Assembly: GCA_905234125.1 (NCBI GenBank)
Contig: CAJOGQ010000030.1
Coordinates: forward strand, 6,670 to 47,584
Direction of reading: 5' to 3'
Length of the DNA: 40,915 nt
Source: an uncultured Bacteroidaceae bacterium
GTDB taxonomy: Bacteria > Bacteroidota > Bacteroidia > Bacteroidales > Bacteroidaceae
Below the pieces are notes generated by a model, which saw only the letters and a list, made by a program, of their open reading frames with translations, ran no database searches and was not told the origin of the DNA. Shown piece by piece: positions 1 to 40,915 of the stretch (the stretch's first letter is position 1; each line of letters begins with the position of its first letter). The position numbers and the translations under genes are program-made.

Positions 1-795
1 AACATCATTTCGCGTGGCGGCACCATCCTGAAGAGTGCCCGCAGCAAGGCTTTCATGACGCCCGAGGGTCGGAAGAAGGCATACGAGGTGATGCAGAAGG
101 AGGGGATTGACGCGCTGGTAGTGATTGGCGGCAATGGTTCGCTGACGGGTGCCCATACTTTTGCGCAAGAATATAATGTGCCTTGCATCGGACTGCCTGG
201 CACCATCGATAACGACCTCTCGGGCACAGACCTGACCATCGGATATGACACGACGCTGAACACGATTGTGGAGTGTGTGGACAAGATTCGCGATACGGCC
301 AACTCGCACGAGCGCATCTTTTTTGTGGAGGTGATGGGTCGCGATGCTGGTTTCCTGGCACAGAACAGCGCGATTGCCAGCGGTGCTGAGGCTGCCATCA
401 TTCCGGAGGACAGCACAGATGCCGACCAGCTGGAGCACTTCATCGGTAGAGGCATCCGCAAGAGCAAGAACTCCAGCATCGTGATTGTGAGCGAGAGTCC
501 GAAGTGTGGCGCGATGTTCTATGCCGACCGTGTGAAGAAGGAGTACCCTCAGTATGATGTGCGTGTGTCCATCCTTGGGCACCTGCAACGTGGCGGTTCT
601 CCCTCAGCCCGCGACCGCATTTTGGCCAGCCGATTGGGTGCAGGCGTCATCGATGCCATCCTCGACGGTCAGCGCAACGTGATGATTGGCATCCGCAACG
701 ATCAGGTGGTGTACGTCCCCTTCTCTGATGCTGTGCGTCCTGACAAGGGAATGAACAAGAGCCTGATTAAAGTGCTGGATGAATTGTCCATCTGA
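1..795 (+). CDS. pfkA: ATP-dependent 6-phosphofructokinase, 5' end missing
   Basis: The reading frame is open from base 1 and ends at TGA 793-795, so 264 codons are visible; compared with a usual length of about 320-330 the first 60 or so residues lie outside the window. The enzyme phosphorylates fructose 6-phosphate in cytoplasmic glycolysis. Seen in the sequence: the substrate loop [12 protein letters not shown] with the catalytic aspartate (TIDND), the [11 protein letters not shown] block, and [13 protein letters not shown] near the C-terminus, all family hallmarks. The nucleotide/Mg loop reads GGNGS where most ATP-dependent enzymes have GGDGS. The rest resembles Bacteroidales PfkA rather than the pyrophosphate-dependent GGDD type. 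The next gene starts 35 bp downstream after a heptamer repeat array. Confidence 0.95.
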
Positions 796-796
796 T

Positions 797-830
797 CTGT
801 CAACTGTCAACTCTCAACTGTCAACTGTCC
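797..830. repeat. heptamer array, TCAACTG type
   Basis: Four exact-period units CTGTCAA, CTGTCAA, CTCTCAA, CTGTCAA are followed by a degenerate fifth unit whose last base is the A of the next ATG. The array fills essentially all of the spacer between the pfkA stop and the miaA-like start, leaving no Shine-Dalgarno sequence. Confidence 0.9.
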
Positions 831-1580
831 ATGAACGACCTGCTGACCATATTGGGGCCGACGGCCTGTGGCAAGACGACCTTCGCTACACATCTGGCCT
901 ACGACTTGGACGGGGAGATTATCAGCGCGGATAGTCGGCAGGTGTATCGGGGTATGGACATCGGGACGGGAAAGGACTTGGCTGATTATCATGTGAAGGG
1001 GAAGGACATCCCTTACCATCTGATAGACATTGCGGAGGCTGGCACGAGATATAATGTGTATGAGTGGCAACGGGATTTCCTGAATGCCTACGAAGACATC
1101 ACGAAGAGAGAGAAGACCCCGATACTCTGTGGAGGAACGGGCATGTATATCGAAAGCGTCATCAAGGGATATGAGTTCGATGGGCGAACCTTCCCAGCGT
1201 TCAATTCGCTGATTATTGGTCTGGAGATTAGCCGTGACCTCCGTCGGGAGAGAATCAGCCAGCGGCTGAGAGCCCGTTTAGACGAGGGAATGGTGGACGA
1301 AATCAGAGGACTGATCGATAGGGGAGTGTCAACGGAACGCTTGATTCGATATGGGTTGGAGTACAAGTTCGTCACGCTCTATCTGTTGGGCAAGTTGCAG
1401 TACGACGAAATGGTTTCCCTGTTGGAGATTGCCATCCATCAGTTTGCCAAGCGTCAGATGACGTGGTTCCGCGGAATGGAAGAGCGTCGTGGCATCAAAA
1501 TCCATTGGCTCAGCATCGAACTGCCGATGGAGGAACGTATTGAAAAAGTGAAAGAGTTATGGCAGAAGCAAATCGCATAG
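831..1580 (+). CDS. miaA: MiaA-like tRNA dimethylallyltransferase lacking the insertion domain
   Basis: MiaA transfers a dimethylallyl group to A37 of tRNAs reading UNN codons. Visible motifs are the P-loop GPTACGKTT (residues 9-17), SADSRQVYRGMDIGTGKD (around 36-53), CGGTGMYIESVIKGYEF (around 101-117), and the C-terminal block GLEYKFVTLY followed by IHQFAKRQMTWFRGMEER. The protein is 249 residues, whereas family members are about 300. The shortage is in one place: KGYEF is joined through about five residues directly to FNSLIIGLEI, so the roughly 60-70 residue helical insertion and the following DTxxxxRAIE region are absent. There is no stop or frameshift, so it is an in-frame loss. Bacteroidales usually carry two miaA paralogues, so this copy may be dispensable or specialised. 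The lipid kinase gene overlaps its end by 22 bp. Confidence 0.85.
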   Translation: MNDLLTILGPTACGKTTFATHLAYDLDGEIISADSRQVYRGMDIGTGKDLADYHVKGKDIPYHLIDIAEAGTRYNVYEWQRDFLNAYEDITKREKTPILCGGTGMYIESVIKGYEFDGRTFPAFNSLIIGLEISRDLRRERISQRLRARLDEGMVDEIRGLIDRGVSTERLIRYGLEYKFVTLYLLGKLQYDEMVSLLEIAIHQFAKRQMTWFRGMEERRGIKIHWLSIELPMEERIEKVKELWQKQIA

Positions 1581-2500
1581 GAGTTGTATATAATCCACAT
1601 TCAGGCTTCGACTATTCGCACAAGCGCTGGAAGCGCATCCGTGAGTATATGGAGCAGAAGGGGGTGCCGTATGACTTTTTGCAGTCGGAAACTCCCGAAT
1701 CGGTGGAGCGTCTGACGAAGATGATGTGCGAAAACGGCTACCATACCATCGTGGTGGTGGGTGGCGATGGTTCGCTCAACCGTGCTGTCAATGCCATTAT
1801 GGAGAGCCGTGAGATTTTGCCCGACGACTTCGCCTTCTCCGTCATCCCCAATGGTTCGGGCAATGACTTCGCCCGCTTCTGGGGTGTTGCCCTGAGCGAC
1901 TACAAGATGGCGATTGATGGCATTATTGCTCATCAGACCCGAAGGATTGACGTGGGTTGTTGCACCTATCAGGACGATAACATCCCCCAACGGCGATACT
2001 TCTTGAATTGCATCAACATCGGACTGGGCGCACGTCTGGTCAAGACAATGATTGATGCCACCCACATTCTGGGTTCCAGCAAGATTTCACTCATCTGGTC
2101 TTTTATTGTCCGCATTTTCGAACGCAAGCAGTTCAATATTGCGCTGAAGATTGAGACGGAGGATGTGGCCGACAAGTTTATGTCTGTCTGCATCGGCAAC
2201 TGTCATGGTTATGGGCAGACTCCCAACTCTGTTCCTTATAATGGGCTGTTGGACGTGTCTGTCATCACGCGTCCTGAATGGTGGCAGCTGTTCGAAGGAT
2301 TCTGGCTGTTGGGCAAAGGACGATTCCTTAATTATAAGAATGTGCATCCTTATCGTGCCCGTCAGATTCATGTGACTGAGGTGGACAAGGCGTTGGTGTC
2401 GTTGGATGGTGTGGTGTTGCAGTCAAAGCATCCCACTCCGATGCGCATCAACATTCAGCAGGATGCCCTCAATTTTATTGTGCCCGCGATTCCTGATTGA
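1559..2500 (+). CDS. diacylglycerol/lipid kinase family protein (DagK/YegS type)
   Basis: The 313-residue product is a soluble lipid kinase of the DAGK catalytic family, which phosphorylates diacylglycerol or related lipids at the inner face of the membrane. The N-terminal NPHSG motif (residues about 12-16), VVVGGDGSLNRAVNAI (about 63-78; GGDGS is the nucleotide-binding signature) and IPNGSGNDFARFWG (about 97-110) are all present, and the C-terminal half is the usual beta-rich lipid-binding part. The ATG at 1559 overlaps the preceding gene by 22 bp, suggesting translational coupling. The exact substrate cannot be read from sequence. A heptamer array follows the stop codon. Confidence 0.88.
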   Translation: MAEANRIGVVYNPHSGFDYSHKRWKRIREYMEQKGVPYDFLQSETPESVERLTKMMCENGYHTIVVVGGDGSLNRAVNAIMESREILPDDFAFSVIPNGSGNDFARFWGVALSDYKMAIDGIIAHQTRRIDVGCCTYQDDNIPQRRYFLNCINIGLGARLVKTMIDATHILGSSKISLIWSFIVRIFERKQFNIALKIETEDVADKFMSVCIGNCHGYGQTPNSVPYNGLLDVSVITRPEWWQLFEGFWLLGKGRFLNYKNVHPYRARQIHVTEVDKALVSLDGVVLQSKHPTPMRINIQQDALNFIVPAIPD

Positions 2501-2504
2501 AGCC

Positions 2505-2532
2505 CTCAACTGTCAACTCTCAACTGTCAACT
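2505..2532. repeat. heptamer array, TCAACTN type, between convergent genes
   Basis: Four perfect units alternate CTCAACT and GTCAACT. The array begins 4 bp after the lipid kinase stop and ends 4 bp before the stop of the convergent Crp/Fnr gene. It nearly fills the 36-bp spacer; no ordinary terminator hairpin is visible here. Confidence 0.9.
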
Positions 2533-2536
2533 CTCC

Positions 2537-3241
2537 TCACCCCAATTTATTGATTCTTTCCAGCATCTCGTTGTCGATGATCTTGATTTTCTTGCCATCG
2601 ATAGCGATGATTTTTTCTTGCGCAAACGAGGAGAGCGTGCGGATGGCATTTGAGGTGGTCATGTTCGACATGTTGGCGAGGTCTTCACGAGAAAGGTAGA
2701 TGGAAAGTGTCGCACCATCCTCTTCCAGTCCATAGTTGTCGCGAAGGAACAAAAGCGACTCAGCCAGACGACCACGAATGTGCTTTTGGGTGAGATTCAC
2801 CGTCCGCTGGTCAGAGTTGCCCACTTCGACGGCCAAAAGTCGGATGAAGAACATGGCTAACTGGTTGTTCTCCATCATCCATTTCTCTATCAGCTCGACG
2901 GGGATGAGACCAATGGTGCTATATTCGAAAGCGGAAGCTGTCGTGGCGTAATTCTGGTTGGCAAAGTAAGCACGAAAACCGAAATACTCGACGGGTTTGA
3001 TGACACGGATAATCTGTGTGCGTCCGCTGATGCCTCCCTTGTGGATTTTGATTTTTCCGCTGACGAGGCAATGCAACATTTGTGGCACATCCCCCTCTTG
3101 GTAGAGCACCTCATTCTTTTTGAAATGTTGTATGGATATGTTGTCTTTCAGTTCCTCCTGTTGCTCCTCTGAAAGTAATTGCATGATACTTTGAAGGCTG
3201 TTGATTGTGTCTGCCAAAAGCGTTGAATCTTTCTTTCTCAT
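2537..3241 (-). CDS. Crp/Fnr family transcriptional regulator
   Basis: The 234-residue protein has an N-terminal cyclic-nucleotide-binding-like beta-roll (around residues 30-130, with FKKNEVLYQEGDVPQMLHCLVSGKIKI) and a C-terminal Crp-type winged helix (around 155-225, recognition helix region LSREDLANMSNMTTSNAIRTLSSF). The cAMP-contacting RxS pair of E. coli Crp is not recognisable and there is no FNR-type cysteine cluster, so the effector is unknown. It is divergent from the glycogen operon and shares a 226-bp intergenic region with it, which makes that operon a plausible target, but this is inference from position only. Confidence 0.9.
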   Translation of the reverse strand: MRKKDSTLLADTINSLQSIMQLLSEEQQEELKDNISIQHFKKNEVLYQEGDVPQMLHCLVSGKIKIHKGGISGRTQIIRVIKPVEYFGFRAYFANQNYATTASAFEYSTIGLIPVELIEKWMMENNQLAMFFIRLLAVEVGNSDQRTVNLTQKHIRGRLAESLLFLRDNYGLEEDGATLSIYLSREDLANMSNMTTSNAIRTLSSFAQEKIIAIDGKKIKIIDNEMLERINKLG

Positions 3242-3263
3242 TGCCCAATTTAATTTTGCGGTG

Positions 3264-3294
3264 CAAAGTTACATACATCTTACAAACTGACAAA
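3264..3294 (-). promoter_or_regulatory. Bacteroidetes-type promoter for the Crp/Fnr gene
   Basis: On the minus strand a TTTG (3294-3291) is followed after 19 bp by TAACTTTG (3271-3264), matching the -33 TTTG and -7 TAnnTTTG pattern. The start codon is about 22 bp downstream. Confidence 0.75.
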
Positions 3295-3381
3295 ATATTC
3301 CCTCGATTTTCTGCTATTTAGCATGTTTTTGTCCCTTTTTTTGAGAGAAAGTGATTTTTTTTTGAAAAAAATCCAAGAAAC

Positions 3382-3413
3382 TTTGTTCACTCGAAAAATA
3401 ATCCCTAAATTTG
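3382..3413 (+). promoter_or_regulatory. Bacteroidetes-type promoter for the glycogen operon
   Basis: TTTG at 3382-3385, a 20-bp spacer, then TAAATTTG at 3406-3413, a full match to the -33/-7 consensus. The debranching-enzyme start codon is 54 bp downstream. The promoter is preceded by an A/T-rich tract at 3330-3375. Confidence 0.8.
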
Positions 3414-3467
3414 AAACGAAAACTAACAATTTATCTAAAGCAATCTACAATACCTTAACTTACAGAT

Positions 3468-5411
3468 ATGAGTTATTTACGTTTTGATAAGGCTCAAATG
3501 ACCAATCTGCAGGAGTCACTTCCAAAGGAAATTCTGCGGACAAACAGGTCGGGTGCGTATTCATGTTCATCCATCGTTGACTGTAATACGCGTAAATATC
3601 ATGGTTTGTTGGTTGTTCCTGTTCCCGAGTTGGGCGATGAGAACCACGTCTTGCTTTCCTCGCTGGATGAAACCGTCATTCAGCATGGTGCGCAATTCAA
3701 TCTCGGACTCCACAAGTATTCGGGTAATGTGTACAGTCCTAACGGGCACAAGTACATTCGCTCGTGTGAATGGGATAGACTTCCAACCACCATCTACCGT
3801 GTGGGTGGTGTCATCTTGAAGAAGGAGAAGGTTTTTCAGCATTTTGAGAACCGCATCCTGATTCGCTACACCTTGCTCGATGCACATTCGGCGACAACCC
3901 TCCGTCTGCGTCCATTCCTGGCATTCCGCAGCGTGGAGGAGTGTACGCATGAGAACGGAAAAGCCAGCAGGCAGTATGATGTGATAGACAACGGTATCAA
4001 GACCCGTCTCTATCCAGGTTATCCAGAACTGATGATGCAGCTCAACAAGAAGAATGACTTCGTGTTTGAGCCCAACTGGTATCGGGGCATCGAATACCAG
4101 AAGGAGCAGGAGCTGGGTTACGACTACAAAGAAGACCTCTACGTGCCAGGCTACTTCGAGTTCAACATCAAGAAGGGCGAGAGCGTTGTCTTCTCTGCTG
4201 GAGTCAGCGAGCTGAAGACCAGTCAGTTGAAGAAGATTTTCGACCACGAGGTTGAAGTGCATGTTCCTCGCATCAACTTCCAGTCTTGTTTGGTGAACGC
4301 AGCACATCAGTTCCACTATGAGCGTGATGGCGAGACCTACATCATTGCGGGTTATCCTTGGTTCAAATGCCGTGCGCGTGACATGTTCGTCTCTCTGCCA
4401 GGCTTGACCCTTGCCATCGACGAGGTGGAATACTTCGAGAAGACCATGAAGACTGCTGAGAAAGCTTTGAAAGACTTCATGGATGGCAAGGAATCGAAGA
4501 TTAAGATGTATGAGATTGAAAAACCCGATGTGTTGCTGTGGGCTGTTTGGTGCATCCAGCAATACGCACGTCTGGTCAAAGTCGATTCAGCCCGTGAACG
4601 CTATGGCAAGCTGGTTCAGCAGATGGTTGACTTCGTCCGCGAAGGCAAGCATCCCAATCTTGTGTTGCATGAGAACGGCCTTCTCTTCACCGATGGCCGC
4701 GAGCATGCTGTCACCTGGATGAATTCAGAAATCAATGGCACTCCTGTGGTGCCTCGTTCGGGCTATGTGGTGGAAATCAATGCCCTATGGTACAATGCTT
4801 TGCTCTTCAATGCTGAACTGTTGGTGAATGCAGGTCGTGCAGGTGAGGCTGAAGCATACACTAAACTGGCAGAAGTTACGGGACGTTCCTTCAAGGAAAC
4901 CTTCCTCAACGAACATGGCTATCTGCTCGACTATGTGGACGAGGGCTACATTTCTTGGTCTGTGCGTCCGAACATGCTGATAGCCTCTTCGCTTGAGTAC
5001 AGCCCTCTCACCACGCCAGAGTGCAAGAAAATCTTTGATATTTGCACCAAAGAGCTGCTCACTCCTAAGGGTATGCGTTCCCTCTCGCCCAAGTCGGGAG
5101 GTTACAACCCCATCTATGCCGGAGGTCAGATGCAACGCGATGCCGCCTATCATCAGGGCACCGTATGGCCTTGGCTCTCAGGATTCTATCTCGAAACCTG
5201 CCTCAAGATTTACAAGCGTAGCGGACTCTCTTGGGTGGATCGTTGCTTCTTAGGTTTCGAAGAGGAAATGTTCTATCATTGCATCGGCACCTTGCCGGAA
5301 CTCTTCGATGGCAACCCGCCATTCAGCGGACGAGGCGCATTGTCCTTTGCCATGAATGTGGCGGCAGTTTTGCGTGTGAATAAGGTTCTTTCTAAATTCT
5401 ATAACTATTAA
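3468..5411 (+). CDS. glycogen debranching enzyme (amylo-alpha-1,6-glucosidase type)
   Basis: The 647-residue cytoplasmic enzyme has the bacterial GDE layout: an N-terminal beta domain (about residues 15-230, including NRSGAYSCSSIVDCNTRKYHGLLVVPV) and a C-terminal (alpha/alpha)6 catalytic domain (about 280-640). In the latter YPWFKCRARDMFVSLPGL, the WMNSEINGTPVVPRSGYVVEINALWYNAL block and HQGTVWPWLSGFYLE are the conserved substrate-site segments of the GDE_C family. It removes alpha-1,6 branches from glycogen-like polymers. No signal peptide is present. It is first in a three-gene operon with a GT4 glycosyltransferase (18-bp gap) and a GH57 enzyme, an arrangement also known in other Bacteroidales. 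Confidence 0.92.
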   Translation: MSYLRFDKAQMTNLQESLPKEILRTNRSGAYSCSSIVDCNTRKYHGLLVVPVPELGDENHVLLSSLDETVIQHGAQFNLGLHKYSGNVYSPNGHKYIRSCEWDRLPTTIYRVGGVILKKEKVFQHFENRILIRYTLLDAHSATTLRLRPFLAFRSVEECTHENGKASRQYDVIDNGIKTRLYPGYPELMMQLNKKNDFVFEPNWYRGIEYQKEQELGYDYKEDLYVPGYFEFNIKKGESVVFSAGVSELKTSQLKKIFDHEVEVHVPRINFQSCLVNAAHQFHYERDGETYIIAGYPWFKCRARDMFVSLPGLTLAIDEVEYFEKTMKTAEKALKDFMDGKESKIKMYEIEKPDVLLWAVWCIQQYARLVKVDSARERYGKLVQQMVDFVREGKHPNLVLHENGLLFTDGREHAVTWMNSEINGTPVVPRSGYVVEINALWYNALLFNAELLVNAGRAGEAEAYTKLAEVTGRSFKETFLNEHGYLLDYVDEGYISWSVRPNMLIASSLEYSPLTTPECKKIFDICTKELLTPKGMRSLSPKSGGYNPIYAGGQMQRDAAYHQGTVWPWLSGFYLETCLKIYKRSGLSWVDRCFLGFEEEMFYHCIGTLPELFDGNPPFSGRGALSFAMNVAAVLRVNKVLSKFYNY

Positions 5412-5413
5412 AG

Positions 5414-5420
5414 AAGGAGG
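5414..5420 (+). promoter_or_regulatory. strong Shine-Dalgarno sequence
   Basis: AAGGAGG lies 9 bp before the ATG at 5430, in the 18-bp spacer after the debranching-enzyme stop. It stands out because nearly all other starts in this window lack a recognisable Shine-Dalgarno sequence. Confidence 0.8.
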
Positions 5421-5429
5421 ACAAAGGAA

Positions 5430-6707
5430 ATGAAAGTTTTAATGTTTGGTTGGGAATTCCCTCCTAAGATTTACGGCGGACTTGCAGTTGCTTCCTATGG
5501 CATCACGAAAGGAATGGTTGAAGGTCAGCCTGATGCTGAAATCACCTTTTGCCTCCCTAAGCCATGTGGAGAAGAAGAGCAGTTCCTTCGCATCATTGGC
5601 ATGAATCAGGTGCCCATCGTCTATCGTGGACACGACTACGACTATGTGAAGAGTCGTATCCCCAGCTACATGACTCCTGAGCAGTATTACAACTTCCGCG
5701 ACCACATCTATGCAGACTTCTCCTACATGAATGTCAATGACATGGGTTGCATGGAGTTTGCTGGTGGTTATCCTGGCAATCTGCATGACGAAATCAACAA
5801 TTTCTCCATCATCGCCGGTGTGGTGGCTCGTTCGGAGCAGTTCGACATCATTCATGCTCACGACTGGCTCACTTATCCTGCAGGTGTGCATGCCAAGATG
5901 GTCAGTGGAAAACCCCTCTGCATCCACGTACATGCAACAGACTTCGACCGTTCCCGTGGTAAGGTCAATCCCACCGTCTATTCAATGGAAAAGAATGGTA
6001 TGGATCATGCCGACTGCATCATGTGCGTGTCTGAGTTGACCCGTCAGACGGTTATTCGTGAATATCACCAAGACCCACGCAAGTGCTTCGCTATACATAA
6101 TGCGGTTTATCCATTGCCACAGGAATACCTCGATATTCCACGCGTGGATCATGGCAAGGAAAAGGTCGTCACCTTCCTCGGACGTATCACTATGCAGAAA
6201 GGTCCCGAATACTTCATCGAGGCGGCGGATCTTGTGTGCAAGCGTTCCAAGAACATCCGCTTCTGCTTTGCAGGTTCAGGCGACAAATACTGGGAGATGG
6301 TTGACTTGGCGGCAGCCAAAGGCATAGCCGATCGTGTACACTTCCCGGGCTTCCTGCGAGGCAAGCAAGTGTATGAGTGCTACAAGGCCAGCGACGTGTT
6401 TGTGATGCCATCTGTGTCAGAACCCTTCGGCATTGCGCCCCTTGAGGCCATGCAATGTGGCACACCCTCCATCATCTCCAAGCAGTCAGGCTGTGGCGAA
6501 ATTCTCGATAAGGTCATCAAGGTGGACTATTGGGACATCAACGCGATGGCAGATGCTATCTACTCCCTCTGCACCAACGAAGGCCTCCACACTTATCTGC
6601 GCGACGAGGGTCTCAAGGAAGTGGCTGAAATCACCTGGGTGAAAGTAGGTCACCGCATCCGTAAACTCTATGACGAGTGCATCTACAACGGAGGATTTAT
6701 ACATTAA
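5430..6707 (+). CDS. GT4-like glycosyltransferase, probable glycogen/starch-type synthase
   Basis: The 425-residue protein has the GT-B fold of retaining glycosyltransferases. It opens with MFGWEFPPKIYGGLAVAS, where the KxYGGL segment is the nucleotide-sugar loop also seen in glycogen synthases. HAHDWLTYPAGV (about residue 141-152) ends the N-domain, VTFLGRITMQKGPEYFIEA (about 248-266) starts the C-domain, and SEPFGIAPLEAMQCGTPSIIS (about 330-350) carries the E-x7-E signature. It has no signal peptide. Its place between a debranching enzyme and a GH57 enzyme points to synthesis or elongation of an intracellular alpha-glucan; donor (ADP- or UDP-glucose) is not evident from the sequence. Confidence 0.85.
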   Translation: MKVLMFGWEFPPKIYGGLAVASYGITKGMVEGQPDAEITFCLPKPCGEEEQFLRIIGMNQVPIVYRGHDYDYVKSRIPSYMTPEQYYNFRDHIYADFSYMNVNDMGCMEFAGGYPGNLHDEINNFSIIAGVVARSEQFDIIHAHDWLTYPAGVHAKMVSGKPLCIHVHATDFDRSRGKVNPTVYSMEKNGMDHADCIMCVSELTRQTVIREYHQDPRKCFAIHNAVYPLPQEYLDIPRVDHGKEKVVTFLGRITMQKGPEYFIEAADLVCKRSKNIRFCFAGSGDKYWEMVDLAAAKGIADRVHFPGFLRGKQVYECYKASDVFVMPSVSEPFGIAPLEAMQCGTPSIISKQSGCGEILDKVIKVDYWDINAMADAIYSLCTNEGLHTYLRDEGLKEVAEITWVKVGHRIRKLYDECIYNGGFIH

Positions 6708-6716
6708 TTGACGAAT

Positions 6717-6737
6717 ATAATAAATAGTAAATAGGAT
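6717..6737. repeat. short heptamer array, ATARTAA type
   Basis: Three units ATAATAA, ATAGTAA, ATAGGAT occupy the spacer just before the ATG at 6739. The array is short and A/T-rich, so chance is possible, but it has the same 7-bp period and stop-to-start placement as the longer arrays. Confidence 0.5.
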
Positions 6738-6738
6738 C

Positions 6739-8205
6739 ATGAAAAAGATTTGTCTTTATTTTGAGATACACCAAATCGTCCATCTCAAGCGCTACCGTTT
6801 TTTTGACATCGGTCGCGACCATTATTACTACGACGACTACGAGAACGAGCGTTCTATCAATTACATCGCCGAACGTAGTTATGTGCCTGCCCTTCAGACG
6901 CTTATCCAGATGTGTAAGGATCATCCTGAATTTAGGGTTGCCTTCTCCCTCTCGGGTGTAGGTCTGGAACAGCTTGAGTTCCATGCACCACAGGTCATTG
7001 ACCTCCTCCACGAGATCAATGCCACAGGACAGGTAGAGTTCCTTTGTGAGCCTTACAGCCACGGATTGGCCTCCCTCGCCAACGAGGAGAGTTTTGCCGC
7101 TGAAGTGAAGCGCATGAGCGACCGCATTAAGGAACTCTTCGGCAAACGTCCAAAGGTGTTCCGCAACTCTTCTCTCATCTACAACGATGACATCGGCGCA
7201 CAGGTAGCAGGCATGGGCTTCAAGGGTATGATTACAGAAGGTGCCAAGCAGGTGCTCGGCTGGAAGTCGCCACACTACATCTATCATTGTGCTTCAGACC
7301 CTCGTCTCAAACTCCTTCTGCGTGACATCAGTCTCTCAGAGGACATCACCGAACGTTTCACATCTCATCCGATTATGGCTGACCAGTGGATTGACTGGGT
7401 GGCTTCTACACCAGAGGGTGAGAATTTCATCAACATCTTCGGCGAGCTCGTCACTTTTGGCATTTTCCATCCCATTCAGAGTGGCATCCTCGAATTCCTC
7501 AAGGCCATCCCTGTGCTTGCCAAGCAGCGTGGCATCGGATTCGCATTGCCATCCGACTTCTGCGAGGAGAAGAGCGTAGGTGCCATCGAAGTGCCCTACA
7601 ACATCTCGTGGGTGGACGAGGAACGCGATACCTCTTGCTGGCTCGGTAATGTCATGCAACGTGAAGCCTTCCAGAAGCTATATAGTGTCGCAGACCGCGT
7701 CCGTGTGTGTGGCGACCGTCGTCTTCAGATGGACTGGGATTCCCTCCAAGCATCCAACAACTTCCGCTTCATGACAACGAAGCCCGGTTATCAGTACAGG
7801 GGAATCTATGACAGCCCATACGATGCTTTCACCAATTACATGAACATCCTCGGCGATTTCATCTCGCGTGTCAATAACCTTTACGGAGGTGCTGACAACG
7901 AAGAGATTGACGGTCTCATCACCATGATCAAGAATCAGGGCGACGAACTGGCTGCCAAGGACAAGGAGATAGAGCGTCTGCGAAAGAAACTGGAGAAGTT
8001 CAACCCTACGGAGTTGGAAGAGAAGAAGCCTGCCAAGAAAGCTACAGCACCTAAGAAAGCTCCAGCCCCCAAGAAGGTTACTGCTCCTAAGGAGGCTGTC
8101 AAGGCTGAGCCTGCTCCTAAGGAAGAACCTAAGGCAGAACCATCTCCAAAGGAAGAGGCCAAGAAAGCGCCAGCCAAGAAAGCAACAACTTCTAAAAAGA
8201 AATAA
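6739..8205 (+). CDS. GH57 family alpha-amylase/glucanotransferase with basic histone-like tail
   Basis: Residues about 1-390 are a GH57 catalytic domain: it starts with ICLYFEIHQIVHLKRY, and contains the conserved QVEFLCEPYSHGLASL strand (about 95-110) and GMGFKGMITEGAKQVLGWKSPHY (about 158-180). GH57 enzymes hydrolyse or rearrange alpha-1,4-glucans with retention. After about residue 395 comes a predicted coiled coil (GDELAAKDKEIERLRKKLEKF), then about 60 residues made almost only of Lys, Ala, Pro, Glu and Thr, in repeats such as APKKAPAPKK and PKEEPKAEP, reminiscent of histone H1 or bacterial DNA-binding tails. No signal peptide is seen, so it acts in the cytoplasm. It is the last gene of the glycogen operon and is followed by a clear terminator. 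Confidence 0.9.
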   Translation: MKKICLYFEIHQIVHLKRYRFFDIGRDHYYYDDYENERSINYIAERSYVPALQTLIQMCKDHPEFRVAFSLSGVGLEQLEFHAPQVIDLLHEINATGQVEFLCEPYSHGLASLANEESFAAEVKRMSDRIKELFGKRPKVFRNSSLIYNDDIGAQVAGMGFKGMITEGAKQVLGWKSPHYIYHCASDPRLKLLLRDISLSEDITERFTSHPIMADQWIDWVASTPEGENFINIFGELVTFGIFHPIQSGILEFLKAIPVLAKQRGIGFALPSDFCEEKSVGAIEVPYNISWVDEERDTSCWLGNVMQREAFQKLYSVADRVRVCGDRRLQMDWDSLQASNNFRFMTTKPGYQYRGIYDSPYDAFTNYMNILGDFISRVNNLYGGADNEEIDGLITMIKNQGDELAAKDKEIERLRKKLEKFNPTELEEKKPAKKATAPKKAPAPKKVTAPKEAVKAEPAPKEEPKAEPSPKEEAKKAPAKKATTSKKK

Positions 8206-8256
8206 TACGGTATTTGACGTTGCCATAAGGCATAAATTTAAGTTAGTAAAAGGGGA

Positions 8257-8287
8257 GAAGGCTGCAGTGATTGCACCCTTCTTTTTC
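8257..8287 (+). terminator. rho-independent terminator of the glycogen operon
   Basis: The stem pairs GAAGG (8257-8261) with CCTTC (8277-8281) and TGCA (8263-8266) with TGCA (8272-8275), with one C:C mismatch and a 5-base loop, followed by five T. Confidence 0.85.
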
Positions 8288-8316
8288 CATACTCCTACAA
8301 ACAACAACAAATCATA

Positions 8317-10344
8317 ATGAAAACTAAAAAGATTTTGATGATGATGGCAATAGCTGCATCGATGACGGCTTGCAACCAGCAGACAGCGGGTATCAAGCTG
8401 GAGAACATGGACATGACTGCGAAGCCCGGAACGGACTTCTACCAGTATGCATGTGGCGGATGGATGAAGAATAATCCGCTGAAACCTGAGTATTCAAGCT
8501 ATGGTTCGTTCGACGTGGTGGCGGAAGAGAACCAGAAGCGTATTCGCGAATTGATTGAGGGCTTGGCTTCCCAACCTCAGGAGAAGGGCTCCTTGGGTCA
8601 GAAGATAGGCGACTTGTATGCACTCCGTATGGACTCCGTGCGTCAGAACAAGGAGGGCGTGAAGCCGGTAATGGCTGATTTGGAGCGCGTAGCGAAGGTC
8701 TCGACAACTGAAGAACTCATTGCCTTAGTGAATCAGATGAACACAGAAGGTGTTGTGTTTGGCGAGTTGTGGGGTTCATACGTAGGTGCCGACATGATGG
8801 AGTCAACGCAGAACTTGTTGGAAATTTCGCAGGGTGGCTACTCGATTGAACGCGACTACTATGTGAAGGATGACGAGGCGAACAAGAAGATTCTGGAGGC
8901 GTATAAGAAGCACATAGTGAAGATGTTCCAATTGGTAGGTGAAACACCAGAGTCGGCGCAGAAGAAGATGGAGAATGTCTTGCAGTTGGAGATGCGAATG
9001 GCGAAGGCTGGTCGTGATAATGTGGCGTTGCGCGACCCGGCATCGAACTATAACAAGATGTCGTTTGCGGAGTTTCTGAAGGATTATAAGGGCTTCGATT
9101 GGAAGACTTATTTCGACGTGCAGGGTCTCACCGACATCGACTCACTCTCGGTGGGTCAGCCGGAAGCTGTGAAGGAAGCCCTTGCCGTGCTAAAGGATAC
9201 GCCAGTAGAGGTGCTGAAGGATTTCTTGCAGTGGCAGATACTGGATTCGGCTGGTGGCATCCTTGGTGATAAAGTGTATGAGGAGGTTTTCGACTTTGAA
9301 GGACGCATTATGACGGGTGCCAAAGAACCTCATCCTCGCTGGAAGCGTAGTGTGAATGCAGTGAACGGCATCTTGGGCGAGGCGGTTGGCCAGATGTATG
9401 TGGAGAAGTATTTTCCACCAGCTAACAAGGCACGCATGGAGGAACTCATTAAGAACCTGCAAATTGCCCTCGGTGAACGCATCGATGCACAGGACTGGAT
9501 GAGCCCAGCCACCAAGGCTGCTGCTCATGAGAAGCTGGACGCTTTCTATGTGAAGGTGGGCTATCCGAACAAGTGGCGCGACTACTCGAAAATGGACATT
9601 GATCCTCAGAAGTCGCTTTATGAGAACATGAAGGAGGTGGTGAAGTGGGCGCATGCCGACATGTTGGAGCGCAAGTGGAAGAAGCCTGTAGATAGGGATG
9701 AGTGGTACATGAATCCGCAGACGGTGAATGCCTACTACAATCCTACCACCAACGAAATCTGCTTCCCTGCTGGCATCCTGCAATATCCATTCTTCGACAT
9801 GGAGGCTGATGATGCTTTCAACTACGGAGCAATCGGTGTGGTGATTGGCCATGAGATGTCGCATGGCTTTGATGACCAGGGACGTCAGTTTGACAAAGAT
9901 GGAAACTTCCGCGACTGGTGGGCTGAGGGTGACGGCGACAAATACAACGAACGTGCGCAGGTCATCAAGGATTTCTTCTCAGCCATCAAGGTGTTGCCTG
10001 ATCTCAATGCCAACGGCGACCTTTGCTGTGGTGAGAACTTGGGTGACCATGGCGGTTTGAAGTTTGCTTACACCGCTTTCAAGAATGCGACCAAAGATAA
10101 TCCTCTGCCTGTGAAGGACGGCTTCACACCTGAACAGCGTTTCTTCTTGGCTTATGCAGGTGTGTGGGCTGGCAATATCACAGAGGAGGCCATCCGCAAT
10201 CTGACCACCAGCGATCCTCATTCATTGGGCAGGTGGCGTGTGAATGGTGCTCTTCCATTGATTGATGCCTGGTACGACGCCTTTGGCATCACAGAGAATG
10301 ACCCACTTTTTGTGCCGAAAGAGAAGCGTGTGAAGATTTGGTAA
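8317..10344 (+). CDS. M13 family zinc metallopeptidase, lipoprotein (PepO/neprilysin-like)
   Basis: The 675-residue protein begins with a lipoprotein signal (hydrophobic stretch ending SMTAC-N, cysteine at residue 19), so it is probably membrane-anchored on the periplasmic or outer face. The M13 N-terminal domain covers about residues 35-410 (PGTDFYQYACGGWMKNNP is typical). In the catalytic domain the zinc site HEMSH is in GVVIGHEMSHGFDDQGRQFD at about residue 510-530, the third ligand glutamate is in CGENLGDHGGLKFAY (about 570), and SDPHSLGRWRVNG and the terminal tryptophan match the family end. These enzymes cleave peptides below roughly 40 residues. It is separated from upstream genes by a terminator and has its own terminator. 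Confidence 0.95.
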   Translation: MKTKKILMMMAIAASMTACNQQTAGIKLENMDMTAKPGTDFYQYACGGWMKNNPLKPEYSSYGSFDVVAEENQKRIRELIEGLASQPQEKGSLGQKIGDLYALRMDSVRQNKEGVKPVMADLERVAKVSTTEELIALVNQMNTEGVVFGELWGSYVGADMMESTQNLLEISQGGYSIERDYYVKDDEANKKILEAYKKHIVKMFQLVGETPESAQKKMENVLQLEMRMAKAGRDNVALRDPASNYNKMSFAEFLKDYKGFDWKTYFDVQGLTDIDSLSVGQPEAVKEALAVLKDTPVEVLKDFLQWQILDSAGGILGDKVYEEVFDFEGRIMTGAKEPHPRWKRSVNAVNGILGEAVGQMYVEKYFPPANKARMEELIKNLQIALGERIDAQDWMSPATKAAAHEKLDAFYVKVGYPNKWRDYSKMDIDPQKSLYENMKEVVKWAHADMLERKWKKPVDRDEWYMNPQTVNAYYNPTTNEICFPAGILQYPFFDMEADDAFNYGAIGVVIGHEMSHGFDDQGRQFDKDGNFRDWWAEGDGDKYNERAQVIKDFFSAIKVLPDLNANGDLCCGENLGDHGGLKFAYTAFKNATKDNPLPVKDGFTPEQRFFLAYAGVWAGNITEEAIRNLTTSDPHSLGRWRVNGALPLIDAWYDAFGITENDPLFVPKEKRVKIW

Positions 10345-10371
10345 GAAGTAAGAGACAAAAATTGTAAATTG

Positions 10372-10404
10372 AAACCCCGAATGAGCGAATCATTCGGGGT
10401 TTTT
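10372..10404 (+). terminator. rho-independent terminator after the M13 peptidase
   Basis: A perfect 12-bp stem (10373-10384 with 10390-10401) around the loop GCGAA, followed by five T. One of the strongest hairpins in the window. Confidence 0.95.
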
Positions 10405-10450
10405 CATGTTTTTTAATTTTTTTTGAGGAAAAATGAGAAAAAAGTGCAAC

Positions 10451-10486
10451 TTTGTGAACAAAATAAAGAAAAAGTTTGTACCTTTG
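10451..10486 (+). promoter_or_regulatory. promoter of the low-complexity secreted protein gene
   Basis: TACCTTTG at 10479-10486 matches the -7 box. The nearest TTTG is at 10451-10454, giving a longer than usual 24-bp spacer, so the -33 assignment is uncertain. Confidence 0.6.
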
Positions 10487-10537
10487 GGACACTAATCACA
10501 ATTACTTATAGCAAACCTATCGATGAAGACTATGTTT

Positions 10538-11311
10538 ATGAAAAAGATTTTCTTATTGGGACTGATGTTGGCATCCAGCATCGGTTTGAGCGCACAGGAT
10601 TTGAATGTGTGCACCAAGGCTTTTGGCGAGTATGGCGAAGTCACAGTGATTAAGCCAACCATTGCCAACCTGCTTACGTTGCTCTCAATGAGCAGTGACG
10701 AGTTTGAGGCCGCCATGCGCAAGAATAAGTATGACGGACGTAAAATGAGCGATGAGTACTTAGCTTATTGGAATGGCAGTAATGACAATTTTGCCTATGC
10801 CAAAGCTGTGAACGCTTTCCTCTACAACACGAAGAAGAAGGAGGTTCACTTCTCGGTGAGCAACGAGATGGTCTATCCGCAAGGCTCGATCATGGCGCTC
10901 TACGATGCCCTGAAGCCTTACTACAAGGAGACCTTGCCTGGCGATGGTGGTAGAATGGGAAATGCTCCTGGGCCTCGACCCGGTGGTGCCCGTTTGGGTG
11001 GCCGTCCTGGTGACAATGCCCGTCCAAACGGCAATGCTCAATCTGGTGACAATGCTCAATCAGGCGACAACGCTCAATCAAGCGATAATGCTCAGCCCGG
11101 TAATCAGGCTCAGCTAGAGGCAGGTGCTCGACCAGAAGGCGGATTCCGTCCTGGTGATGGTCCTGGCCGTCGTGGCAGAAGAGGTTTTGGAGGCTTCGGA
11201 GGTCGTAGTCGTACCGATGTCTATGAGGTGAAGAATGACAGTGGCACCTACATCTTCTCTATTGGCGCATTCCCCCGATTCTTCTATGTAGTAGTAAGCA
11301 AGGAAGATTAA
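10538..11311 (+). CDS. secreted protein of unknown function with Asn/Gly/Pro-rich repeats
   Basis: I do not recognise the family. The start at 10538 is preferred over in-frame ATGs at 10523 and 10532 because MKKIFLLGLMLASSIGLSAQ is then a clean signal peptide with cleavage after SAQ. Residues about 20-130 form a compact domain with FGEYGEVTVIKPTIANLL and a conserved-looking SVSNEMVYPQGSIMALYDALKPYY. Next is a low-complexity stretch of about 95 residues rich in Gly, Arg, Pro and Asn, including four imperfect copies of GDNAQS encoded by an 18-bp tandem repeat (11030-11098). It ends with a short folded-looking part, TYIFSIGAFPRFFYVVVSKED. It is probably exported across the inner membrane. It stands alone, with its own promoter and a terminator hairpin behind it. 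Confidence 0.75.
   Translation: MKKIFLLGLMLASSIGLSAQDLNVCTKAFGEYGEVTVIKPTIANLLTLLSMSSDEFEAAMRKNKYDGRKMSDEYLAYWNGSNDNFAYAKAVNAFLYNTKKKEVHFSVSNEMVYPQGSIMALYDALKPYYKETLPGDGGRMGNAPGPRPGGARLGGRPGDNARPNGNAQSGDNAQSGDNAQSSDNAQPGNQAQLEAGARPEGGFRPGDGPGRRGRRGFGGFGGRSRTDVYEVKNDSGTYIFSIGAFPRFFYVVVSKED
11030..11098 (+). repeat. 18-bp tandem repeat in coding sequence
   Basis: One partial and three full imperfect units related to GGTGACAATGCTCAATCA (full units at 11045, 11063, 11081) encode the NAQSGD repeats of the secreted protein. Such arrays can change copy number in frame. Confidence 0.85.
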
Positions 11312-11313
11312 TA

Positions 11314-11348
11314 ATAAGTGAAAAGAGAAAAGTGAAGAGTGAAAAATC
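11314..11348. repeat. heptamer array, AARAGTG type
   Basis: Five units ATAAGTG, AAAAGAG, AAAAGTG, AAGAGTG, AAAAATC start 2 bp after the stop codon at 11311. The array runs into the left arm of the 21-bp palindrome at 11331-11399. Confidence 0.75.
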
Positions 11349-11399
11349 TAAGTTTCCACCATCCGGATGGCAAGTAATTTAGATTTTTCACTCTTCACT
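11331..11399. terminator. large bidirectional hairpin between convergent genes
   Basis: A perfect 21-bp inverted repeat (11331-11351 against 11379-11399) encloses a 27-base loop that itself contains the 12-bp perfect palindrome CCATCCGGATGG. On the minus strand the stem is followed by a T-rich tract. It sits between the convergent ends at 11311 and 11415 and probably terminates both transcripts. Confidence 0.8.
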
Positions 11400-11414
11400 A
11401 TTAATTCTGAACTC

Positions 11415-12305
11415 TTATCCTTTAATGACGTTCGTCCCTAACGCAAAGGCCTTTTCCATATTGCCCGTTGTGCTGAAGACATCGGCCTTGGCTGAGATAT
11501 TGTCAAGGAAGTTGAGGAGTTGAGCCTCGGGGATGCAGGGGAGGACGGGACTGCCAAACTCCAGCTGTCCATGGTGAGCCAGCACGCAGTGAACGATGAA
11601 ATTGATTTCGCGCTTGTCGGCATCGGTCAGTTTCTCGTGGGCTTGGGTGTAGAGGTCACGCAGGAGGTTGTTCAGGTAGTTGGCAGACATGTAAATGTGT
11701 CCTAACAGATAGCCGTTCTCCAACTTTTCTCCTTCGATATTATATTCGCAGAGTTTGCCCCAGTCGTGAAAGAGGATACTGACGATGATGCGCTCTACCT
11801 TGATGTCGTCGGGGTAGGGATAGACGGGGTAGATGCCCTCGAGCAGATGGAGCATCTGATAGGTGTGGTTCAGCAATCCGCCAGGGAAGGCGTGGTGTAC
11901 GCTGGTGGCAGCGGGATACTTGCTGTATTGCGGAAAGAGGATGTCGGCCTGTTCACGGATGAAGCCGATGAGCGTCTCGTCCTTGCAGAAGGTGAGAACC
12001 TGTTCGAGGCATCTGTCCCACTCCTCACGTTTGATAGGTCGTGGAACGAGATGGTAGAGGGGATGTCCTTCGGTCGGGAATGTGCCTGGAATCATGTCCA
12101 TGTTGGTGGCCGATTTCTTGCCCTGATTGTCTCGAATGTTGAGGAAACGAACCAGCTGTCCCACCTTGGGACCAGACAATTTTGTGACATCGAAGACGCA
12201 GATGTTCTCGTTGCCTTCGAGGTTGGCCACTTTCAGGTTGATGTACGGCGAGTTGTTGCGAGCCACTGCATCTTGGCGGCTCAGTACGATATATTCTTTC
12301 TGCAT
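11415..12305 (-). CDS. HD-domain protein, YhaM-like 3'-5' exoribonuclease family
   Basis: In this 296-residue protein the C-terminal two thirds is an HD phosphohydrolase domain with SVHHAFPGGLLNHTYQMLHL (about 133-152), ILFHDWGKLCEY (about 177-188, metal-binding HD pair) and the family-specific VLAHHGQLEFGSPVLP plus EAQLLNFLDNISAKAD (about 240-275). The N-terminal part resembles the OB-fold of YhaM (INLKVANLEGNENICVFDVTKLSGPKVGQLVRF). YhaM proteins are Mn-dependent 3'-5' exonucleases; activity of this member is inferred. It lies 25 bp downstream of the GH29 fucosidase in the same orientation, so it may be co-transcribed with the fucose genes although no functional link is obvious. Confidence 0.82.
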   Translation of the reverse strand: MQKEYIVLSRQDAVARNNSPYINLKVANLEGNENICVFDVTKLSGPKVGQLVRFLNIRDNQGKKSATNMDMIPGTFPTEGHPLYHLVPRPIKREEWDRCLEQVLTFCKDETLIGFIREQADILFPQYSKYPAATSVHHAFPGGLLNHTYQMLHLLEGIYPVYPYPDDIKVERIIVSILFHDWGKLCEYNIEGEKLENGYLLGHIYMSANYLNNLLRDLYTQAHEKLTDADKREINFIVHCVLAHHGQLEFGSPVLPCIPEAQLLNFLDNISAKADVFSTTGNMEKAFALGTNVIKG

Positions 12306-12330
12306 ATTTTATAGATGTGTATTCGAAGAA

Positions 12331-14013
12331 TCATTTCTTAATTTTCAGCACAGGCATGATGTTGTTAGTCTTCTCGGGCAGGGTGACGATGAGGGCTTCT
12401 TTGGTGCGCTCGAACTTCACTTTGCCATAGCCGAGGAGCTCGACGGATTTAATGGGGATGGGGTAGAGGTCGGAACCATCGGCGAGGGATTTGATTTTCA
12501 TCGTGTGGTTCTCTGGCCATGCGAGGGCGGTGGCGTAGAGTGCACCTTCGGTTTTTCCAGAGGCTGGGCCTTGGGTGAAGCGGATTTCGTCACTGCCGGC
12601 TTTGGTGTATTGTCCGTCGTTGAAACCCTGTGCATTGATCTTCACGTCGGCGTTGGCGATAGGACCTTCGCCGAAGATTTTCCATGGACGGGTCTTGACG
12701 ATGCTTTCGCTGTTCACCTTCATCCATGCGCCGAACTCCTTCATGATGGCGAGCTCTTTCTCGTCGGGCGTTCCATCGGCACGGAGTGGAACAGAGAGGA
12801 GCATGTTGCCGTTTTTACTGACGATGTCAACCAAGAGCTTGGCTACGGTGTGGGCGCTCTTGTAGTGGTTGCGCTCATAGGTGCCGGTGTTGTAGTGCCA
12901 GTCGCCGATGCAGTTGCAACACTGCCAGGGACGGTCCATGATTTGGTTGGGGGCCCCACGTTCCACGTCCCATACGAGGGCGTCTTTCATGTTGTCCTCC
13001 AGAATCTTTCCGAACACGACAGCCTGGTTCTTGCCCTTGTGGGTGGCGGCGCTGTGGTTGTACATGTGGGCGGTGATCTTCATGCCCGCATCGCTGACGG
13101 GGTAGAAGGGAAGGACGGTCACGTCGAAGTAGATGAGGTCGGGGTTGTAACGGTTGATGGCATCGAGCGTACGGTTGTAGAAGTTGGTGATGTACTCCTG
13201 CGTGGGGATGTTGGCACCGCCTTCCCAACCCCACTGGCGATGGATGGCGCCATTGTCCCAGGTGTTGTCGCTGAAGTCGTGATCCTGTGCATAGAGTTTC
13301 TGAGGGTCGAGTCCCTTCCACCATTTCTCTGTTCCGTCGGCGTTGGGCTTGTAGCCGTCCTCCTTGGTGAGCCAGCCGTCGTACTTCACACCACGCTTGT
13401 CGCCCTTCATGTCGAAACGGCGTGAAGGCTCATACCATGTCCAGGCATGGTCAGCGTGGAAGGAGATGCCGAAGGGGAGACCCGCTTTCTTGGCAGCTTT
13501 GGACCATCCGTCGAGGATGTCCTTGTGTGGACCGATGTTTTGTGAGTTCCATTCTTGATACTTCGAATCCCAGAGGTCGAAGTTGTCGTGGTGGTTGCCA
13601 AGGGCGAAGAAATATTGTGCGCCACATTCTTCTTTGTAGAAGCGGACAAGCTCCTCGGGCGTCCAGTTCTCGGCCTTGAAGAGGGGCAGGATGTCCTTGA
13701 AGCCCACTTCCGATGGATGTCCGTAGTGGTCGCGATGGTAGTTGTACTTGTAGTTGCCTTCCATGTACATTTCACGGGCCATCCAGTCACCGGAACCTTC
13801 CACGCATTGAGGTCCCCAGTGTGCCCAGATGCCGAATTTGGCATCGCGGAACCATTCTGGCACTTGGTAGGTGCGGAGTGATTCCCAGTCGGGAGTGAAC
13901 TGTCCCGTGGCCATAGGTTCATCGGCTTCTGATACGGGCACTTTGTAGGTTTGTGCAGATGCCGTCGTTGCCATCAGCAAGAGGCCTGCGAGGGTGAGGT
14001 GTCTGATTGTCAT
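12331..14013 (-). CDS. GH29 alpha-L-fucosidase
   Basis: The product has 560 residues with a signal peptide (MTIRHLTLAGLLLMATTASAQ), so it is exported. GH29 features: WFRDAKFGIWAHWGPQCVEGSGDWMAREMY near the N-terminus, the substrate-binding FFALGNHHDNFDLWDSKYQEWNS segment (about 134-157), HADHAWTWYEP, and LIYFDVTVLPFYP (about 292-304), whose aspartate is in the position of the family nucleophile. SKNGNMLLSVPLRADGTPDEKE and a C-terminal beta-sandwich follow. It removes alpha-linked fucose from host or dietary glycans. It is the sixth gene of the fucose cluster and is clearly paralogous to the N-terminal part of the large fucosidase at 20000-24142. Confidence 0.93.
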   Translation of the reverse strand: MTIRHLTLAGLLLMATTASAQTYKVPVSEADEPMATGQFTPDWESLRTYQVPEWFRDAKFGIWAHWGPQCVEGSGDWMAREMYMEGNYKYNYHRDHYGHPSEVGFKDILPLFKAENWTPEELVRFYKEECGAQYFFALGNHHDNFDLWDSKYQEWNSQNIGPHKDILDGWSKAAKKAGLPFGISFHADHAWTWYEPSRRFDMKGDKRGVKYDGWLTKEDGYKPNADGTEKWWKGLDPQKLYAQDHDFSDNTWDNGAIHRQWGWEGGANIPTQEYITNFYNRTLDAINRYNPDLIYFDVTVLPFYPVSDAGMKITAHMYNHSAATHKGKNQAVVFGKILEDNMKDALVWDVERGAPNQIMDRPWQCCNCIGDWHYNTGTYERNHYKSAHTVAKLLVDIVSKNGNMLLSVPLRADGTPDEKELAIMKEFGAWMKVNSESIVKTRPWKIFGEGPIANADVKINAQGFNDGQYTKAGSDEIRFTQGPASGKTEGALYATALAWPENHTMKIKSLADGSDLYPIPIKSVELLGYGKVKFERTKEALIVTLPEKTNNIMPVLKIKK

Positions 14014-14068
14014 AGTGTTGAGTTTTTAGGGGTGATAGGGTGGTGAGGAAATTGTCACTTGCCAATGT

Positions 14069-14443
14069 TCAGTATAGGTGGAACATGCGTTCCATCATCT
14101 GCCATTTCTCGTCGCTTCGTGCTTCGGCACTGCATCCCTGGAAACGAGCCACGAAGGCTTCCCACTCCGCCTGGCGGGGCAGGGTGGCGAGCCGGTTCAT
14201 GGCCTCCTTCCAGTTGAAGTCCTCGGGGGCCTCGACAATCATCACGAGGCGGGTGCCGAGGATGTAGAGTTCCATCTCCAGGATGCCCACCTCCTTGATG
14301 CCGTCGCGGATTTCCTTCCAGTGATGCTCCTCCGAGTGCCACTTGCGGTATTCGCGGATAAGGTCAGGGTCGTCGCGCAGTTCCAGAGTCTGCACATAGC
14401 GCTTCGTCCTGCATCCGAAATCCTTTTGAATATAGCCAGTCAT
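14069..14443 (-). CDS. L-rhamnose/L-fucose mutarotase (RhaM family)
   Basis: The 124-residue protein matches the RhaM (formerly DUF718) family: RYVQTLELRDDPDLIREYRKWHSEEHHWKEIRDGIKEVGI contains the conserved Tyr/His region, and LVMIVEAPEDFNWKEAM and MMERMFHLY complete it. These small ferredoxin-like proteins interconvert sugar anomers. A member of this family accompanies the fucose genes of Campylobacter jejuni, and here the gene lies between a fucosidase and a dehydrogenase, so fucose is the likely substrate rather than rhamnose. The first ATG is at the end of a 33-bp spacer after the zinc dehydrogenase. Confidence 0.88.
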   Translation of the reverse strand: MTGYIQKDFGCRTKRYVQTLELRDDPDLIREYRKWHSEEHHWKEIRDGIKEVGILEMELYILGTRLVMIVEAPEDFNWKEAMNRLATLPRQAEWEAFVARFQGCSAEARSDEKWQMMERMFHLY

Positions 14444-14476
14444 TATTCTTTCGTTATCACGTTCTTACGACACGTT

Positions 14477-15496
14477 TCAGAATTTCACTAAGATTCTGAA
14501 CACTTTGCCTGGGTTTTTGCTCCACCACTGCATGGTCTCCAGAGCCTCTTCGGGCTTGATGACCTTGGTGATGAGCTGGTCGATGGGGGCGGTGCCACGT
14601 TCCAGATAGCGGATGACGGCAAGGAAGTCCATCGGGGTGGCGTTGCGCGAGCCGCGGATGTCGAGTTCCTTCTGCACGAAGAGCTTCGTCTGGAAGGTGA
14701 CGTCCTGCTTGGCATAGCCGATGCAGGCCACACGCCCCGTGAAGGCGACTTCGTTCACAGCCATCTGATAGGTGAATGGATTGCCGACAGCCTCGATGAT
14801 GACATCGGGAGCGAATCCGCCAGTGATGTCGGACAGGCGCTGATGCACGTCCTCTGTCTTCGTGTTGATGGCGTAAGTGGCGCCCATCTGCTTGGCGAGG
14901 TTTAATTTCTCGTCGTCGAGGTCGGCGGCGATGACGGTGGCGCCACGGGTGACAGCACGGACGATCGCTCCCATACCCACCATGCCACAGCCGATGACCA
15001 TCACCACGTCCACGTCCGTCACTTGAGCACGGCTTACGGCGTGGAAGCCTACCGACATCGGTTCGATGAGGGCGCTGGTCTTAGCCGAGAGGGTTCCGGC
15101 GGGGATGACCTTCGTCCAGGGCAGGACGATGTATTCCTTCATGGCGCCGTTTCTCTGCACGCCGAGGGTTTCGTTGTGCTGACAGGCGTTCACACGGCCG
15201 TTTCGGCACGATGCGCACTTGCCACAGTTGGTGTAGGGGTTGCAGGTCACGACCATGCCCACCTTCAGGGTGTCGGGCACGTCTTCGCCCACGGCCTCGA
15301 TGGTGGCGCCCACCTCATGTCCGGGGATGACGGGGTTCAGCGCCATGGTGTTCCTGCCGAGGAACGTGTTCAGGTCGGAGCCGCAGAAGCCCACGTACTC
15401 CAGTTTCAGGAGCACCTCGCCAGCCTTCAGTGCCTGGGGCTTCTCCTGCTCAATGATGTTCAACTCTTGTGAGTGTGTGATTTGGATTGCTTTCAT
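14477..15496 (-). CDS. zinc-dependent medium-chain alcohol dehydrogenase
   Basis: The protein has 339 residues and the complete MDR layout. Catalytic zinc ligands are in GFCGSDL (cysteine about residue 38) and PGHEVGATIEAVGEDV (histidine about 61); four structural-zinc cysteines are in CNPYTNCGKCASCRNGRVNAC (about 86-106, with NPYTN spacing); the Rossmann dinucleotide motif is VIGCGMVGMGAI (about 168-179). It oxidises a secondary alcohol of a sugar, polyol or sugar acid with NAD(P). Within the fucose cluster it could act on fucose itself, on 2-keto-3-deoxyfuconate or on a propanediol/lactate-type product; the sequence does not discriminate. Confidence 0.88.
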   Translation of the reverse strand: MKAIQITHSQELNIIEQEKPQALKAGEVLLKLEYVGFCGSDLNTFLGRNTMALNPVIPGHEVGATIEAVGEDVPDTLKVGMVVTCNPYTNCGKCASCRNGRVNACQHNETLGVQRNGAMKEYIVLPWTKVIPAGTLSAKTSALIEPMSVGFHAVSRAQVTDVDVVMVIGCGMVGMGAIVRAVTRGATVIAADLDDEKLNLAKQMGATYAINTKTEDVHQRLSDITGGFAPDVIIEAVGNPFTYQMAVNEVAFTGRVACIGYAKQDVTFQTKLFVQKELDIRGSRNATPMDFLAVIRYLERGTAPIDQLITKVIKPEEALETMQWWSKNPGKVFRILVKF

Positions 15497-15547
15497 CTTC
15501 GTATGAAATTTATCGTTTGTTACTTATGTTTTTTTCGGCTTATCCCC

Positions 15548-16849
15548 TTATCCTCTCTTCATATAGGCTCTCCAGCCATACACGATGATGACGAGGAAGC
15601 AGATGAGGGGCAGGATGAACGACATGTTGACAGCGGGCATACCCCAGAGGGTGCCCATGTCGATAATTCGTCCCTGCATGGGGGGCATCAGCGCTCCGCC
15701 GACGATGGCCATCACGAGGAAGGCTGCTCCGAGGTGGGTGTCCTTCGTGTCAACGTTCTCGAGGGCGATGCCGTAAATGCTGGGGAACATGATGGACATG
15801 AAGAGGCTGATGGCCACGAGGCAGTAGAGTCCGCCCATGCCTTCGATGCTGATGGCGCCGAGGGTGCAGAGCGATGCGCCCACTCCGAAGATGGTCAGGA
15901 GCATGCGGGTGTTGACGTAGCGCATGATGAAGGTTCCGATGAAGCGTCCGCCGAGGTTGAGCGACATGGCAGCGATGTTGTAGAGCTGTGCCGTGGCCTT
16001 GTTAATGCCGAGGTGGTCGGCGTACTGGATGATGAAAGTCCAGCACATGATCTGGGCGGCCACATAGCATATCTGGGCGAAGACTCCCTCGCGGTAGATG
16101 GTGTTGTGCCAGAGGTTCGAGAGGGTTTCTTTCACGGTGTGGGTCTGTCCTGCAGCCTTCTGTTCCTCACTCTCCGTCTTTGGCATTTTGGTCAGGGCAA
16201 TGATGGCGAGCACGGCGACGACGACGAGTCCGATGGCCACGTAGGGATTACGGATGACGGCGAGGTCGTGCAGTCGGATGTCAGCCTTCTCTGCCTCGGA
16301 GAGGAAGGGGAAGATGATCTGTCCAGCGGCGTCGCGTTTGTCAGATATCAGATGGGGCAACACGATGAATGATGCCACAGCCATGCCGCTGAGTGAGCCC
16401 ACGGGGTTGAAGGCTTGCGCCAAGTTCAATCGGCGGGTCGAGGTCTCCTTGTCGCCGAGCGAGAGGATGAAGGGGTTGGCGGTCGTCTCGAGGAAGGCGA
16501 GCCCGAACGTCAGGATGTAGAGCGAGATGCAGAAGAAGGAGAACTCCTGCCACTCGGCTGCGGGGATGAAGAGGAAGGCGCCGACAGCGTAGAGCGTCAG
16601 TCCGAGCAGGATGCCGCTCTTGTAGGAATATCGGCGGATGAACAGCGCCGCGGGGATGGCCATCGTGGCATAGCCTCCGTAGAAGGCGAACTGCACCATC
16701 GAGGCTTTGGCCACCGAGAGTTCCATGACGGTCTGGAAGGCTGCCACCATCGGGTTGGTGATGTCGTTGGCAAAGCCCCACAGGGCGAACAACGACGTGA
16801 TGAGGATGAAGGTGAAGAGGTATTTCTTCGGTACTAAAGTTTTTTTCAT
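15548..16849 (-). CDS. fucP: L-fucose:H+ symporter, MFS superfamily
   Basis: The 433-residue inner membrane protein has about 12 predicted membrane segments. FALWGFANDITNPMVAAFQ (residues about 20-38) contains the aspartate and asparagine equivalent to the conserved proton/sugar-site region of E. coli FucP (LWGxxNDL), and FLETTANPFILSLG (about 118-131) contains the second functional acidic residue. LNLAQAFNPVGSLSG is also diagnostic of the FucP/GluP group. It imports L-fucose, and its position between the lactonase-like and dehydrogenase genes supports that substrate, though some relatives carry glucose/galactose. Confidence 0.9.
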   Translation of the reverse strand: MKKTLVPKKYLFTFILITSLFALWGFANDITNPMVAAFQTVMELSVAKASMVQFAFYGGYATMAIPAALFIRRYSYKSGILLGLTLYAVGAFLFIPAAEWQEFSFFCISLYILTFGLAFLETTANPFILSLGDKETSTRRLNLAQAFNPVGSLSGMAVASFIVLPHLISDKRDAAGQIIFPFLSEAEKADIRLHDLAVIRNPYVAIGLVVVAVLAIIALTKMPKTESEEQKAAGQTHTVKETLSNLWHNTIYREGVFAQICYVAAQIMCWTFIIQYADHLGINKATAQLYNIAAMSLNLGGRFIGTFIMRYVNTRMLLTIFGVGASLCTLGAISIEGMGGLYCLVAISLFMSIMFPSIYGIALENVDTKDTHLGAAFLVMAIVGGALMPPMQGRIIDMGTLWGMPAVNMSFILPLICFLVIIVYGWRAYMKRG

Positions 16850-16888
16850 TCTGATTGTTTTTTTATGAATGGTTTTGAAGGAACCTTT

Positions 16889-17800
16889 CTATTCTGACAT
16901 GTTTTTAATGTAAGGTAATTCGGGTAAATTCTTGAAACCGTAGAAGTGGAGGGCGTTCTGGCCGAGGAAGAGCGTCTTCTCCTCGTTTGTCAGTTCCTTC
17001 GACTTGCAGACGAAGTCATACGACATCTTGTAGGTGATGGCGGTGATGGTGCGGGGATAGTCCGAGCCCCACATCAGTTTGTCCATGCCCACCCATTCTG
17101 CGGCCTCCTTGATGCTTCGGATGGCAGAAGGGTAGGGGTAGAACTCCGCGTTGTAGAGCCAAGTGATACCACCTGACTCCACCATCACGTTCTTGCCTGC
17201 TCGTGCCAGCATCACCTGGCTTTTGAAGGCTGGTGTGGTGACCATGCCGAAATGTCCGATGGCCACTTTCAGCTCCGGACATTCCTCTATCACCTCCCGC
17301 ATCTCGCCAATCTGATGCTCGTCCTCGCCGAGACACATCGACAGCACCATGCCCTGCTCCTCCATATATTTAAATATGTGTATGAGGCCAAGGAGCGATT
17401 CCTTCATTCTGTGACCAGGGAAAGCGATGCCCTTCAGCCCTACCTTGTGTATGGCTTTCGCTTCGTCGAGCGTCCAGACCATGCCTTCATCTGTTTGGGA
17501 CAAAGCCATGCCCATGCAGAAGAATCGGTCTGGGTACTTCCGTTGCACCTCCGTCAGGTATGCGTTCTGATTGCCGTCGATGACCTCCTGCACCACCACA
17601 GTTCCGCCCACCTGCGCATAGTTCATGTTCGACAGGAATATCTCGGCTGTGTTCGCTTCGTCCGTCATGAATGGAGGCATCATCTGCACCTCCTCGTCCA
17701 TGAAGATGCTCCTGCCGTTCTTCATCGACAGGATTCTCTTTCCGTCCACCCATGTGTCCTGCTTCAACCACAGGTGGGAATGTGCGTCTATGATAGTCAT
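16889..17800 (-). CDS. amidohydrolase family protein, probable L-fuconolactonase
   Basis: The 303-residue TIM-barrel metal-dependent hydrolase of the amidohydrolase 2 (COG3618-like) group begins with IDAHSHLWL (the HxH motif, residues 4-12), followed by VGGTVVVQEVIDGNQNAYL, KGIAFPGHRMKE, VAIGHFGM (barrel histidine, about 189-196) and LMWGSDYPRTITA (catalytic aspartate, about 246-258). Enzymes of this group hydrolyse sugar-acid lactones, including L-fucono-1,5-lactone in fucose oxidation pathways. Its start overlaps the aldo-keto reductase stop by 4 bp (ATGA type), so the two are translationally coupled, as expected if one makes the lactone and the other opens it. Confidence 0.85.
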   Translation of the reverse strand: MTIIDAHSHLWLKQDTWVDGKRILSMKNGRSIFMDEEVQMMPPFMTDEANTAEIFLSNMNYAQVGGTVVVQEVIDGNQNAYLTEVQRKYPDRFFCMGMALSQTDEGMVWTLDEAKAIHKVGLKGIAFPGHRMKESLLGLIHIFKYMEEQGMVLSMCLGEDEHQIGEMREVIEECPELKVAIGHFGMVTTPAFKSQVMLARAGKNVMVESGGITWLYNAEFYPYPSAIRSIKEAAEWVGMDKLMWGSDYPRTITAITYKMSYDFVCKSKELTNEEKTLFLGQNALHFYGFKNLPELPYIKNMSE

Positions 17801-18744
17801 GAATTAGCCCAGCTTACTCGTTTCTGATCACCAATAATCTCTTGCACCTCCTTCACGAGTTCCCAATCCGGTTCCTCGTTCGCCCATGCGATGTTGCGCT
17901 TCACGTTCTCTGGGTTGGCCGACGAGAACAGGGTGCTTGCGATGCGTTCGTTGCTCACGCCATACTGGATGGCCAACTTCTCAATCGGATAGCCCTTCTC
18001 TGCACAGTGCTTGGCGGCCTTGGCGCAAGCCTCCACCAAAGGTTTCGGAGCTGGATGCCAAGCAGGCACACCACGCTGTGAAAGCAGTCCCATGCTCAGG
18101 GGCGATGCGCTGATGACGCCCACGCCATGAGCCTCGAAGAAATCGAGGAAGTCCACCAGCTTGTCGTCATTCAGACAGTAGTGGCAGAAGTTCAGGACGC
18201 TTTCCACCGTGCCCTCCTCCGAATGCTCGATGACCCACTTCAGGTTCTCCAACTGCAGGTCGGTGATGCCCACATGACCCACGACGCCCTTCTTCTTCAG
18301 TTCCACGAGTGCTGGCAAAGTTTCGTCCACCACCTTCTGCAATCCACCCTCCATCGCAGCCTGGAACTCGATGTCGTGCACGTTGATGAGGTCGATGAAG
18401 TCGATGCCGAGACGTTCCATGCTCTCATACACGCTCTCCGTCGCACGCTTGGCCGAGTAGTCCCATGTGTTCACGCCATCCTTTCCATAGCGTCCCACCT
18501 TCGTGCTCAAGAAATATTTGTCCCTCGGAATTCCTCTGAGTGCCTTGCCTAAAACGGTCTCTGCTTTGTAGTGCCCATAGTACGGACTCACGTCGATGAG
18601 GTTGATGCCCCCTTCGACGGCGACTTCCACAGCTTGGATGCTCTCAGCCTCCTTTGTCTCATGAAACACGCTGCCCAGCGACGATGCGCCGAACGCCAAG
18701 TGGGACACCTTCATCCCAGTCTTTCCTAATTCAGTATAACGCAT
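17797..18744 (-). CDS. aldo-keto reductase, probable L-fucose (aldose) 1-dehydrogenase
   Basis: In this 315-residue (alpha/beta)8 NAD(P)-dependent oxidoreductase the catalytic tetrad is in place: Asp and Tyr in LIDVSPYYGHYKAE (about 49-62), Lys in FLSTKVGRYG (about 78-87) and His in INVHDIEF (about 118-125). It begins with MRYTELGKTGMKVSHLAFGASSLG, typical of the L-fucose/L-galactose dehydrogenase branch rather than general reductases. The expected reaction is L-fucose to L-fucono-lactone. It is the first gene of the leftward catabolic operon, with a -7 box about 60 bp upstream and a heptamer array in its leader. Confidence 0.85.
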   Translation of the reverse strand: MRYTELGKTGMKVSHLAFGASSLGSVFHETKEAESIQAVEVAVEGGINLIDVSPYYGHYKAETVLGKALRGIPRDKYFLSTKVGRYGKDGVNTWDYSAKRATESVYESMERLGIDFIDLINVHDIEFQAAMEGGLQKVVDETLPALVELKKKGVVGHVGITDLQLENLKWVIEHSEEGTVESVLNFCHYCLNDDKLVDFLDFFEAHGVGVISASPLSMGLLSQRGVPAWHPAPKPLVEACAKAAKHCAEKGYPIEKLAIQYGVSNERIASTLFSSANPENVKRNIAWANEEPDWELVKEVQEIIGDQKRVSWANS

Positions 18745-18761
18745 AAGTGATGATGTAAGAT

Positions 18762-18796
18762 ATGTTTAATGTTAAATGTCAGATGTGAAATGTAAT
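18762..18796. repeat. heptamer array, ATGTNAN type, in operon leader
   Basis: On the plus strand five in-phase units read ATGTTTA, ATGTTAA, ATGTCAG, ATGTGAA, ATGTAAT. The array lies between the putative -7 box (18804-18811) and the aldo-keto reductase start codon, so it would be in the untranslated leader of the fucose operon mRNA. Confidence 0.75.
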
Positions 18797-18803
18797 GATG
18801 TTG

Positions 18804-18811
18804 CAAAGGTA
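18804..18811 (-). promoter_or_regulatory. -7 box of the fucose catabolic operon
   Basis: TACCTTTG on the minus strand, 60 bp upstream of the aldo-keto reductase start. I see no convincing -33 TTTG at normal spacing, which would fit a promoter that depends on the adjacent AraC-type activator, but that is inference. Confidence 0.6.
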
Positions 18812-18873
18812 CGTCTTTTTCTCCACATCGCATCGGACGAATTGCCTACATTGATAGGATTATATTGACATTG

Positions 18874-19734
18874 CTACCCTTTAATCCTTTTCCGATATTC
18901 ATATGGAGTGTAGGACGTGAGTTTCTTGAACAGGCGGATGAAATACGATGGGTCGCTGAAGCCCAATTTCCACGCCACCTCCTTCACCGCCAGATCCTCC
19001 GTCAGCAACAGCAGCTGGGCACGTTCCACCTTCTTCTGATTGATGTATTGCAGTGGCGACACTCCCTGCTCCTGTTTGAACAGGCGGATGAGGTAAGGCG
19101 TTGTCACACAAGCCACTTTGGCCAGCCCATCGATGCTAATATCCTCATATATATGATCATGTACGTGCGCGAGCACCTTGCGCATCCGTTCGTTATGCGT
19201 CCACACCTTGGGGGTAGCCTGTCGCATGAACCTTGCAAAGAGCGTCAGCGTCGCCCCTCTCAGTTCCATCTTCTCCCACAGTTCCATCGCCTGATACCGT
19301 TTCACATAACTGGTGAACTCGCCCACATTGTCATACGTCGTGGGATTGCTGGCAGGCAGTTGCGCCTCTGGGTGTCGCTCTACCATTCTTGCCAATAGTT
19401 CCTCATCGCCCTCCTCAGCCTCCACCTCTGTGGGGAAGTCGAACATCTCCATCACGTTCGTTTCGTTCTTGAACCCCTCATACACATGAAGGTAGTAGTG
19501 CTCAAACACCCCATGACATTCATACGAGTGCATCGTGTGGGCAGGGATGATGTACAGATGTTCAGGGCGCAACTCCACCGTCTGGGTTGGCAGATGTAAC
19601 CAAGCCGTTCCCTTCTTCACGTAGTAGATGCGTGTGAAGGGCGACGACACTTCCTGCCAGTTCCAGTCGCCGTCGTGGTGCGCCAGTCCCACGTTCAGCA
19701 TCAGCAGGTTCAACGATTCAATAGGCATTTGCAT
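18874..19734 (-). CDS. AraC family transcriptional regulator
   Basis: An open frame extends to an ATG at 19824, but a -7 box lies at 19779-19772 inside that extension, so the start is placed at ATG 19734 (or 19728), giving about 286 residues. The N-terminal cupin-like domain (about residues 10-150) contains FTRIYYVKKGTAWLHLPTQTVELRPEHLYIIPAHTMHSYEC, the usual sugar-sensing arm region. The C-terminal AraC DNA-binding domain has two helix-turn-helix units: ISIDGLAKVACVTTPYLIRLFKQEQG and LAVKEVAWKLGFSDPSYFIRLFKKLT, ending TPYEYRK. It lies just upstream of the fucose operon and is divergent from the large fucosidase gene, so it probably controls both in response to fucose. Confidence 0.88.
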   Translation of the reverse strand: MQMPIESLNLLMLNVGLAHHDGDWNWQEVSSPFTRIYYVKKGTAWLHLPTQTVELRPEHLYIIPAHTMHSYECHGVFEHYYLHVYEGFKNETNVMEMFDFPTEVEAEEGDEELLARMVERHPEAQLPASNPTTYDNVGEFTSYVKRYQAMELWEKMELRGATLTLFARFMRQATPKVWTHNERMRKVLAHVHDHIYEDISIDGLAKVACVTTPYLIRLFKQEQGVSPLQYINQKKVERAQLLLLTEDLAVKEVAWKLGFSDPSYFIRLFKKLTSYTPYEYRKRIKG

Positions 19735-19771
19735 AAGTCTTCTTTTTTTGAGATTTTGATTTCTTTGAATG

Positions 19772-19779
19772 CAAAGGTA
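19772..19779 (-). promoter_or_regulatory. -7 box of the AraC regulator gene
   Basis: TACCTTTG on the minus strand, about 38 bp before the chosen start codon. A TTG at 19806-19804 is possible as the -33 element but the 24-bp spacing is long. Confidence 0.65.
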
Positions 19780-19929
19780 CGAAACATTCTTCATATAACC
19801 ATACAACCCAACGAACTTTTTCATTCTTTTCTTTCGTTTTTCTTCCGAAAAAGCCTCAAAAGCGAGCTGTTGGTATATTTTGTCCTATTCATGAACAATT
19901 TTGTAAAATGCTTTCTCGCGAAAACACCC

Positions 19930-19937
19930 TACCTTTG
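19930..19937 (+). promoter_or_regulatory. -7 box of the large fucosidase gene
   Basis: TACCTTTG, 62 bp before the ATG at 20000. The only nearby TTTG (19900-19903) has a 26-bp spacer. The short open extension upstream of 20000 overlaps the promoter region, which supports the later start. Confidence 0.65.
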
Positions 19938-19999
19938 CAGCGGATTTATTGAACATCACGCAAACATTATCAACTAACATTATTAACTCAACTACCTTT

Positions 20000-22900
20000 A
20001 TGAAGAAGCAATGGTTACTTTCGGTGTTGCTGGCGGCTGGATTGACAGCCTCGGCTCAGCAACCAAATGTGGAGGTGAAGACAGGAGCGTTTTCACCTGA
20101 ATGGAACTCGTTGGACGCTTGGGAGTGTCCTGAATGGTTCAAGGATGCGAAGTTTGGCATCTGGGCGCACTGGGGCCCTCAGTGTCATGCAGAGGATGGT
20201 GACTGGTACGCACGTTTCATGTATTATGAGGGTTCGGGTCAGAGCCAATGGCACTATGAGCACTTTGGCGACCCTGCCGAGTTTGGTCTGAAAGAGCTCT
20301 GCAACGACTGGAAGGCAGAGAACTGGAATCCTGAGAAGTTGGTGAACCTCTACAAGAGTGTGGGTGCCCGCTATTTCATGGCTTTGGGCAATCACCACGA
20401 CAATTTCGACCTATGGGATTCTCCTTATCAGGAATGGAACTCCGTGAATGTGGGTCCCAAGAAGGACATCATCAAGGGGTGGAGCGATGCCTGCAAGAAG
20501 GCGGGACTTCCATTGGGTGTGAGCATCCACGCTTCGCATGCCTGGACTTGGTTGGAGCCTTCGCAGGAATATGATGGCAATCTGACCAAGGAAGATGGTG
20601 TCGGCAAATGGTGGGAAGGCATGGATCCGCAGGAACTCTATGCCCAGCGTCACACGCACTCCACAGGTTGGGACGACTCTGGCACCATTCACAGCCAATG
20701 GGATTGGGGCAACGGTGCAAGTCTTCCTTCTGAGGAATACAAGCAGAAGTTCCAGAACCGTGTGCTGGAGATGATTAACGACTATGACCCAGCCATGATT
20801 TACTTCGACGACACGGCGATGCCTTTCTATGGCTGTGACGATGCGATTGGTCAGAACATCCTCGCACATTATTATAATTATAGTGCGTCGAAGAATGGTG
20901 GCACACCTGATGTGGTGGTGACAGGCAAGCAGCTGAACAGCGCCCAGAAGAAGCACATGATGTGGGACGTGGAGCGCGGCATCCCCGATCGCATTCAGGA
21001 TGAGTATTGGCAGACCTGCACCTGCATCGGCTCTTGGCACTACGATGTGCATGTCTATCAGAACAACAGCTACAAGAGCGCCCAGCAGGTGGTGGACATG
21101 CTCGTGGACATCGTGTCGAAGAACGGCAACCTTCTGCTCTCTGTTCCTGTCAAGGGCGATGGCACCATCGACGATAAGGAAGAAGCCATCTTGGCTGGCA
21201 TCAAGGCTTGGATGGACGTCAACAGCGAGAGCATCTATGGCACCCGTCCTTGGAAGACTTTCGGCGAGGGACCTTTGGCTGATGCCTCCAATCCACTCAG
21301 CGCTCAGGGCTTCAACGAGGGCAACAACTACTCTTCGAAAGATGTGCGTTATGTGCAGAAGGATGGAACGCTCTATGCTACCATCATGCGTTGGCCAGCA
21401 GGCAAGACCTTCACGTTCCAGTGTCTTGGCAAGAGCTCTGAGTACTATAGCGGCAAAGTGAAGAGCATCCAGCTTTTGGGACATGGCGACGTTGACTACA
21501 CGGAGTCTGTGAATGGCCTCACCGTCACTCTGCCTGATGTGCATCCCAACGACATTGCTCCTGTTTTCCAGATTACTTTCGTGCCTGGCACTGACACACC
21601 TGCCACTTTGCAGGAGGTCGTTGAAGGCTACGAGGCTTTGCTTGGCTCACTTCGTGCTCAGGTCAGCAACAATACTGGCAAACTGAACAAGAATGGACTT
21701 GACAAGTTTGCTCAGGCCATCGAGGATGCTCGTCAGCATCTTGGCGAAAGCGAGGCCAATCAGAAGGTGGTGATTGCCCAACTGAACGAAGCCTACCACA
21801 CCTTGCTCACCGATGGTCGCAACCAGCCTGGTGCTCCTGCCGATGGCTACAAGGATGACCTCACGGAGGACTTGTTGGTTGAGGCCAGCAACTTCTCTGC
21901 CACAGAGATGGGTTCACGCTTCGGCAAGCCTGAGCATTGGACGGTGGAGAATTACAATGTGCCCCAGAACGATACAGGCAAGGGTGCCAAGCAGGGCATC
22001 GATGCTTATCCTGGCTACAACACCTTGTTCCTGGGTGTGTGGGGCAGCGAAGACCAGCAGCCCTACACCTGCGACCTGACCAATGCCACCATCTACCGTA
22101 CTGTTCACTTGGAGCCTGGCACTTACTACTTTGGCCAGAAGTTCGAGAGCAGTTACAACCTCTCTGAGCGCGCTTATCTCTTTGCCGCTTCAAAGGCACT
22201 CTCCACCTTGCAGGTGGAAGACGAGAGCATCGCCTTCGCCCATTTGAACGCAGCCGAGAAAGGCAAGTGGTTTGGCGTCACTTTCTACCTGCCTGAAGAG
22301 CAGGACGTGGTGCTGGGCTTCGTGGCCGACCTGACTGGTGCCAGCGATGGTGAGTTCCGTACACAGGAGGTGAAGCTCTTGGGCTATGGAACGGTGAACG
22401 CAGATCTCCTTCTCGACCTCATTGAACGTGCTTGGAATCTCTACGACCAGTCGAAGGCCAACGGCAACACAGGTTTCTACAAGAAGGAAGCTGCCGATGC
22501 TCTCGAAGAGGCCATTGTGAATGCGGAGGAGAGTGCTGAGTCCACCAATGAGGAGGAAATAGACAAGGCATACGAGGCTTTGCAGGTGGCGATGGAAGAG
22601 TTCCAGAAGAACGGCAAGAACGTGGGTGGTGCTCCTCTCGGCTCCAACTACGAGGACAAGACCTTGGAGGTGTTTGGCGAGTCTGAGAACTTCGAGCGCA
22701 CAGACGATACGATGGATAGTGGACGCTTTGGAGCCGCCAAGAAATGGACGGTGGAGAACTTCGGCTTTGGCAATCAGGCTGGCATCGACAACAATCCTGG
22801 CTACGACTGTCTGCACTTAGAGGTGTGGTGGAACAACAGCGCCTTCCCAGAGAACGGCTACGACATTGGCAATGCCCGTCTCTATCAGAAGGCCGAACTG

Positions 22901-24142
22901 CCAGCAGGCCGCTACTTCTTTGGTGCTTGCTATCCAGCCTTCGAGCCTAACAGCGACAGTTACATCTTCGCCTCTGAGGAAATCCTCAACACCAGCGATA
23001 TTCCCACCCAGTCCATCGCCTACGAGCAGGTGGATCTCGCTCCTCGCGATGCCAGTTCCTTCCGAGGCATCTACTTCACCCTCGAAGAGCCCAAGACCGT
23101 CTATATGGGTTTCCAAGCCGACTTCAGCGAAAGCTATACAGCCAACGTTCGTGTGAAGGCCATCAAGCTGCTCTACTACGGCGAGATCACCTACGCCAAA
23201 TTGCAGTCGCTCATCGAGAGTGTTGAGGAACAGGCCAATGGTGTCACCATCAACGACAACACCGGCTACTACTCCCAGCAGGCTTACAACCAGTTGCAGA
23301 CTGCCATCAGCGAAGCCAAAGGTGTGAAGGCAGATGCCGATTTCTCCATTGTCACCCAAGCCTACAACTCCCTCAGCGATGCCCTTTCCGACTTCCTGCA
23401 GAACGGACGCAATCCAGGTGGAGAACCAGAGAAGCTGAACGCCACCGACCTGACCATCGGCAAGTTGAGTGAGGCCAGCAACTTCGCTCGTGCTGACGAG
23501 AGTGTGACCACCCGCTTTGCTGCTCCTGAATTCTGGACAGTGGAGAATTTCAAAATCCCCAACGGTGGCGACGGCACCAAGCAGGGTCTGGACAAATACC
23601 CAGGCTACGACTGTCTGGCACTCGGACTTTGGGACGACCGCGAGCGCAATGAAGAGGGCGACCTCACCAACGCACGCATCTATCAGAAGGTGCAGCTCGA
23701 TGCAGGCCGTTACTACTTCGGCAACACGTTCGACACACGCTACAACTTGCATCAGGCTTATCTCTTCGCCTCAACACAACCACTCGCCACGAGCGACATC
23801 GAGACCCAGTCCATCGCTTGGCTCGACCTCAACCAGCGTGCTTCCGACAACGCCCAGTTCGACGGCATCTACTTCACCCTCGCTGAGCCGACTGCCGTCT
23901 ATCTTGGCTTCCAAGCCAACTTAGCCGACGGCAGTGGTCAGCAGGAGTTCCGTGCCAACCAGGTGGCGCTCTACGGCTATGGCATCGAGACAGCCATCAG
24001 CGCACCCCAGTCAACTGCCAACTCCCAGCTGTCCCCTGTTCAGTACTACACCGTCACAGGCATCCGTCTGCAACAGGCTCCCCAGCATGGTGTCTATATC
24101 ATCCGTCAGGGCAACCAGACTCAGAAGCGATTCTGCAAGTGA
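20000..24142 (+). CDS. large modular GH29 alpha-L-fucosidase with three helical/beta repeat modules
   Basis: The start at 20000 gives a signal peptide MKKQWLLSVLLAAGLTASAQ and a product of 1380 residues. Residues about 20-530 are a GH29 fucosidase close to the one at 12331-14013 (AKFGIWAHWGPQC, FMALGNHHDNFDLWDSPYQEW, MIYFDDTAMPFYG with the nucleophile aspartate). Three tandem modules follow (about 535-800, 801-1063, 1064-1331). Each has a 70-80 residue helical FIVAR-like part (for example LQSLIESVEEQANG, ending FLQNGRNPGG) and a beta-rich part of about 180 residues with WTVENF, the P-GYD-L-LGVW motif, LTNARIYQKVQLDAGRYYFG and LGYG. The last about 45 residues (YYTVTGIRLQQAPQHGVYIIRQG) resemble the short C-terminal sorting tails of Bacteroidetes exported proteins. 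It probably works outside the cell, with the modules as spacers or glycan binders. Confidence 0.9.
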   Translation: MKKQWLLSVLLAAGLTASAQQPNVEVKTGAFSPEWNSLDAWECPEWFKDAKFGIWAHWGPQCHAEDGDWYARFMYYEGSGQSQWHYEHFGDPAEFGLKELCNDWKAENWNPEKLVNLYKSVGARYFMALGNHHDNFDLWDSPYQEWNSVNVGPKKDIIKGWSDACKKAGLPLGVSIHASHAWTWLEPSQEYDGNLTKEDGVGKWWEGMDPQELYAQRHTHSTGWDDSGTIHSQWDWGNGASLPSEEYKQKFQNRVLEMINDYDPAMIYFDDTAMPFYGCDDAIGQNILAHYYNYSASKNGGTPDVVVTGKQLNSAQKKHMMWDVERGIPDRIQDEYWQTCTCIGSWHYDVHVYQNNSYKSAQQVVDMLVDIVSKNGNLLLSVPVKGDGTIDDKEEAILAGIKAWMDVNSESIYGTRPWKTFGEGPLADASNPLSAQGFNEGNNYSSKDVRYVQKDGTLYATIMRWPAGKTFTFQCLGKSSEYYSGKVKSIQLLGHGDVDYTESVNGLTVTLPDVHPNDIAPVFQITFVPGTDTPATLQEVVEGYEALLGSLRAQVSNNTGKLNKNGLDKFAQAIEDARQHLGESEANQKVVIAQLNEAYHTLLTDGRNQPGAPADGYKDDLTEDLLVEASNFSATEMGSRFGKPEHWTVENYNVPQNDTGKGAKQGIDAYPGYNTLFLGVWGSEDQQPYTCDLTNATIYRTVHLEPGTYYFGQKFESSYNLSERAYLFAASKALSTLQVEDESIAFAHLNAAEKGKWFGVTFYLPEEQDVVLGFVADLTGASDGEFRTQEVKLLGYGTVNADLLLDLIERAWNLYDQSKANGNTGFYKKEAADALEEAIVNAEESAESTNEEEIDKAYEALQVAMEEFQKNGKNVGGAPLGSNYEDKTLEVFGESENFERTDDTMDSGRFGAAKKWTVENFGFGNQAGIDNNPGYDCLHLEVWWNNSAFPENGYDIGNARLYQKAELPAGRYFFGACYPAFEPNSDSYIFASEEILNTSDIPTQSIAYEQVDLAPRDASSFRGIYFTLEEPKTVYMGFQADFSESYTANVRVKAIKLLYYGEITYAKLQSLIESVEEQANGVTINDNTGYYSQQAYNQLQTAISEAKGVKADADFSIVTQAYNSLSDALSDFLQNGRNPGGEPEKLNATDLTIGKLSEASNFARADESVTTRFAAPEFWTVENFKIPNGGDGTKQGLDKYPGYDCLALGLWDDRERNEEGDLTNARIYQKVQLDAGRYYFGNTFDTRYNLHQAYLFASTQPLATSDIETQSIAWLDLNQRASDNAQFDGIYFTLAEPTAVYLGFQANLADGSGQQEFRANQVALYGYGIETAISAPQSTANSQLSPVQYYTVTGIRLQQAPQHGVYIIRQGNQTQKRFCK
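24010..24044 (+). repeat. degenerate heptamer array inside fucosidase gene
   Basis: In-phase units GTCAACT, GCCAACT, CCCAGCT, GTCCCCT, GTTCAGT decay progressively from the TCAACTN type. They encode the linker QSTANSQLSPVQ between the last module and the C-terminal sorting-like tail. Confidence 0.6.
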
Positions 24143-24180
24143 GCATCGCCCCTGATAGGAGCAAGAGAAATGTAAAAGTA

Positions 24181-24218
24181 AAGGGAAGGCTGCAATCTCT
24201 GCAACCTTCCCTTTTTTT
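24181..24218 (+). terminator. rho-independent terminator of the large fucosidase
   Basis: A 9-bp stem (24181-24189 with 24205-24213) extended by TGCA/TGCA after one mismatch, then a run of seven T. Its inner part (AAGGCTGCA...TGCA) closely resembles the terminator at 8257-8287. Confidence 0.9.
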
Positions 24219-24293
24219 GAGGCACCAGCTCGTCAGTCTTGGGGCGCACTCTGTACTTTTTTGAAAGTAAAAACGTAAAAAGTGGGGGAATTA

Positions 24294-24325
24294 TTTGGAG
24301 GCCACATGATAAGTTCCTACCTTTG
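24294..24325 (+). promoter_or_regulatory. Bacteroidetes-type promoter of nspC
   Basis: TTTG at 24294-24297, a 20-bp spacer and TACCTTTG at 24318-24325; an exact match to the consensus arrangement, 44 bp before the ATG. Confidence 0.85.
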
Positions 24326-24369
24326 CAATTCTTAAATGATCTGCATGCCATTAGAACTGGCTTTTGAAC

Positions 24370-25536
24370 ATGACACTACTTGAACAAAATATTGACAAGA
24401 TTCCTTCGCCTTGTTATGTGATGGAGGAGGAGTTGTTGCGAAGGAACTTGGAGTTGATTCGCAGCGTGGCACAGCGTGCTGACGTAGAAATCATCTTGGC
24501 TTTCAAGGCGTTTGCGTTGTGGAAGAGTTTCCCGATTTTTCGTGAGTACATCGGCCACACGACGGCTTCGTCGCTGTTTGAGGCTCGACTGGCGAAGGAG
24601 GAGTTTGGAAGCAAGGCACATACGTATTCGCCGGCTTATACGGAGGAGGAGTTTGAGGAGATTCTCGACTGCTCCAGCCATATCACGTTTAATTCTCTGA
24701 GCCAGTACGCTCGTTTTGTGCCGATGGTGAAGGGTCGGGCATCGATAGGTTTGCGTGTCAACCCTGAATACAGCGAGATTGAGACGGAGCTTTACAATCC
24801 TTGTGCCCCTGGTTCCCGTTTTGGCATCTTGGCGAAGGATTTGCCTGCAACGTTGCCTGCTGACATCGAGGGTTTTCACATCCATTGCCATTGTGAGTCG
24901 GGCAGCGATGTCTTCGCACGTACATTATTACATATAGAGGAGAAGTTCTCGCCTTGGTTTTCCCAGCTGAAGTGGATAAACTTTGGTGGGGGGCACTTGA
25001 TGACGCGCAAAGACTATGATGTGGAGCTGCTCATCAAGACGTTGCAGGGGTTTCATGCCCGCTATCCCCATCTGAAGGTCATCCTCGAACCAGGTAGTGC
25101 ATTTGCTTGGCAGACGGGACCGCTCGTCACGAAGGTGGTGGACATCGTGGAGAATGCTGGCATCAAGACGGCCATCATCAATGCCAGCTTCACTTGCCAC
25201 ATGCCAGACTGTTTGGAGATGCCCTATATGCCTGAGATTCGTCATGCGGAAATGGTTGACTCTCAACTGTCAACTCTCAACTGTCAACTCTCAACTATCT
25301 ACCGTATCGGTGGCAATTCTTGTCTCTCTGGCGACTTCATGGGCTTTTGGCATTTCGACCACGAACTGCAGATAGGGGAGACGCTCATTTTTGAGGACAT
25401 GATTCACTACACGACGGTGAAGACCACCATGTTCAATGGCATTGGTCATCCTTCCATCGGCATGCTAAAAAAAGACGGAACATTTGAGTTGTTCCGTCAA
25501 TATACTTACGAAGATTATCGCGACAGGATGTGTTGA
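24370..25536 (+). CDS. nspC: carboxynorspermidine decarboxylase
   Basis: This is a 388-residue PLP-dependent decarboxylase of the alanine-racemase-fold III group; it produces spermidine or norspermidine from the carboxy intermediate. Visible: PSPCYVMEEELLRRNL, LAFKAFALW (the PLP lysine, around residue 41-49), GLRVNPEYSEIETELYNPC, FHIHCHCESG, INFGGGHLMT, VILEPGSAF, and RIGGNSCLSGDFMG with the active-site cysteine of the second subunit. ATG 24370 is chosen over an in-frame TTG 6 bp upstream. A foreign-looking stretch SQLSTLNCQLSTI, encoded by a heptamer array, is inserted just before YRIGGNSCLSGD; the frame stays open. The gene has its own promoter and no partner carboxynorspermidine synthase in the window. 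Confidence 0.93.
   Translation: MTLLEQNIDKIPSPCYVMEEELLRRNLELIRSVAQRADVEIILAFKAFALWKSFPIFREYIGHTTASSLFEARLAKEEFGSKAHTYSPAYTEEEFEEILDCSSHITFNSLSQYARFVPMVKGRASIGLRVNPEYSEIETELYNPCAPGSRFGILAKDLPATLPADIEGFHIHCHCESGSDVFARTLLHIEEKFSPWFSQLKWINFGGGHLMTRKDYDVELLIKTLQGFHARYPHLKVILEPGSAFAWQTGPLVTKVVDIVENAGIKTAIINASFTCHMPDCLEMPYMPEIRHAEMVDSQLSTLNCQLSTIYRIGGNSCLSGDFMGFWHFDHELQIGETLIFEDMIHYTTVKTTMFNGIGHPSIGMLKKDGTFELFRQYTYEDYRDRMC
25262..25296. repeat. heptamer array inside the nspC reading frame
   Basis: Five perfect units alternate CTCAACT and GTCAACT. This is the same array type as at 2505-2532, but here it is translated, encoding about 13 residues close to the catalytic cysteine motif. Confidence 0.95.
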
Positions 25537-25554
25537 TTTTCCTTCGTGAGTGGG

Positions 25555-28527
25555 TTAGCGTCCGCCACCTCCTCCGAAGCCGCCGCCTCCTCCGAAGCCT
25601 CCTCCGCCTCCGAAGCCGCCGCCTCCTCCGAAGCCTCCTCGACCACCACGGCCTCCACCATCAGGACGTCCCATGCCTTCTGGAGGCATCTCGTTCATGA
25701 AGTTGCGCTGTTCGCGAAGTTCACGACGTGCGCTCTTAGAGCCGAACAGGTTGAAGCGCCATCTGAAGTTGAGCATCAGGTAACTGTAGATGGCGGTGGT
25801 CTCGCGGTCTGAACGTGAGTAGGCATCGATGGTTCGGCTGATGTTGCTACGACGGTTCAGAATGTCATATGCCTGCAGAGAGATGGTCGCCTGCTTCCTG
25901 AAGAGGAATCGGTAGCTGATTTGTGCGTTCCAGATGAGTTCGTTCGTGTTCATATTCGCAGATGAGTAACCGCGACGTGAACTCATGTTGATGTCAGTGG
26001 AGAAGCCGAAGCCATTGTCGAAGTTACCAGTCGATGAGAGTCCATATCGGAAATCGAAGGTGCTCTGGTTGCTGGACTCGACGAGCTCACTTTCCGTCTT
26101 ATGCCAGTTGATTCGCCCTGTAGCACGCACGTCGAAGTTGTTCATGCGCAGGCTGATGCTTATGTTCTCGCCGAGGGTGTTGGATATCACAGTGTTTTTG
26201 AACGTCTCGTGGTTTTGATAGATGTAGCTGACGCGGTTGTCATGCGATCCGCTGGTGCTGGCGTTCATGGTCAGGCGTTCCCATCCAAGGGGAGTGTTGA
26301 AGCCTACAGTTGCATTCATGCTCCAGTTGCCGTTGATGTTCTCAGGACGTGTGCGCTGTCCACCAGTCTCCTCATTATATTCCGTGCGGTTGGCGATGCT
26401 GTTGCTGGTCGTGTTGTACGAGATGTTCGCATTGGCGCTCCGACGGGTTGCCTCCCAATAGTTGTTCCAACTTGCTTGGATGTTGTGGGTGAACGACGGC
26501 TTCAGGCCTGGATTACCCTCACGGATGTTCAGCGGGTTGCTGTTATCGGTCAGGTTGAAGAGGCTGGTCATGTCGGGCTGCTGGGTATTGCCTCGATAGG
26601 TGATGTTCAGCGTGTGACGACGCGTGAAGCGGAAACGTGCGTTCAGCGTGGGGCTGACACGTGAGATGTTTCGGCTGGCAATGGTGTCGAGACCCTGATA
26701 CTGGTACACCATCTTCTGGTTCTGTGCCTCGACGCGTACACCTGCGCTGATGTTCAGCAACTGCGTCACGTAACGCAATGTGAAGTTGATGTTGTGCGTC
26801 TTGTTGATGTTGTCCGTGTAGCGTGACAGCGAGTCGCTCAGAAATTCGAAGTAGTTAGGTGCCAGCATTCCATACTGTCCGTAATCCTCCCACAATATCT
26901 TGCCGATGGAGTCTATCTTCGCGAAGTCGTAGGTCTGTCCGTCTGTGTGGCGCTTCGAGTAGTCGTAGCTGTAGTTGAGTTGGGCGTACAGGTTGCGCAG
27001 GACGGGTTCTGAATAGGTGAAGCCTACGCTGTAGTTCTTATTGTCCGACGGATTGTTGCGGAATCGATAAGTCAGGTCGGTAGAGTCATTTCGCTGGTGA
27101 TAGATGACGTTCGACCAGTTGTAGTTCTTGCTTCCGTTGCCACTTGTCGTACCATTCAGACGGATGCTGATGTTACGTCCGTTCCTTCCCGTCACGGCAC
27201 TTGGTCCGAACCAGGGCTTTCCACCCAATTGACGGTTCAGCAGCAGGTTTCCGCTCACGTTGTAATTGTCACCATCACTCCAATTCCTCGATGCGTTCTC
27301 ATTGATTTTGATGCTGTTATCAATCTCATCCATCTGTGAAAGTGGGTCAGTCACCCCATGCTGATAGGGGTCATCGTTGAAGGTGGAAGAGGCGTTCTCC
27401 GACGAACTCTTCGACGTGCCAGTCGAGAAGCGTGGTTGGAAGAGCAGGGTGGTGACAGAGTCGAGTTTCCACTCAATCTTGAAGTCACCATTCACGTTGT
27501 TGTTTCTGTTTGTGTTTGTGTTGCGGCTATTGCTGTACGAAGCTGACCTCACGAAATTCTGGCTGCTGCTATAGGTGGCAGAATTGGTCTTGTTGTAGTT
27601 GACGCGGACGTTTCCTCCAAACTCAAAGTTCTTGACATCAAATACCAGTCGTCCGCCTATCTGCCTTTGGGTCGCGTTGCCGTTGTTGCCTGTGTTGTTC
27701 TGCGAACCGATGATGTTGCCCTGTATCTTGTCCGAGAAGCGGTTGATGGTCGTTCGCAACGAATACAAGTCGTGCGTACCATATCCTGCATTGATGTCGC
27801 CAAACCATCCTTGCTGGAATCCCTTCTTGATGGTCAAATCCATCACCGTCTCCTCCTCTCCATCGTCAATGCCCGTGATGCGTGCGAGATCCGACTGCTT
27901 GTCGTAGGTTTTCACCTTGTCCACAATCTCAGCCGGCAGGTTCTTCAGCGCCATGTTCTGGTCGTTGCCGAAGAACTCCTTGCCATTCACCAGAATCCTC
28001 CTGACCGTCTTGCCATTCACCTTGATGACGCCATCCGTGAACTCCACGCCAGGCAGTTTCTTGATGAGGTCTTCCAGCACACTTCCTTCAGGCACCTTGA
28101 ACGCCCCTGCATTATAGACGAGCGTGTCGCCATCCATCTCCATCTCCTTCATCTCAGCCGTCACCACCGCCTGATTCAGCAAGATGCTGTTGGGAATGAG
28201 CAACACCGTTCCCACCGACAGCGTTCCCTTGTTGTCCTTCCTGCTGATGTTGAGGGGACGATAGAAATTATGATATCCGATGTACGTGATTTTCAGCATA
28301 TACTTGCCATCCTTCAGACCCTTGATGTTGAAAGAACCGTCCTTCGTCGTTGTTCCTCCAGCCATCATCTCAGTCGTGTCAGGACTCATCACCAGGACAG
28401 ATCCAGACATCAATGCCTCGCCTGTTTCGCTGTCAATCAATTTACCTTTCAGAGCTGTTTGTGCTTGTGCGCCAATGGCCGAAGCCAATAATATCGCAAT
28501 GAGAATGAATTTTTGAAATAACTTCAT
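25555..28527 (-). CDS. outer membrane beta-barrel protein, TonB-receptor-like, with Gly-rich tail
   Basis: Start chosen at ATG 28527 because MKLFQKFILIAILLASAIGAQAQ is a signal peptide; the open frame further upstream runs through the tRNA-side terminator. The 990-residue product has a carboxypeptidase-regulatory-like domain (about residues 24-110: LKGKLIDSETGEALMSGSV), a plug-like segment (about 125-210: LPGVEFTDGVIKVNGKTVRRILVNGKEFFGND), then a long Asn/Ser/Arg-rich 20+ strand barrel. It lacks a SusD partner, so it belongs with the stand-alone Bacteroidetes barrel family rather than a polysaccharide utilisation pair. The last about 35 residues are four copies of GFGGGG encoded by an 18-bp tandem repeat. 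Substrate is unknown. I see no good -7 box upstream. Confidence 0.85.
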   Translation of the reverse strand: MKLFQKFILIAILLASAIGAQAQTALKGKLIDSETGEALMSGSVLVMSPDTTEMMAGGTTTKDGSFNIKGLKDGKYMLKITYIGYHNFYRPLNISRKDNKGTLSVGTVLLIPNSILLNQAVVTAEMKEMEMDGDTLVYNAGAFKVPEGSVLEDLIKKLPGVEFTDGVIKVNGKTVRRILVNGKEFFGNDQNMALKNLPAEIVDKVKTYDKQSDLARITGIDDGEEETVMDLTIKKGFQQGWFGDINAGYGTHDLYSLRTTINRFSDKIQGNIIGSQNNTGNNGNATQRQIGGRLVFDVKNFEFGGNVRVNYNKTNSATYSSSQNFVRSASYSNSRNTNTNRNNNVNGDFKIEWKLDSVTTLLFQPRFSTGTSKSSSENASSTFNDDPYQHGVTDPLSQMDEIDNSIKINENASRNWSDGDNYNVSGNLLLNRQLGGKPWFGPSAVTGRNGRNISIRLNGTTSGNGSKNYNWSNVIYHQRNDSTDLTYRFRNNPSDNKNYSVGFTYSEPVLRNLYAQLNYSYDYSKRHTDGQTYDFAKIDSIGKILWEDYGQYGMLAPNYFEFLSDSLSRYTDNINKTHNINFTLRYVTQLLNISAGVRVEAQNQKMVYQYQGLDTIASRNISRVSPTLNARFRFTRRHTLNITYRGNTQQPDMTSLFNLTDNSNPLNIREGNPGLKPSFTHNIQASWNNYWEATRRSANANISYNTTSNSIANRTEYNEETGGQRTRPENINGNWSMNATVGFNTPLGWERLTMNASTSGSHDNRVSYIYQNHETFKNTVISNTLGENISISLRMNNFDVRATGRINWHKTESELVESSNQSTFDFRYGLSSTGNFDNGFGFSTDINMSSRRGYSSANMNTNELIWNAQISYRFLFRKQATISLQAYDILNRRSNISRTIDAYSRSDRETTAIYSYLMLNFRWRFNLFGSKSARRELREQRNFMNEMPPEGMGRPDGGGRGGRGGFGGGGGFGGGGGFGGGGGFGGGGGR
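25562..25640. repeat. 18-bp tandem repeat encoding Gly-rich C-terminus
   Basis: About four units related to CCGCCGCCTCCTCCGAAG (exact copies at 25580 and 25616, variant at 25598) encode GFGGGG repeats at the extreme C-terminus of the barrel protein. Confidence 0.9.
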
Positions 28528-28600
28528 GTTGGTCAGTTTTGGTTTCGCATCATAGGACGATTTCTTGGCCAAAAGGTTTAATGCCTGTTCCCAAAAAGTC

Positions 28601-28634
28601 AAAAAAAGAGTCTCAAACTCCACGTCTGAAACTC
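28601..28634 (-). terminator. terminator downstream of the tRNA-Asp pair
   Basis: On the minus strand the stem pairs 28634-28628 with 28614-28608 (7 bp, one G:T) and is followed by seven T (28607-28601). It separates the tRNA transcript from the barrel protein gene. The stem is itself formed from degenerate heptamers. Confidence 0.7.
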
Positions 28635-28647
28635 TCAACTAATTTAG

Positions 28648-28721
28648 CGGTGCGTACGAGACTCGAACTCGTGACCCCATGCGTGACAGGCATGTATTCT
28701 AACCTACTGAACTAACGCACC
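28648..28721 (-). tRNA. tRNA-Asp (anticodon GTC), second copy
   Basis: The 7-bp acceptor stem GGTGCGT/ACGCACC, anticodon stem CATGC/GCATG with loop CTGTCAC (anticodon GTC), and T-loop TTCGAGT are all present. CCA is not encoded. It is identical to the copy at 28768-28841. Confidence 0.97.
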
Positions 28722-28732
28722 AAAATATGTCT

Positions 28733-28767
28733 CTTAACTATCAACTCTCAACTATCAACTATGTTAG
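28733..28767. repeat. heptamer array between tRNA-Asp copies
   Basis: Units CTTAACT, ATCAACT, CTCAACT, ATCAACT and the degenerate ATGTTAG occupy most of the 46-bp spacer between the two tRNA genes. Confidence 0.9.
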
Positions 28768-28841
28768 CGGTGCGTACGAGACTCGAACTCGTGACCCCAT
28801 GCGTGACAGGCATGTATTCTAACCTACTGAACTAACGCACC
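28768..28841 (-). tRNA. tRNA-Asp (anticodon GTC), first copy
   Basis: Same 74 bases as the copy at 28648-28721, offset by exactly 120 bp. It is promoter-proximal, with a consensus promoter about 65 bp upstream. Confidence 0.97.
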
Positions 28842-28876
28842 ATTAACTATCAACTCTCAACTGTCAACTCTCCACT
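28842..28876. repeat. heptamer array upstream of tRNA-Asp
   Basis: Units ATTAACT, ATCAACT, CTCAACT, GTCAACT, CTCCACT directly abut the 5' end of the first tRNA gene. This array would be part of the tRNA precursor leader. Confidence 0.9.
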
Positions 28877-28906
28877 CCAGAACCCCTGTTCCTTCGTTAG
28901 CGAGTG

Positions 28907-28937
28907 CAAAGGTACGACATTCTACGAAACTGACAAA
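28907..28937 (-). promoter_or_regulatory. promoter of the tRNA-Asp unit
   Basis: On the minus strand TTTG (28937-28934), a 19-bp spacer and TACCTTTG (28914-28907) match the Bacteroidetes consensus. Confidence 0.8.
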
Positions 28938-28967
28938 ACATTTCACCATTTTTTTTCGCTCAAACAC

Positions 28968-29001
28968 AAAAAATGTCCCATAAACCAATATACATGGGGC
29001 A
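28968..29001 (-). terminator. terminator-like hairpin reading leftwards
   Basis: On the minus strand 29001-28994 pairs with 28981-28974 (8 bp with one G:T) and is followed by six T (28973-28968). No minus-strand gene is known just upstream, so its source transcript is unclear. Confidence 0.55.
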
Positions 29002-29009
29002 TAAAAGAG

Positions 29010-29038
29010 GGTAGGGAACCGTCTGATTCCCTACCTTT
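29010..29038. terminator. hairpin GGTAGGGAA / TTCCCTACC
   Basis: A perfect 9-bp stem (29010-29018 with 29027-29035) and 8-base loop, T-rich on both exits. It could end transcription in either direction. Confidence 0.6.
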
Positions 29039-29072
29039 CCTTATTTTTGACCAGTTGCTAACCTGATTCCTT

Positions 29073-29122
29073 GCACCCGTGCAGCATCATCGCCATACGG
29101 GTGCTTCATATCTCTATGTCCT
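29073..29122 (+). repeat. 50-bp dispersed hairpin element, copy 1
   Basis: It starts with the stem GCACCCGT paired to ACGGGTGC around a GCATCATCGC-containing loop, then a TTCATATCT-x-TATGTCCT tail. It matches the element at 40539-40588 (opposite strand) without gaps at 45 of 50 positions. It points toward the propionate operon, 120 bp ahead of its -7 box. Confidence 0.85.
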
Positions 29123-29214
29123 AATTGGTGAAAATCATGCATATCGTGCATACGTACTTTGCAAAAGTCGCATCAGGGAGGGTTATGTGGCGTGGAAATG
29201 GTGTTTTTCATGGT

Positions 29215-29250
29215 TTTGTTTTTCTGTTTCGTGGGAAAGTCGTATCTTTG
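29215..29250 (+). promoter_or_regulatory. promoter of the propionate-pathway operon
   Basis: TATCTTTG at 29243-29250 is a good -7 box. A TTTG at 29215-29218 lies 24 bp upstream, slightly too far for consensus. The leader to the start codon is about 80 bases. Confidence 0.65.
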
Positions 29251-29339
29251 TAAACTTTTTTGGAGGCGCATATGGGTGCGCGTCCGTTTTTCGTTGAAAA
29301 ATACTATACATTATTAACATCTTATAAATTCAAATCATT

Positions 29340-29750
29340 ATGAAGATTTCGAGAATTGACCACCTGGGAATAGGTGTGGAGAGCATCGACGCAGTGCTCC
29401 CTTATTTCGAGAATGTGCTTGGTCTGAAGTGTTATGCAATTGAAGAAGTGGCTGACCAGAAGGTGAAGACTGCCTTCCTGAAGGTTGGTGAGGTGAAACT
29501 GGAACTGCTGGAGCCAACGTCTCCTGAGTCTGCTGTGGCTAAATGGCTGGAGAAGGGCGGCAAGGGCGTTCACCATGTGGCTTTCGCTGTGGAAGACGGT
29601 GTGGCTGAGGCGCTCGTTGAGGCTGAAGGCAAGGAAATCCGCCTGATTGACAAGCAGCCACGTCCGGGTGCTGAGAAGATGAGCATCGCGTTCCTGCATC
29701 CTAAGTCCACTGCTGGCATTTTGACTGAACTTTGCGAACCACAGAAATAA
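29340..29750 (+). CDS. mce: methylmalonyl-CoA epimerase
   Basis: The 136-residue vicinal-oxygen-chelate protein interconverts (R)- and (S)-methylmalonyl-CoA between methylmalonyl-CoA mutase and the decarboxylase. The metal-binding residues are visible in RIDHLGIGV (His8), KVKLELLEP (Glu, in the first half), GVHHVAFAV (His, about 81) and GILTELCEP (Glu near the end). Length equals the family standard. It is the first gene of the operon, 7 bp ahead of the carboxyltransferase. Confidence 0.93.
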
Positions 29751-29757
29751 TATAGAT

Positions 29758-31323
29758 ATGAGCAAGCAAACAGAAAGAATACAGGAGTTGATTGAACTCC
29801 GTCAGAAAGCGCGTCTGGGTGGTGGCGAGAAGGCTATCGACAAACAGCACGCAAAGGGCAAGTTCACGGCTCGTGAACGTATCAGCATGCTCCTCGATGA
29901 GGGCAGTTTTGAAGAGTACGACATGTTCAAGCTCCACCGTTGCACGAACTTCGGCATGGAGAAGAAGCAGTATCTGGGTGATGGCGTTGTCACTGGTTCT
30001 GGTACCATTGGCGGACGTCTCGTCTTTATTTTTGCTCAGGACTTCACGGTGAACGCTGGTTCGCTCTCTGAGACGATGAGCCAGAAGATTTGCAAGATTA
30101 TGGACATGGCCATGAAGGTGGGTGCTCCTGTGATTGGTCTGAACGACTCTGGTGGCGCACGCATTCAGGAGGGTATCAATGCTTTGGCTGGCTACGCTGA
30201 GATTTTCCAGCGCAACATCATGGCTTCGGGTGTGATTCCTCAGATTTCTGGTATCTTTGGCCCTTGTGCCGGTGGTGCTGTTTATTCTCCTGCCTTGACG
30301 GACTTCACGCTGATGATGGAGAACACGTCGTTCATGTTCCTGACAGGGCCTGCTGTGGTGAAGACTGTGACGGGTGAGGATGTGGATCAGGAGAGTCTGG
30401 GTGGTGCATCGGTTCACTCCACCAAGTCGGGTGTGACGCACTTCACGGCTGCTACGGAGGAGGAGGCTATGGCGATGATTCAGCAGCTCATCTCTTACAT
30501 TCCTCAGAACAATCAGGAGGAGACTCCTCGTGTGGAATGTACTGACCCTATTGACCGTCTGGAGGATTCTCTCAACGAGATTATTCCTGACAATCCTAAC
30601 CAGGCTTACGACATGTACAAGGTGATAGCTGCCACGGTCGATAACGGCGAGTTCTTCGAAGTGCAGCCTCGCTATGCCCAGAACATCATCGTGGGCTTTG
30701 CTCGCTTCAATGGCCGTTCGGTAGGTATCGTTGCCAACCAGCCTAACAAGTTCGCTGGTGTGCTCGACTGCAACGCATCTCGCAAGGGTGCCCGTTTCGT
30801 TCGCTTCTGCGATGCCTTCAACATTCCAATCGTGAGCTTCGTGGATGTGCCAGGCTTCTTGCCAGGTACAGGTCAGGAGTACAACGCTGTCATCCTGCAT
30901 GGTGCCAAGTTGCTCTATGCTTACGGAGAGGCTACTGTGCCAAAGGTGACGGTGACGTTGCGTAAGTCTTACGGTGGTTCTCACATCGTGATGTCATGTA
31001 AGCAGCTGCGTGGCGACATCAACTACGCATGGCCATCGGCTGAAATCGCCGTGATGGGTGCCAGCGGTGCTGCTGCTGTGCTCTATGCCCGTGAGGCCAA
31101 GCAGATTAAGGAAGAGGGTGGGGATGCCAAGGCATTCATCGCTGAGAAGGAGGATGAATACTCCAAGCTCTTTGCCAATCCTTATCAGGCTGCCAAGTAT
31201 GGCTACATCGATGATGTCATCGAGCCTCGCAACACTCGTTTCCGTGTCATTCGTGCTCTCGAGCAGTTGGCCAACAAGTCACTCACCAATCCTGCTAAGA
31301 AGCACGGTAATATTCCATTGTAA
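29758..31323 (+). CDS. mmdA: methylmalonyl-CoA decarboxylase carboxyltransferase subunit (alpha)
   Basis: The 521-residue cytoplasmic subunit has two crotonase-fold halves typical of acyl-CoA carboxyltransferases: [57 protein letters not shown] (oxyanion region) in the first, and [52 protein letters not shown] in the second. It moves CO2 from methylmalonyl-CoA to biotin on the carrier protein. Propionyl-CoA carboxylase beta chains are close homologues, but the neighbouring OadG-like, biotin-carrier and OadB-like genes identify the sodium-pumping decarboxylase complex. Confidence 0.93.
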
Positions 31324-31328
31324 GCATT

Positions 31329-32348
31329 ATGAGAAAGTTTATATCCATCGTCTCATTCCTCGTAGCCTCTTCTGCCGTTATGGCACAGGGCGCCCACGAC
31401 TTCAAAATCAATGAGGTCTATGTGTATGGGTGTTCTGGCCGTTGCCATGAGGCTCAGGCTGACAGCGGGGCTGTGGCTCCTGAGAAGAAGCACTGCGAAA
31501 AGCCTGCCAGCTACGTGGATGAATATGGTCAGCAGGCCTCATGGATTGAGATTGAGAACACTTCTTATTCGACCCACGACATCAGAAACTGTTTCCTCAC
31601 CATCAATCCTGCTGTGCTCGACAAGAACATGTCGGCTCCTGAGCGTGAAAAACTCATGTCAGCTATTCCTGCGGGCGACCCAAGAACATCGATCTCGGCC
31701 AAGCAACGCATCACGTTCTTTGCCGATGGTCATGTGAACCGTGGTACGCTCCACCTCAACTTCAAGCTCCCTGTGGGTGAGCCGTTCACCATCTATCTTT
31801 TCGACGGTAATGCTGTGGATTTGCTGGATTCCGTCTGTGTGGAGGCCATGCCTGCCGGTTGCAGTTTTGCCCGTATCAATGGGAACGAGTGGCAGGTGTG
31901 TGAATCTGACCAGGTGACACCTAATGCACCCAACGTGGCTTACCACAACGACAAGATCAAGGAGTTCAAGGAGAAAGACCCACACGGCATTGCAATGACG
32001 TTGATGTGCATGGGTGTCGTGTTCAGTTGTCTGATTTTGCTCTTCGTCTTCTTCCATATCTTCGGCTGGGCTATGAACCGTATGGCCAAGCTCGCCCGTG
32101 TGCGTGCTATCCGTGCCATTCATGAGAAGGCCGAACGCATGGTGGAGATGGCCAAGCAAGGTACGACTGAAACCAAGGGTATCGAAATGGAGAACTACGC
32201 AGCCGTCATTGGTTTGGCGCTCCACGAGTACTTTGGTGGCACGCACGACCTTGAGTCGGGCATCCTGACCATCCAGCAAACGCAAAGCACTTGGGCAGAC
32301 AAGAGTCATGAACTTCGTGTGACCCCACAACATCATCAAGCAAATTAA
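31329..32348 (+). CDS. OadG-like sodium pump subunit fused to an N-terminal lamin-tail-like domain
   Basis: The product has 339 residues and starts 5 bp after mmdA. A signal peptide (MRKFISIVSFLVASSAVMAQ) is followed by an extracytoplasmic domain of about 170 residues that resembles the lamin-tail (LTD) fold: FKINEVYVYG, ASWIEIENTSYSTHDIRNCFLTIN, ITFFADGH, GEPFTIYLFDGNAVDLLDSV. One transmembrane helix (about 215-245, MTLMCMGVVFSCLILLFVFFHIFGW) and a cytoplasmic tail with helical AKLARVRAIRAIHEKAERM and ENYAAVIGLALHEYF segments form the gamma-subunit part. Classical OadG is about 80 residues, so the N-terminal domain is a large addition. It holds four cysteines in its first half. It probably tethers the complex at the membrane. 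Confidence 0.8.
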   Translation: MRKFISIVSFLVASSAVMAQGAHDFKINEVYVYGCSGRCHEAQADSGAVAPEKKHCEKPASYVDEYGQQASWIEIENTSYSTHDIRNCFLTINPAVLDKNMSAPEREKLMSAIPAGDPRTSISAKQRITFFADGHVNRGTLHLNFKLPVGEPFTIYLFDGNAVDLLDSVCVEAMPAGCSFARINGNEWQVCESDQVTPNAPNVAYHNDKIKEFKEKDPHGIAMTLMCMGVVFSCLILLFVFFHIFGWAMNRMAKLARVRAIRAIHEKAERMVEMAKQGTTETKGIEMENYAAVIGLALHEYFGGTHDLESGILTIQQTQSTWADKSHELRVTPQHHQAN

Positions 32349-32360
32349 AAATCGAACAAA

Positions 32361-32789
32361 ATGAAAGAATATAATTATAAGATTAAGGGTGCTCCTTACA
32401 ATGTGAAAATCAATGGCATTGAGGAGAACATCGCAAAGGTTGAGGTGAACGGCATCGAATTTGACGTGGAACTCGAGAAGCCCGTTGCTCAGCCAAAACC
32501 AGTAGTGCGTGCCGTAGCCGCCCCTGTCAAGACAGTGGAGGCTCCAAAGGCTGCTCAGGAAGCCGTAGAGGCAGGTGTGTCTGCCGTTCGCGCTCCGCTG
32601 CCAGGCACAGTCAACGACATCAAGGTCACTGTAGGTCAGGCTGTGAAGAAGGGTGAGACACTTGTCATCCTCGAAGCCATGAAGATGGAGAACAACATCG
32701 ACTCCGACCGCGATGGCAAGATCAAGGAAGTGAAGGTGCAGAAGGGTGACACCGTGATGGAAGGTACCATTCTCGTCACCATCGGATAA
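32361..32789 (+). CDS. biotin carboxyl carrier protein of the decarboxylase
   Basis: This 142-residue protein has a C-terminal biotinyl domain (about 70-142) with the biotin lysine in LEAMKMENNI (about residue 110-119). An Ala/Pro/Val-rich flexible linker (about 40-70) follows a short N-terminal beta segment. It carries CO2 from the carboxyltransferase to the membrane subunit. It lies 12 bp after the OadG-like gene in the operon. Confidence 0.93.
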   Translation: MKEYNYKIKGAPYNVKINGIEENIAKVEVNGIEFDVELEKPVAQPKPVVRAVAAPVKTVEAPKAAQEAVEAGVSAVRAPLPGTVNDIKVTVGQAVKKGETLVILEAMKMENNIDSDRDGKIKEVKVQKGDTVMEGTILVTIG

Positions 32790-32839
32790 CTTCGGGCAAC
32801 AGATATTGTAATTCGTAAATCATCAAATTGTAGATAAAC

Positions 32840-34012
32840 ATGATGTTACTCGAAAGTGTTTCCACAATGGATTTCATAGGGTCAAAGATTGTCGACTTCC
32901 TTACCTACACTGGTTTTGCCAATGTGGAGTGGGCCAACATCATCATGATTGCTGTGGGTGCTTTCTTCATTTGGCTGGCCATCAAGAAGGACTTCGAACC
33001 TTTGCTCCTCATCCCGATTGGTCTTGGCATCATTCTGGGAAATATCCCGTTCAAGGCGGCAGGTCTTGAAATCGGTCTCTACGAGGACAACTCCGTGCTG
33101 AACATCTTCTATCAGGGTGTTCGTCTCGGTTGGTATCCTCCTCTCGTGTTCCTCGGCATTGGTGCCATGACAGATTTTGGCGCCCTCATTGCCAATCCCA
33201 AACTCATGCTCATCGGAGCTGCCGCTCAGTTCGGTATCTTTGGTGCCTACATGATTGCTTTGGCGATGGGCTTCGAACCCAACCAAGCTGCAGGTATTGC
33301 TATCATTGGTGGTGCTGATGGTCCTACTGCCATCTTCTTGTCCAGCAAGTTGAGTCCTAACCTCATGGGAGCCATCGCCGTGTGTGCTTATTCCTACATG
33401 GCGCTCGTGCCAGTCATTCAGCCAGGTGTCATGAAGTTGCTCACCACCAAGGCTCAGCGTCAGATTAAGATGAAGCCTGCACGTCAGGTGAGTCAGACAG
33501 AGAAGATGCTCTTCCCCATCGTGGGTCTGCTTATCACGACTTTCATCGTGCCTTCTGGTCTGCCTCTGCTGGGTATGCTCTTCTTTGGTAACTTGCTGAA
33601 GGAATCCACCAAGACCACTCGTCTGGCCAAGACAGCAGGTAGCGCACTCAACGACATCGTGGTGATGCTCCTCGGTCTCACTGTGGGTTGCTCCACTCAG
33701 GCTTCTGAGTTCCTCACTTTGGCTACTGTGAAGATTTTTGCCCTTGGTGCATTTGCCTTCATCATCGCTACTGCCAGCGGTGTCATCTTCGTTCACATCA
33801 TGAACATCTTTTTGCCTAAAGGCCAGAAGCTCAATCCGCTCATTGGTAATGCAGGTGTGTCTGCTGTGCCTATGGCTGCACGTATCTCGCAGAACGAAGG
33901 TCTCAAGGCCGATCCTCACAACTTCCTCCTCATGCACGCTATGGGACCCAATGTGGCAGGTGTGATTGGTTCAGCTGTCGCAGCAGGTGTACTGCTTGGT
34001 TTCCTCTCGTAA
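32840..34012 (+). CDS. sodium ion-translocating decarboxylase beta subunit (OadB/MmdB family)
   Basis: The 390-residue inner membrane protein has about ten hydrophobic segments. Conserved family regions are GLGIILGNIP, FLGIGAMTDFGALIANPKL (the Asp in membrane segment IIIa needed for Na+ transport), GGADGPTAIFLSSKLSPNLMGAIAVCAYSYMALVPVIQP and NPLIGNAGVSAVPMAARISQ near the C-terminus. It decarboxylates carboxybiotin and exports Na+, conserving energy from succinate-to-propionate fermentation. Alternative start codons exist within the first ten residues. It is the last gene of the operon. Confidence 0.93.
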   Translation: MMLLESVSTMDFIGSKIVDFLTYTGFANVEWANIIMIAVGAFFIWLAIKKDFEPLLLIPIGLGIILGNIPFKAAGLEIGLYEDNSVLNIFYQGVRLGWYPPLVFLGIGAMTDFGALIANPKLMLIGAAAQFGIFGAYMIALAMGFEPNQAAGIAIIGGADGPTAIFLSSKLSPNLMGAIAVCAYSYMALVPVIQPGVMKLLTTKAQRQIKMKPARQVSQTEKMLFPIVGLLITTFIVPSGLPLLGMLFFGNLLKESTKTTRLAKTAGSALNDIVVMLLGLTVGCSTQASEFLTLATVKIFALGAFAFIIATASGVIFVHIMNIFLPKGQKLNPLIGNAGVSAVPMAARISQNEGLKADPHNFLLMHAMGPNVAGVIGSAVAAGVLLGFLS

Positions 34013-34041
34013 AAAGGAACTTACACATTATTATATATAAT

Positions 34042-34075
34042 AGGGGACACTCCGAATGGAAGTGCCCCCTGTTTT
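34042..34075 (+). terminator. terminator of the propionate-pathway operon
   Basis: A 10-bp stem with one A:C mismatch (34042-34051 with 34061-34070) followed by GTTTTT, about 30 bp after the stop codon. Confidence 0.8.
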
Positions 34076-34085
34076 TATGTGTGTT

Positions 34086-34123
34086 GTTGAATCGTCTGTT
34101 TGTAAGCAGTTGAATCGTCTGTT
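34086..34123. repeat. 15-bp direct repeat between convergent operons
   Basis: GTTGAATCGTCTGTT occurs at 34086-34100 and 34109-34123, 23 bp apart, with a degenerate GTTGAGCGT following. No function is apparent. Confidence 0.7.
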
Positions 34124-34148
34124 GTATGCTGTTGAGCGTATGCTCAGG

Positions 34149-35330
34149 CTATCTTAACTCCTCGTCCGTGTAGCCTTCTGGCAACTTGCGACAGTTGTAG
34201 AGGCTGGCCATGATTTCGCCGTAAGCTCCAGCGGAGAGGATGGCGAGCAAGTCACCCCGATGGGTCTTGGGCAAGAGGATGTCCTTGTCGAAGGTGTCAG
34301 ATGACTCGCAGATGGGACCCACTACGTCGTATTTCAGAGGGTCGAGAGATGACTCAGCCGTGAGGTTGATGATGCGGTGATGGGCATCGTACAGGGCTGG
34401 ACGGATGAGGTCTGTGAAGCCTGCATCGACAATAGCGAATCGCTTGATGGCATTCTCTTTCACGTAGTTGACTTTCGTGATGAGGGCACCACATTGAGCC
34501 ACGACTGCACGACCGAGTTCGAAGTGGACGGTCTGTCCTGGACGTAGTTTCAAGTACTTCTCATACACGGTAAAGTAATCCTTGAAGTTGGGGATTGGAT
34601 TTCCCTGAGGATCAGCGTAATCCACACCCAAACCACCACCAACATTGATAATGTCTATATGGATGCCCTGTGCCTCTAAACGGTCTTGCAACTCGTTGAT
34701 GCGATGGGCGAGCGCAATGAAGTCGTCCATCTCCAAGATTTGTGAACCGATATGGAAATGCAGTCCCTTGAACTGCACGTTCTTCATTTCTTGTGCCAGA
34801 TGGATAACCTTCTCCATGTCCTGCATGTCTATGCCGAACTTGTTTTCAGCCAAGCCTGTTGTGATATGTGCATGAGTGTGGGCTCCCACGTTAGGATTAA
34901 TGCGGAAGCAGATGGTGGCCACCTTGCCCTTGCGCTGGGCTATTTCGTTGATTACTTCCAGTTCTGGGATGCTTTCCACGTTGAAGCAGAAGATGTTCTT
35001 GTCGAGTCCCAGCTCAATTTCCCAATCGCTTTTGCCCACGCCGGCAAAGACAATCTTGTTGGCAGGGAAACCTGCTTTGAGCACTTGTTCTATTTCGCCA
35101 CCCGACACGCAGTCGATGCCCAATCCTGCCTCGTTGATGACCTTGAGCACCTTGAGGTTGGCATTGGCCTTCACGGCGAAGTGGACAAAATAGTTGTCGT
35201 GTTTCTTTATCTCTGTGTTGATGGCGTCAAGTGTCTGACGCAGGATGTTTGTGTCATAATAGTAGAAAGGAGTGCGGATGTCCGCAAACCTTTCTACTGG
35301 AAATGCTATAGTTGCCATGTTTTTATTCAT
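34149..35330 (-). CDS. lysA: diaminopimelate decarboxylase
   Basis: The 393-residue PLP enzyme catalyses the last step of lysine synthesis. Visible: YFVHFAVKANANLKVLK (PLP lysine, around residue 54), GIDCVSGGEIEQVLKAGFP, RINPNVGAHTHAHITTGLAENKFGI, GLHFHIGSQI, NVGGGLGVDY, and the active-site cysteine in GPICESSDTFDKD (around 330-342). The first ATG overlaps the lysC stop by 8 bp; a second ATG at 35318 avoids the overlap and is equally possible. It forms a coupled pair with lysC. Confidence 0.95.
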   Translation of the reverse strand: MNKNMATIAFPVERFADIRTPFYYYDTNILRQTLDAINTEIKKHDNYFVHFAVKANANLKVLKVINEAGLGIDCVSGGEIEQVLKAGFPANKIVFAGVGKSDWEIELGLDKNIFCFNVESIPELEVINEIAQRKGKVATICFRINPNVGAHTHAHITTGLAENKFGIDMQDMEKVIHLAQEMKNVQFKGLHFHIGSQILEMDDFIALAHRINELQDRLEAQGIHIDIINVGGGLGVDYADPQGNPIPNFKDYFTVYEKYLKLRPGQTVHFELGRAVVAQCGALITKVNYVKENAIKRFAIVDAGFTDLIRPALYDAHHRIINLTAESSLDPLKYDVVGPICESSDTFDKDILLPKTHRGDLLAILSAGAYGEIMASLYNCRKLPEGYTDEELR

Positions 35331-36639
35331 TAAACAGATGGTCGGAGAGTGATTGCAAAGCCTTCTTCTTGTCTTCTGCCGAGATGAGGAAGGAGATGTT
35401 GTGGTTGGAGCCGCCGTATGAAATCATGCGGACAGGAATATCCTTGAGTGCCTCTGTGGCCTTGCTCTCGAAGCCCACGTTCTCAGCGTCGAGGTCGCCC
35501 ACCACGCAGATTATGCACATGTCCGTATCGACGTGCACATGTCCAAACTTCTTGAGTTCGTTCACGATGGAATCGAGGTGGGTGATGTTGTCGATGGACA
35601 TGCTCACGCCCACTTCGGAGGTGGCAATCATGTCGATGGAAGTCTTGTAAGACTCAAAGATTTCGAACACTTTGCGCAGGAATCCGTAGGCCAGCAACAT
35701 GCGTGAAGAGGTGATCTTGATGGCCGTGATGTTGTCTTTGGCAGCCACAGCTTTAATCTTTCCACGTTCGGTCTCGTTGCTGATGACGGTGCCAGGAGCT
35801 GTTGGATCCATCGTGTTGAGCAACTTCACGGGGATGCCTGCATACTTGGCTGGCTGCACACAGGTGGGGTGCAGAATCTTGGCACCAAAGTAGGCCAGTT
35901 CAGCAGCCTCCTCGAAGTGAAGATGCTGGATGGGTGATGTGTGCTCCACAAAGCGTGGGTCGTTGTTGTGCATGCCGTCGATGTCTGTCCAGATCTGAAT
36001 CTCAGATGCACTCACAGCGGCGCCGATGAGGGAGGCCGTGTAGTCAGAGCCACCACGTTGCAGGTTGTCAATCTCGCCGTAGGCATTACGGCAGATGAAA
36101 CCCTGGGTGATGTAGATTTCCTTGCCTGGATTCTCATCGAGTTGCACCTTGATTTTCTCACGAATATACTCGAGGTCTGGCTCAGAGTTCTTGTCTGTGC
36201 GCATGAACTCCAGAGCAGGAATGAGGGCGGCGTTGTAGCCCTGCTCGATGAGGTAGTTGGTCACCATGTTGGTGGAGATGATTTCGCCCTGGGCCACGAT
36301 GATCTTCTCTTCAAACATCGTGAAGATGCCCTTGGTGAATGAACGCAGGTAGTCGAACTCCTCCTTCAGGAAGGTGGATGTCTGCTGTTTCATCTCAGGG
36401 GTGGAGTAGAGTTCCTCCACGTGCTTCTTATATTTGCGTTCGAGCGCATTGATGGTCTCGTTCGCTCCTTCAGGATTCTTCTTGTAGAGATAGTCGGAGA
36501 TTTCTACCAGTGAATTGGTAGTGCCCGACATAGCCGAGAGCACGACAATCTTCTGCTCACCGTCGGTGATGAGTTTCACGACATCCTTCATTCGCTGAGG
36601 GGTGCCCACGGAGGTTCCGCCAAACTTAAGTACTTTCAT
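35323..36639 (-). CDS. lysC: aspartate kinase
   Basis: In this 438-residue protein MKVLKFGGTSVG is the amino-acid-kinase nucleotide motif, ERKYKKHVEELY and GRGGSDYTASL-type QRGGSDYTASLIGAAVSA follow, then GAKILHPTCVQPA. The C-terminal 140 residues hold two ACT domains (ITAIKITSSRMLLAYGFLRKVFEIFE and MCIICVVGDLDAENVGFE), expected to give feedback control by an end product. There is no homoserine dehydrogenase fusion. It commits aspartate to the lysine/threonine/methionine family, and is followed directly by lysA. Confidence 0.95.
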   Translation of the reverse strand: MKVLKFGGTSVGTPQRMKDVVKLITDGEQKIVVLSAMSGTTNSLVEISDYLYKKNPEGANETINALERKYKKHVEELYSTPEMKQQTSTFLKEEFDYLRSFTKGIFTMFEEKIIVAQGEIISTNMVTNYLIEQGYNAALIPALEFMRTDKNSEPDLEYIREKIKVQLDENPGKEIYITQGFICRNAYGEIDNLQRGGSDYTASLIGAAVSASEIQIWTDIDGMHNNDPRFVEHTSPIQHLHFEEAAELAYFGAKILHPTCVQPAKYAGIPVKLLNTMDPTAPGTVISNETERGKIKAVAAKDNITAIKITSSRMLLAYGFLRKVFEIFESYKTSIDMIATSEVGVSMSIDNITHLDSIVNELKKFGHVHVDTDMCIICVVGDLDAENVGFESKATEALKDIPVRMISYGGSNHNISFLISAEDKKKALQSLSDHLFNE

Positions 36640-36663
36640 AATATATAATATGTGTATTGCTTT

Positions 36664-37371
36664 TTAGTCTAATTCTTCTGTTGTCTCTTGTTCTTCTGAT
36701 GGAGGGGTAGTCACCTCGGTCAGCTGATGATTCTCGCAGGTCAGCTGTCGGCCAGGGAACTGCTCCAGCAGCGTCAGGTTGTGGGTGATCATCACCACCG
36801 TGCTGCCTGCCTTGCTGATTTGTTGCAGCAGTTCCACGATTTGTCGGCTGGTCTCTGCATCGAGGTTTCCCGTTGGCTCATCGGCAAGGATGAGTTTGGG
36901 GTTGTTCAGGATGGCACGAGCGATGACGATGCGCTGTTGTTCTCCTCCTGAGAGTTCCGAAGGCATCTTGTAGCCCTTCGTGGCCATTCCCACCAGTTCG
37001 AGTACGTCGCTGATGCGCTGGTTGATGTCCACCTTGTTCTTCCATCCTGTGGCCTTCAGCACGAATCGCAGGTTGGCATCCACCGTGCGGTCGGTCAGCA
37101 GTTGGAAGTCCTGGAAGATGATGCCCAGCTTCTTTCTGAGTTCAGGCAGATGGCGACGTTTCAGTTCCGTCATGTTGTAGTCCATCACCCTTGCCTCGCC
37201 TTCCTTCACAGGCAGTTCGCCGTAGAGGGTCTTGAGGAAGGAGCTCTTGCCTGTGCCCACCTTGCCCGTCAGATAGACGAATTCTCCTTCGCCAATCTGC
37301 ACGTTCACATCCTGCAAGACCAGTTGCGAGTCCTGATAGACATTGACATCCTTATAATCAATCAGATTCAC
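36664..37371 (-). CDS. ftsE: FtsE-like ABC transporter ATP-binding protein
   Basis: GTG at 37371 is preferred as the start (product begins with NLIDYKDVNVYQDSQLVLQDV after the initiator, about 235 residues) because homologues in this order begin near LIDYKDV; an in-frame TTG at 37401 would add ten residues read from a heptamer array. Seen: Walker A GKVGTGKSS, Q-loop IIFQDFQLL, signature LSGGEQQR, Walker B LILADEPTGNLD, switch His in MITHN. FtsE with FtsX controls septal cell wall hydrolysis at division; no ftsX is adjacent, so a different membrane partner is possible. It lies between hisIE and lysC in one orientation. Confidence 0.85.
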   Translation of the reverse strand: MNLIDYKDVNVYQDSQLVLQDVNVQIGEGEFVYLTGKVGTGKSSFLKTLYGELPVKEGEARVMDYNMTELKRRHLPELRKKLGIIFQDFQLLTDRTVDANLRFVLKATGWKNKVDINQRISDVLELVGMATKGYKMPSELSGGEQQRIVIARAILNNPKLILADEPTGNLDAETSRQIVELLQQISKAGSTVVMITHNLTLLEQFPGRQLTCENHQLTEVTTPPSEEQETTEELD

Positions 37372-37373
37372 CT

Positions 37374-37408
37374 TTTTTAATTTATAATTTATAATTGACA
37401 ATATATAA
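37374..37408. repeat. heptamer array, TTTATAA type
   Basis: Five in-phase units TTTTTAA, TTTATAA, TTTATAA, TTGACAA, TATATAA. The array reaches to within 2 bp of the preferred ftsE start codon (minus strand). Confidence 0.8.
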
Positions 37409-37453
37409 TAGCCATGCGGATTGCTTGTCGGTTGGCTTGCATCGCGTTAGCCT
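37409..37453. repeat. fixed spacer between two heptamer arrays, with shared 18-bp motif
   Basis: 45 bp of non-periodic sequence are flanked on both sides by 7-bp arrays. Bases 37435-37452 (GCTTGCATCGCGTTAGCC) recur with one mismatch at 40612-40629, again next to a heptamer array. Confidence 0.8.
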
Positions 37454-37488
37454 ATTATATATTATACATTATATATTGTACATTAGTG
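37454..37488. repeat. heptamer array, ATTATAY type
   Basis: Five in-phase units ATTATAT, ATTATAC, ATTATAT, ATTGTAC, ATTAGTG. The last unit contains the hisIE stop codon (minus strand, 37485-37483). Confidence 0.88.
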
Positions 37489-38094
37489 TTTATGCCAATT
37501 GGGGTCGTGGCGTTCGGCCAGTTCCGCAGCCAGGTCTTCGATGGTCAATCCCTTCGAGGTGAGCAGCACGATAAGGTGGTAGAGCATGTCCGATGCCTCA
37601 TACACCAGGCGTTCGTTGTTGTTGGCCACAGCCTCGATGACTGCCTCCAAAGCCTCTTCGCCCACTTTCTGTGCCATGCGGTGACAGCCGTCCTTGAAGA
37701 GGGAAGTGGTGTAACTGCCTTCGGGCATCTCCTCATGACGCTTCTCGATGAAACGCTGCAGCTCCACCAAGAACATGATGGGGTTGTCGTTCTTCTCGTT
37801 CCAGCAGGTGTCGGCACCCGTGTGGCACACAGGCCCTACAGGGTTGGCCTTGATGAGCAGGGTGTCTTGGTCGCAGTCGTTCAGAATCTCCACCACGTTG
37901 AGGAAGTTGCCGCTCGTCTCGCCCTTTGTCCAGAGCGTCTGACGGGTGCGGCTATAGAAAGTCACCTTGCCGGTCTCTACGGTCTTCTTGTATGCCTCCT
38001 CGTTCATGAAGCCGAGCATCAGCACCTTCAGCGTCTTGGCATCCTGCACGATGGCTGGCACCAGACCGTCCATTTTCTTGAAATCGATTTCCAT
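37483..38094 (-). CDS. hisIE: bifunctional phosphoribosyl-AMP cyclohydrolase / phosphoribosyl-ATP pyrophosphatase
   Basis: The product has 203 residues. Residues 1-115 are the HisI domain (VPAIVQDAKTLKVLMLGFMNEEAY, VTFYSRTRQTLWTKGETSGN, metal-binding CDQDTLLIKANPVGPVCHTG). Residues about 116-203 are the HisE domain (LQRFIEKRHEEMPEGSYTTSLF, KVGEEALEAVIEA, EASDMLYHLIVLL). It performs steps 2 and 3 of histidine synthesis. It is the last his gene in this operon segment, directly after hisF. Confidence 0.95.
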   Translation of the reverse strand: MEIDFKKMDGLVPAIVQDAKTLKVLMLGFMNEEAYKKTVETGKVTFYSRTRQTLWTKGETSGNFLNVVEILNDCDQDTLLIKANPVGPVCHTGADTCWNEKNDNPIMFLVELQRFIEKRHEEMPEGSYTTSLFKDGCHRMAQKVGEEALEAVIEAVANNNERLVYEASDMLYHLIVLLTSKGLTIEDLAAELAERHDPNWHKH

Positions 38095-38101
38095 TTTATA
38101 T

Positions 38102-38115
38102 ATTTTACATTTTAC
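38102..38115. repeat. two-unit heptamer repeat ATTTTAC
   Basis: Two perfect copies of ATTTTAC, followed by the degenerate ATCGTCA, sit in the 25-bp spacer between hisF and hisIE. Short, so weak on its own. Confidence 0.5.
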
Positions 38116-38119
38116 ATCG

Positions 38120-38911
38120 TCAGATTCTTACATTCACGCCCTCACTTCTCAGATATTGTTTCAGTTCGGGAATGGGTATTTCGCCAAAGTGGAACACGCT
38201 GGCAGCCAAAGCCGCGTCGCTGTGTCCGTTGATGAACGTGTCGCGGAAGTGTTCCTTCTTGCCAGCGCCGCCTGATGCAATCACAGGGATGGTCAGCGTA
38301 TCAGCCAATTTCCGAAGGGCTGCATCGGCAAATCCGTTTTTCACGCCGTCGTGATTCATCGACGTGAACAGAATCTCACCTGCACCTCTCTCATTCACCT
38401 CCTTTGCCCAGTCGAAGAGCTTGTATTCTGTGGGCACACGGCCACCATTCACGTAGCATCTCCAATCACCATCAATTCTGGGGTCTCCATTTTCATGCAC
38501 GGCATCATCTTCGCACTTCGCATCGATGGCCACCACACACACCTGACTGCCGAAGTTTTTCGCAATCTCGTCAATCAGTTCTGGCCGCCTCAGCGCAGCC
38601 GAGTTGATGCTCACCTTGTCGGCACCCGCATTCAGAAGCCTGTCCACATCAGCCAGTTCGTTGATGCCACCTCCCACCGTGAAGGGGATGTTGATTTCCT
38701 GAGCGATGCGCTTCACCAGTTCCGTGAACGTCTTCCTTCCCTCGTGCGAGGCCGTGATGTCAAGATACACCAATTCGTCGGCACCCTGCTCGCTGTAGAG
38801 CTTGCCCAGTTCGATGGGATCACCAGCCTGGCGCAGGTTCACGAAATTCGTGCCCTTCACCGTCTGTCCGTCCTTGATATCCAGACAAGGTATGATTCTC
38901 TTTGCTAACAT
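38120..38911 (-). CDS. hisF: imidazole glycerol phosphate synthase cyclase subunit
   Basis: The chosen start at 38911 gives [20 protein letters not shown], the normal HisF N-terminus with the first catalytic aspartate; an in-frame ATG 21 bp upstream would add residues read from repeat sequence. The (beta/alpha)8 barrel continues with [43 protein letters not shown] and [13 protein letters not shown]. The second catalytic Asp is in LFTSMNHDG. At 263 residues it is about the standard length; a moderate internal stretch ([16 protein letters not shown]) is also usual in Bacteroidetes. It works with HisH. Confidence 0.95.
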
Positions 38912-38920
38912 CTCTATTCT

Positions 38921-38955
38921 CTTAACTATCAACTGTCAACTATCAACTCTCAACT
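38921..38955. repeat. heptamer array between hisA and hisF
   Basis: Units CTTAACT, ATCAACT, GTCAACT, ATCAACT, CTCAACT on the plus strand. The hisA stop codon (38956-38954 on the minus strand) is formed partly by the last unit, and a degenerate sixth unit extends in phase to within 3 bp of the hisF ATG. Confidence 0.92.
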
Positions 38956-39676
38956 ATCCCAAGTATTTCTCCAGCTCCTCCATCTTTATCTTTCCCTCAT
39001 AAATCGCCTTGCCAAACACCACAGCAGGGATGCCAGCCGAGTTCAGCAGGTCGATGTCCTCGATGCAGCTCACGCCACCGCTGGCGATGAGATACAGATT
39101 GGGGAACTCCCTCATGATGTCCTCATACAGCTTCACGGCAGGCCCTTCCAGCATGCCGTCCTTGCTGATGTCGGTGCAGAGCACATTGTCCACACCCTTG
39201 GCCACATACCTGTGCAGGAAGGGCAGCAGCTCATCCTCCCCCTCTTCCTTCCAGCCGTTGATGCTGATGCGTCCGCCCTTCACGTCGGCGCCCAAGATGA
39301 TCTTGTTGTCGTTGTATTTCTCGAGCCAAGTCTCAAATAGCGCAGGATTCTTCACCGCTACACTGCCGATGGTCACCATTGTGGCACCGCTGGCAAAGGC
39401 CACGTCAATGTCCTCGTCCGTCTTGATGCCCCCGCCGAAGTCAATCACCAGGCTCGTGTGGTCGGCGATGCGTTCGATGGTCTTGTAGTTGACGATGTGC
39501 TGCGAGCGCGCACCATCCAAGTCCACTGTGTGCAGACGTCTGATGCCGTGAGCCTCAAACATCTTGGCCACCTCCAAAGGGTCCTCGTTATAGACCTTCT
39601 TCGTGTCGTAGTCGCCCTGAGTCAGACGCACGCACTTGCCATCAATAATATCTATTGCAGGAATTATCTCAATCAT
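38954..39676 (-). CDS. hisA: ProFAR isomerase
   Basis: This 240-residue (beta/alpha)8 isomerase catalyses step 4 of histidine synthesis. Seen: EIIPAIDIIDGKCVRLTQGDY (first catalytic Asp), LHTVDLDGA, VIDFGGGIKTDEDID, GATMVTIGSVAVKNP, ILGADVKGG, VLCTDISKDGMLEGP (second catalytic Asp), LIASGGVSCIEDI. It lies 8 bp after hisH and is closed by the heptamer array. Confidence 0.96.
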   Translation of the reverse strand: MIEIIPAIDIIDGKCVRLTQGDYDTKKVYNEDPLEVAKMFEAHGIRRLHTVDLDGARSQHIVNYKTIERIADHTSLVIDFGGGIKTDEDIDVAFASGATMVTIGSVAVKNPALFETWLEKYNDNKIILGADVKGGRISINGWKEEGEDELLPFLHRYVAKGVDNVLCTDISKDGMLEGPAVKLYEDIMREFPNLYLIASGGVSCIEDIDLLNSAGIPAVVFGKAIYEGKIKMEELEKYLG

Positions 39677-39684
39677 ATATTATT

Positions 39685-40293
39685 TTAACCCCTCATTTCT
39701 ATAAAGTTCTTCAAAATCCGTTCGCCCACCCGTCCGCTCTTCTCCGGATGGAACTGCGTGGCATAGAAATTATCCTTGTGCAGAGCCGAAGAGTAGGGGA
39801 GTGTGTAGTTTGTCGTCGCAATCGTCCAATCGCACAGAGGCACGTAGAAGCTGTGGATGAAATACACGAACTCAGGCTTCTCTGCTGAAGAGCCGAACCC
39901 CTTAAACAAGTCCGACTTCGTCTGCTCGATGGTATTCCACCCCATCTGAGGCACCTTGTCCTCATGCCGCTGAGGCTGGAACCGCTTCACGTCTACATCA
40001 AACACACCCAGGCAGTCTGTGTCCTGCTCCTCGCTGTGGCGACACAGCAGCTGCATGCCGATGCAGATGCCCAACACAGGCTGCTTCAGATTCACAATCA
40101 CCTCGTCCAGCCCGTGCGCCTTCAGATACGCCATCGTGCTGTGAGCCTCGCCCTGCCCAGGGAAAATCACACGGTCTGCCCTCCTGATCCTCTCCACATC
40201 GTCCGTCACCACAGGCTCAATGCCCAGCCGACGCACCGCATTCTCCACCGAACCGATGTTCCCCGCATTATATTTTACGATTGCTACATTCAT
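39685..40293 (-). CDS. hisH: imidazole glycerol phosphate synthase glutaminase subunit
   Basis: In this 202-residue class I glutamine amidotransferase the catalytic cysteine is in VLGICIGMQLLCRHSEE (around residue 76), and the His/Glu pair in FYATQFHPEKSG (around 182-186). The N-terminus VAIVKYNAGNIGSVENAVRRLG and VIFPGQGEAHSTM are typical. It supplies ammonia to HisF. It is the first gene of the his-ftsE-lys transcription unit and has a clear promoter just upstream. Confidence 0.96.
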   Translation of the reverse strand: MNVAIVKYNAGNIGSVENAVRRLGIEPVVTDDVERIRRADRVIFPGQGEAHSTMAYLKAHGLDEVIVNLKQPVLGICIGMQLLCRHSEEQDTDCLGVFDVDVKRFQPQRHEDKVPQMGWNTIEQTKSDLFKGFGSSAEKPEFVYFIHSFYVPLCDWTIATTNYTLPYSSALHKDNFYATQFHPEKSGRVGERILKNFIEMRG

Positions 40294-40315
40294 TATGCTT
40301 AACTAAAAAACGGCA

Positions 40316-40348
40316 CAAAGGTACGACTTTTCCACGACATACGCACAA
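40316..40348 (-). promoter_or_regulatory. promoter of the his-ftsE-lys gene run
   Basis: On the minus strand TTG (40348-40346), a 22-bp spacer and TACCTTTG (40323-40316), 23 bp before the hisH start codon. The leader is too short for a histidine attenuator. Confidence 0.75.
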
Positions 40349-40538
40349 TATTTAAATATAAAAGTGAAATTTTCACCCCTATTTTTCCCAATAAGATACC
40401 CCAAGGGAATCTTCATTCCTTCCCCCAATTTGCAAAAAACAAAATAACCGATAAACCAATTAACCTTTAGCAAAGTCACACGTCAGAATCCAATCTTCCT
40501 GATTGATATATGGTCAAACCACACCTGAAATGATGAAA

Positions 40539-40588
40539 AGGACATATAGATATGAAACACCCGTGTAGCGATGATGCCGCACGGGTGC
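40539..40588 (-). repeat. 50-bp dispersed hairpin element, copy 2
   Basis: On the minus strand it reads stem GCACCCGTG... with CACGGGTG, then the TTCATATCT-x-TATGTCCT tail, gapless and 45/50 identical to 29073-29122. Differences keep the stem paired (G:C or G:T changes). It points toward hisH, about 215 bp ahead of its -7 box. Confidence 0.85.
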
Positions 40589-40611
40589 CTTTTCATTGCA
40601 ACGCTCCTATT

Positions 40612-40629
40612 GCTTGCATCGCGTCAGCC
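40612..40629. repeat. 18-bp motif shared with 37435-37452
   Basis: GCTTGCATCGCGTCAGCC differs by one base from the motif at 37435. In both places a heptamer array begins within 2 bp on the same side, and that array overlaps the stop codon of a minus-strand gene. Confidence 0.8.
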
Positions 40630-40631
40630 CT

Positions 40632-40659
40632 ATCAACTGTCAACTATCAACTGTCACCT
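40632..40659. repeat. heptamer array after the terminal gene
   Basis: Units ATCAACT, GTCAACT, ATCAACT, GTCACCT. The last unit contains the stop codon of the minus-strand gene at 40654. Confidence 0.88.
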
Positions 40660-40915
40660 CTTTCCAAACGCCAGATACATTCCTTCCTCCACCTCGCTGC
40701 GGTTGATGTCCTTCAGCTTGCAGCCGTTCTCCACACAGGTCATCGCCATGACGAAGTCGATGGCTTCTTCCTGTTGGTCAGCGTAGGGTGCGTTGGCGAC
40801 GATGGTGTGGGTTTCAGGGAGATTGCCCATCAGTTCGCACACTCGGCGCGTGTAGGCTTGTGGGTCGTTCTTGCCGTCGCCTTTGGGTGCCCAACGGTTG
40901 ATGATCTGGCGGATG
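40654..40915 (-). CDS. C-terminal part of a phage-structural-protein-like (P5-type) protein
   Basis: The frame is open to the window edge, giving 86 visible residues (IRQIINRWAPKGDGKNDPQAYTRRV followed by CELMGNLPETH... and AIDFVMAMTCVENGCKLKDIN). The pattern xIIxRWAPxxxNxxxxYxxxV and a late AMxxVENG block resembles the family annotated as structural protein P5 in phages, which is also frequent as a single gene in Bacteroidetes chromosomes and prophages. The family assignment is from memory of its motifs; the N-terminal RNNNPGNI-type segment that would confirm it lies outside the window. No other phage gene is in the window. Confidence 0.5.
   Translation of the reverse strand, partial: IRQIINRWAPKGDGKNDPQAYTRRVCELMGNLPETHTIVANAPYADQQEEAIDFVMAMTCVENGCKLKDINRSEVEEGMYLAFGKR

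Follow-up and report, generated by a model that had tools for sequence, protein, structure and literature searches.

Short tandem arrays with an exact 7-bp period recur along the window (the whole stretch of 40,915 nucleotides analysed here), and the question they raise is whether arrays that differ in heptamer share an origin or arose one by one. An earlier note on this DNA counted at least fourteen of them; its list supports 13, and 7-bp periodicity is present at all 13 (Table 1). Tandem Repeats Finder recovers 12 of these as period-7 loci, missing the one at 6717 (~2 units), and our strict scan (score ≥11) retains 10, versus 1, 0 and 0 matches at periods 6, 8 and 9 and a chance expectation of 0.1. 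Of the placement at gene borders, the array at 25259 is an exception, being located within a gene; that arrays sometimes supply a stop codon is true of the one at 40633-40656. Searched for known RNA families beneath the arrays, the window yielded only two tRNAs at the Rfam gathering threshold.

Table 1. Heptamer arrays and associated features in the window
Position	Strand	Feature	Context
797..829	+	TCAACTN array, 4.7 units	Intergenic: one gene ends at 795, IPP-transferase ORF (Pfam IPPT) starts at 831
2505..2535	+	TCAACTN array	Between convergent genes (diacylglycerol-kinase, Crp-like; Pfam)
6717..6735	+	Short AAATAGT-type repeat, ~2 units	Seen in the sequence; under scan thresholds
11316..11343	+	AGTGAAN array forming the left arm of a palindrome	Between convergent genes
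11344..11399	.	AGTGAAN element core (AAATCTAAGTT...CCGGATGG...TTTAGATTTTT) and right inverted arm	
18762..18793	+	Degenerate AAATGTN array	Tandem Repeats Finder, 80% match; under strict-scan threshold
24364-25536		PLP-dependent decarboxylase ORF	nspC-like, name inferred
25259..25296	+	TCAACTN array	In PLP-dependent decarboxylase gene; encodes ...DSQLSTLNCQLST...
28731..28762	+	TCAACTN array	Between two tRNA-Asp genes
28845..28877	+	TCAACTN array	5' of second tRNA-Asp gene
37374..37411	-	TTTATAA array and left inverted arm of ATTATAY element	
37412..37452	.	ATTATAY element core with CCATGCGG and CATCGCGTTAGCC between arms	
37453..37485	+	ATTATAY array forming the right arm of that element	
38102..38117	-	ATTTTAC repeat, 2.3 units	hisIE-hisF junction; putative names from gene order and Pfam
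38919..38958	+	TCAACTN array	hisF-hisA junction
40630..40656	+	TCAACTN array	3' end of minus-strand multicopy gene, provides stop codon

The excess of period 7 extends well beyond the window. A genome-scale scan covered 1.589 Mb, which is 59% of this genome (G000, 84% complete), with genes called by an in-house simple hexamer-score finder. With N runs excluded, it found 177 period-7 arrays in 190 kb of intergenic sequence and 59 in 1.40 Mb of coding sequence, versus 0.2 and 1.0 in order-2 shuffles; the intergenic/coding counts were 4/9 at period 6, 19/1 at period 8 and 7/15 at period 9. The intergenic density, 0.93 per kb, is above that of the unbiased sample described next because many of the 20 sampled stretches had been picked where TCAACTN matches were already known. 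A repeat-blind sample of 397 kb (L051-L070) gave 30 intergenic period-7 segments in 52 kb (0.6 expected), one of them an N run (L056), and 18 coding segments; its intergenic counts at periods 6, 8 and 9 (2, 4 and 5) are also inflated, because the N run matches itself at any period. Most arrays (180/236) are three to five units long. The earlier note had proposed enrichment of period 7 over 6, 8 and 9 between genes, judged with shuffled controls, as its test, and an equal rate within genes as its refutation; the enrichment is strong in this genome, the rates are far from equal, and the observation is confirmed.

Most arrays lie between genes, more often than expected within 5 bp past a stop codon, and those within genes lie in a readable orientation. 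Among 110 codirectional arrays, 49 are ≤5 bp from a stop (28 expected) and 25 are ≤5 bp from a start (28 expected). The codirectional counts of same/opposite orientation were 12/19 for TCAACTN, 5/8 for GAAAAGT, 9/4 for AAATGAN and 4/10 for AAATGTN; a role as three-frame stop cassettes, suggested by the stop codon that many of the hexamers contain on one strand, was ruled out by this inconsistency.

We found that a few families are dispersed over many sites within the one genome, so the claim that the arrays share no sequence fails. TCAACTN accounts for 7 of the 13 window arrays, and clustering by type, as the earlier note had suggested, places 214 of the 236 arrays in nine families whose seeds were picked post hoc, after viewing the arrays; TCAACTN is the largest, with 85. 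Counted without seeds, the 12 commonest consensus classes, of 1172 heptamer classes possible, hold 132/236 arrays.

Nor are the arrays internally homogeneous, as had been stated: each unit combines a fixed hexamer with a single degenerate base. Over 384 TCAACTN units, position 7 is C in 202, G in 121, A in 51 and T in 10, and minority bases fill 137 of the 2304 cells at the other six positions; the seventh base is constant in just 5 of 38 long TCAACTN runs. Against this structure, the N column is the most variable, or ties for it, in only 56 of 76 varying TCAACTN arrays, and concentration in one column is individually significant in only 13 of 72 arrays of all families. The AAATGA-N spacer is near-random (T34 A15 G14 C14), and some period-8 arrays, e.g. 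ATAACG-NN, read by eye as a hexamer plus two. There is a period-14 memory: the seventh base is shared by next-but-one units in 138/214 cases and by adjacent units in 153/299 (39% expected). Uniform runs are commoner elsewhere, making up 15 of 19 long TCAACTN runs in loci outside the Bacteroidota and Cyanobacteria lists (two of the loci, L117 and L141, being Bacteroidota by title), most TCAACTN places listed outside this genome, and 3 of 5 long runs in the relative G005. A reversed-pattern control is uninformative for TCAACTN, whose letters run identically in reverse. Continuity of register across different heptamers in fused arrays (e.g. L047 12115), inspected by eye with the free base as phase mark, is unsupported.

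Comparison of orthologous junctions, also proposed in the earlier note and run here between species, found presence, unit number and heptamer all to differ; unit number or occupying family varies between sister species at several sites. The closest relative is only ~85% identical. In the G005 sample, 31 of the 236 arrays could be placed (205 could not, and in some placements as much as 87 bp of flank is unaligned), and at score ≥9, 24 of these sites had no array, 3 had another unit and 4 had a unit identical or related to ours. One of the 24 differs by three units (21 bp), and because several of the "empty" sites (e.g. arrays 68, 192, 193, 226) retain short related remnants, decay in place also occurs. 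At the junction of the 797 array G005 has a different sequence with AGAGTT-like pieces on the opposite strand, the 2505 array is not visible in G005 or other mapped relatives, and the relative L320 has ATTTACN at the site of the 28845 array. The hisF-hisA junction has arrays in all 6 placed loci (of 10), with different units; each of 5 mapped relatives carries another unit there at period 7 or 8 (score ≥9), and the hisIE-hisF junction has a period-7 or period-8 array in 0/5 mapped relatives. Within the nspC-like gene, 14 of 30 loci could be placed at the array-bearing loop: 7 have one of four types of repeat (5 detected by the scans, and those of G011 and G026 recognised by eye) and 7 have ordinary coding sequence, all lengths being equal modulo 3. 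The idea that the period is kept while the heptamer changes holds between species at some sites, namely the nspC-like loop and the hisF-hisA junction, where 7 is kept or becomes 8, but not as independent choice of heptamer per site within one genome. G005 has a small intergenic excess (37 at period 7 versus 20 at period 8), and the relatives' loci (271 kb) give 7 matches at period 7 and 18 at period 15. Across 45 species of the genus repertoires vary, the matches to one family's pattern ranging from 0 to >200 (overlapping pattern matches rather than arrays).

The explanation we favour, tentatively, is that these are lineage-specific, fast-turning heptamer repeats, dispersed by short template-switch copying and slippage and tolerated where sequence is unconstrained. 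On this view an array of the genome's resident family would act as donor, a short template switch would copy it into a site whose previous sequence was under no constraint, and slippage would then lengthen or shorten the new array by 7 or 14 bases at a time. Where a family has inverted arms, both may be made and matched by copying of a fold-back or by a MITE-like element; inverted arms accompany 58/236 arrays versus 19/708 control pairings, and a separate arm-matching test is biased, its arms having been selected for matching. No source-to-target copying event was caught. Neither pure slippage nor template copying predicts that a single column, at one set place in the unit, should be free; a factor that recognises the hexamer, or low fidelity at the seventh position, would account for it. 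The 7-base step would mirror the polymerase-bound length, after the proposal of Mrazek for heptanucleotide repeats (reported in PMC4679880). The earlier note's own interpretation is partly supported, in that this is a period-7 phenomenon rather than copies of one mobile repeat, but the heptamers are not independent per site.

A possible, though unlikely, alternative to copying and slippage is that MITE-like palindromes have the arrays as their inverted termini, with single arrays as remnants of such elements. AGTGAAN, ATTATAY and AATTAGG do form inverted arms around a core. An inverted partner is present for 18/29 AGTGAAN, 7/8 TAATATA, 3/4 AAAAACT and 11/22 unassigned arrays (including the AATTAGG type). 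AGTGAAN arrays have a 3' flank in common, the core within 11344..11399 resembles that of other AGTGAAN copies, and plus/minus pairs recur ~60-120 bp apart in listed places in G014 and G065. The ATTATAY element (37372-37483), or a counterpart of it, occurs in 3 of 6 placed loci and is missing from the other 3, with short element-free junctions seen; at this junction G012 and G025 have inverted-arm elements with opposite-strand GCATGG and other heptamers, and at 11316 G005 has AGTGAAN-like arms enclosing a different hairpin. Against this origin for the arrays as a whole, only 5/85 TCAACTN arrays have an inverted partner, and a flank comparison saw no shared flank, target site or end phase for TCAACTN. 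Cores are unlike between families, same-family flanks at other loci also match in 33/236, and Y1 transposase (PF01797), whose presence would mark a REP/RAYT system, has 0 matches in the 84%-complete G000.

Ordinary local slippage, with each array born on site from a chance heptamer like other long simple sequence repeats of bacteria, is unlikely. Many genomes have the heptanucleotide as their most frequent long unit (Mrazek, via PMC4679880 and PMC4692102), unit number does change (array 193), and long TCAACTN runs elsewhere are more often uniform. However, because most arrays fall into few dispersed families, purely local slippage cannot be the whole story, and family dominance rules out a purely local heptamer per site in that role. 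The rarity of constant seventh bases, the length of three to five units in most arrays, and the repeated presence of arrays at one loop or junction across several species also argue against it.

It is decidedly unlikely that the arrays are selected binding sites, with a protein for each hexamer and one or two free bases spacing the sites 7 or 8 apart. The near-random spacer of AAATGA-N and the hexamer-plus-two reading of ATAACG-NN (by eye) would suit such a role, but several unrelated hexamers coexist in one genome, arrays are lost or replaced between sister species and occur within coding sequence, and they take no clear orientation with respect to genes.

Still less probable is a dedicated repeat-writing activity in the genus that adds a six-base, species-specific word and one (or two) free bases at unconstrained sites; were it real, it would yield hexamer-plus-one arrays between genes and new protein loops. 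For telomerase-like heptamer addition templated by a reverse transcriptase, which we consider highly improbable, it counts that low copying accuracy at a single template position would make one base of each unit variable, but RVT_1 has no match in G000 (84% complete) or in the array-rich G003, G010, G011, G016, G062 and G068, and array totals do not differ with reverse transcriptase presence (17 genomes with, 28 without, p 0.76). The totals are likewise no different between the 14 genomes with Y1 and the 31 lacking it (p 0.23), mutS1 is over cut-off in 40/45 genomes including this one, and no tested gene separates array-rich from array-poor species; reverse transcriptase, Y1 transposase and mutS1 loss were thus rejected as drivers. 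Chance or low complexity, to which the many short, AT-rich arrays might point, is ruled out by the shuffles, and neighbouring periods are without excess in this genome.

Paludibacter belongs to the Bacteroidales, Porphyromonas gingivalis is a species of that order, and the STRRs of cyanobacteria are heptanucleotide repeats. The statement that no such system is described in Bacteroidales is nearly right in the searched literature, the exception being two TAACTGA sets in Paludibacter propionicigenes (MacGregor 2015, PMC4679880). TAACTGA direct repeats occur in marine Beggiatoaceae, some Cyanobacteria and five Bacteroidetes, and Maribeggiatoa arrays have mostly 2-6 units (PMC4679880). In common with ours, they are described there as short dispersed intergenic heptamer arrays with no known means of spread, with reading frame restricting the orientation tolerated within genes. 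In that account, though, one heptamer is dominant, related heptamers are rarely repeated and most arrays lie just 5' of start codons; here many families coexist, TAACTGA being in none of those listed, the unit has one free base, sites just past stops rather than just 5' of starts are enriched, and units swap between sister species at some sites.

The GGGANTN repeats of Xanthomonas and GGGGA(C/T)T repeats of Nostoc (Rehm 2015, PMC4692102) resemble our arrays in having variable positions, a mostly intergenic location, variation among related species and a preference for four units, as described there. They are G-rich and form G-quadruplexes (PMC4692102), whereas TCAACTN, AGTGAAN and AAATGAN lack G runs; the four G-runs of ≥3 that a quadruplex needs are absent from the main families, and minority AAGGGGC variants do contain GGGG. 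With long simple sequence repeats and STRRs our arrays share the excess of the heptanucleotide class over random expectation (Mrazek 2007, via PMC4679880 and PMC4692102). They differ in the hexamer-plus-one unit, whose seventh base varies where near-identical units are expected, in dispersed families, in palindromic arms in some, and in coding-loop arrays that swap units between species. We regard the arrays as a variant of the known heptanucleotide simple repeats.

Heptamer repeats have been noted in several bacteria, with their origin left open in the available accounts (PMC4679880, PMC4692102). This gut bacterium and several sister species make a good system for how bacteria write and replace short repeats, and the 45-species genus a comparative one for the origin of the 7-base period, the hexamer-plus-one unit and the spread of units. 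The P. gingivalis MITE with an internal minisatellite (PMC4596501) is likewise a palindromic mobile element containing tandem repeats; here, in contrast, the heptamers are the arms and many arrays stand alone. The tandem repeats of Borgs, which are archaeal extrachromosomal elements, also show independent origin, fast evolution and new protein stretches (PMC9879509), whereas ours are dispersed unit families on a bacterial chromosome. One protein loop here holds different in-frame repeats in different species.

Period 7 stands out among short tandem repeats in G000, the genome under study (assembly of 2.695 Mb in 107 contigs, 84% complete). The window spans C30:6670-47584 of this assembly. The earlier note had listed 13 window arrays with this period and changing heptamers at gene borders; all 13 are present, and ten pass a stricter scan. 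To scan for arrays, self-matches at a given period were scored +1 per match and −2 per mismatch, and maximal segments reaching 11 or more were counted. A repeat-blind G000 sample of 397 kb (52 kb intergenic, 346 kb coding) gave 30 intergenic period-7 matches, against 0.6 expected, and 18 coding ones; one of the 30 is a run of N, which raises other periods too. Periods 6, 8, 9 and 10 gave 2, 4, 5 and 5 intergenic matches. With N runs excluded, 1.589 Mb of G000 held 177 intergenic and 59 coding period-7 arrays, compared with 4/9 for period 6, 19/1 for period 8 and 7/15 for period 9; periods 14 and 21 appear as harmonics of period 7, and order-2 shuffles left 0.2 intergenic and 1.0 coding period-7 arrays. 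The two patterns on which the earlier note staked its reading are both seen in G000: an excess of period 7, and a higher per-base rate outside genes than within them, by a factor of about 11 in the unbiased sample and 22 in the whole sample. A period-7 array occurs in 137 of the 930 intergenic gaps of at least 20 bp.

The preference for period 7 is weaker in G005, which of the relatives compared is nearest to G000 (about 85% identity across window 1-11007): its sample held 37 intergenic and 15 coding period-7 arrays against 20 and 2 for period 8. In 271 kb of loci from relatives, surrounding the window's left part, there were only 7 period-7 matches and 18 at period 15. The loci nearest G000 in DNA, among the matches listed, include ones from Bacteroidaceae, Bacteroidales and Prevotella metagenome assemblies (L083, 82.7%; L078, 82.0%; L134, 79.5%), two of these near loci naming rumen or buffalo omasum in title or isolate name; this suggests a genus of Bacteroidales from the ruminant gut. 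Separately, the G000 sample shows a period-22 excess, with 47 intergenic and 3 coding arrays; they comprise several sequences, and many are GC-rich with GAGCCGGTAGCTC-like palindromic units (Table).

The arrays fall into dispersed families. Nine seed families (distance at most 1), chosen post hoc once the arrays had been viewed, take in 214 of the 236 G000 arrays: TCAACTN (85 arrays), GAAAAGT, which is AGTGAAN (29), AAGGRGC (22), AAATGAN (20), TAAACYC (19), AAATGTN (19), CAATAAC (8), TAATATA (8) and AAAAACT (4). The AATTAGG type makes up 8 of the 22 outside them, and a seed-free count puts 132 of 236 in the 12 most frequent consensus classes. The unit is best described as a hexamer plus a free base. 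TCAACTN units vary almost freely at the seventh base (C 202, G 121, A 51, T 10) and are nearly fixed at the other six positions (137 minority cells in 2304); the N column is the most variable, or jointly so, in 56 of the 76 TCAACTN arrays having any variation. Base 7 of AAATGAN is likewise spread (T 34, A 15, G 14, C 14). Across all families, in the 72 arrays with at least four units and three variant cells, the largest column holds 59% of variants against 39% expected, this concentration being individually significant (0.05) in only 13. Some period-8 arrays, such as ATAACG-NN, resemble by eye a hexamer plus two. The free base agrees between next-but-one units in 138 of 214 comparisons and between neighbours in 153 of 299 (39% expected), and growth in steps of 14 as well as 7 is therefore likely. 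Long TCAACTN runs have a uniform seventh base in 5 of 38 cases in G000 and 3 of 5 in G005; elsewhere, among the 80 matches listed (named loci retrieved by an N-permitting pattern), the figures are 21/35 for Bacteroidota, 26/45 for Cyanobacteria and 15/19 for the rest, a group that includes two loci (L117, L141) titled Bacteroidota.

Arrays turn over between relatives. We could place 31 of the 236 G000 arrays in a 531-kb G005 sample, calling arrays there at a scan score of at least 9: 24 counterparts lack an array, several of them retaining related remnants, three have another unit and four the same or a related one. The sites with another unit include one where an AATTAGG palindrome in G000 is an AAAAACT-type palindrome in G005. 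Unit number changes elsewhere, at a site where the two genomes differ by exactly three units (21 bp).

Sites inside the window extend this to further relatives (G handles). One of them is a gene with Pfam PLP-dependent decarboxylase domains, presumed to be nspC-like, for which DNA comparison placed 14 of 30 loci. Seven have an ordinary 50-bp coding loop and seven have repeats there: TCAACTN in G000 (50 bp), TCAACTN-like in G005 (50) and G011 (53), CAAYTGT in G017 and G025 (56 each), AAATAGT-like in G026 (38) and a TTCAATTT-like octamer in G013 (62). G011 and G026 were called by eye; the other five pass scans. All these lengths equal 50 modulo 3, so that array presence preserves the reading frame. 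At the protein level, nine of 19 loci appear repeat-derived, eight ordinary and two (G016, G036) ambiguous. At hisF-hisA, where six of 10 loci could be placed, each of the six has an array scoring 9 or more: TCAACTN in G000, CTAAACN types in G005, G012 and G025, TAAACNG in G026 and the octamer CTTCAACT in G036; TAAAC types and TCAACTN are close to each other and mixed within some arrays. The arrays present at hisIE-hisF and hisA-hisH again differ between placed loci. In the tRNA-Asp spacer a clear array occurs in G000 only, among 12 placed loci, and G005 has a mixed TCAACT/TTTTCAC stretch. A relative's counterpart of one further window junction contains a 16-bp repeat in addition to CGGTTRTA repeats of period 8 (Table).

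Some families have inverted arms. An inverted match (score at least 14, within 150 bp) accompanies 58 of 236 arrays, against 19 of 708 with other-family flanks and 33 of 236 with same-family flanks at other loci; direct matches number 16 of 236 in the same test. The partners are concentrated in AGTGAAN (18/29), TAATATA (7/8), AAAAACT (3/4) and arrays outside the families (11/22, AATTAGG types included), with 5 of 85 in TCAACTN. The 19 AGTGAAN arrays that contain three exact hexamers have a 3' flank in common, and therefore this family looks like a defined element; the 58 TCAACTN arrays with three exact hexamers showed neither a common flank nor a fixed end phase. Six loci were placed at the junction between the ABC-transporter gene and hisIE: an inverted-arm element occupies it in G000 (ATTATAY), G012 and G025 (both ATTGTAN types), and the other three have only 5-13 bp. 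Core GCATGG is on the opposite strand in G012 and G025 relative to G000, so the elements may have been inserted separately and not be a single one. A short motif, GGCTRACGCGATG, recurs intergenically, adjoining heptamer arrays or GC-rich stretches, and some inverted-arm elements carry it together with CCGCATGG. TACCTTTG-like sequences often adjoin inverted-arm elements, sometimes on both sides; they resemble the Bacteroidetes promoter −7 box.

Locations of repeats and associated features (L handles are DNA stretches from G000 or its relatives)
Feature	Stretch	Position
GGCTRACGCGATG	window	37412-37452, 40610-40630
GGCTRACGCGATG	L051	3024, 7930, 9951, 11703, 15058
GGCTRACGCGATG	L062	12075
TACCTTTG-like	L048	918
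TACCTTTG-like	L057	7330
TACCTTTG-like	L065	13246
TACCTTTG-like	L244	9780
Period-22 array	L035	4387-4473
Period-22 array	L213	10406-10462
Period-22 array	L069	2324-2480
AATTAGG palindrome (AAAAACT-type in G005)	L220	17167/17230
Three-unit difference	L238	14424
Period-8 CGGTTRTA repeats (counterpart of window 6707-6739)	L197	8183
18-bp coding repeat (CAATGCTCAATCAGGCGA)	window	11032-11094
ORF with 18-bp repeat	window	10523-11311
Multicopy gene fragment	window	40654-40915
Multicopy gene, other copies	L049, L065, L250, L323, L324, L052	

Of 110 codirectional arrays, 49 are no more than 5 bp from the upstream stop and 25 no more than 5 bp from the start, with 28 expected for each under random placement. 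A stop-cassette function is not supported, because the orientation of G000 arrays outside genes shows no consistency. Wholly within called genes are 54 arrays, 44 of them with coding signal on both sides; of 37 in-gene TCAACTN arrays, 35 lie in the orientation that is free of stops, and they encode peptides such as NSQLSTLNSQLST. An ORF of the window with no Pfam match also holds an 18-bp coding repeat.

For the origin of the arrays, we searched G000 for Y1 transposase and RVT_1 and found no match to either, which is weak evidence in an assembly 84% complete; across genomes, array totals are alike with and without Y1 transposase (p 0.23) and RVT_1 (p 0.76). mutS1 is present in G000 and above cut-off in 40 of 45 genomes. 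Short template switching may copy resident arrays to seed new ones, which would grow by slippage in steps of 7 and 14; fold-back copying would make the inverted-arm families, and arrays would be retained where sequence is free to change. This scheme leaves the constancy of the hexamer against the free seventh base without explanation.

Overlapping three-unit pattern matches were surveyed in 45 genomes of the genus, and their numbers vary widely. TCAACTN has 220 in G000, 182 in G010 and none in 19 genomes; TCAATTN none in G000 and 95 in G001; AGTGAAN 41 in G000, 126 in G063 and none in six genomes. G023 and G032 lack all three. Family counts are positively correlated (TCAACTN with TCAATTN, rho 0.52; with AGTGAAN, rho 0.31). 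Of 395 genomes of the phylum, 23 (G000 included) have four-unit TCAACTN, which is also present, among the matches listed, in contigs titled Cyanobacteria, Fibrimonas, Clostridia, Planctomycetota and others. TAACTGA arrays are described in Beggiatoaceae, Cyanobacteria and five Bacteroidetes (MacGregor 2015, PMC4679880), a paper whose passages on these arrays leave their spreading mechanism open and cite Mrazek 2007 for a heptanucleotide excess and a polymerase-contact idea. GGGANTN repeats have variable positions (Rehm 2015, PMC4692102), and in a few genomes 6-11 bp repeats are over-represented between genes (PMC4060949). Among the papers listed in literature searches, mostly outside subscription journals, none reports hexamer-plus-one-type heptamer families in Bacteroidales.

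The window's right-hand end carries a gene fragment with no Pfam match that is present in at least seven places of G000 at 92-97% identity, several copies lying at contig ends. The 3' flanks are mostly unlike, and most copies have a TCAACTN array at the border; the number of units is about one to five, and L250 has none. The similarity stops inside the array in L049, L065 and L323 and extends past it in L324 and L052.
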